A stretch of DNA of 35,397 nucleotides from Lewinellaceae bacterium (GTDB lineage: Bacteria > Bacteroidota > Bacteroidia > Chitinophagales > Saprospiraceae), in contig CANJPT010000042.1 of NCBI GenBank assembly GCA_947476195.1, positions 1 through 35,397 on the forward strand, written 5' to 3'. Below are positions 1 through 35,397 of this stretch, one piece after another. The position numbers and the translations under genes are program-made. The notes under the pieces are model-generated. The model ran no database searches. It was not told the DNA's origin and saw only the letters and a program-made list of their open reading frames with translations. How positions within the stretch are numbered: position 1 is the first letter of the stretch; every line of letters starts with the position of its first letter.

Positions 1-130
1 CATTAAGGTGTGAATATGGCGGTCTGATTTTTCCTTTCTCTGCGTTGTTCGTCGGTTAAAATGTCCCGCATTGCGCCCTTCTCACGCCTTGATAAAGAAA
101 AAATTTGCCTCCCCAATTCATACCTTAATG
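1..130. repeat. Putative small element bounded by inverted repeats (left window edge)
   Basis: The first 15 bases (CATTAAGGTGTGAAT) recur as an inverted copy at 116-130 with one mismatch, and weaker pairing continues inward to about 32 bases per arm. This arrangement is typical of a MITE-like or IS-derived element of about 130 bp, or of a long stem-loop. No protein of useful length is encoded. Because the window starts exactly at the left arm I cannot see a target duplication or the left flank. Confidence 0.4.
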
Positions 131-160
131 GCCGGGCGCGGCACTAGTGCCGCGTCCGGC
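131..160 (-). terminator. GC-rich 30-bp palindrome after the M16 peptidase gene
   Basis: A near-perfect palindrome (14 of 15 pairs) starts directly after the TAG stop at 162-164 of the minus-strand gene. Its GC-rich stem could end transcription or protect the 3' end. There is no T run after it, so it is not a textbook Rho-independent terminator and may belong to the adjacent repeat element. Confidence 0.45.
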
Positions 161-161
161 G

Positions 162-3038
162 CTAATATCCAAAAATTGTTTCAAGGTTCAGTTCTACAAC
201 CTTTCCGATGTTCTTAAGGTATTTGAAATCAATACTTTCACGTTCGCCCAAGACCAGCCAGGTATAGTGTCGGCCTTTTGCGTGCTTCTGCTGGTAATTG
301 AGCAAATCTGAAGCATCTGCCTGCTCAATCGCCTTATAGACATCTTCCCGAAGATCGCGGTTGGCATAACCTTTGTCGCGGCCGCTGCGCCATGCCCAGT
401 ATAGTTCCGATTGCGAGATTCGCCCTGCCGCGATTTGTTTCAAAACCCCCTGCCGAGCGTGTTCCATCTGTGGAAGTGAGACCGGCATTTCTTCCATAAT
501 AGCCTGCAATGCATCTATTGCATCGCTCATCTTGTCAGGTTGTGTACCCACATAGCCTTGAAGCCAATGGGCTTTATTTTTCTTAGACGGACTTCCCGCA
601 TGCACATACGCTGAGTATGCAAGGGCCTTTGATTCCCGAATTTCCTGAAAAACAATACTCGAAAGACCATAGCCAAAGTATTGATTATACCACTCTGCAA
701 ACACAAATTCCTCCAGATTGAACTTCGGCGTTCCTTTAGAAAGCATTAGCAACTCGATCTGAACAGATGGAAAATTTACAAAATACACGATATCCTTTTT
801 AACCCCTATTTCAGGGTATTTAAAGGCTGGGAGTGGTTTCTTAACCGCCTCGGCCACCGCATGATGTTTTTTTAATATCGCCCCAACTTTACTTGCGCTT
901 TTAGCACCAAAATAAAACACTTCATGTTGGAAAGACCTCAGATCTTTCAATAAATCTGTCAGATCGGAAGGCAAAAGCGCGTGAAGCTGTTCGGCGGTTA
1001 GTTTGTTTGTGAAAGGATTTTTAGGGCCGTATTTTGCGTAATTGGACATACCTTTAGACAGGATGGTCCGCTTGTCTTTTTTATCATTCTCACGGCGAAG
1101 CAGGGTATCTGCCACGAGATTTGCCATAGCTTCCGGATTTGGCTGAGCATCTGCAAGCAAGTGCTCCATCAATGCCACGGCTTCTTCAAATGACTCTTCA
1201 AGCCCCGTCAAAGAAAAGTAAAAATGCTCTTCCTGGCATTCTGCTCCGAAGTTTGCACCTATTCGGTAAAAGGCCTGTTGGACCTCCGTTGGGGTATACT
1301 TGGAAGTCCCGAGAAAATGAAGGTAACCAGACAACACTGCCAAGCGACGATCACTCAATTTACCCATGTCAAAGCAATAATGCAGTCGGAATAATTTGCT
1401 CTTTTTATCTTGTACCGAACGAAGTTTCAGGGTTTTAGACAGCGTGCTGGTTTTGATCAGCTTTTTAAAGTCAACAAATTCCGGGATTACATCCGGAGTA
1501 ACCCAATTCAAAAACTCCTGGGCGAAACCAGAGGCACCTTCACGATTTACCTCAATTGGCGTGATAGGCGGCTTCTCCACTTTCATAACAGAAGGATCGT
1601 CTCCGGTATGTTTATACACCACTGCAAAATTGTTGTCGATAAAATGCTTCTGCGCAAAGGCCACAATATCCGCCTTCGTTACTTTAGCCAGTTTTTTCCA
1701 TCGTCGCACAACCTGGGACCATTCTATGCCCAATATATAAGCATTCGTAATGGTATTTGCCCTGCCAGGATTTTTCTCAAAAGACCTGATCTCTGAAAGC
1801 TTCATATCCTTTAATACCGCTTCGAGCAACCAATCTTCAAATTCCCCTCGCCTCAATTTTCCCATTTCACGCAACAGAATTTGCTCAACTTCTTCAAGCG
1901 ACTGTCCCTCCCTTGGTTTTGCCATCAAAAGCAAGGAGGAAAAATCCTCATAAACCCGCGGATAAGCGTACGCTTCTAAAAGTTGCTGCTGTTGGATGAT
2001 ATTCAAATCAAAAAGCCCTGCCTGATAATTATGCAAAATACTCGCTATCAAGGGGAGAAATATCGAGGCCGACTCAGATTTTGCACCTGGTAATCTCCAA
2101 CCCATTTCAACCCAGGGAGATTCCTGCCCCCAAACCTCGCGATGGGTACGGGTGACTATTTCTGCTTGAGGTTTGAATTTAAATTTAGGTAGTTCTTTCT
2201 TTTCAAAGCCACCAAAATACTGCTCTGCCAAACACACTACCTGTTCCGGATCAAAGTCGCCAGCCATAATTATAGCCATATTATTAGGCACATAATAGGT
2301 ATCGAAGAACTTGTAGATATTCGTCTGGGAGGGATTTTTCAAATCTTCCCCGCGGCCCAGGGTAGTTTGGGTGCCATACGGATGACTTGGAGTCAAGCTC
2401 TCCTGCATTGCCTTGAGGGTCTTGCGAAAATCTTTGTCCTGACTGATGTTATATTCCTCAAAAACGGTCTCTAATTCCGTATGAAACAAGCGCAGGATTG
2501 GTCTGCGAAAACGCTCACTTTCGAGCGAAAACCAGCGTTCCAATTCATTTGAGGGAATATCATTCACATATACGGTCTGTTCCACCCAAGTGTAAGCGTT
2601 CGTGCCTTTTGCGCCCATTACACTCACGAGTTTATCGTATTCATTTGCTGCTGCAAATTGAGCGGCATCAAAGCTTAGCCGATCAATTTCAGCATATAGC
2701 ACTTTCTTTTTGTCAGCATCTTGCTCCGCACGGTGCTGCTCAAATAGCAGTTCAATTTCGTCAAGAATAGCCTTTTCTTTTAGCCAGTCCAGTGAACCAA
2801 GCCGGTCTGTGCCCTTGAACATCATATGTTCAAAATAGTGCGCCAATCCCGTGGTATCTGCCGGGTCATGCTTGGAACCAACCCGAACGGCTATTTCGGT
2901 ATACACGCGCGGCTCTTCTTTGTTGATGGTCAAAAAAAGTCGAAGGCCGTTGGCAAGGGTGTGCTCTTGTACCTGGATCGGATCGCCGGGCGTTGTATGG
3001 AAGGCTGTTTTTGTGGCGTCTGGGATAAATTGTTGCAT
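162..3038 (-). CDS. M16 family zinc metallopeptidase (pitrilysin/insulinase type)
   Basis: This 958-residue protein has the inverted zinc motif HXXEH as H67-Y-F-E70-H71. Downstream acidic residues E188 and E195 are spaced like the second glutamate and third zinc ligand of pitrilysin. The length fits a complete four-domain M16 enzyme, with an active N-terminal half and an inactive C-terminal half in one chain. A charged insert at about 85-135 lies between the HXXEH motif and the third ligand. There is no clear signal peptide, so its location is uncertain. M16 enzymes degrade peptides and unfolded polypeptides. It lies downstream of the 2-oxoglutarate dehydrogenase E2 gene but is separated from it by a strong hairpin, so it is probably transcribed separately. 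The family is clear; the substrate is unknown. Confidence 0.9.
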   Translation of the reverse strand: MQQFIPDATKTAFHTTPGDPIQVQEHTLANGLRLFLTINKEEPRVYTEIAVRVGSKHDPADTTGLAHYFEHMMFKGTDRLGSLDWLKEKAILDEIELLFEQHRAEQDADKKKVLYAEIDRLSFDAAQFAAANEYDKLVSVMGAKGTNAYTWVEQTVYVNDIPSNELERWFSLESERFRRPILRLFHTELETVFEEYNISQDKDFRKTLKAMQESLTPSHPYGTQTTLGRGEDLKNPSQTNIYKFFDTYYVPNNMAIIMAGDFDPEQVVCLAEQYFGGFEKKELPKFKFKPQAEIVTRTHREVWGQESPWVEMGWRLPGAKSESASIFLPLIASILHNYQAGLFDLNIIQQQQLLEAYAYPRVYEDFSSLLLMAKPREGQSLEEVEQILLREMGKLRRGEFEDWLLEAVLKDMKLSEIRSFEKNPGRANTITNAYILGIEWSQVVRRWKKLAKVTKADIVAFAQKHFIDNNFAVVYKHTGDDPSVMKVEKPPITPIEVNREGASGFAQEFLNWVTPDVIPEFVDFKKLIKTSTLSKTLKLRSVQDKKSKLFRLHYCFDMGKLSDRRLAVLSGYLHFLGTSKYTPTEVQQAFYRIGANFGAECQEEHFYFSLTGLEESFEEAVALMEHLLADAQPNPEAMANLVADTLLRRENDKKDKRTILSKGMSNYAKYGPKNPFTNKLTAEQLHALLPSDLTDLLKDLRSFQHEVFYFGAKSASKVGAILKKHHAVAEAVKKPLPAFKYPEIGVKKDIVYFVNFPSVQIELLMLSKGTPKFNLEEFVFAEWYNQYFGYGLSSIVFQEIRESKALAYSAYVHAGSPSKKNKAHWLQGYVGTQPDKMSDAIDALQAIMEEMPVSLPQMEHARQGVLKQIAAGRISQSELYWAWRSGRDKGYANRDLREDVYKAIEQADASDLLNYQQKHAKGRHYTWLVLGERESIDFKYLKNIGKVVELNLETIFGY

Positions 3039-3052
3039 GGTTGGTTTTGGCT

Positions 3053-3090
3053 AAAAAACCCGTCCTATGATTTCAATCACAGGACGGGTT
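3053..3090 (-). terminator. Rho-independent terminator after the E2 gene
   Basis: On the minus strand a 15-bp stem (AACCCGTCCT... with one G-U pair) with a 4-base loop is followed by six T residues. It lies about 30 bp after the stop of the E2 gene and about 19 bp before the start of the M16 gene. The one imperfect pair is a wobble only in minus-strand RNA, which supports minus-strand function. Confidence 0.8.
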
Positions 3091-3101
3091 GTAAAAATCT
3101 T

Positions 3102-3109
3102 GAAATATA
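3102..3109 (-). promoter_or_regulatory. Possible -7 element for the M16 gene (TATATTTC)
   Basis: TATATTTC on the minus strand matches the Bacteroidota -7 consensus TAnnTTTG at seven of eight positions. Transcription starting a few bases later would place the 3057-3090 hairpin at the very 5' end of the M16 messenger. No -33 TTTG is evident. Confidence 0.25.
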
Positions 3110-3118
3110 ACGCTCCGA

Positions 3119-4369
3119 TTAAAGGTCCAGTAACAAACTGGTGGGGTCTTCAATCAGGTTTTTTACTTTTACCAGAAACGTGACGGAGGTAGAACCATCG
3201 ATGATCCGGTGGTCATAACTCAGCGCCAGATACATCATAGGACGTATCCTGATCTCGCCATCCACCACGATCGGGCGTTCTTTGATGGCATGCATCCCCA
3301 AAATTGCACTCTGAGGCTCATTTATGATCGGCGTGCTCATTAAACTTCCAAATATACCGCCATTGGTAATGGTAAAAGTTCCCCCAGACATCTCCTCAAG
3401 CGAAAGTTTGCCATCGCGGGCTTTGGCAGAAAGTTCTTTGACCTTTAACTCGAATTGAGCGAAGTTAAGACTTTCCACATTGCGAATGGGCGGCACAACC
3501 AGACCTGTAGGAGTCGAAATCGCAATGCTGATATCGGCATAGTCGTGGTAAATTACGTCATCCCCTTCAAGGGCGGCATTTACATCGGGCATTTCCAACA
3601 GCGATTTGGCGCAGGCTTTGGCAAAAATGGACATAAAGCCAAGCTTAATGCCGTATTTTTTAACAAAAGCATCCTGATATTTTTCCCTAAGCGCCATCAC
3701 CGCAGTCATATCCACCTCATTAAAGGTGGTGAGCATGGCCGTATTATTTTTTGCACTGACCAGACGTTTGGCAATCGTACGACGCATACGACTCATTTTC
3801 TCTCTGCGATCGTTTCGGGAGAAACTTTGAACCGTCGGCGGTTGTGGTTTGACCATAGCGGGCGCAGTCTGAGGCGAGGTGCTAACTAAGGTAGCCGTAG
3901 TCTTTTCTGATTCAGCTGCTTTCACAGCGTCCTCTTTCGTTATTCGGCCATCCCGCCCCGTGCCATTTACATTGGCCGGTGGAACGTTGGCTTCCGATAA
4001 GATTTTGCTTGCAGCCGGGCTTGGAGTGCCGGTGGCATAACTTGAAGTTCCCGTAGAAACGGCAGCTTTTTCTGGCGCGGATGCTGTTAAAGGCGTTGCG
4101 GAATTCCCTCCAGCCACCACAGCAGTTGAAGCGTCTGTATCTATGGTAGCAAAAAGAGCCCCGACTGCCAGATCTTCACCTTCTTTGGCTACCCAGGTGA
4201 GTTTTCCAACACTGTCAGCGGAAAGTTCCTGGTTTGCTTTTTCGGTTTCAATTTCGCAAAGTGGCTCATCAAGTATAACGGTGGTTCCATTGGGTTTAAG
4301 CCATTTGGAAAAAGTGACGCTGCTGATGGATTCGCCCAGATTGGGGATTTTCAGTTCAATGACTGGCAT
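3119..4369 (-). CDS. sucB: 2-oxoglutarate dehydrogenase E2 component (dihydrolipoyl succinyltransferase)
   Basis: The 416-residue protein has the E2 layout. An N-terminal lipoyl domain (about 1-76) carries the lipoylated lysine in ETEK44AN. An Ala/Pro/Thr-rich linker is followed by a peripheral subunit-binding domain (about 120-153, [20 protein letters not shown]). The C-terminal acyltransferase domain (about 185-416) contains SYDH387RIID391G, whose His and Asp are catalytic. The wording [16 protein letters not shown] is typical of the succinyl-transferring enzyme rather than pyruvate dehydrogenase E2. It moves the succinyl group to CoA in the TCA cycle. The E1 gene is not adjacent. A good promoter element lies at 4440-4447 and a strong terminator follows, so it is likely a single-gene transcript. 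Confidence 0.92.
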
Positions 4370-4439
4370 TTTTCTAACGATGAACGATTAACAAGGTGTG
4401 AGAATACTTCGATTTTGTGCCAATGGCCGAAAATCGGGC

Positions 4440-4447
4440 AAAAGTAG
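4440..4447 (-). promoter_or_regulatory. -7 promoter element for the E2 gene (TACTTTTG)
   Basis: TACTTTTG on the minus strand is a full match to TAnnTTTG, 71 bp before the E2 start codon and inside the 176-bp gap between the propeller gene and E2. A clear -33 TTTG is not visible. Confidence 0.5.
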
Positions 4448-4545
4448 GCGTTTGAAAAGAATCTCACTAGGAACAATTTGCGGGCATCCTGGTTCAGAAA
4501 CGATTGAATTATAACTTGATACCTGAAACATATTCCAAATTTATC

Positions 4546-5445
4546 TTATTTATTGCTTTTAAAATCGAATTTCAAAATCAGACCTTCCCCCATTTTCCCT
4601 TCGCTGCTAAGGAACAAATTGCCCGCAGCATCAAAGGAAATACCTTCTGGTTGTGGAAGAATAGTTCGGTCCAGATGTTTGGCAAATTTGACCTTGCCTG
4701 TTTTATAGTCAAGCACCACTAAACGTTTCAAGGCCGTGGAGATGACGTAAATATCACCTGTTAAGGGGTGTACCGCCAGGCCGGAAGGACTAAAATAGTC
4801 GTGTTTTTCTATTGGACCGTAGGGGACCATACGATTTACATCCTCCGGATCGATGGTGTAGGCTGGTAATTCATCTAAGGTTTTGGTTTCCAGGTTAAAA
4901 ACATAGATCTCCCGAAGATAGAGGCTATCGGGCTTTTCCTTGCAAGCAAGCAATAAGGCCTTGCGCCAGGGATCGTAGGTAAGGCCTTCTACATCGTTGG
5001 ACTTTTTAAGCGCTGTTTTATACTCCTCTACCTGTGGCGGATTGTTTTCCCAGTTTGTAATTTCAAAAAGATCGCCATTGCTTTTCGAAGCCCAGATGCT
5101 CCTGGCTACCATTTCCACCCCTTCAAAATCACCCTTTTCACGGAACAAAACACGCTTTGATACCGCTCCAGCTGCTTTACTATCTATAAAAAAGACCTCC
5201 CCTCGCTCGTCAGCAATGGCCAAAAAGATACCTTCTGTTTCCGTGGGGCTAAGTCCGGAAATTTCTTTGAGTTCCACATTCTCCAGATTGATAGTCAGCG
5301 CGGGATTTTGCAAATCATACGGCAGCGAATCACTTACAAGGGCAAAAGTGGGATTCGGCCTGGCAGTTGGCTGTTGCGGATTACAAAAGCAAAGGACTAT
5401 TGCTGGAAAGGCCAGCCCGAAGGTAATGATGGGTAGTTTGTACAT
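4546..5445 (-). CDS. SdiA-regulated-type beta-propeller protein, exported
   Basis: The 299-residue protein begins with a hydrophobic export signal (about 4-20), with cysteines at 19 and 21 that do not form a good lipobox. The rest is a series of short blade-like repeats such as NDVEGLTYDP, FSPSGLAVHPLTGDIYVIS and LPQPEGISFDAAGNLFLSSEG. The EG(V/L) and SGLAVHP phrases are typical of the SdiA-regulated / phytase-like propeller family (PF06977 type). Family members are periplasmic or surface proteins of unknown activity; some related propellers are phytases, but I see no decisive catalytic residues. It starts 19 bp after the HAD phosphatase gene, so the two probably share a transcript. Confidence 0.75.
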   Translation of the reverse strand: MYKLPIITFGLAFPAIVLCFCNPQQPTARPNPTFALVSDSLPYDLQNPALTINLENVELKEISGLSPTETEGIFLAIADERGEVFFIDSKAAGAVSKRVLFREKGDFEGVEMVARSIWASKSNGDLFEITNWENNPPQVEEYKTALKKSNDVEGLTYDPWRKALLLACKEKPDSLYLREIYVFNLETKTLDELPAYTIDPEDVNRMVPYGPIEKHDYFSPSGLAVHPLTGDIYVISTALKRLVVLDYKTGKVKFAKHLDRTILPQPEGISFDAAGNLFLSSEGKMGEGLILKFDFKSNK

Positions 5446-5464
5446 CTTAAAGAATGAATAAAGG

Positions 5465-5890
5465 TCAAGCTAAAAAAACTTCGATTTCTCCCATTTGGGG
5501 CACTAAATCTGTGAATTTACCTTTGAATTGCGTAGCACGCACAATATGGTTGTCTATCCAGTGGTAATTCCCTCCCCTCGGTTTTCCAAACACAATACCA
5601 TGATATTTGAATCCATGCTGTTTGAGCCAGGCTTCAGTGATTGGTCGGTGGGCTTCTGTGCGACTGGTAAAAAAGTAAATAATATGGCCTTCGTCAAACC
5701 ATTTATTGAGAAATTCCACTGCATCCGGGTAGGGTTCTACTAAGCCCATACGCTCAGGTTCTTCATTGGGAACGTCGTCGCAAATGGTCCCATCAATATC
5801 AATCAGGTAATTTTTTATGCTGGCAGCCAGCTTGGGGCTGATCCGCTGGCCATTTTCATCGAAGGATTCCTGTAATGCAGCATTTTTCAT
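5465..5890 (-). CDS. Small HAD-family phosphatase
   Basis: The 141-residue protein shows the HAD core without a large cap: motif I D31-I-D33-G-T, motif II T75-S-R77, and a C-terminal lysine (K103) and W-I-D113-N segment as motifs III/IV. Asp31 would be the phosphorylated nucleophile and Asp33 the acid/base. The compact size and DIDGTICDD...TSRTE...WIDN pattern match small cytosolic HAD hydrolases often found near sugar or nucleotide genes; the substrate cannot be read from the sequence. It lies between the beta-barrel gene (65 bp upstream) and the propeller gene (19 bp downstream) on the same strand, suggesting cotranscription. Confidence 0.75.
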   Translation of the reverse strand: MKNAALQESFDENGQRISPKLAASIKNYLIDIDGTICDDVPNEEPERMGLVEPYPDAVEFLNKWFDEGHIIYFFTSRTEAHRPITEAWLKQHGFKYHGIVFGKPRGGNYHWIDNHIVRATQFKGKFTDLVPQMGEIEVFLA

Positions 5891-5955
5891 GATTTGTTTT
5901 CCGATAGGTGAATATGGATACCCAATCTTAACGGCATTGATCCGGAATTTTTCCG

Positions 5956-6900
5956 TTAAAAACCAAAACCTACAAAGACCTGCGTCACAAAATTCTGATC
6001 CTTGTCATCCCTGAAGATCAGCTGCTTATTAGCGTCTAACCGGGCTTTTGTAAGATCACCAGCTTGATTGGTGATATCTGCAAGGCCATACTGAAGGCGC
6101 GCACCCAGGTAAAGTGCGCTACTGATATAGTAAGAGACACCTCCGATCAATCCAAAATCAAGCCCTTTGTAAAGTTGTCGAGCGCCCTCTGGATAGTCGT
6201 AGTAAGCACCCAGCGTTTTAGGTGTTGGTGAAACAAACCCATCCACCCGGACATTAATGGGTGCTTCGCCGTCCGTTTTTGCAGCCCCGGCTCCCGGATC
6301 GTCTTTCCTGTAACTATAATTGAGGTTGAAATTTAATTCTGTCATCGATTTATCCGGGTATATATAAACGTCATTACCCAATGCCGTTGTACCCGTATAA
6401 CGCAAAGAGCCTTCACCGCTGGTTTGTACCAGGATACCCATGTATGCCCCCCCGGAAAATTCAAAATGACCTAAACGGCCAAAAGCCATCACAGGAATAT
6501 CGATGTATGAGTTGTTTACATTAATTAAGTACCTGGATTTGCCGGTAGTGTACACGGTCCCGGTGGAGTGTACGAAATTCCGAAAGGACTGCCCACCCCC
6601 ACCTTTTGGGTCATCGAAGGTATATTTTCCTCCGTGTTTAGAAAACAAAGCCTCTCCACGCACCCCAAAGTTGTCTGTAAATTTATACGCAAAGGTCATT
6701 CCGATGTGAAAACCAATTACATTATCCCATTTTTCTAACGCCTCGCCTGCGTCATTAAGTTCAGACGGTCCGTTTATCCGCGAAAAATTAAGTCCGGTTT
6801 TAAAGCCATATTTGAGTTGAGCGTTTGCCGAAAAAGCACCCGATAAGAGCAAGAGAACGACTATAGTTTGTTTCAATGTGTGGATTGTTTGTGCTGTCAT
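5956..6900 (-). CDS. Outer-membrane beta-barrel protein (PorT/OMP_b-brl_2 type)
   Basis: The 314-residue protein starts with a signal peptide (about 1-28, ending SANAQ). It then has the opening strand LKYGFKTGLNFSRI, typical of the PorT-like barrel family (PF13568 type) of Bacteroidota. Alternating aromatic/hydrophobic strands run to the end, which finishes in the aromatic residue F (VFVGFGF), as expected for BAM-inserted barrels. Its role is unknown; members of this group range from T9SS parts to small porin-like barrels. It heads the minus-strand run with the HAD phosphatase and the propeller gene. Confidence 0.75.
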   Translation of the reverse strand: MTAQTIHTLKQTIVVLLLLSGAFSANAQLKYGFKTGLNFSRINGPSELNDAGEALEKWDNVIGFHIGMTFAYKFTDNFGVRGEALFSKHGGKYTFDDPKGGGGQSFRNFVHSTGTVYTTGKSRYLINVNNSYIDIPVMAFGRLGHFEFSGGAYMGILVQTSGEGSLRYTGTTALGNDVYIYPDKSMTELNFNLNYSYRKDDPGAGAAKTDGEAPINVRVDGFVSPTPKTLGAYYDYPEGARQLYKGLDFGLIGGVSYYISSALYLGARLQYGLADITNQAGDLTKARLDANKQLIFRDDKDQNFVTQVFVGFGF

Positions 6901-7183
6901 TTTTGTGTAAATATTTGAAAATCAAGATAAAATCTCAACTTGACGGGCAAATTTGCCTAATTTGCACCCGGTGATTCGTTGTCTTCATCCTAACCCAATC
7001 AGTCTTAGGATGGTCAAAAGTACAGCATTCTGAAAACCTGTTGCGTGTTACCTTTGCATTCCCGAACAACCTGCCCAAATTAAGAACTTCCACCATGCTT
7101 GCCTTGTGTTGTTTGAACAGCCATATCATTCTCAATACAAGCAGCAACCATTACTTCATAACACTTCAAAATTTTATTCATCT
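6901..7183. other. Divergent intergenic region between the barrel gene and paaB
   Basis: This 283-bp gap separates divergent genes and should hold two promoters. It contains a perfect 12-bp palindrome (GGCAAATTTGCC, 6946-6957) near the barrel gene, and a full-match -7 element at 7049-7056 toward paaB. I see no coding sequence I would defend. Confidence 0.5.
7049..7056 (+). promoter_or_regulatory. -7 promoter element for paaB-peroxidase (TACCTTTG)
   Basis: TACCTTTG followed by CA fits the Bacteroidota consensus TAnnTTTG fully. A start a few bases downstream would give a leader of about 120 nt before the paaB start at 7184. Confidence 0.5.
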
Positions 7184-7462
7184 ATGAAAAACTGGTCACT
7201 CTGGGAAATATTCCTCCGTTCTAAACAAGGCCTTAGTCACAAACACGTCGGAAGCCTTCATGCAGCAGATGCCCAAATGGCACTCGAAAATGCGAGGGAT
7301 GTATATTGCCGTCGCAATGAAGGCATCAGCATTTGGGTCGTTGAATCGGCACATATCCATGCGTCAACCGAAGATCCTGAAGCGTTTTTTGACCCTTCCA
7401 ACGATAAAGTATACAGACACCCTACTTTTTATGATCTGCCTGAAGCAGTAAAACACATGTAA
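7184..7462 (+). CDS. paaB: Phenylacetyl-CoA epoxidase subunit PaaB homologue (orphan)
   Basis: The 92-residue protein matches PaaB along its whole length: W-LWEIFLRSKQGLSHKHVGSLHA, DAQMALENARDVYCRRNEG, SIWVV, and the C-terminal KVYRHPTFYDLPEAVKHM. In the normal PaaABCDE complex PaaB is a small non-catalytic subunit of the ring 1,2-epoxidase of phenylacetate degradation. Here paaA, paaC, paaD and paaE are absent from the window. The ATG at 7184 is chosen because homology begins there; an in-frame ATG at 7106 would add 26 unrelated residues. Only one base separates its stop from the next start, so it is probably translationally coupled to the di-heme peroxidase gene. Identity is strong; the job of the isolated subunit is unknown. 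Confidence 0.88.
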   Translation: MKNWSLWEIFLRSKQGLSHKHVGSLHAADAQMALENARDVYCRRNEGISIWVVESAHIHASTEDPEAFFDPSNDKVYRHPTFYDLPEAVKHM

Positions 7463-7463
7463 A

Positions 7464-8498
7464 ATGCGGTACAAATACTTTTTGGTATGTTCGTTACTGA
7501 TCGCAGCAGCATGCCATGATTTGCCCAAACCAATTCCTCCCACCCCTACCCTATTTGAATATCAGTCCCCGGAAAATTTTCCGCCCTTCCATGATCCGGA
7601 GGATAACCCGACCACCCTGGAAGGTATTGCATTGGGCCGTAAACTTTTTTATGATCCCATCCTGTCAGGCGACAATACGATCGCCTGTGCGAATTGCCAT
7701 CGCCAGGAAAATGCCTTTACCGATCCAAGACGTTTTAGTGTAGGTATTGATGGGATTTCAGGAAAGCGAAATTCCATGAGCCTTACCGATATCGCATGGC
7801 AGCACCGCCTTTTCTGGGATGGGCGTGCAGTAGGCCTTGAGGATCAGGCATTGCGCCCGATCAAAGACCCGATCGAAATGCACGAAACCATGGCCAATCT
7901 GGTTCCTGAACTTCAGGCAATCCCGGAATATACAGAAATGTTCTGGCAGGCATTTGGCACTGAAACAGTGGATAGTGTCCTGATCGCTAAGGCGCTATCG
8001 CAGTTTGAACGAACCTTAATTTCCTTTAATTCAAAATATGATCGATGGAAACTTGGTTTGGATTCACTCGATAAATCCGAGATGCTGGGTATGGCCATTT
8101 TCAGGGATCCTAATCGCGGAGGCTGCGAGAAATGTCATTCTTTTGGCGCTATTTTTAGTGATTTCCAATTCAAAAATAATGGCTTAGATAGTATTCCAAA
8201 CGACCTTGGTCGTTTTGCGATCTCTGGCATACCTTCAGAAACCGGCGCTTTCAAAGTTCCTTCGATGCGCAATGTGGAGTACACCGCTCCTTATATGAGT
8301 GATGGCCGCTTTGCTACCCTGGATGATGTTATGGAGTTTTACAACACTGGCTTTCACCTGGGCCCTTACACGGACCCTGCCATGTTCACGCTGGTGAGAG
8401 GCCGACTGAGCACTAAAGACAAAGCCGATGTCATTGCCTTTTTGAAAACACTTTCAGAGCCATCTTTTTTGACCAATCCGGCGTTTGGAAAACCGTAG
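7464..8498 (+). CDS. Di-heme cytochrome c peroxidase (CcpA/MauG family), lipoprotein
   Basis: The 344-residue protein has two heme-binding CXXCH motifs, C75-ANC-H79 and C221-EKC-H225, and the second-domain segment APYMSDGRFATLDDV (about 275-289) typical of bacterial di-heme peroxidases. The N-terminus (FLVCSLLIAAAC17) looks like a lipoprotein signal, placing it in the periplasm or outer membrane. Classical members reduce hydrogen peroxide with electrons from a small cytochrome or copper protein; MauG-like members oxidise protein or small-molecule substrates, and the sequence does not decide between them. It follows paaB by one base and is ended by a clear terminator at 8548-8587. Confidence 0.9.
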   Translation: MRYKYFLVCSLLIAAACHDLPKPIPPTPTLFEYQSPENFPPFHDPEDNPTTLEGIALGRKLFYDPILSGDNTIACANCHRQENAFTDPRRFSVGIDGISGKRNSMSLTDIAWQHRLFWDGRAVGLEDQALRPIKDPIEMHETMANLVPELQAIPEYTEMFWQAFGTETVDSVLIAKALSQFERTLISFNSKYDRWKLGLDSLDKSEMLGMAIFRDPNRGGCEKCHSFGAIFSDFQFKNNGLDSIPNDLGRFAISGIPSETGAFKVPSMRNVEYTAPYMSDGRFATLDDVMEFYNTGFHLGPYTDPAMFTLVRGRLSTKDKADVIAFLKTLSEPSFLTNPAFGKP

Positions 8499-8547
8499 TA
8501 AAACAGATCAGTCGATTTATTTGAGGACTTAAAGGATTTTCATCCTG

Positions 8548-8587
8548 AAGGCCTATGGGGTTTAAAAGACCTTATAGGCCTTTTTTA
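8548..8587 (+). terminator. Rho-independent terminator after the peroxidase gene
   Basis: The arms AAGGCCTAT (8548-8556) and ATAGGCCTT (8574-8582) pair perfectly, and the right arm runs into TTTTTT. It lies 50 bp after the stop of the peroxidase gene. Confidence 0.85.
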
Positions 8588-8617
8588 TTTTCATGCCAAT
8601 ATAGCACCTATAATTTA

Positions 8618-8678
8618 CTTTACATTTACTTTAAATTTACATAAGTCTCTGATAACAAGTAACTTAATAAATACTTAA
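8618..8678 (+). promoter_or_regulatory. Pho-box-like 11-bp repeat array upstream of susC
   Basis: The strongest pair is CTTAATAAATACTTAA (CTTAA at 8663 and 8674, period 11). Upstream, CTTTA at 8618, CTTTAA at 8629 and CATAAG at 8640 continue in the same 11-bp phase, so up to six turns of the helix carry related half-sites. The second CTTAA begins 39 bp before the -7 element at 8713. Period and core resemble OmpR/PhoB-family operators, particularly the cyanobacterial Pho box. This array and its promoter account for most of the 346-bp gap at 8499-8844. Confidence 0.5.
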
Positions 8679-8712
8679 ACTACACGGGCCCTCCGTCTGG
8701 AAAGTGCCGCTT

Positions 8713-8720
8713 TACTTTTG
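8713..8720 (+). promoter_or_regulatory. -7 promoter element of susCD (TACTTTTG)
   Basis: TACTTTTGCAGCG is a full match to TAnnTTTG with the common GCA extension. It predicts a leader of about 120 nt before susC at 8845. Confidence 0.55.
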
Positions 8721-8844
8721 CAGCGTGAAATAAAGTGTGGAAACAGGTCAGTAACATGACCTCACGCTTTCCAACACAAGTACTTACCTGAACACGCTGC
8801 TATCAATAATCTGACTTCTTCTTCAATACTAAACATTTCAATTT

Positions 8845-11800
8845 ATGAAGGTTAATTACCTCTCCTTCAAGGGCATTTTTTATGCCCTTGCACTTACCCT
8901 TTTGTCCATAGTGACCGCAAACGCCCAGCAACTTAAGGGTGTGGTTATGGATGCTGAAACCAATGAGTCATTGCCTGGAGCAACCATTGCAATTCAGAAT
9001 GCTGGTCGTGGCACTTCGGCTGACGCTGAAGGGAAATTTAACCTTGATGCGCGTTCAGGCGACATTCTGGTTGTTTCACTGGTAGGCTACACGCTTCAGA
9101 ACATTACAGTTGCTGGCGAAATGTTTTTAACGATTAAACTTTCTCCATCCAACGTACTGAAAGAGGTTACCATCGCAGCACTTGGTCTGAACAAAGAGAA
9201 AGCCAAAGTCGGCTATTCCGTGCAAGACGTAAAAGGCTCCGATCTTTTGAAGGCTCGCGAACCAAATGCGATCAACTCTTTGGCCGGTAAAGTGGCTGGT
9301 CTGACCGTAGGAGCTTCTTCCGAACTTCTTGGGGCACCAAATCTTAGCCTGCGTGGTTCCAACCCGATTTTTGTAGTTGACGGCGTGCCCGTAAACTCGG
9401 ATACCTGGAATATCAGTGCTGACGATATCGAAACGTTTACCGTTTTGAAAGGGCCAGCTGCTGCTGCACTATATGGTTTCCGTTCAAAAGACGGTGTGAT
9501 CATGATCACAACTAAAAAAGGGACTGCAGACAAGCGTGGTGTCAGCGTGGAGTTTAATACCAGTCAGATGATTGAATCAGGCTTTAATGCAATCCCAAAT
9601 GTTAATGATGAATATGGCCCTGGCGACCACGGTCGCTATGCCTTTGCGGATGGCCGTGGTGGTGGCATCAATGATGGCGACTATGACGTTTGGGGTCCAC
9701 GTTTTGAAGGACAGTTGATCCCACAATACGACAGCCCGATCAACCCTGCAACAGGAGTCCGTGAAGGCACTCCCTGGGTAGCACGTGGTAAGAACAATCT
9801 TCAGCGTTTCTTACGCCCAGGTGTTCAATCCAACAACAGCATTTCGGTAAGCTCATCCACGGAAAAGATGGATATGCGCTTTAGTACTTCCTACAATTAC
9901 CAAGGAGGTATGGTACCAAACACCCAATTGAATGTTTCGAATTTCAACGTTTACAATGGTTTGAAATTCAGTAAAAAAGTCAAACTGGAAAGTAATCTGA
10001 ACTACAACCGTCAGTTTACGGACAATATCCCTGATGTAAACTATGGTCCAAACTCGATGATCTACAACATCACGATTTGGGGTGGTGCAGATTGGGATGT
10101 TGATCAGCTCAAAAATTACTGGCAGCCTGGTAAAGAAGGCGTTCAGCAGATCTATGCTGAATACCAACGCTACAACAACCCTAATTTCCTGGCGCATGAA
10201 TGGTTGCGTGGTCACCAAAAATCTGACATCTATGGTCAGACCGCACTTTCCTGGGAAATCGCAAAGGGTCTACAATTCAAAGCCCGTACGGCCATTACGA
10301 CCTATGACTTATTCCGCAACGAAAAATTCCCTTACTCTGCTACCGTTTATGGCCGTGAAGAAGCTCGGGGCGACTACCGTGAAGATAAGCGTACTTTGTT
10401 TGAAAACAATACTGACGTGTACCTGAACTATGACCGTAAGTTGAACGACAACTTTAGTCTGAATGCTCTGGTTGGAGGAAGCCTTCGTTCTTTCAATTAC
10501 GAGTCAAGCTACACAACGACCAACTACCTGAACGTACCAGGTCTCTACGCCTTCTCCAACACTGCGAATCCACTGTATGCCAGCAACTACAGATCCAAAA
10601 TGCAGGTACAAAGCGGCTACTACTCTGTCGACTTTGGCATCAAAAACTTTTTGTTTCTATCGCACACAGGCCGTGTGGACCACTTGTCTACGCTGCCAAA
10701 ACAGAACAATACATTCTATTACCCAAGTGCAGGTGCCAGCTTGTTGATCTCTCAACTTTTTGACCTTGGCCCTGTATCTTTCCTGAAACTTCGTGGCTCT
10801 TACGCCAATGTAAAAGAGGCCTTGACTCAGCGTTACATCGGCGCTACTCCGGCAGATTCATACCCACTTGAATATGGTTCGTACTATTCTTCTACCTATG
10901 ACGGCCCATCTTACTCGAATGCTTCTGCTTACAGCTCGCCTTTGGTGAATAATAACCAACCTGGCTCTTATTTTACAAACACGATTGCCAATGCAGATCT
11001 GGAGCCTTCATCGCGTACCAATTACGAGGGCGGACTGGAAGCAAAATTCCTCCGCAACCGTATCGGTCTTGATTTAACCTACTTCCAGTATATTGACGGT
11101 CCGCAAATTTTTGCGCAGCCGATCTCAGAAGCCTCTGGTTACAATAACCAGTTGATCAATGCTGTAAAAACCAAAAAAGCAGGTTGGGAAGTTTCCTTAA
11201 CGGGTTCGCCTATCAAAAATAAAAATGGCTTTTCATGGGATGTTTTGGCCAACTGGAGTACTTATAAAGAGACCTTGGCAGAACTTCCTGAGGGAACTGA
11301 TGTGATCAACACTTTCTATCGCAAAGGAGACCGTTTAGACAAATACTACGACTCTGCCCCTATCCGCGACCAACAAGGCAACTACATCAACGATGCCAGT
11401 GGTCGCCCGATTCGCAATCCGGTCGCTCAATTATTGGGTTATTCTAATCCAGACTGGGTATGGTCCGTTTACAACAAAGTTTCTTATAAAAACCTGACTT
11501 TCGGTTTTCAGTTTGATGGTCGTGTAGGTGGTGTCATTACCAACTTTATTCAGCGCCAAACATTCCGTGGCGGTCGCAATATCCTTACTACGCAAGGTGC
11601 AATGGGCGAGGCCCGCTACCAGGACTGGCTCAACCAAAAAGCTGGCAACTACACCAACCCACAGGTAAATGGTAACTATGTAGGAGAAGGTGTAAGCCTT
11701 GTATCCGGGACTATTGCCTACGATCAGGCAGGCAATATCAACAACTATGATCAATTGGAGTTTGCCCCAAATACGACCAAAACATTCCTACAGGATTACA

Positions 11801-12072
11801 TCAGCCGCTTGTACTCGATGTCTGAGCCAAACCTGATGTCTAAGACCTTCTCGAAACTTCGTGAAGTGACCCTTACGTATGAAATGCCAAAAACCTGGTT
11901 TAAAGGTGGTAGTCTCGTTCAACGTGCCAGCGTATCACTTGTAGGTCGTAACCTGCTTTACTTCGCAGAAAAGAAAGACATCGACCTTGACCAGTACATC
12001 GGCTCAAACTACTCTGGCCTTCAATCTCCAACTGCTAAACGCTACGGTATTAATTTGAACATCACATTCTAA
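8845..12072 (+). CDS. SusC/RagA-family TonB-dependent outer-membrane transporter
   Basis: The 1075-residue protein has a signal peptide (ending TANAQ, residue 28). A CarboxypepD_reg-like domain (about 29-108, LKGVVMDAETNESLPGATIAI) precedes a TonB plug (about 115-225) with the SusC phrase FVVDGVPV and the LKGPAAAALYG-SKDGVIMITTKKG segment. A long beta-barrel follows, ending GINLNITF. It imports a bulky ligand handed over by its SusD partner, powered by TonB. The substrate is not readable from sequence; most SusCD pairs take up glycans or peptides. No glycoside hydrolases lie nearby, whereas phosphonate and phosphate genes do, and the promoter carries a Pho-box-like array, so a phosphorus-containing ligand is a reasonable inference. 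Confidence 0.93.
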   Translation: MKVNYLSFKGIFYALALTLLSIVTANAQQLKGVVMDAETNESLPGATIAIQNAGRGTSADAEGKFNLDARSGDILVVSLVGYTLQNITVAGEMFLTIKLSPSNVLKEVTIAALGLNKEKAKVGYSVQDVKGSDLLKAREPNAINSLAGKVAGLTVGASSELLGAPNLSLRGSNPIFVVDGVPVNSDTWNISADDIETFTVLKGPAAAALYGFRSKDGVIMITTKKGTADKRGVSVEFNTSQMIESGFNAIPNVNDEYGPGDHGRYAFADGRGGGINDGDYDVWGPRFEGQLIPQYDSPINPATGVREGTPWVARGKNNLQRFLRPGVQSNNSISVSSSTEKMDMRFSTSYNYQGGMVPNTQLNVSNFNVYNGLKFSKKVKLESNLNYNRQFTDNIPDVNYGPNSMIYNITIWGGADWDVDQLKNYWQPGKEGVQQIYAEYQRYNNPNFLAHEWLRGHQKSDIYGQTALSWEIAKGLQFKARTAITTYDLFRNEKFPYSATVYGREEARGDYREDKRTLFENNTDVYLNYDRKLNDNFSLNALVGGSLRSFNYESSYTTTNYLNVPGLYAFSNTANPLYASNYRSKMQVQSGYYSVDFGIKNFLFLSHTGRVDHLSTLPKQNNTFYYPSAGASLLISQLFDLGPVSFLKLRGSYANVKEALTQRYIGATPADSYPLEYGSYYSSTYDGPSYSNASAYSSPLVNNNQPGSYFTNTIANADLEPSSRTNYEGGLEAKFLRNRIGLDLTYFQYIDGPQIFAQPISEASGYNNQLINAVKTKKAGWEVSLTGSPIKNKNGFSWDVLANWSTYKETLAELPEGTDVINTFYRKGDRLDKYYDSAPIRDQQGNYINDASGRPIRNPVAQLLGYSNPDWVWSVYNKVSYKNLTFGFQFDGRVGGVITNFIQRQTFRGGRNILTTQGAMGEARYQDWLNQKAGNYTNPQVNGNYVGEGVSLVSGTIAYDQAGNINNYDQLEFAPNTTKTFLQDYISRLYSMSEPNLMSKTFSKLREVTLTYEMPKTWFKGGSLVQRASVSLVGRNLLYFAEKKDIDLDQYIGSNYSGLQSPTAKRYGINLNITF

Positions 12073-12076
12073 ATTT

Positions 12077-12124
12077 ACTATGAACAGTGAACTGTGAATG
12101 CTCCGTAAGCTTATGATTCATAGT
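12077..12124 (+). other. Possible hairpin in the susC-susD gap
   Basis: ACTATGAA (12077-12084) pairs with TTCATAGT (12117-12124), and the right arm runs into TTTTT. The AT-rich 8-bp stem and 32-base loop make it weak; it could dampen readthrough from susC to susD or stabilise the mRNA end. Confidence 0.25.
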
Positions 12125-12154
12125 TTTTCCTGCATAGTTTTAAAAACATTGAAA

Positions 12155-13654
12155 ATGAAGTATTTAAAATATATCATCTCTGTCTTTCTCCTCGTGGTTG
12201 TTGCGAACAGCTGCCAAAAGTTTGATGACCTGGAGGCAGACCCAAACCGCTCTACAACTGTACCACCTTCCCTCGTATTGCGTGGTGTATTGGTTGACAT
12301 GTACAATGCTCCCTGGGGCGATGAACAACGCTGGAATCAGTACTGGTGCTCCAACTACAACTACTATGACAACAACGAATATTGGACAGGTAGCGCGAAT
12401 CTTCGCTTTACTACCTTGAAAAATGTTCAAAAAATGGAAGAGGAAGCTGCCCGTATCGGACTTCCTGAAGTGAATGCTTACAGTGCGCTGGGAAAGTTTT
12501 TCCGTGCTTACTTCTATTATGATATGACCATGAAGGTTGGTGACCTGCCACTCTCCGAGGCTTTGCTTGGAAGTCAGAATACCGCTCCAGCCTATGACAC
12601 TCAAAAAGATATCTTTAAGCAGATCATTGTTTGGTTGGATGAGGCTAACACACAATTGGCCAGCCGTATTTCGGCTTCCGATAATACGCTGACGGGAGAC
12701 ATTTATTTCAATGGCGATTTGCGCAAATGGCAGAAAGCGACCAATGCATTGAAATTGCGCGTGTTGGTACAATTGAGCAAAAAGGAATCGACTGATTCTG
12801 ATTTGAACCTTAAACAGGAGTTTGCAAAAATCATTGGGGATCAAGCCAAGTATCCACTGATGGAAGGCAATGATGATAACCTTCAGTTCTTGTTTAATAA
12901 CGTAACTGAAAAGTATCCTTTCAATCCGGACAACTTCGGTTTTTTTGCTGACCGGTATAATACCTCTGCTACCTACGTAAGCACCTTGGCTTCATTAGAA
13001 GACCCGCGTGTATTTGCCGTGGCAGAGCCCGCTCCTGCACAATTGGCTGCAGGTCTTACTGCAGCAGACTACGCAGCTTACGTTGGCGCTCCTTCAGATG
13101 AAGGCTTGGATGAAATGGCGACAAAAGTGCAAGCTGGTATCTATTCCCGTATCAACAAAGCTCGTTACTTCAGTAACTACCAGGCTGAACCAAGCATTCA
13201 GATCGGTTATTCTGAGATGTGTTTTGCTATTGCTGAAGGAATCAACCGTGGTTGGGCTTCTGGTGATGCCAAATCCTGGTATGACAAAGGTATTTCTGCA
13301 AATATGAACTTCTACGGTATCAATGACGATATTGCTATCGCTGGTTATTTGAGTGCCGTAAAAACTGCATACAAAGGCAATAATGCAAATGGCCTTACCC
13401 AAATTCTGGTTCAAAAATACCTCGCTTTGGCTCAGCATTCAGGTCTTGAAGGTTACTACAACTGGCGCCGTACCAGCACACCTACGTTTTTCCAAGGCGG
13501 TCCTGGCACTGGAAACTCTGGAGTTATCCCACGTCGCTTCCAATACCCAACCAGTGAGCGTGATAACAACAACGCTAATTACAATGCTGCTTTAAGTCGT
13601 CAATTCAATAACAACGACGACAGCATTAATGGAGAACTCTGGATCGTAAAATAA
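12155..13654 (+). CDS. SusD/RagB-family nutrient-binding lipoprotein (SusD-like_2)
   Basis: With the start at 12155 the protein has 499 residues and a typical lipoprotein signal, MKYLKYIISVFLLVVVANSC20, followed by QKFDDLEADPNRST. That opening and the phrase VPPSLVLRGVLVDMYN match the SusD-like_2 group (PF12771 type). An in-frame ATG at 12098 would put 19 extra polar residues before the signal peptide and is rejected. SusD proteins sit on the cell surface as a lid over the SusC barrel and bind the ligand. It follows susC by 82 bp and is closed by a strong terminator at 13687-13714. Confidence 0.92.
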   Translation: MKYLKYIISVFLLVVVANSCQKFDDLEADPNRSTTVPPSLVLRGVLVDMYNAPWGDEQRWNQYWCSNYNYYDNNEYWTGSANLRFTTLKNVQKMEEEAARIGLPEVNAYSALGKFFRAYFYYDMTMKVGDLPLSEALLGSQNTAPAYDTQKDIFKQIIVWLDEANTQLASRISASDNTLTGDIYFNGDLRKWQKATNALKLRVLVQLSKKESTDSDLNLKQEFAKIIGDQAKYPLMEGNDDNLQFLFNNVTEKYPFNPDNFGFFADRYNTSATYVSTLASLEDPRVFAVAEPAPAQLAAGLTAADYAAYVGAPSDEGLDEMATKVQAGIYSRINKARYFSNYQAEPSIQIGYSEMCFAIAEGINRGWASGDAKSWYDKGISANMNFYGINDDIAIAGYLSAVKTAYKGNNANGLTQILVQKYLALAQHSGLEGYYNWRRTSTPTFFQGGPGTGNSGVIPRRFQYPTSERDNNNANYNAALSRQFNNNDDSINGELWIVK

Positions 13655-13686
13655 TGGACTTAATAGATTAGACTACTAAAATCGGA

Positions 13687-13714
13687 ACGCCGGGGCAATT
13701 GCCTCGGCGTTTTT
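13687..13714 (+). terminator. Rho-independent terminator after susD
   Basis: ACGCCGGGGC pairs with GCCTCGGCGT across an AATT loop with one G-U pair, then TTTTT. It lies 33 bp after the susD stop. Confidence 0.88.
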
Positions 13715-13818
13715 ATTCCAAAAAATCCCTTCGTACTGATGAATTAACAAGCTCAAGATTTGACGGGTCTAATTTGAAGTCGTTTGCAGATGCGATCCGG
13801 CGAAAATCATAACATTGT

Positions 13819-13873
13819 ATAACATTAAGCAGGCCGGTTGCAGGCCAAAACCCAATTCCATAACAAGCGCTTA
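13819..13873. repeat. 55-bp direct repeat, copy 1
   Basis: This segment, containing CAGGCCAAAACCCAATTC, aligns without gaps to 14196-14250 with about 44 of 55 identical bases. It ends in the first half-site of the Pho-box-like pair at 13870. Confidence 0.6.
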
Positions 13874-13885
13874 ATCCAAACTTAA
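13870..13885 (+). promoter_or_regulatory. Pho-box-like operator upstream of the phnZ-like/btaAB operon
   Basis: CTTAATCCAAACTTAA has two CTTAA half-sites 11 bp apart. Weaker in-phase sites flank it: CATAA at 13859, CTTTC at 13892 and TTAAA at 13903. The second half-site begins 38 bp before the -7-like element at 13919, nearly the same spacing as in the susC promoter. Confidence 0.5.
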
Positions 13886-13918
13886 CTCCAGCTTTCCAAT
13901 TTTTAAATCAATACGCCC

Positions 13919-13926
13919 AACCTTTG
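13919..13926 (+). promoter_or_regulatory. -7-like promoter element (AACCTTTG)
   Basis: AACCTTTGCAGCG matches TAnnTTTG at seven of eight positions and shares the TTTGCAGCG context with the susC promoter at 8713. Transcription would begin near 13932, well upstream of the phnZ-like start. Confidence 0.4.
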
Positions 13927-13931
13927 CAGCG

Positions 13932-14034
13932 AAATGATCCATGAATAGTAGAACAGATTCATTGCGTACTTAGAGCTTCATACAATAATGAGTTAGATAA
14001 AGGAAGACGGCGAAATGCCGTTTTCCTTTCTTTT
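13932..14034 (+). ncRNA. Candidate short leader transcript or small RNA
   Basis: About 100 nt lie between the -7-like element at 13919 and the terminator-like hairpin at 13999-14034. A 10-codon reading frame (13941-13973, MNSRTDSLRT) is present but unremarkable. If the hairpin terminates, the product is a small RNA; if it is conditional, the segment is an attenuated leader of the phnZ-like/btaAB operon. No known RNA family is recognised. Confidence 0.3.
13999..14034 (+). terminator. Terminator-like hairpin inside the leader region
   Basis: AAAGGAAGACGGC pairs with GCCGTTTTCCTTT over a GAAAT loop (13 bp, one G-U pair) and is followed by CTTTT. It does not follow a protein gene, so it is either a small-RNA terminator or an attenuator. 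Confidence 0.65.
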
Positions 14035-14195
14035 AATTACTGCCCAGGCGCACTTTAAGTTAGATTTTTTACACTTTTCTGGCGCTTTATATTGTTATAA
14101 AAATTTGTTTTATCTAAAATAATACAAATTTTATTTCATAAAACTAAAAAAATAAAGTCTTTTTCGTCAAATTCAACGAAAAATTATTAACCTGG

Positions 14196-14250
14196 ATAAA
14201 ATAAAGCAAGCCAGTTACAGGCCAAAATCCAATTCGCTGAAAAGCACTTA
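14196..14250. repeat. 55-bp direct repeat, copy 2
   Basis: This copy, about 80% identical to 13819-13873 and 377 bp downstream, keeps CAGGCCAAAATCCAATTC. Its Pho-box-like end is degenerate (CTTAG at 14247, CTTAC at 14259, 12 bp apart), and it abuts the phnZ-like start at 14276, leaving no room for a downstream -7 element. Confidence 0.6.
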
Positions 14251-14275
14251 GTTACACACTTACTTGATTGACATT

Positions 14276-14842
14276 ATGACAAACGAATCCATCCAAAAGG
14301 TCTTTTCTACATTCCGTAACCGCGGCCATGAGGAATATCATGGTGAACCCGTGAGTCAACTCGAACACGCCGTACAAACAGCCGAACTGGCAAAAATAAG
14401 TCACCCAAATGATGCTGAATTTATCCTGGCCGCTTTTTTACATGATTTCGGACACCTCTGCGAAACCGACCTGGGCGATATGGATGGTTACGGAACCTGG
14501 GACCATGAGGAGGTAGGCGCGCGCACGCTTCGTATGTTGGGATTTTCAAATAAAATCACCCGGCTGGTCAAAAACCACGTGTATGCCAAACGCTATTTGG
14601 TTAGTACAAGCCCCCTATATTTCGCTGAACTTTCTCCGGCAAGCAAAATTACTTTGATCAAACAGGGCGGTTTGCTTTCCAAAGAAGAACAACAGGCATT
14701 TGAACAAGATCCTTTGTTTGAACTTCACATAGCATTACGCAGACTGGACGAACAAGCTAAAATGGTCGGACAACCTGAACCTGACGTAAGCTGGCTGGAG
14801 GAATTGATGCAAGGGCATTTCAACAAAGCCTTAAGGTCATGA
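14276..14842 (+). CDS. phnZ: PhnZ-like HD-domain mixed-valence diiron oxygenase (C-P bond cleavage)
   Basis: The 188-residue protein is a compact HD-domain enzyme of the phosphonate-linked PhnZ/TmpB group. Metal ligands are visible as H31, H56-D57, H77, H101 and D158. Y21 and E24 match the substrate-gating Tyr/Glu pair of PhnZ, and H60, K105, S123 and Q130 sit where PhnZ binds the phosphonate (offset of 2-3 residues, PhnZ numbering from memory). PhnZ uses O2 to split 2-amino-1-hydroxyethylphosphonate into glycine and phosphate; TmpB acts on the trimethylated analogue. The start at 14276 is preferred over a TTG at 14264. Its last four bases (ATGA) overlap the btaA start, so the two are coupled. 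The partner hydroxylase phnY/tmpA is not in the window, so the real substrate is open. Confidence 0.85.
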   Translation: MTNESIQKVFSTFRNRGHEEYHGEPVSQLEHAVQTAELAKISHPNDAEFILAAFLHDFGHLCETDLGDMDGYGTWDHEEVGARTLRMLGFSNKITRLVKNHVYAKRYLVSTSPLYFAELSPASKITLIKQGGLLSKEEQQAFEQDPLFELHIALRRLDEQAKMVGQPEPDVSWLEELMQGHFNKALRS

Positions 14843-15990
14843 TCGCGAAAATCAAAAACAAGGTCTTTTCAAAAATACACACCGGGAATCTGGTCTACAA
14901 CACTTGTTGGGAGGATCCTCGTTGTGATCGTGAGCTGCTCCAAATGGATGCAAGCAGTAGGGTCCTTATGCTTACCTCTGCCGGTTGTAATGCCTTGGAT
15001 TATCTGCTGGACAATCCTGCATCCATTGATTGTGTAGATATGAATCCCCGCCAAAATGCATTGCTCGACTTAAAATCAGCTTTGATACAATATGGAGATC
15101 ATCAGACCTTATTTGAATTTTTTGGCGAAGGAAAGCATGAGGATGCTGAAGACATATTCCAGGAAATTCTGAAACCAAATCTGGAGGACTATCCTAAAAA
15201 ATACTGGGAAAACAACCTGCATTTTTTTAGTGGAACGGGGATTCGTAAAAGTTTTTACTGGCATGGAACTACCGGATCAGCTGCTTTTCTGGTAAAAAAT
15301 GTTTTAGAAACCAACCCGAAAACCAGAAAGCTCATTCATCAACTATTTGATTGTAAGGACCTCGAATCCCAACAACAACTATATACGCTACTGGAACCTC
15401 GTCTAATCAATTCATTCACTTCATGGTTGTTCAACCGTCATATTTTCCAGAGTATGCTTGGTGTGCCGGAAGCACAACAAAATCTGGCCAGAATTACCTA
15501 CAAAAACGGCATGGCTGGCTATGTAAAACAGTGCTTTCGAAAAGTATTTACCGAAATTAGTGTTGCTGACAACTACTTTTGGAAAGTTTACTTCCTGGGT
15601 GCATACTCAGAAAATTGTTGTCCAAACTACTTGAATAAAGTACACTTTGAAACCTTAAAGAACAGGGTTGGCCGCATTAAGACATACACCTCCACCCTGA
15701 GCCAATTCCTTGAAAATAATGCCAGACAATTTACCCACTTTGTACTCCTGGATCATCAGGATTGGATGGCTGCGCACGACTTGCCAGCCTTGAAGGAAGA
15801 GTGGCAATTGATTTTGCAAAACAGTGCACCTAATGCCAAAATCCTGATGCGTTCTGCTGCAATTCAAGTGGATTTCATTCCGGACTTTGTATATCAAAAA
15901 GTAACATTTGACGCAACAAAGGCCCGCCTTGCCACGCAAATCGATCGGGTTGGAACATACGCCAGTGTCCTGTTTGGAGAAGTAAACTAA
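14839..15990 (+). CDS. btaA: BtaA-type 3-amino-3-carboxypropyl transferase (betaine lipid synthesis)
   Basis: The 383-residue protein belongs to the DUF3419/BtaA family. It has the characteristic NTCWEDPRCD (21-30), the nucleotide-binding stretch LTSAGCNALDYLL (45-57) and CVDMNPRQNALLDLK (65-79). BtaA transfers the 3-amino-3-carboxypropyl group of S-adenosylmethionine to diacylglycerol, giving diacylglyceryl-homoserine, the first step to the phosphorus-free lipid DGTS. In bacteria this is normally switched on by phosphate starvation. It overlaps the phnZ-like gene by four bases and is followed seven bases later by btaB, forming a tight three-gene operon. Length is close to known BtaA proteins. 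Confidence 0.9.
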   Translation: MIAKIKNKVFSKIHTGNLVYNTCWEDPRCDRELLQMDASSRVLMLTSAGCNALDYLLDNPASIDCVDMNPRQNALLDLKSALIQYGDHQTLFEFFGEGKHEDAEDIFQEILKPNLEDYPKKYWENNLHFFSGTGIRKSFYWHGTTGSAAFLVKNVLETNPKTRKLIHQLFDCKDLESQQQLYTLLEPRLINSFTSWLFNRHIFQSMLGVPEAQQNLARITYKNGMAGYVKQCFRKVFTEISVADNYFWKVYFLGAYSENCCPNYLNKVHFETLKNRVGRIKTYTSTLSQFLENNARQFTHFVLLDHQDWMAAHDLPALKEEWQLILQNSAPNAKILMRSAAIQVDFIPDFVYQKVTFDATKARLATQIDRVGTYASVLFGEVN

Positions 15991-15997
15991 GCACAAT

Positions 15998-16645
15998 ATG
16001 GAAACTACAGAACAGAGCCAGATAGTTGAAAGTACACAAGTCAAAACTATTCGAAATTATTATCAGGTGCACGCCAGCTTCTACCAGGCAACGCGTTGGT
16101 CGTTTCTGTTTGGCCGAAAGTCGCTCCTCCATCTGCTCAATCTGCCCATGTTAAGTGAAAAAACAGTGGTGGAAGTGGGCTGTGGTACGGGATTCAACTT
16201 GTCCAGATTGGCAAAGTTTCATTTGAATTTGCGGCTTATCGGCGTGGATATCTCCCCTGAAATGCTACGAATAGCATCAAAAAGACTGGAAAGCTATTCC
16301 AGGCGAGTGCTTTTTCTGGAAAAATCCTACGAACCAGGTAATTGGAAATTGCCTGGAAAGCCCGATGTAATTCTGTTTTCTTATTGCCTAACCATGATCA
16401 ATCCAGGCTGGGAGGATGCGCTGCAAAGAGCCTATGACGACTTAGAAGAGGGTGGCATGATAGCTGTGGTTGATTTTCAGGATTCACCCTATACGTTTTT
16501 TCAACGATGGATGGGACACAACCATGTTCGCATGAACAACCATCTACTCCCGGTCCTGAAAAAACATTTCACTCCAATTCAACTGGAAGTTCACCAGGCT
16601 TATGGAGGTCTTTGGAGTTACTTCATGTTTGTTGGGAGAAAATAA
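15998..16645 (+). CDS. btaB: BtaB-type SAM-dependent N-methyltransferase (betaine lipid synthesis)
   Basis: The 215-residue protein is a class I methyltransferase with motif I VEVGCGTGFNL (58-68) and the following acidic strand IGVDISPEML. Its position seven bases after btaA, its length and its N-terminal segment IRNYYQVHASFYQATRWSFLFGR match BtaB, which methylates diacylglyceryl-homoserine three times to DGTS. By sequence alone it could be another small-molecule methyltransferase; the btaA context makes BtaB the best call. A structured repeat element lies just downstream, but there is no canonical terminator. Confidence 0.85.
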   Translation: METTEQSQIVESTQVKTIRNYYQVHASFYQATRWSFLFGRKSLLHLLNLPMLSEKTVVEVGCGTGFNLSRLAKFHLNLRLIGVDISPEMLRIASKRLESYSRRVLFLEKSYEPGNWKLPGKPDVILFSYCLTMINPGWEDALQRAYDDLEEGGMIAVVDFQDSPYTFFQRWMGHNHVRMNNHLLPVLKKHFTPIQLEVHQAYGGLWSYFMFVGRK

Positions 16646-16658
16646 ATTAAGTACCAAT

Positions 16659-16788
16659 GAAAATAACAACCGCCCGATTTAGAACTGGGTAGTTTGGTGG
16701 CCTTTAAGTCGTGAGGAAGGCGTATAGTGGGGCTACGCAACTGGCGATCAACACAATATGCCAGCAAATCGTGCGGTCGTTATTTCAT
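16659..16788. repeat. Structured intergenic element with 20-bp inverted ends
   Basis: AAATAACAACCGCCCGATTT (16661-16680) and its near-complement at 16766-16785 pair at 18 of 20 positions, enclosing about 85 bases. Inside are two smaller helices: GCGTA/TACGC (16720-16738) and CTGGC/GCCAG (16741-16765). The whole folds as a multi-branched structure between btaB and the TonB receptor gene. It may be a dispersed REP/MITE-type repeat or a structured RNA. The rest of the 297-bp gap shows no gene and no clear Pho-box pair. Confidence 0.5.
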
Positions 16789-16942
16789 CCTTACACTTTG
16801 TTGTTTTTTATCAGCTGGTTTCTTTTCGTCTCCTGATTAATTTTAAGCACTTCTAATCGGCTTTTCACGTCTGAAACTGTAGGTTTAGTAGGTGCTAATT
16901 TAACATTTTTACCTGTTAATTTAAAGTACTTCATCTACATCC

Positions 16943-19486
16943 ATGAAAGTATTCTTCAACCTCTTTTTAATTCTTGTAGCACATACATCCATCCTTGCAC
17001 AGACCGCAATAGACACCTCAAGCAGCCTATTGCCTGAAGCCGTGATCTCTGGCAACTTCCCGGTATACTTGCAAGCACTGGAACAACAACGGTCAGCCAA
17101 CGGCATCGTAAGTGTACTCAATCTTGATCTGCCAGGCCGCTTCCCGGATCTTAATCCCGCAGAAGCCCTTCAACGACTGCCCGGAATAGTGGTAGAGCGA
17201 AGCCAGGGTGAAGGACGTTTCGTTCATATCAGGGGTGCTGATCCATCGTTTACTACTGTCCAGGTTAATGGAGAACAAATCGTGACACCAGAAGCCAACC
17301 ACCGGTTTCTGCAGTTTGATCTTCTGCCCATTGACCAACTGAAGTCCGTAGAAGTGTGGAAAACAAACCGACCCGATCAGGACGGTGATGCGATAGGGGG
17401 TTCTATCAATATGCTTACCCGTAAACCTGCCGCTGGCAAGTCAAATTGGCAATCGGCCATCGCAGTAGGGTATAAACCCCAGGCAGGGCTTCCCAACGAA
17501 CAGGCCCAGCTTTCTTATACTGGCAAAAATCTGGTTATCAACGGCAGTTTCTGGCAAGACCACCGCGCGACAGACAACCTGGAAACTGTTTTTGGAATAA
17601 CGGAGGTTGGTGGAAACAAGACCCTGACCATCCAAGACCTCGAACTCAGACATTTCGAAATCTCCCGCCGTAGAATTGGCCTGAGTGCTGAATACATTTT
17701 CCCGCTGCATCTTGAAAATACAAGTGCCTACCTCCGTGGAATGTATTTTGATTTTGACGAAAAAAACCTCCGCCAGCGGCTTCGGTATCGCCCTGGAGCT
17801 GGGATTTATAGTTCTTTTACTGACACCATTTACAAGGCAAGTGTTGGAAGGGATATTCAGTTTACGCATGAAACCGAACGATTTGCCGCGTTTCAATCTG
17901 GATTTGAACATAGCCTTAAAAGTTGGAAATTAGATGGTTCAGCAGCCTATTCTTTTGGCCTTGAATCTGAACCGGAAGGACGCCAACTCGAGTTTTTGTT
18001 GCCCGATATGGACTTGCTTCAAACCGATAAATCGCTTCGTTTTCCCAAATTCAAGGTTGTAAACGGAGAAGATGAAATGGCCTATAATAAATTCATGTTG
18101 AATGAATTGGAAGCGGAAAGTGATCGATCAACGGACCGTGCCATTACCCTGAAAGCTAATGCACAAAGACAGTTTCAGAAAGCCAACGATTACTTGAAAT
18201 TTGGAGCCAAAGTCCGATTTCGTCAAAAAAGCACCCGGGCCATCGAACGAATTTATGATCAATATTCCGGGACATTACCCATACGCTTAACAGACCTTTT
18301 GGAACCAGTTGATCGTTCATTCCTGGGCAATAAGTATGCTTTTGGGAAGGGCATGCAATGGAATAAAACCAATGAAACAGTTGACGCAAACCTTACGGGC
18401 TTTCAATTAAATGCATTTGAAAGTGCCCAAGAAAGTACTGCGGGCAATTTTGACATCCTGGAAAATACAGGTGCCGCATTTGTCCTGGCCAACTTTGAAT
18501 TAGGCGCCTGGAAATGGCTTGCAGGAGCACGGTTAGAGCATACGCAATACAGCTATACTGCAGATCAGGTTATTGTTGATAGCTTAGGTCAATTATCCAG
18601 TTATCCCTCCGGCCGGCATTTTTCAGGCCATTACACTTACCTGTTACCTTCTGTCCAAACCAAATATATTGGGAAAGATGGATTTCAGTGGCAGGCTGCC
18701 GTTAGTGCTTCCTATTCAAGGCCAAGTTTTGACCAATTGGCACCTTATGAACTGTTCAATCAATTGGATGGGGTTGTTCTGGCTGGAAACCCCACCCTGA
18801 AACCTGCATTCTCGTGGAATCTGGACCTTGCGGTGGAAAAACCACTTTCAGGCGGCGGTTCCGTTTCAGCATCTTTGTTCTGTAAACACATCAAACGGTT
18901 CATTTTCACGCAACAAAGCAGAGACATTCGCACCTGGGGCGGTAGTCCGGTCAATGTAGTAAGCACAATACCCATCAATGGCGCTGTAGCCTGGCTGGCA
19001 GGAACAGAGCTGGCCTGGCAACAGAGACTCGGTTTTTTACCCGGAGCCTTGTCTGGATTAGGTATTTTTGCCAATTACACCTATACCTGGTCGCATGCAA
19101 CTGCAGCAGTCGAGCCGGATGGAACTGCGCCTTCGGAGCCAGAAGCAGAGGGTTTCCGTTTACCTGGTCAAGCTTCTCACACGGGCAATTTGGCTTTATG
19201 GTATGATCACCGTCGCTGGTCTGGTCGATTGGCTTTGAATGTCCAAAGTGATTTTCTTTTACAAGCCGCCGATCCAGAAGATGCTGAAAGTCAATTGATT
19301 TATGGGGCTTCAACCCAATTAGATGCGACCTTAGGCTTCAAAATTAGCCCTCACTTTACTGTTTTTGCAGAAGGGATGAATCTTTTAAATACGCCACTTC
19401 GATACTTCACGGGAGATCTGAATCACCCCTCTAAATTGGAGTATTACGGAGCCTGGGGGCGGTTGGGCGTAAAAATAGTCTGGTAA
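16943..19486 (+). CDS. TonB-dependent outer-membrane receptor
   Basis: The 847-residue protein has a signal peptide (about 1-19) and no CarboxypepD-type extension. Its plug has PAEALQRLPGIVVERSQGEG, VHIRGADPSFTTVQVNGEQI and GDAIGGSINMLTRKPA. The barrel ends in an aromatic residue (GRLGVKIVW), with the late segment FAEGMNLLNTPLRYFTGD. This plug style matches the single-chain TonB receptors of the TIGR01782 type rather than SusC. The next gene, 131 bp downstream on the same strand, encodes a lipoprotein YncE-phosphoesterase fusion, so a role in importing something that enzyme releases or binds is likely. Substrate is unknown. Confidence 0.92.
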   Translation: MKVFFNLFLILVAHTSILAQTAIDTSSSLLPEAVISGNFPVYLQALEQQRSANGIVSVLNLDLPGRFPDLNPAEALQRLPGIVVERSQGEGRFVHIRGADPSFTTVQVNGEQIVTPEANHRFLQFDLLPIDQLKSVEVWKTNRPDQDGDAIGGSINMLTRKPAAGKSNWQSAIAVGYKPQAGLPNEQAQLSYTGKNLVINGSFWQDHRATDNLETVFGITEVGGNKTLTIQDLELRHFEISRRRIGLSAEYIFPLHLENTSAYLRGMYFDFDEKNLRQRLRYRPGAGIYSSFTDTIYKASVGRDIQFTHETERFAAFQSGFEHSLKSWKLDGSAAYSFGLESEPEGRQLEFLLPDMDLLQTDKSLRFPKFKVVNGEDEMAYNKFMLNELEAESDRSTDRAITLKANAQRQFQKANDYLKFGAKVRFRQKSTRAIERIYDQYSGTLPIRLTDLLEPVDRSFLGNKYAFGKGMQWNKTNETVDANLTGFQLNAFESAQESTAGNFDILENTGAAFVLANFELGAWKWLAGARLEHTQYSYTADQVIVDSLGQLSSYPSGRHFSGHYTYLLPSVQTKYIGKDGFQWQAAVSASYSRPSFDQLAPYELFNQLDGVVLAGNPTLKPAFSWNLDLAVEKPLSGGGSVSASLFCKHIKRFIFTQQSRDIRTWGGSPVNVVSTIPINGAVAWLAGTELAWQQRLGFLPGALSGLGIFANYTYTWSHATAAVEPDGTAPSEPEAEGFRLPGQASHTGNLALWYDHRRWSGRLALNVQSDFLLQAADPEDAESQLIYGASTQLDATLGFKISPHFTVFAEGMNLLNTPLRYFTGDLNHPSKLEYYGAWGRLGVKIVW

Positions 19487-19617
19487 AGCGCAGCATTTAG
19501 CCCATCCCTCAAAAGCAATTCCCATTGGTTTTTGCGGCAGCAATTACATCACAATCACTTCATCTAAAAATATTGGTTCAGCACAATTCACACCCACTTC
19601 GGGCTAAAACAGCATCC

Positions 19618-22395
19618 ATGAAAGTATCGATTTCTCTATTCCTCACTGTCGCCCTGCTCTGGGCAGCCTGCCAGACGCCTAAAAATGCCCAAAACATTAC
19701 CCGCAAAGGGGGCATCACCTCGCCTGCCGGAGACCGCTACTGCCAGATTAATCCCGCTGGTGAATCTATTATTCCCAATGGCCGGATAATAAAACCCATG
19801 GGCAACACGGTTCGCATCGCCCCCCACCCTTACGGTTTGGTACTTTCACCAGATGGTTCAATTGCGGTAACTGCCAATTCCGGCAACCAGCCATTTTCCA
19901 TCACAATTTTGGCTGATCCAAACAGCGGCCAACCAAAGGTCCGACAGGTACCCGAAGGATCTGTGAACGACCCAAATTTGCTCGAAGATGTATTCATGGG
20001 ACTCGCAATCACCTCCGACAACCGTTCCGTCTGGGTGGCTGGGGGACAATCCAATAAAGTCTTTCGTTATGACCTGAAGACTGGCTTGAAACTGGATTCC
20101 ATCTTGTGCGCGCAAAAAGACAATCCAGATGGTTACCTGGGCGACCTTGCCCTTACCCGAAACGGCAGTACCCTTTATATCTGCGATCAAAGTAATTTCA
20201 GGCTCCTTGTAGCGGATACCCGAACCCGAAAGGTTACGCATTACATCCCGGTAGGTCGGTATCCTTTTGGGGTTACCCTCTCTCCTGATGAGAAAACTGT
20301 GTATGTAGCCAATGTTGGAATGTTTGAATATACCCCGCTTAATAACCTGAAAGTAAACGATTTAAAAGGTACTGGAGCAGACTTTCCAACTTCAGCTTTC
20401 GGCTCGAAAGAAATGCTTGAAGGATATAAGAAAAATGGCCTCGATGTTCCGGCACTTGGTGACCCCAACGCGCCTGAATCATTCTCTGTATGGGCCGTGG
20501 ATGTTTCGGGGAATACCCCGAAAGTAACCCATAAGATCAAAACCGGTTATCTGGTCGGCGAAAAAATCGAAGGTATTCCCGCCGTCGGTGGCGCAAGTCC
20601 AAACTCCCTGGTAGCTTCAGATCAATTTGTTTTTGTCAGCAATGGGAACAATGACTGCGTGTCTGTTATTGACCCGTTACAAGGAAAGGTAGTACAAAAT
20701 ATTTTCCTGAAAACACTCCCGGAATTGTCCAAGCATCGCGGGGTGATTCCATTTGGACTGGCCCTTTCTCCGGACAAAAAGCGTTTATACGTCGCCGAAG
20801 CTGGCATCAATGCAGTGGCAGTGATTGACTTGTCGGGAGGTGACACCTTTTCAAAAAATGTCAACGCTCAAGCGAAGGTAATCGGCCACCTTCCCGTTGG
20901 TTGGTTTCCCTCCAAATTGGCAGTTTCGCCAGACGGCAATAAACTGATCGTAGCCAATGCAAAAGGATATGGAAGCGGCCCAAATGGCGGATATACCTTT
21001 AAAGAAGGTCCAGAAGGTAATTACATTGGCAACCTTATGCATGGATCTGTGACCATGTTGGACATCCCGGCCGACACTGATTTGCCCAAATGGACACAAC
21101 AAGTGTTGGACAATAATTTTCGGATTATGAGTATTGAGGACAGCCGCACCAAAAACCCCATCCCGCAATACCCTGGTGAGAAAAAAAGTCCCATCAAGCA
21201 CATCGTTTTCATTTCCAAAGAAAACCGCACCTATGATGAAGTATTTGGACAGGTAAAAAAAGGTGACGGCGACCCTGCAATTGCCCGTTATGGCTACGAG
21301 CGCTCCTTCTCAAATAACACCAAAACCTCCAGCGTAGAAAAGGCAACCATCATGCCCAACCACCTGGCATTGGCGCAGCGTTTTGGCATATCAGATAATT
21401 TTTATGTTGACAGCGACCATTCTGCTGACGGCCACCGGTGGCTGGTAAATACTTATCCCAATGAGTGGATGGAAACCAATGTATCAGCTGAATACGGGGG
21501 GCATAGAGATGGAAAAGCCTTCAGCAAGGCAAAGGGGCAATACGCTTGGACTGGTGGAGCTGGTGCCGTTTTCCCGGAAGATTACAACGAAGCTGGTTCA
21601 ATTTGGGATCACCTGGAACGCAACAAACTTTCGTTTTATAATTTTGGATTCGGAACAGAAATGGGATCAAACCTGACTGACTCCACCATGAAATACTTTG
21701 GTCAAAAGGTGTTGGTCAATTTTCCGATACCCGGGCCACTATTTAACCGGTCGTCTGAAAAATATGCGACCTTTAATATGGCGATTCCAGATCAATTTCG
21801 GGCGGATGTGTTCATGCAGGAATTTCAGGAAAAATGGTTGTCTGGAAAGGAAAAAATGCCTGAGGTCATCACGTTGATGCTGCCACAAGATCACGGAGCC
21901 GGGGAGCGCCCACAGGCAGGTTATCCCTACAAAGAAAGTTATATGGCCGACAACGACCTCGCTTTGGGGCGCGTAATCGAGTATTTATCGCATACACCTT
22001 ACTGGAAAGAAATGGCCATTGTCGTTACAGAAGACGATGCACAGGACGGACAGGACCATGTAGACGCACATAGGAGTGTATTGATGGTCATTTCTCCGTA
22101 TGCTAAGCAAAACTACGTCAGCCACAATCATACCAGTTTTGGGAGCATTTTCAAGACCTTCTGGAACATTTTGAGTGTTCCATACCTCAATCAATATGAT
22201 GCCGCGGCTACGGATTTTAGCGATTTGTTTACCGACCAGGCAGATTTTACGCCGTATTCGGCATTGCCTGTGGACCCACGAGTGCTGAACCCGCAGAAAT
22301 TACTCACGCCATTTGATGCAAAATTTGATTGGAAATCACTCCTGGAATCGCCAAAACTGGATAATGTAGAAGACTTTCTTCGAGGTAGAAATTGA
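19618..22395 (+). CDS. YncE beta-propeller / PF04185-type phosphoesterase fusion, lipoprotein
   Basis: With the start at 19618 the protein has 925 residues and a lipoprotein-like signal (MKVSISLFLTVALLWAAC). The N-terminal half (about 60-480) is a seven-bladed-type propeller with YncE phrases such as HPYGLVLSPDG, YPFGVTLSPDEKTVYVANVG and PFGLALSPDKKRLYVAEAG. The C-terminal half (about 525-890) is a phosphoesterase of the acid phosphatase/phospholipase C family: E535-N-R-T-Y-D and E805-D-D-A-Q-D-G with DHVDAHR as likely metal ligands, and S602 in HSADGHRW as a candidate nucleophile. It would release phosphate or head groups from organophosphates at the cell surface. An upstream in-frame TTG at 19525 is rejected since it would bury the signal peptide. 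A paralogue lies at 29457. Confidence 0.88.
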   Translation: MKVSISLFLTVALLWAACQTPKNAQNITRKGGITSPAGDRYCQINPAGESIIPNGRIIKPMGNTVRIAPHPYGLVLSPDGSIAVTANSGNQPFSITILADPNSGQPKVRQVPEGSVNDPNLLEDVFMGLAITSDNRSVWVAGGQSNKVFRYDLKTGLKLDSILCAQKDNPDGYLGDLALTRNGSTLYICDQSNFRLLVADTRTRKVTHYIPVGRYPFGVTLSPDEKTVYVANVGMFEYTPLNNLKVNDLKGTGADFPTSAFGSKEMLEGYKKNGLDVPALGDPNAPESFSVWAVDVSGNTPKVTHKIKTGYLVGEKIEGIPAVGGASPNSLVASDQFVFVSNGNNDCVSVIDPLQGKVVQNIFLKTLPELSKHRGVIPFGLALSPDKKRLYVAEAGINAVAVIDLSGGDTFSKNVNAQAKVIGHLPVGWFPSKLAVSPDGNKLIVANAKGYGSGPNGGYTFKEGPEGNYIGNLMHGSVTMLDIPADTDLPKWTQQVLDNNFRIMSIEDSRTKNPIPQYPGEKKSPIKHIVFISKENRTYDEVFGQVKKGDGDPAIARYGYERSFSNNTKTSSVEKATIMPNHLALAQRFGISDNFYVDSDHSADGHRWLVNTYPNEWMETNVSAEYGGHRDGKAFSKAKGQYAWTGGAGAVFPEDYNEAGSIWDHLERNKLSFYNFGFGTEMGSNLTDSTMKYFGQKVLVNFPIPGPLFNRSSEKYATFNMAIPDQFRADVFMQEFQEKWLSGKEKMPEVITLMLPQDHGAGERPQAGYPYKESYMADNDLALGRVIEYLSHTPYWKEMAIVVTEDDAQDGQDHVDAHRSVLMVISPYAKQNYVSHNHTSFGSIFKTFWNILSVPYLNQYDAAATDFSDLFTDQADFTPYSALPVDPRVLNPQKLLTPFDAKFDWKSLLESPKLDNVEDFLRGRN

Positions 22396-22419
22396 GCTGG
22401 ACAACTTACCGCAGAGGTT

Positions 22420-22495
22420 CGCATATTTACCGCAGAGTCGCAGAGTCTTAATAACTTGATTATTAAAAACTCCGCGTCTCTGCGGTAAATATGCG
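22420..22495. repeat. Long hairpin repeat between convergent genes
   Basis: CGCATATTTACCGCAGAG (22420-22437) is perfectly complementary to 22478-22495, and imperfect pairing continues inward around an AT-rich loop. The motif of repeated CGCAGAG units resembles intergenic palindromic repeats seen in many Bacteroidota genomes. Its place between the convergent phosphoesterase and peroxidase genes lets it act as a two-way terminator. Confidence 0.7.
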
Positions 22496-22530
22496 ACATG
22501 AGAGACACCCTCACTGATAAGAATCTTTTA

Positions 22531-23130
22531 TTATTTCCCTTCCAACGCGCTCAAAAACTCAGGGCTATCCGGCTTAACATTTGAGGCAAAAAAATGAGTA
22601 AGCTCCCCTTTCTCGTTGACCAGATACTTACAGAAATTCCAGGTTGGCTCCTGACTATTCCAGCCATTTTGGGCTGGATCGGTCAACCAACGGTAGATTG
22701 GGGCGATCCCATCACCTTTGACATGGACCTTCTCAAACATGGGAAACGTTACACCGTAATTTTTCTCGCAAAACACTGCGATCTCTTCTGAAGAACCTGG
22801 CTCCTGACTTAAAAAATCATTTGCCGGGAAGCCAAGTATGACTATTCGCTCTTTATTTGCTGCATAGTATTTCTCCCAATCAGCATATTGTGGAGTAAAA
22901 CCACATTTAGAAGCTACGTTAAGTACAATAATCTTTTTGCCTCGAAACTGTTCAAGAGATACTGGTTTGCCATCCAGCGCATTGACCGTAAATTGAAAAA
23001 TTGAAGTAGACATTTTTTTAGCGGTGGGCACTTGTACCGGGCGACTAGCTACCTGATTTGCGTTGAAACAGGCGGATAAAAGCGTAAAAAAGGAGATTGT
23101 TACCAGGGTTAGTGCAATTTTAATTTGCAT
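22531..23130 (-). CDS. Glutathione peroxidase-family thiol peroxidase, lipoprotein
   Basis: The 199-residue protein begins with a perfect lipobox (FFTLLSAC21). The GPx fold follows, with peroxidatic C76 in NVASKCGFTPQY, the FPANDF segment (101-106) and W164-N165 of the catalytic tetrad. C121 in VFCEKNYGVTFP matches the resolving cysteine of thioredoxin-dependent GPx enzymes, so thioredoxin rather than glutathione is the probable reductant. It reduces hydrogen peroxide or lipid hydroperoxides, here at the membrane. It sits 99 bp downstream of the FAD oxidoreductase gene on the same strand. That oxidase would release hydrogen peroxide, but the lipoprotein location argues against a direct pairing. 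Confidence 0.9.
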   Translation of the reverse strand: MQIKIALTLVTISFFTLLSACFNANQVASRPVQVPTAKKMSTSIFQFTVNALDGKPVSLEQFRGKKIIVLNVASKCGFTPQYADWEKYYAANKERIVILGFPANDFLSQEPGSSEEIAVFCEKNYGVTFPMFEKVHVKGDGIAPIYRWLTDPAQNGWNSQEPTWNFCKYLVNEKGELTHFFASNVKPDSPEFLSALEGK

Positions 23131-23229
23131 GATTGTAATTGTATTTTGAAGAATACAAACACCAGTAAGCAGATTTTGTTTGACTTTTCACAATAGATGC
23201 TCCAGTTTTTTGAAGGCAAGTCAAAATAA

Positions 23230-24351
23230 TTATACCAACTCGGAAGCCAATCCAAAACTCATAGTCATTCCTGCTCCACTCAGGCCATTGACGATCCACA
23301 CGCTTGGCTCCACTTCCTTCACAAAGTCCGTTCTGCCTGGCAATTTCGGATAAACCCCATGCCAGGTTTCCGCGATGGCCGCATCCGGAAAATGTGCAAA
23401 TGTTTTCAAATAACCCAGGATCAGTTGGTTAATCGCTTCACTGTCAAAAGGTGAAACATCCCAGCCATATTCATGACTATCGCCAAGGATGATTTCGCCA
23501 GAATGGTTTTGAGAAACCAGTACATGGATACCGTAGCGGGCGAAGTCAGGGTTTTCAATGTCATAGCGTTCTCGCACGGGTGCCAGACTATTCAAGTGCG
23601 CAAATGAACTATAATGCAATAGTGTAAGTCCGGCACACAGCGAAGGCCCTAGTTGCCAGTCAGCTGCCTGAGTACCCGTTCGAAGCATTTGAAGCTTACA
23701 TTTTGTGATGCCACTTTCGCGATAAACCCGTGGATATAAGGTTTCAAAATCAGCCCCGGAGCAAATAAAAATGCGCTCCGCCTGCCAGATATCATAAAAA
23801 TCAGAGAGAATTCCTGAGTCAACATGGGTAATTGCCGAACCAAATCGAAAGGTCACGCCTAATTCTTTTTCCAGATATTCCGCGAGTTGTGGAATGGCCT
23901 GTCGAGACGAGACCGTGCATTCCGTACCACTCCAGAGTGCTGCTTTTAAGCCATCGGTTTTTGCTGCAGGGCTATGCATCACAACTTCGTTTGGTGTCAG
24001 CATTTTTACCTGATACCCGGCATTTTCGGCGTTATTAAAAAAATCCTGCAAAACATCCACCTCATCCGCATGATAAGCCAACTGAAGGGAACCATTTTGT
24101 TTTATCTGTACGCCGCTTTCTGCTGCAATATCCAACCAGATCTCACGGCTATGCATGGCCCTGTCATACATTGGACCAGCGGGTTGGCCAATGGGCCACA
24201 ATAGTCCAAAGTTACGGATAGAAGCACCTATCGCCCGTGGGTTACGTTCAAATACAATGGTTTTCAGCCCTTTACGAGCTGCCGCATAAGCTGTTGCAAG
24301 GCCCACAATGCCTGCACCGATGACGGCTACATCAAATTTATGGTCAATCAT
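23230..24351 (-). CDS. FAD-dependent oxidoreductase of the phosphonate-associated TIGR03364 type
   Basis: The 373-residue protein opens with the dinucleotide-binding fingerprint VAVIGAG14IVG followed by FERN. It ends with VEPSVWIVNGLSGAGMTMS, the second FAD contact of the DAO family. IGASIRNFGLLWPIGQPAGP and the overall length fit the TIGR03364 group. Relatives oxidatively deaminate 2-aminoethylphosphonate or its N-methyl form to phosphonoacetaldehyde. The ATG at 24351 gives the usual short distance to the fingerprint; an ATG at 24369 is possible. It overlaps the transporter gene by 8 bp (or 26 bp), so the two are translationally coupled. A phosphonatase-like gene lies about 4.3 kb away. Family is firm; exact amine substrate is inferred. 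Confidence 0.85.
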   Translation of the reverse strand: MIDHKFDVAVIGAGIVGLATAYAAARKGLKTIVFERNPRAIGASIRNFGLLWPIGQPAGPMYDRAMHSREIWLDIAAESGVQIKQNGSLQLAYHADEVDVLQDFFNNAENAGYQVKMLTPNEVVMHSPAAKTDGLKAALWSGTECTVSSRQAIPQLAEYLEKELGVTFRFGSAITHVDSGILSDFYDIWQAERIFICSGADFETLYPRVYRESGITKCKLQMLRTGTQAADWQLGPSLCAGLTLLHYSSFAHLNSLAPVRERYDIENPDFARYGIHVLVSQNHSGEIILGDSHEYGWDVSPFDSEAINQLILGYLKTFAHFPDAAIAETWHGVYPKLPGRTDFVKEVEPSVWIVNGLSGAGMTMSFGLASELV

Positions 24352-25669
24352 AGTTTTGTTGATAAACATTTATTGAAGTCTGAGCGTGTGGAAACGCCCT
24401 TTGTTTTTTCCTTAAAAAATACCCGTATGAAGCTACTGTAAAGAGTAAAATAAGTCCAGCCCCTACATTGCAAAGTTCCATATAAAACCCCAGCCAACTC
24501 ATCCCGCCTGCCCAGAAATTGCGCCAGATCAATACCGCTACGCTGCCCAAATAGCCAATAGAATCAGCTAAATACATTAAAAAGCCTGCATTGCCTCGTT
24601 CCCGAAAGCTGGCCATAAGCCGGTCAAACAAAACGCCATTGAACAATATATAGGGCAAAAAAAGACCAAAACCGGAAGATATCATCCAAATTACAGGAGA
24701 AATCATACCATGCTGAAATAAAAAGGTCCCTCCAAACAAAAGCAGCGCACCGAAAACAGCAAGTGCATGATTGAGCCATAAAGCCTGAAAATTGTCTTTA
24801 ACAAACATCATCAATCCAACCGCTAAAAGCGAAAAAATGGCCACTGGAATTTCTGCCATTGTTAAAATAGAAGCCTGGCCTTTGAAGCCAAGTTCATCCC
24901 AAATTTCTACCGCAAAATTGTCGCGTATATCCCGAACAATAGTCAATATCAAATAGGAGGCTACCAACAAGATCAACCCCAGCGCATATCGCTGAAACAA
25001 GGCCTTCCGATCCTGAGTGGTCATACTCGTACGGGGTGCTCTTTGTGCTTTATCTGCCTCCGTAGGTGGCGGCAAATGGGCCAAGACCCAGATACAAATC
25101 AGTAATAGGGGAAGAAAGATCATTGCTACGGTAAAAGGCATCCACGTTTCACTAACCCCATAGGATGTGAGTAGCCATTTACCTGTAGTCTTTACAAAAC
25201 CAGAGGAGATGATAAAATTGATACACAGTATTGCCGCCAATGCTTCCGTTACCCTTCGACCTTCTAAGTAACCGAAAATCAGGCCCCAGGCCATGCCCAA
25301 CGGAAGACCATTGATAAACATCCAAGCTGCGTTCCACGGGAAGGGTGTTAGTGCAAAGCCTAATAATGACAACATGGCGATACCCACCAAACCTACTAAA
25401 TAAGTGCTACGCCGCTCTGGCGTCATGCCCGAAATAATTCGAATCCCTATAAATTTGGATAAGGCATACCCTGCCACCTGGGCCGTTACCAGAACGATTT
25501 TAAATTGTATGCCCCAAAGTTGCAAATCTGCATACGTCCCTGCCGTAAAAGGCTTGCGAAAAGCATAAATACAGCAATAGGCCACAAAAGAAAAAAGCCC
25601 TGCAACCGCAATAAATACAGTCGGAGAGGCAAAGGCCATACGGCGGGCAAAAGATTTGGAATGCAGCAT
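24344..25669 (-). CDS. DUF5690 / MFS-like membrane transporter
   Basis: The 441-residue protein has about twelve hydrophobic helices (for example 13-37, 50-76, 89-109 and the last near 395-418) with a charged central loop (about 205-225) splitting them six and six, as in the major facilitator superfamily. The sequence matches DUF5690, a Bacteroidota group that I recall occurring next to TIGR03364 oxidoreductases. The coupled downstream oxidoreductase suggests it carries an aminophosphonate or its amine relative across the inner membrane. Its upstream gap holds a Pho-box-like pair at 25755, read in the opposite orientation to the gene. Confidence 0.8.
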   Translation of the reverse strand: MLHSKSFARRMAFASPTVFIAVAGLFSFVAYCCIYAFRKPFTAGTYADLQLWGIQFKIVLVTAQVAGYALSKFIGIRIISGMTPERRSTYLVGLVGIAMLSLLGFALTPFPWNAAWMFINGLPLGMAWGLIFGYLEGRRVTEALAAILCINFIISSGFVKTTGKWLLTSYGVSETWMPFTVAMIFLPLLLICIWVLAHLPPPTEADKAQRAPRTSMTTQDRKALFQRYALGLILLVASYLILTIVRDIRDNFAVEIWDELGFKGQASILTMAEIPVAIFSLLAVGLMMFVKDNFQALWLNHALAVFGALLLFGGTFLFQHGMISPVIWMISSGFGLFLPYILFNGVLFDRLMASFRERGNAGFLMYLADSIGYLGSVAVLIWRNFWAGGMSWLGFYMELCNVGAGLILLFTVASYGYFLRKKQRAFPHAQTSINVYQQNYD

Positions 25670-25754
25670 GATTTAGCCGTTCAATTGGAAGAACGACACA
25701 ATGATAGGACTGCAAATCCCTGCCTGCCAAGTCTTACCTTAAACACAACTATTA

Positions 25755-25770
25755 CTTAACCCTGACTTAA
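25755..25770 (+). promoter_or_regulatory. Pho-box-like operator upstream of the transporter/oxidoreductase operon
   Basis: CTTAACCCTGACTTAA has half-sites at 25755 and 25766. It overlaps the stop codon of the haloperoxidase-fold gene (25767-25769). The downstream operon runs on the minus strand, so the repeat is inverted relative to its gene compared with the other four copies. A weak -7-like GGGATTTG lies at 25713-25720 on the minus strand. Confidence 0.4.
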
Positions 25771-27941
25771 AGTCTGGCAATTTTTTCCTGGAAAATACGC
25801 TGTCCTGCCCCATCCATTCCAACCACGATGTAGACACCAACGCTTAAATTGGTCAGATCCAACAAGGTGGTCTTGTCCTGGAAATCCAAGTCCGCAGTCA
25901 CCGCTAAGCGCCCGTCAGCTCCAAAGACCTGTACGAGCAAGGTACCCTCATAATCAGCCTCGATCTGTACCATACAGGTTGTTGGGTTTGGAAAGATATT
26001 GAAGGCGCTTACGCTGTCCTGAGGACTGCTCCTGGTAAAATACTGCTCTGCAAAAGCCAGTGCGTCGGGACCAATTTTCATTCCGATCAGGCGACCCGGG
26101 ATATCATCCATAGGTGCATGGATACCACCAAAGATTCGGGAAAGGCTGCATTGATCCGAAGCATCCCGGTAGGTGGCCCACTGAAGGGTAATGTCCACGC
26201 TTGGGCCATCCTCAAAGACCAGGTACGCATCCTTTTTGCAGTGAAAAGTCCCCATTCCACCAGGAAAATACTCGTCTCCGGTCAATGCTGTAAGCAATTC
26301 GGCTGCAGCACGACTATACGTAGAGTGACCCGAAATATACCCTGCAAACGGGGGCGTAACAAAGGTTGGCCGTTGGTATGGCCACCAGTTTTTGGCCAGG
26401 ATCCACCCTACCCCGGCGACATCTGTTTTGGGATTTGAAATAGACCCCGGACCTTTCCAGGATCTGAGTTTCACCGATCCGACATTCAGGTTGTTGATTC
26501 CATGAAGCGGGTCGTCGGGCTGAACGAGCTCAATATAACCTGGGATGAGTGGTAAACCTCCAGGGTGATAGTTGGGCAGGCCCGGATCGCTGCTTTGTCC
26601 CAATTCAGCCATCGCACGTATCGCGCTTACAGGGCGGGATGCATCATAACGGCCTTTGATACTCCAGGCGGCTATGGCGGCATCCTGCATGGCCCCACCC
26701 AGCGCGAAATAGCATTTCACATCCCATTCCAGGTTTTCGCATAAAGGCCCGGTTCCCCGGATCTGGCGTACGATTCCCGGCTGATCATTTACATAGTTCA
26801 GTATTTCAAACCAATGCCCCGGAGGAGTAACGGAACGCGGACCATCTGCCCAAAATTCTGCCAAAACCCGGGTGTAATCACCACGGGGAACAATTTGTGG
26901 CGTATATGGCTGCCCGGTTTTAGGATTATTGGAACGTCCCATTCCAGAATCACCTCCCTCAAAAAAGTCGTAAAAACTGTGATAATCGGCCCAATTTGAA
27001 GGGTAATTCGGATTGTTTCCAACTGAGGCCGGCGAAATATCCACCATCACGCCGTCTTTCGGATCAAGGAGACTGCTCCATGCCGCTACAAGCGCATTGT
27101 TCCATTGAAATTCTTGCGATTCACTATTGATGGCAGCCGTATCCAACAGGGGTGGTGGCCCTGGGTCGAGCCAAACCCTGTAATCGTATCCGGCGCGCTG
27201 AAAGACACTTGCATCTGATTCCTGAAGCGCAAATGGCATGACCCAGCCCCATTCTGCTGCCTGAAATTTAGTGACTAAATCTGTAAAGGAATGTTCACTC
27301 TGATCCACAAATGTCGAGAATTGCAACGGTTGCCAGCGGTTGATATCCTCAATGTACGGATTGCCGGTTTGACTGGGGAACATGGGAGGGTTTACAGGGA
27401 GATAAAACTGGTTGGCGTAGTTAGTTGCTTCATTCGAACCATCCTGTAAGCCGTATTCTATGACTTTCAGGGCAATATAATTGCCCATTTCAGCCGGGCC
27501 GCACTTATAGTTGGTAGAAGTATTGTACCGATCATACCCAAGGGCTTTCATCAACTTGTTGATGTCTCTGGTTAGGGTATCAATACCTGGCGATTTAGCA
27601 TAACGATGAAGCAGCAAGCGATATGTAGCAAAGCTGATGGCCTCTTCCTGTGCTTTATGCACCTCAGCGGTTGGTGGAACCATGTGGTAAGGAATCTGAA
27701 ATCCATGCACCGTTTTCCCCAAAAAATAGGTCTCTGCATTCGGGTTATAAACTGCCCAGGCGTCATACATGGCTGCAGAAATATGGAACAGGTTGCGGGC
27801 ATGTACCGTGGGTCGGGCAAAATCACCGCTGATAGCTTCCAAAACCATTTCATTCCATTGGCGGGCAACAGATGGCTGAGCTTTTATGGCATTGAAAACA
27901 AGCGAAAGAACTATCCAAAGCAACAGGTTCTTTTTATTCAT
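25767..27941 (-). CDS. PAP2 / vanadium-haloperoxidase-fold protein with T9SS sorting domain
   Basis: The 724-residue protein has a signal peptide (about 1-22, NAIKAQ) and the complete acid phosphatase/haloperoxidase signature: K517-NWWPYQ-R524-P, S537-G-H539, and S-R602-IFGGI-H608-APM-D612. These residues bind phosphate or vanadate. The last 75 residues (from about SAFNIFPNPTT) form a type A T9SS C-terminal domain, so it should be secreted or surface-anchored. Family members are phosphatases or vanadium haloperoxidases; the sequence does not separate them, but the phosphorus-related neighbours favour a phosphatase. The ATG at 27941 is preferred to a TTG at 27962, since it directly starts the signal peptide. 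A -7-like TAATTTCG lies at 27970-27977. Confidence 0.87.
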   Translation of the reverse strand: MNKKNLLLWIVLSLVFNAIKAQPSVARQWNEMVLEAISGDFARPTVHARNLFHISAAMYDAWAVYNPNAETYFLGKTVHGFQIPYHMVPPTAEVHKAQEEAISFATYRLLLHRYAKSPGIDTLTRDINKLMKALGYDRYNTSTNYKCGPAEMGNYIALKVIEYGLQDGSNEATNYANQFYLPVNPPMFPSQTGNPYIEDINRWQPLQFSTFVDQSEHSFTDLVTKFQAAEWGWVMPFALQESDASVFQRAGYDYRVWLDPGPPPLLDTAAINSESQEFQWNNALVAAWSSLLDPKDGVMVDISPASVGNNPNYPSNWADYHSFYDFFEGGDSGMGRSNNPKTGQPYTPQIVPRGDYTRVLAEFWADGPRSVTPPGHWFEILNYVNDQPGIVRQIRGTGPLCENLEWDVKCYFALGGAMQDAAIAAWSIKGRYDASRPVSAIRAMAELGQSSDPGLPNYHPGGLPLIPGYIELVQPDDPLHGINNLNVGSVKLRSWKGPGSISNPKTDVAGVGWILAKNWWPYQRPTFVTPPFAGYISGHSTYSRAAAELLTALTGDEYFPGGMGTFHCKKDAYLVFEDGPSVDITLQWATYRDASDQCSLSRIFGGIHAPMDDIPGRLIGMKIGPDALAFAEQYFTRSSPQDSVSAFNIFPNPTTCMVQIEADYEGTLLVQVFGADGRLAVTADLDFQDKTTLLDLTNLSVGVYIVVGMDGAGQRIFQEKIARL

Positions 27942-27969
27942 AATCCTAACTTTTTGATTCAAGACGGTG

Positions 27970-27977
27970 CGAAATTA
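27970..27977 (-). promoter_or_regulatory. -7-like promoter element for the haloperoxidase-fold gene (TAATTTCG)
   Basis: TAATTTCGCACCG on the minus strand matches TAnnTTTG at seven of eight positions and lies 29 bp before the start codon. No CTTAA pair with 11-bp period is found at a matching distance. Confidence 0.35.
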
Positions 27978-28047
27978 CTCCATCAAACCAATAACAACAC
28001 TTAATTCAATATTTTAAGCCTGAACCCTACCCAAAATACAACAATTA

Positions 28048-28063
28048 CTTAACCATTGCTTAA
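28048..28063 (+). promoter_or_regulatory. Pho-box-like operator upstream of the GNAT gene
   Basis: CTTAACCATTGCTTAACC has half-sites at 28048 and 28059. The second begins exactly 17 bp before the -7-like TTCCTTTG, so it covers the -33 region, the place where activators of the PhoB type bind. Confidence 0.55.
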
Positions 28064-28075
28064 CCTGCTATGCTT

Positions 28076-28083
28076 TTCCTTTG
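28076..28083 (+). promoter_or_regulatory. -7-like element for the GNAT gene (TTCCTTTG)
   Basis: TTCCTTTG matches TAnnTTTG at seven of eight positions. It predicts a leader of about 20 nt before the ATG at 28110. Confidence 0.4.
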
Positions 28084-28109
28084 TGATAAGTAACTATTTT
28101 GTAAAGTCC

Positions 28110-28610
28110 ATGTTTCTAAGACCATATCGCCCTTCCGACAAAAGACAATTACAACAATTATTCTTCGACACAGTGCATGCTGTGAACGCCCATGACTATA
28201 CGCCTGAGCAGCTAATGATATGGGCCCCAACAGATCCTGACCGGGAAATTTGGGCCCGATTGGATACCCAACATTGTTTTATCGTAGAATATCAAAAAAT
28301 AATTGTGGGCTTTACAAGTTTGACCCAAGAGGGATGGGTAGATCTTCTTTATGTACACAAAGATTTTCAGGGACGTGGGATCGCCAGTAACCTGCTGAAG
28401 CAATTAGAAAGACTTGCCAAAAAAAAAGGATTTGAATGCCTGACTGCTGAAGCCAGTATCACGGCCCTTGGTTTTTTTGAAAAAGCTGGATTCAAGTTGC
28501 TTCATGAAAATCAAAAATTGAAAAACGGACTGGAATTTCGCAATTTCATCCTTCAAAAATCGCTTCCGCAACCTGCTACAAAAAACACCCAAAACTTAAC
28601 CCCTGCTTAA
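28110..28610 (+). CDS. GNAT-family N-acetyltransferase
   Basis: The 166-residue protein has the GNAT acetyl-CoA loop as VHKDFQGRGIASNLL (82-96), preceded by the beta-4 strand WVDLLYV and followed by the YafP-like ASITALGFFEKAGFK. The substrate is unknown. Because AEP acetyltransferases such as PhnO are GNAT enzymes and the gene has a Pho-box-like promoter in a phosphonate setting, an aminophosphonate is a candidate, but this is inference only. The ATG at 28110 matches the family start (MFLRPYRPSD); a start at 28056 would lie between the second operator half-site and the -7 element. Its last codons and stop are part of the next operator (28595-28610). Confidence 0.8.
   Translation: MFLRPYRPSDKRQLQQLFFDTVHAVNAHDYTPEQLMIWAPTDPDREIWARLDTQHCFIVEYQKIIVGFTSLTQEGWVDLLYVHKDFQGRGIASNLLKQLERLAKKKGFECLTAEASITALGFFEKAGFKLLHENQKLKNGLEFRNFILQKSLPQPATKNTQNLTPA
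28595..28610 (+). promoter_or_regulatory. Pho-box-like operator upstream of the phosphonatase-like gene
   Basis: CTTAACCCCTGCTTAA has half-sites at 28595 and 28606. The second begins exactly 17 bp before the full-match -7 element TACATTTG. The final TAA is also the stop codon of the GNAT gene. Confidence 0.6.
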
Positions 28611-28622
28611 TTTTCGCCCCGC

Positions 28623-28630
28623 TACATTTG
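28623..28630 (+). promoter_or_regulatory. -7 promoter element for the phosphonatase-like gene (TACATTTG)
   Basis: TACATTTG is a full match to TAnnTTTG, 18 bp before the ATG at 28649. It leaves a very short leader and shows that a TTG start at 28628 cannot be right. Confidence 0.6.
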
Positions 28631-28648
28631 CCTGAAAATCAGGGCAAA

Positions 28649-29392
28649 ATGTTAAAAAATACACCAATCAAATTGGTCATGTTCGACATGGCAGGCACTA
28701 CAGTCCAGGACAATGACGAAGTGCTTTTTTGTTTCGCCGCCGCTTGCAAGCAGGAAGGTCTGCTCGTAGAGGATAAGCGGCTTAATGCCCTCATGGGTGT
28801 TTCAAAGCTCGAAGTGTTTCAAATTCTGTGGAGTGAAGTACTTGGTAAAGAAATCCAACAACAGATCATTGAGACCAAAGCACAGCATAGTTTCCTGGCC
28901 TTTTGCGAAATTCTGGAAGACTACTACCGCAGCCAACCTGTGATCCCAACCGAGGGTACCCTGGAAGTCTTTGAATGGTTGCGCCACCGTGATATCAAGG
29001 TGGCGCTCAACACTGGTTTTTATCGATTGGTCACCGATATTATACTGAATAAATTGGGCTGGCTGGCTGGCTTAGACGCACAATATGTAGGGGGCTCCGG
29101 TTCTATCATAGACTTTTCCATAGCAAGTGATGAGGTGCCGAAGGGCCGGCCAGAACCTTATATGATTCAAAAGGCAATGGATGTTTTTGGGATCCAGGAT
29201 CCAAAACAAGTTGTCAAAATTGGTGACACTCCCGTAGATTTGGCCGAAGGCCGTAAAGCCGGTTGTGCCGCCTCACTTGCTGTCGTAAACGGAACCCACT
29301 CCAGGTCAGCGTTGGAAGTGTTGGTTCATGACGGATTGCTTGGATCTATTCGGGAACTTCCAGAGTGGCTGGAAAAGCATGGGTTGGTTTAA
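28649..29392 (+). CDS. Phosphonatase-like (PhnX-like) HAD hydrolase
   Basis: The 247-residue protein carries the phosphonatase version of HAD motif I, MFD13MAGTT, where Asp13 is the nucleophile and Ala replaces the usual second Asp. In the cap, MGVSK53LEVF aligns with the Schiff-base lysine of phosphonoacetaldehyde hydrolase, and SDEVPKGRPEPYM has the typical arginine. IGDTPVDLAEGRKAG supplies the acidic motif. These features match the TIGR03351 group, whose genes associate with FAD oxidoreductases rather than with the transaminase PhnW. The expected reaction is hydrolysis of phosphonoacetaldehyde (or its hydroxy form) to an aldehyde and phosphate. A YncE-phosphoesterase gene follows 64 bp later, probably in the same operon. 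Confidence 0.87.
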   Translation: MLKNTPIKLVMFDMAGTTVQDNDEVLFCFAAACKQEGLLVEDKRLNALMGVSKLEVFQILWSEVLGKEIQQQIIETKAQHSFLAFCEILEDYYRSQPVIPTEGTLEVFEWLRHRDIKVALNTGFYRLVTDIILNKLGWLAGLDAQYVGGSGSIIDFSIASDEVPKGRPEPYMIQKAMDVFGIQDPKQVVKIGDTPVDLAEGRKAGCAASLAVVNGTHSRSALEVLVHDGLLGSIRELPEWLEKHGLV

Positions 29393-29456
29393 CCAGTTGA
29401 TGTAACCTTTCGACGTATCAAATAGCTAAGCGTATTCAAATTTTCAACTGACTCAT

Positions 29457-31883
29457 ATGCGTATCCTACTCACCACCCTGTTTGCACTCTTTTTTTGCCT
29501 GGTAATGGTTGCTCAAAAACCTGGCAAACAAAATGACCAGCACAAATCCATGCTCCTGCCAAATGGTTGGTCGCTAACACCCGCTGGAAACGCTCTTCCA
29601 TTGGGCGACCTTCCCTTAAACATAGCCGTTTCACCCAATAAAAAATACCTGGCGGTCACCAACAACGGTCAGGGGAAACATTCTCTCCAACTGATTCAGG
29701 CAAAAAAAGGCATCGTACTTCAGTCCATGGAAATTCCGGTGGCCTGGCTTGGCCTTGCATTTAGCGATGACTCGAAAATCCTTTATGTTTCGGGGGGCAA
29801 TAGCAACGCAATTTTGCGGTACTCCGTTGAAAAGGAAAAACTGATCCTGAAGGATACCCTGAGTTTGGGCAAACAATGGCCAGTACGGATTTCTCCCGGT
29901 GGACTTTGTGTGGATGACAAGCGGGGCTTGTTATATGTGGTTACCAAAGAAAACAATAGCCTCTACGTAATAGACACCCGTAGCAAAGCAGTCCTCTATC
30001 GCGATTCAATTGGGAATGAGCTCTATACTTGCGTGCTTTCCCCCGATCGAAAGCAACTTTATCTTACACACTGGGGCGGCAATGAATTGATCGTTTGGAA
30101 CACCGAAACCCGCAAGATCAAAACCCGAATCCCGGTTGGTGATAACCCCAATGACTTGACGATCAATAAAAAAGGCACCCTGGCCTATGTTGCCTGTGCT
30201 GATGATAACTCCGTAAGCGTGGTGGATCTGGTTCAGAATAAAGTAGTAGAAACATTGGTCGCTACCCTTTTCCCTGATGCACCTACGGGTTCAACCTCTA
30301 ACAGTGTCGCCCTTTCTACCGATGAAAAAACACTTTACATCGCCAATGCGGATAATAATTGTCTGTCCGTATTTAACGTGTCGGATCCACTTCAAAGCAG
30401 CTCACTTGGCTTTATTCCCACCGGCTGGTATCCTACCTGCGTACGAACCATAGGAAAAACACTTTATGTTACCAACGGCAAAGGCTTTTCTTCTTTTCCT
30501 AATCCGAAGGGCCCGAATCCTATTGTCAAACAAACTAAAGCTGCTTATCAAGAAGGTGAAGAAGACAATGATCAATACATCGGAGGCTTAATGAAAGGAA
30601 CGATGAGCATGATCATGACTCCTGGACAGGTAAGGTTGCAGCAATACACCAAACAAGTCTATCAAAACTCTCCTTACACCAAAGAAAGAGAAAAAATGGC
30701 AGAGGGTGAACCGGGAAACCCTATTCCACAACGCATTGGTGACCCCTCCCCCATCAAATATGTCTTTTACATCATCAAGGAAAACCGAACCTATGATCAG
30801 GTTTTGGGAGACATGTCAGCAGGAAACGGCGACACATCCCTTTGCCTGTTTCCAGAAGAAATCACTCCCAACCATCACGCGTTAGCCCGCAATTTTGTGC
30901 TGCTGGATAATTTCTATGTCGATGCCGAAGTCAGCGCAGATGGACACAACTGGAGCACTGCCGCTTACGCGAATGATTTTACTGAAAAAACCTGGGTAAC
31001 GAGTTATGGCGGACGAGGCGGCGATTATGTGTATGAAGGGCAAAATCGAACCGCTTGGCCTAAAGGAGGTTTTATCTGGGATCATTGCAAACGGGCAGGA
31101 ATCACGTATCGCACGTACGGTGAATTCGCGGATGACTACAAGGCAAATATTCCAGCAATTGAAGACCATTATTGCCCCTATTACACCTCCTGGGATACCT
31201 CGGTCAAAGACACCACGCGGGTGTCACAGTGGAAACAAGATTTTGATTCTTTGGTGAACGCTAATGCATTGCCACATTTGAACACTCTCCGGCTCATCAA
31301 CGACCATACAGATGGATTTAGCAAGGGTGCCTATACCCCTTTTGCCCATATAGCAGACAATGACCTGGCTTTTGGTCTGTTTATCGAACATCTCTCAAAA
31401 AGTCCGGTCTGGAAGGAATCAGCTGTCTTTGTGCTCGAAGATGACGCACAAAATGGCGCCGATCATGTGGATGCACACAGGTCTATCGCTTTCGTAGTCA
31501 GCCCATACACGAAACGAAATTTTGTGGACCACACGATGTACTCCACCAACTCAATGTTACGTACCATGGAACTTATTCTGGGTCTACAGCCCATGAGCCA
31601 GCACGATGCAGCAGCTACACCTATGTGGCGGTGCTTTTCGAAAAAGGCAGATTTAAGTCCCTACAAAGCTCGAATACCTTCCATAAATCTTGATGACCGG
31701 AACGCCGCCGTAAACAATGAGCTACAACGTCGTTCGGACGCTTTTGATATGTCGGGAGAAGATCGGGTGCCCGACCTGGAGTTCAACGAAGTATTGTGGA
31801 AAGTAATCAAGGGGGAAAACGCAGAAATGCCTGCACCACGAAGGGCTGCGTTTTTACACTACTCAGAAGTGGACAAGGATTAG
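29457..31883 (+). CDS. YncE beta-propeller / PF04185-type phosphoesterase fusion, exported (second copy)
   Basis: The 808-residue protein has a signal peptide (about 1-20, ending VAQ) rather than a lipobox. The propeller covers about 40-350 (LAVTNNGQGKHSLQLIQA, LYVSGGNSNAILRYS, DDNSVSVVDL). The phosphoesterase domain begins at about 430 with IKYVFYIIKE442-N-R-T-Y-D, has S493 in EVSADGHNW as candidate nucleophile, and E661-D-D-A-Q-N-G with DHVDAHR as likely metal ligands. It shares this layout with the gene at 19618 but lacks about 100 residues, mainly in the propeller. It should hydrolyse phosphate or phosphonate esters outside the inner membrane. It is likely cotranscribed with the phosphonatase-like gene. 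Confidence 0.87.
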   Translation: MRILLTTLFALFFCLVMVAQKPGKQNDQHKSMLLPNGWSLTPAGNALPLGDLPLNIAVSPNKKYLAVTNNGQGKHSLQLIQAKKGIVLQSMEIPVAWLGLAFSDDSKILYVSGGNSNAILRYSVEKEKLILKDTLSLGKQWPVRISPGGLCVDDKRGLLYVVTKENNSLYVIDTRSKAVLYRDSIGNELYTCVLSPDRKQLYLTHWGGNELIVWNTETRKIKTRIPVGDNPNDLTINKKGTLAYVACADDNSVSVVDLVQNKVVETLVATLFPDAPTGSTSNSVALSTDEKTLYIANADNNCLSVFNVSDPLQSSSLGFIPTGWYPTCVRTIGKTLYVTNGKGFSSFPNPKGPNPIVKQTKAAYQEGEEDNDQYIGGLMKGTMSMIMTPGQVRLQQYTKQVYQNSPYTKEREKMAEGEPGNPIPQRIGDPSPIKYVFYIIKENRTYDQVLGDMSAGNGDTSLCLFPEEITPNHHALARNFVLLDNFYVDAEVSADGHNWSTAAYANDFTEKTWVTSYGGRGGDYVYEGQNRTAWPKGGFIWDHCKRAGITYRTYGEFADDYKANIPAIEDHYCPYYTSWDTSVKDTTRVSQWKQDFDSLVNANALPHLNTLRLINDHTDGFSKGAYTPFAHIADNDLAFGLFIEHLSKSPVWKESAVFVLEDDAQNGADHVDAHRSIAFVVSPYTKRNFVDHTMYSTNSMLRTMELILGLQPMSQHDAAATPMWRCFSKKADLSPYKARIPSINLDDRNAAVNNELQRRSDAFDMSGEDRVPDLEFNEVLWKVIKGENAEMPAPRRAAFLHYSEVDKD

Positions 31884-31932
31884 GACCGGCTTGTGTAATT
31901 TTTTCAAGGCAGCGCTTATTTTAAAGCAAAAA

Positions 31933-31994
31933 GTTCACATAGCACAAATAGTAATAAGAACCTGAAGTAGGTCAACTATGTGTGCTATGTGAAC
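31933..31994. repeat. Long inverted repeat between convergent genes
   Basis: GTTCACATAGCACAAATAG (31933-31951) pairs with 31976-31994 at 18 of 19 positions around a 24-base loop. It sits between the convergent phosphoesterase and bacilliredoxin genes and could terminate both. No T run follows on either side. Confidence 0.65.
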
Positions 31995-32026
31995 AATCTG
32001 GTTAATAACCCTTGCAAATGAGGTGT

Positions 32027-32443
32027 TTAGCAGTACATATCGTATGCAGCCCGAAGGTTGTCTGCAATGATTTGAGCAGAACGTCCCTCAATGTGCCGAC
32101 GCTCCAGCATGTGAACCACCTGCCCATCTTTGAACAAAGCAATGCTGGGGGATGAAGGTGGAAACGGAGCAAGAAATTCGCGGGCTTTGGCCACAGCTTC
32201 CGTATCAACCCCGGCAAAAACGGTATAAAGTTTGAGCGGTTGCTTGCTGTTGTCAAGCGAAAGTTTAGCGCCTGGACGAGCCATGGCTGCTGCACAACCA
32301 CACACACTATTTATAACCAATAACGCAGTACCTTCTTGATTTTCAAGAACTTGCTCTACTGCGTCTGGTGTGCTGAGTGGTTCAAAACCATGTTCGGTCA
32401 AATCCTGAGCCATGGGAGTGGTAAGTGCTATTGGGTACATCAT
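32027..32443 (-). CDS. Bacilliredoxin (BrxA/BrxB, YphP/YqiW family)
   Basis: The 138-residue protein matches the whole BrxA/BrxB family: [14 protein letters not shown] at the start, NSVC48GC50AAAMARP with the CXC redox pair, and [10 protein letters not shown] near the end. In Firmicutes these proteins remove bacillithiol from oxidised cysteines; in Bacteroidota they act as disulfide reductases or isomerases with related thiols. It is transcribed alone toward the inverted repeat at 31933. The stretch 32444-32595 upstream carries a weak -7-like TATTTTCG at 32506-32513 and no gene. Confidence 0.9.
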
Positions 32444-32505
32444 TAGAATTGTTTCAAGTTAAGAGTTTCAAATTTCAATATCTCTGCCATCCTAAAATTT
32501 GGTGG

Positions 32506-32513
32506 CGAAAATA
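32506..32513 (-). promoter_or_regulatory. Possible -7 element for the bacilliredoxin gene (TATTTTCG)
   Basis: On the minus strand TATTTTCGCC resembles TAnnTTTG with one mismatch, 63 bp before the start codon. Confidence 0.25.
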
Positions 32514-32595
32514 GAACGTTTCTGGTAACAATAAGTAACAAAATTTGTTTTTCGAGCTTGGAATACATGACAATTTCAAAAGAACCTACCATTTA

Positions 32596-34275
32596 CTAAG
32601 GCTTCCATTCAAAAAACACAAAGCCATTTTTCCGGTAAATCTCCTTGATGTAAGGAAACTCAGGTATTGGGTTCAATCGATTCACTTTTGCTACAAAATA
32701 CGTCGTTTTAGTTGGCTTGTTATAATACATCCCTGGAAGGTCATCCAGGGTCTTATCGGGGCCGGGATCTCGTTTGTCAGCGTAAAAAAGATGCGCATAA
32801 CTTTTGAATCCGACTGGCTTAATGAAGCAATCCTCATTTGCTTTGCTTTCATAAAACTCAATAGCTGCACCTTGGGAATATCTTTCAATGTTGCTCACAA
32901 CAAAAAGCAGGGTGCCTCCCACAAAAAGTGCTCCCCCGGCAAATACGACTTGAGCAGTCTGCCATGCTCGTTTTTTTATCCAAAAATATACGCCTGCAAT
33001 ACTGGATATCGCCAATACCAGTCCTGAAATCCCCTGCCAAAGCTCCCATTTTACATCGGCATCCAGATTAGCTAAAGCAAATGGATCCGCCGTAAAAAGT
33101 GGTTTAATCCATTCAAGATTTTGTCCTAAAAACGGTAGTGCCGCTACAACCAAACCAAGCATAACACCAAGTGTGGGGAGCAGCCAGGTCGTGATTTTGG
33201 GCAACACCCCCCACTTTATAGCACGCCACAACGTAACAGCCCCCAAATAGGTAAGCGGAAAATAACACAAGGAAGAATAATGTAGAATCTTGGTCTTTAC
33301 TAGGCTGAACAGGATTAGTACAACCCAAAAAAGCAATTGCATCCAGGTGCCAAAATCAGAACGACGACAAGAGGCTAATGCATGGGTCTCCAACATCTCA
33401 TCTTCACACTCATGGTCTCCCCATAAATTAGAGATGGCAAAGACAGAGGCCGGAAAACATCCCAGTAACAATACCACAAAGTGGTATCCCACAAACCCGC
33501 CATGGCCCGCATCTTCGGTCCTGAACAGCCTGATCTGATAGGTCAAAAACTCCTGTACAAACCATGGCCCATGCTGCCACACCTCCGCTCCAAACCATAA
33601 CAATGCAGCCAGACCCGCTGAAAAAGAAAAATAGGTCAAATGAAGCCAGTAATCCTTGCCCTTAAAGCGATATTTCGCCCAATATAGCATCAAAACCAGC
33701 ATTACAATTAGGTATGCTGTAGGGCCTTTCGTCAGAATTGCCAAGCCTATCAGGAAGCCTCCGCATAATAAATGCCGAAATTTTACCCAAAAAGATTGTG
33801 ATTTTTGTTGGGAATAGAACCTCCAACGAAATTCAACAAACCCATATAATCCTGTGAAAATAAAGAAATTGAACCAGGGGTCAATAATTCCACTCCGGAA
33901 ATATAGATGTGGAAGTAAACTACCCAACCAGGCAAGAGCCCACAGCCAACCAAACATTCGGTCATGCAGACGATTGCCGATATAAAAAACAAGCAAAAGG
34001 GTAGCCCAACCACAAACAGCATTCGGAAAACGGGCGGCAAATTCATTTACACCAAAAAGCTTCATGGAAAGCGCCTGCATCCAAAGAAACATAGGCGGCT
34101 TTTCCCAAAAAGCCTCAAAATCAATCTGAGGCCGCATCCATTCACCCGTATGAACCATCTCCCTGGCGCACTCGGCAAAGTTGATCTCGTCCCAATCAAA
34201 TAGATGTACACTCCCCAAAAATGGGAAGAAAAATAGCAGAGCGAGACCGCTCAGCAAAAAGTAGTCGCGCCGCAT
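32596..34275 (-). CDS. GT39/ArnT-like polytopic membrane glycosyltransferase
   Basis: The 559-residue protein has a first helix (about 7-23) followed by the acidic motif D27-W-D29-E30INFAECAREM, which binds the metal and lipid-phosphate sugar donor in the ArnT/PMT group. The aromatic FEAFWEKPPMFLWMQALSMKLFG segment follows. About ten more hydrophobic helices follow, then a soluble C-terminal part (about 460-559). Such enzymes transfer a sugar from a polyprenyl-phosphate donor to lipid or protein in the periplasm. The acceptor is unknown. It ends 152 bp from the bacilliredoxin start. Confidence 0.85.
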   Translation of the reverse strand: MRRDYFLLSGLALLFFFPFLGSVHLFDWDEINFAECAREMVHTGEWMRPQIDFEAFWEKPPMFLWMQALSMKLFGVNEFAARFPNAVCGWATLLLVFYIGNRLHDRMFGWLWALAWLGSLLPHLYFRSGIIDPWFNFFIFTGLYGFVEFRWRFYSQQKSQSFWVKFRHLLCGGFLIGLAILTKGPTAYLIVMLVLMLYWAKYRFKGKDYWLHLTYFSFSAGLAALLWFGAEVWQHGPWFVQEFLTYQIRLFRTEDAGHGGFVGYHFVVLLLGCFPASVFAISNLWGDHECEDEMLETHALASCRRSDFGTWMQLLFWVVLILFSLVKTKILHYSSLCYFPLTYLGAVTLWRAIKWGVLPKITTWLLPTLGVMLGLVVAALPFLGQNLEWIKPLFTADPFALANLDADVKWELWQGISGLVLAISSIAGVYFWIKKRAWQTAQVVFAGGALFVGGTLLFVVSNIERYSQGAAIEFYESKANEDCFIKPVGFKSYAHLFYADKRDPGPDKTLDDLPGMYYNKPTKTTYFVAKVNRLNPIPEFPYIKEIYRKNGFVFFEWKP

Positions 34276-34336
34276 AGAAAGTTATAACAAGAATTTCGCT
34301 TAATTGTTGAGTATTGATTGATGGATTGGCGGTTGA

Positions 34337-34389
34337 TGGAATGGTTTTCCCAGGCCTGCAAGCATACTAAGCCTGGGCAAACCATTCCA
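34337..34389. repeat. Inverted repeat between the OmpA-like and glycosyltransferase genes
   Basis: TGGAATGGTTTTCCCAGGC (34337-34355) pairs with 34371-34389 with one mismatch around a 15-base loop. It lies 10 bp after the stop of the minus-strand OmpA-like gene and probably serves as its terminator, although no T run follows. Confidence 0.6.
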
Positions 34390-34398
34390 CCTATCAAT

Positions 34399-35397
34399 CT
34401 ATTCCAGTATCAATTCAAATTCCACACGGCGGTTTTGCTCCCGACCTTTTTCATTATCATTGCTTCCGATGGGGCGAGCTTCTCCAAATCCTGCAAAACG
34501 GATACGATCAGCCTTTATTCCCCGGAAAATGAGATAATCGTAGCAGGCTTTGGAACGATCCTGTGAAAGCTTCAGATTCTGCTCATCATCTCCCACATCA
34601 TCCGTATAACCACTGATGGAGAGCGAATACGACCCGTTTTGACGCATTATGGCAACCACCTCGTCCAGGACATCGTAGGATGCATCTTTTAAGATAGCCT
34701 TTGCCGTTTCAAATTGGATGGCACGTGCAGCAGTAGCCAGTTTTTCCCGCGCCTCTTTGATCTCATTTTTCTCTTCCGTAACCGGTACTGCAACAATCGG
34801 GGCAGGTTTTTCCTCCTGTTTAACCACTGGCTTCTTCTCATCCGGACATCCTTTATTAGCGGCAGGACCCGAATTGTTAGGGCACTTATCGAGGTTGTCA
34901 GCTATGCCATCACGATCAGCGTCCGGGCAACCTTTGATCGGACCTGGCTGGGTTGGGCATAAATCCTTTTCATCGATGATACCATCACCATCCGAATCCT
35001 TGGCTTGCGGACAGCCTTTATTAGCAGCAGGACCCGAATTGTTAGGGCACTTATCAAGGTTATCTTCAGTACCATCACCGTCTGCGTCTGGGCAACCATT
35101 AACTGGGCCTGCCTGCGTAGGGCATGGGTCCTTTTCATCGATGATACCATCACCATCCGAATCCTTGGCTTCTGGACAGCCATTATTAGCAACAGTACCC
35201 GAATTGTCAGGGCACTTATCTAAGTTATCGGCTACGCCATCACCATCCGTGTCCGGGCAACCGAGATTGGTCCCAGGCTTGTCCGGACAAAAATCTTCTT
35301 CATCAGGCACGCCATCTCCGTCGGTATCCTTTTTCTCCGGGCACCCCATATTGGCTTCTGTTCCTTTTTCATCCGGACATTTATCATTTTTGTTTGA
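34399..35397 (-). CDS. OmpA-family protein with thrombospondin type 3 repeats (5' end outside window)
   Basis: The visible 332 residues stay open to the window edge, so the start is missing. The first two thirds are TSP3 calcium-binding repeats, DxDGDGxxDxxDxCP, alternating with GPxxGCPD and NSGPAANKGCP spacers in a 55-residue (165-bp) unit. A Pro/Glu linker with a coiled segment (VTEEKNEIKEAREKL) leads to a C-terminal OmpA domain with SGYTDDVGDDEQNLKLSQDRS and GFGEARPIGSNDNEKGREQNRRVEFELI, which binds peptidoglycan. The missing N-terminal part is expected to be a signal peptide and probably a beta-barrel. It anchors the outer membrane to the cell wall. Confidence 0.92.
   Translation of the reverse strand, partial: SNKNDKCPDEKGTEANMGCPEKKDTDGDGVPDEEDFCPDKPGTNLGCPDTDGDGVADNLDKCPDNSGTVANNGCPEAKDSDGDGIIDEKDPCPTQAGPVNGCPDADGDGTEDNLDKCPNNSGPAANKGCPQAKDSDGDGIIDEKDLCPTQPGPIKGCPDADRDGIADNLDKCPNNSGPAANKGCPDEKKPVVKQEEKPAPIVAVPVTEEKNEIKEAREKLATAARAIQFETAKAILKDASYDVLDEVVAIMRQNGSYSLSISGYTDDVGDDEQNLKLSQDRSKACYDYLIFRGIKADRIRFAGFGEARPIGSNDNEKGREQNRRVEFELILE

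Follow-up and report, generated by a model that had tools for sequence, protein, structure and literature searches.

A tandem CTTAA repeat as the predicted Pho box of phosphorus-related genes in a Lewinellaceae bacterium

Introduction

Do phosphorus-related genes that share a short tandem repeat in their upstream regions form a Pho regulon in a Lewinellaceae bacterium? In the window, by which we mean the whole 35,397-bp stretch of DNA analysed here, CTTAA pairs precede genes for SusCD, a phosphonate oxygenase-like protein with BtaAB, a DUF5690 protein with a FAD oxidase, a GNAT acetyltransferase and a phosphonatase-like hydrolase, and the original prediction took these pairs for the Pho box of the organism. 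A low-phosphate regulon has already been measured in Bacteroidota (PMC8115612). In Flavobacterium, low phosphate induces SusCD-like transporters and a MauG-like gene, PusCD adjoins phosphonate genes and pstS is found in just 26 of 102 genomes (PMC8115612). The word “motif” is absent from the text of that paper and its passages on the regulon give no box; a search of the open-licence full-text literature found no Pho-box sequence for Bacteroidota.

Results

The window holds exactly five CTTAA-N6-CTTAA pairs, at 8663, 13870, 25755, 28048 and 28595, all on the plus strand, as originally described (Table 1). Dinucleotide shuffles of the window (n = 100) contained 0.07 pairs on average and none reached five. 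Among direct CTTAA pairs with spacings of 5–44 bp, spacing 11 occurred five times in the window and each other spacing not at all or once. The same spacing stood out around the DUF5690 genes of other genomes: 20 wide neighbourhoods (321 kb), chosen among 60 genomes with DUF5690, contained seven pairs at spacing 11 and no more than three at each of the remaining spacings between 5 and 44. The genome-wide enrichment that the original prediction proposed to look for was not found with the exact pair: the whole 4.76-Mb genome contains eight, five in the window and three outside, versus 32 for the reversed control pattern, and the closely similar CTTAAYN5CTTAA lay at or below its reversed control in 91 of 100 family genomes, our own included. 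A genome-wide regulon defined by the exact pair was therefore rejected, and the other exact or one-mismatch sites inspected in the own genome had no obvious phosphorus target. Enrichment becomes visible at phosphorus loci and when a degenerate matrix replaces the exact pair.

Table 1 Positions of half-sites, promoter elements and genes in the window.
Feature	Position	Strand	Remarks
Half-site array before susCD	8618..8679	+	CTTAATAAATACTTAAA at 8663; weak half-sites at 8618, 8629, 8640, 8651
-7 element TACTTTTG	8713..8720	+	39 bp past start of second half-site; conserved in locus L122
SusC-type TonB-dependent transporter	8845..12072	+	Pfam/NCBIfam
SusD-type lipoprotein	12098..13654	+	Pfam/NCBIfam
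Three half-sites CATAAC/CTTAAT/CTTAAC	13859..13886	+	11-bp spacing; pair at 13870
-7 element AACCTTTG	13919..13926	+	One mismatch; 38 bp past start of the pair's second half-site
Terminator-like hairpin	13999..14029	+	Separates 13870 promoter from HD gene
HD-domain phosphonate oxygenase-like protein (PhnZ/TIGR03276)	14264..14842	+	184 bits, below cut-off of 214.6
BtaA (DUF3419), betaine lipid synthesis	14839..15990	+	Pfam/NCBIfam
BtaB-type methyltransferase	15998..16645	+	Methyltransferase match in BtaB position
TIGR03364 FAD-dependent oxidase	23230..24369	-	440 bits, above cut-off of 285
DUF5690 protein, membrane transporter-like	24344..25669	-	Pfam/NCBIfam
Half-sites 25744 (weak), 25755, 25766	25744..25771	+	Inverted relative to DUF5690-FAD operon
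Box CTTAACCATTGCTTAAC at 28048 and upstream third half-site	28037..28064	+	Best window match of pst-trained matrix
-7-like element TTCCTTTG	28076..28083	+	Imperfect; 17 bp past second half-site start; missed by stricter pattern search
GNAT acetyltransferase	28110..28610	+	Pfam/NCBIfam; longer frame with TTG start at 28056
Box CTTAACCCCTGCTTAAT	28595..28611	+	Inside 3' end of GNAT frame, before phosphonatase-like gene
-7 element TACATTTG	28623..28630	+	17 bp past second half-site start
PhnX-like HAD hydrolase (TIGR03351)	28649..29392	+	165 bits, below cut-off of 218.9; longer frame with TTG start at 28628

Pfam and NCBIfam models were matched by SusC/SusD, BtaA, DUF5690, the TIGR03364 FAD oxidase and GNAT, while the HD oxygenase and the PhnX-like hydrolase stayed below the curated cut-offs. 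The DUF5690 protein, from a family of unknown function, is a putative transporter. In L129 and L130 the genes for FAD oxidase, DUF5690 and BtaA have a SusC homologue of 76–77% identity as neighbour; these and other loci combine a SusC homologue alone with phosphonate or bta genes, and L053, L064, L125 and L126 combine homologues of both SusC and SusD with them. In L122 the orthologous promoter CTTAATCAAGACTTAAA, counterpart of the susCD array promoter, lies upstream of btaA. The hairpin behind the 13870 promoter is likely an intercistronic attenuator, judging from its conservation between susD and the HD gene in L125 and L126; for the same reason a small RNA was rejected as product of this promoter, and Rfam gave no match in the whole window at gathering thresholds.

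Since a search of the own genome yielded no pst, the proposed check upstream of pst was moved to relatives. All 5-mers were scanned, at spacings of 6–30 bp not divisible by three, around 40 pst loci from the same order (578 kb; 39 fetched from 41 PstB matches over the cut-off and one just below it). TAACA and TTAAC were the strongest 11-bp direct repeats in this unbiased scan, with counts of 21 versus a mean of 2.3 and 15 versus 1.7, respectively. A matrix trained on 22 distinct 17-mers from these loci, none from the window, placed the five window sites at ranks 1, 3, 4, 6 and 9 among 70,762 positions, ranks 2, 5 and 7 being the same boxes one period upstream. The enrichment expected upstream of pst was borne out in that a sense intergenic box of at least 9 bits, at most 6 kb upstream of pstB, was present in 26 of 36 loci, some of which had also trained the matrix; four of the 40 were excluded for too little upstream sequence, and ten of the 36 had no box.

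De novo expectation maximization, started 120 times at random on the upstream regions of 45 btaA operons left after dereplication, returned cTTAAC-N5-cTTAAC, i.e. cTTaACaaaaagtTAAc, with a log-likelihood of 145 versus 61–65 in three block-shuffled control sets (40 starts each). The resulting matrix ranked the window sites 1, 2, 3, 4 and 14. Alone it is not specific: the window has three hits at 12 bits versus 0.53 predicted from a sample of the own genome, and 12 versus 3.45 at 8 bits. The 45 regions stem from 58 of 80 bta loci, 54 of them with usable upstream sequence; four of the 58 are Fodinibius/Aliifodinibius loci and one is a record titled Thalassovita, and a homologue of the BtaB-type methyltransferase is present in 50. 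At spacing 11, TTAAT peaked in these 58 loci (21 versus 2.4), while CTTAA (6; next, 4) and TTAAC (5; next, 6) were not outstanding. Left out were L134, which shares its contig with L133, L190, L192, L194, L195, L201 and 16 Verrucomicrobia- or Victivallis-labelled loci, in which such pairs are nearly absent whatever the spacing and which are uninformative.

A box of 16.4 bits belongs to the GNAT homologue of L133, and the 28595 box reaches 8.1 bits with the pst and 9.0 bits with the bta matrix. PhnX homologues carried a box in 2 of 12 cases in sense but in 6 of 12 in antisense orientation, in a set that was not dereplicated and from which L123 was also left out. Within the window no box was found at the genes for TonB (16943), a phosphoesterase (29457) and GPx (22531), and a second phosphoesterase gene (19525) had just 8.2 bits, inside the preceding gene.

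A -7 element of the type TAnnTTTG was found at 24 of 70 dereplicated boxed promoters, the other 46 having none within 60 bp. Box-to-element distances were in phase modulo 11 in all 24, and in 29 of 30 when all boxes were counted, using a 4-residue phase window picked after viewing the all-box result; 23 of the 24 boxes sit 27–49 bp from the element. Of the originally reported distances in the window, those of 39 bp (8663), 38 bp (13870, with one mismatch) and 17 bp (28595) held, whereas the 17 bp of 28048 depend on accepting the imperfect element. The inverted orientation of the 25755 copy, already named as a weakness, still counts against the Pho-box reading.

The candidate PhoB among eleven OmpR-family matches in the own genome is L011 on contig C18, with a receiver and a Trans_reg_C domain and a paired kinase; linkage of this type to pst-phoU is seen in relatives only. 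Nine of the 40 pst loci encode a regulator that, among ten own regulators compared, matches L011 best, and in L075, with the order pstC-pstA-pstB-phoU-phoB-phoR, the kinase is 48% identical to ours. L011 scores below the curated PhoB models (NF053854, 221.7 versus 270 bits; TIGR02154, 219.8 versus 296.2 bits), and the NF053854 cut-off was passed by none of 148 genomes of the phylum. Its gene has a 12.2-bit box, alone among nine own regulator genes tested (others at most 5.2 bits). Family orthologues of phoB had a box of at least 12 bits in 15 of 30 cases in sense and 1 of 30 in antisense orientation, 13 of the 30 scoring below 10 bits; three exact pairs end 77–85 bp upstream of matched orthologues (G209, G235, G247). 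Outside the order the extension is weak, with boxes of at least 10 bits in 11 of 20 sense versus 7 of 20 antisense regions, the 20 being fetched from the phylum list of 148 genomes, with regulators chosen by best model score and orthology not shown.

No PAS domain was detected in the own kinase of 349 amino acids. The idea that kinases lacking PAS are peculiar to genomes lacking Pst was rejected, since the kinases encoded close to pst-linked regulators in L075, L081, L085, L090, L092 and L096 have 349–351 amino acids and that of L075 also lacks a PAS match; those of L088 and L091 have 570.

The own PiT phosphate transporter gene, followed by a Porin_O_P gene, carries a 13.3-bit box. Among 150 upstream regions sampled from the own genome, two reached at least 11 bits, one being phoB itself. 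None of the classical partners in signalling was detected: the 97%-complete genome has no PstB over the cut-off (TIGR00972), PhoU (PF01895) or PhoU_div (PF01865), the latter two without any match. An E. coli-type Pho regulon, in which PstSCAB and PhoU transmit the signal, is thus not seen here.

Discussion

The pst and btaA motifs of relatives, the boxed phoB and PiT genes and the phased -7 elements support the original prediction, and with a probability of about 85% we predict that the five pairs are Pho boxes, i.e. tandem 11-bp half-sites for PhoB, here L011. The repeats run head to tail at an 11-bp period, lie upstream of phosphate-uptake genes in relatives and at the own PiT gene, occupy the position of phoB autoregulation and keep a fixed helical promoter phase, and the regulator pair is akin to pst-linked ones; binding, activation, the phosphate signal and the enzyme substrates are inferred. 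Very probably the five boxes would switch on phosphorus-scavenging genes when phosphate is short. In the proposed mechanism, phosphorylated PhoB, which has its own partner kinase, would bind half-sites of consensus cTTAAC/cTTAAT head to tail at a helically fixed distance from the promoter and there recruit RNA polymerase. Induced genes would include susCD for uptake through the outer membrane, those for the HD oxygenase and BtaAB for phosphonate use and for betaine lipids free of phosphorus, those for GNAT and the PhnX-like hydrolase and, probably, the operon of DUF5690 and FAD oxidase. Elsewhere in the genome, phoB itself and the PiT-porin genes for phosphate uptake would be co-induced.

The PhoP box of Bacillus consists of TTAACA repeats; this core and the 11-bp period recur in the pst promoters of the order studied here, whereas the window sites favour CTTAAC/CTTAAT. 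The cyanobacterial SphR box of tandem CTTAACCT octamers, at least three repeats of which are reported (PMC1906773), has an almost identical half-site and the same period and lies upstream of pst and phosphatase genes, whereas here, in another phylum and with a TAnnTTTG promoter, often two clear half-sites with degenerate neighbours are found. The E. coli PhoB box has 8-bp repeats with a 3-bp linker and lies 10 bp before the -10 element (PMC1906773). It shares the 11-bp head-to-tail repeat, and the 17-bp sites of the window likewise leave 10 bp between their end and the -7 element, but the half-site sequence differs and most measured boxes here lie one to three helical turns further upstream. 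As with Flavobacterium PusCD, SusCD genes stand beside phosphorus genes, in this case btaAB and the HD oxygenase instead of the phosphonate genes reported there (PMC8115612).

Another OmpR-family regulator, for example CopR- or PmrA-like, could bind the CTTAA pairs, the phosphorus genes then answering another signal. PmrA recognises YTTAAK direct repeats (PMC10927774), an OmpR-family site with a CTTAA half-site although with a different regulator and regulon; the own genome offers eleven family matches, and L057 has two sites between DUF5690 and an L009-type regulator. We nevertheless consider this very unlikely, as a close variant of the pair leads the 11-bp repeats of pst loci, a box lies ahead of the gene for the kind of regulator found near pst, and none of eight other own regulator genes tested has one. 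Very unlikely, too, in our view, is repression, in which the pairs at the 17-bp distance from the -7 element would keep polymerase away as long as phosphate is abundant. These sites do overlap the -33 region. PhoB of E. coli, however, activates from a box 10 bp before -10. The same register is documented for it (PMC1906773), and all but one of the measured boxes lie at 27–49 bp.

That the five copies share no regulator and are remnants of a dispersed repeat or of a promoter duplicated locally would fit the first two half-sites of the 13859–13886 array, which abut the end of a dispersed repeat found elsewhere in the genome too, and the similar flanks of 25755 and 28048. Yet the pair is absent from five other repeat copies aligned, and in other genomes the motif was found independently, with phased -7 elements, at the promoters of pst, bta and phoB, which leaves this explanation hardly credible.

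A Pho regulon that lacks Pst, PhoU and any PhoU-like accessory, in which a short kinase with no detected PAS domain and PhoB would run the phosphorus island of SusCD uptake, phosphonate oxidation and betaine lipids with PiT and an OprP-type porin, is a tentative idea that we hold to be somewhat less probable than its opposite. If true, phosphate must be sensed by another route than the Pst-PhoU complex. More generally, a matrix able to recognise boxes at the promoters of pst, bta, phoB and PiT genes would make phosphorus regulons predictable in a group known here largely from metagenome-assembled genomes, would tie the genes for SusCD, phosphonate use and betaine lipids to phosphate stress and would allow a test of PhoBR phosphate sensing where Pst and PhoU are missing. 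Regarding further matches, a minus-strand site at 28090 before a haloperoxidase-like gene scored 13.8 bits with the bta and 4.0 bits with the pst matrix and was judged not convincing, and a histidine ammonia-lyase gene has a 16.9-bit box.

Results

The five CTTAA pairs of the original prediction lie where it placed them, all on the plus strand (see table); shuffled sequences contained a mean of 0.07 (0 of 100 reached five). Spacing 11 accounts for five CTTAA pairs in the window, and every other spacing from 5 to 44 occurred at most once. The genome-wide enrichment expected for CTTAAYN5CTTAA was not found, the motif being no more frequent than its reversed control in 91 of 100 family genomes, own genome included (totals 546 versus 1555). 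Because five of the eight exact pairs in the own assembly (4.76 Mb, 224 contigs, 97% complete) fall in this 35-kb window, the exact form is a local and not a genome-wide feature. Counted simply as matrix hits, the contrast was modest, with 3 in the window at 12 bits against 0.53 expected from an own-genome sample, and 12 against 3.45 at 8 bits.

Neither PstB over the model cut-off nor PhoU or PhoU_div was found in the own genome, and pst promoters were therefore drawn from relatives (within the order, 38 of 149 genomes have PstB over the cut-off). In 40 pst neighbourhoods, every 5-mer was scanned for direct repeats at spacings of 6 to 30 other than multiples of three, and the top repeats had spacing 11: TAACA (21, mean 2.3) and TTAAC (15, mean 1.7). 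Among the listed TTAAC, TAACA or CTTAA pairs, 22 of 27 were on the pst strand; 22 of the 40 loci had none. A 17-base matrix was trained on 22 distinct 17-mers that contain TTAAC or TAACA pairs, taken from any position in the pst loci and with no window sequence included, and placed the five window sites at ranks 1, 3, 4, 6 and 9 among 70,762 positions; ranks 2, 5 and 7 are window boxes one period upstream, i.e. third half-sites. The expected box upstream of pst, checked in relatives with the combined matrix, was present in 26 of 36 loci (sense, intergenic, ≥9 bits, within 6 kb of pstB) and absent from the other 10.

The bta promoters came from the best 80 of 579 btaA-like stretches of a genome scan, among which the nearest named relatives of the own genome are Saprospiraceae MAGs. 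Expectation maximization on 45 dereplicated upstream regions (120 random starts) gave cTTaACaaaaagtTAAc as the best motif, with a log-likelihood of 145 versus 61-65 in three block-shuffled sets (40 starts each). In 58 whole bta loci TTAAT at spacing 11 was the highest of all 5-mer counts (21 versus 2.4), and no clear spacing-11 peak was seen for CTTAA (6, next 4) or TTAAC (5, next 6). In L122, the closest relative among these 80 of 579, the promoter that follows mauG is the orthologue of the window susC promoter: it retains the box, the 39-bp distance and TACTTTTG, and drives btaAB directly. One btaA locus appears on both strands of a single contig (L133 and L134), apparently a palindromic assembly.

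Nine of the 40 pst neighbourhoods were found to contain a regulator gene; in each case the best match among ten own regulators is L011, the own phoB candidate (42-58% identity). In L075, with the order pstC-pstA-pstB-phoU-phoB-phoR, the kinase is 48% identical over its full length to the own kinase; both have HisKA and HATPase_c, and neither has a PAS match in Pfam. Upstream of the own phoB candidate, CTTTACACAGAATTAAC begins 56 bp before the start codon (10.4 bits by the pst matrix, 12.2 combined); eight other own regulators score at most 5.2 upstream. Across 30 family phoB orthologues, own included, boxes were sense in 15 and antisense in 1 at ≥12 bits, and 20 and 6 at 8 bits; at least three exact pairs end 77-85 bp before matched orthologues (genomes G209, G235, G247). 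Outside the order the overall signal was weak, boxes of 10 bits being sense in 11 of 20 and antisense in 7 of 20; in one family it was plain (five of five). CTTAACTCTAAGTTAAT precedes the own PiT gene, behind which lies a Porin_O_P gene; it scores 13.3 bits, and its orientation is ambiguous since this near-palindrome scores 10.3 bits on the other strand. Among 150 upstream regions of a 400-kb own-genome sample, only those of phoB and histidine ammonia-lyase reach 11 bits, the latter being the sample's best box (16.9 bits, 152 bp upstream).

After dereplication, 70 promoters carried a box scoring ≥9 bits; TAnnTTTG (the -7 element) was found within 60 bp in 24 of them, with no match in 46. Counted from the start of the second half-site, distances were 28, 29, 38 (seven times) and 40 (three times) for phoB, 27, 28, 38, 38, 39, 49 and 49 for bta, and 16, 38, 48, 49 and 49 for pst. 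Modulo 11, all 24 fall within four residues (binomial p 3e-11, the residue window having been picked after seeing the data before dereplication, where 29 of 30 fell in it, the exception being 58). In the window the distances are 39, 38, 17 and an imperfect 17.

Features of the window and of cited loci
Feature	Position	Strand	Gene or remark	bta-matrix rank
CTTAA pair	8663	+	susCD	3
CTTAA pair	13870	+	PhnZ-like HD oxygenase, btaAB	1
CTTAA pair	25755	+	DUF5690, TIGR03364 FAD oxidase	4
CTTAA pair	28048	+	GNAT	2
CTTAA pair	28595	+	PhnX-like hydrolase	14
MauG-like di-haem peroxidase	7464-8498		adjoins phosphorus island	
Dispersed repeat, copy 1	13803-13873		76% alike to copy 2	
Terminator-like hairpin	13999-14029		13-bp stem, T-rich tail	
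Dispersed repeat, copy 2	14180-14250			
Vanadium haloperoxidase-like secreted protein	25767-27962			
CTTTACAAAATAGTTAC	28090-28106	-	ahead of haloperoxidase-like gene	
Exact pairs	L057:1545, 1764		between DUF5690 and a CopR-type (L009-like) regulator gene	
TTTAACTTTTTCTTAAC	L114:1501 (own C33:8171)		TACTTTTG downstream; ahead of two glycosyltransferase-2 genes	
Histidine ammonia-lyase	L220:9434 (own C19)			

Discussion

The pst-trained ranking and the phoB orthologues support the original reading, and we propose, with a probability of about 0.85, that the window operator is a predicted Pho box, an activator site bound by PhoB. The Pho box is a known kind of operator, and the cyanobacterial Pho box is closest in sequence. 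Head-to-tail binding of PhoB to the repeats, with activation from a helically fixed position, is the most likely mechanism; from the end of the 17-bp window sites to the -7 element there are 10 bp, the register described for E. coli (PMC1906773). For Bacteroidota, published passages describe how PhoB binds the pstC promoter of B. fragilis, with no site sequence given there (PMC3547664), and low-phosphate SusCD systems (PMC8115612). Among the matches listed by full-text searches, with most subscription papers outside their reach, no Bacteroidota Pho-box sequence was seen.

Of the gene labels of the five units (see table), HD oxygenase, PhnX-like and BtaB are based on scores below curated cut-offs or on position. 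Homologues of the marked genes recur together in other genomes: L125 and L126 have the order susC-susD-HD-btaA-btaB, and in L170-L172, L174 and L175 btaAB is accompanied by SusC, DUF5690, HD, PhnX and FAD oxidase. Upstream of DUF5690, SusC, HD, PhnX and FAD-oxidase homologues, a sense box of ≥9 bits occurs in 17 of 55 regions; other genes have one in 36 of 347 (Fisher p 1.5e-4, homologue set not dereplicated), and PhnX homologues favour antisense boxes (6 of 12 versus 2 of 12 sense). In the DUF5690 set, 23 of 62 matches to the real matrix were intergenic and just upstream, versus 11 of 79 for the reversed control.

The box at 25755 is indeed inverted relative to its operon. Inverted boxes, putative in function, may be real, because the near-identical loci L129 and L130 likewise carry an inverted 17.9-bit box before susC. 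On the minus strand, CTTTACAAAATAGTTAC fits the bta matrix well and the pst matrix poorly.

The strong hairpin is conserved in L125 and L126 between susD and the HD gene. A transcript from the 13870 promoter would have to read through it; the hairpin is a possible attenuator and probably sets how much susCD product is made relative to HD-btaAB. The dispersed repeat also occurs in other own-genome contigs (L220, L213, L206, L205).

Regarding the MauG-like peroxidase, no box was detected upstream of the window's PaaB-MauG pair; a MauG-like gene of the Flavobacterium johnsoniae phoX cluster is induced at low phosphate (PMC8115612). The L114 site perhaps has a link to glycolipid remodelling.
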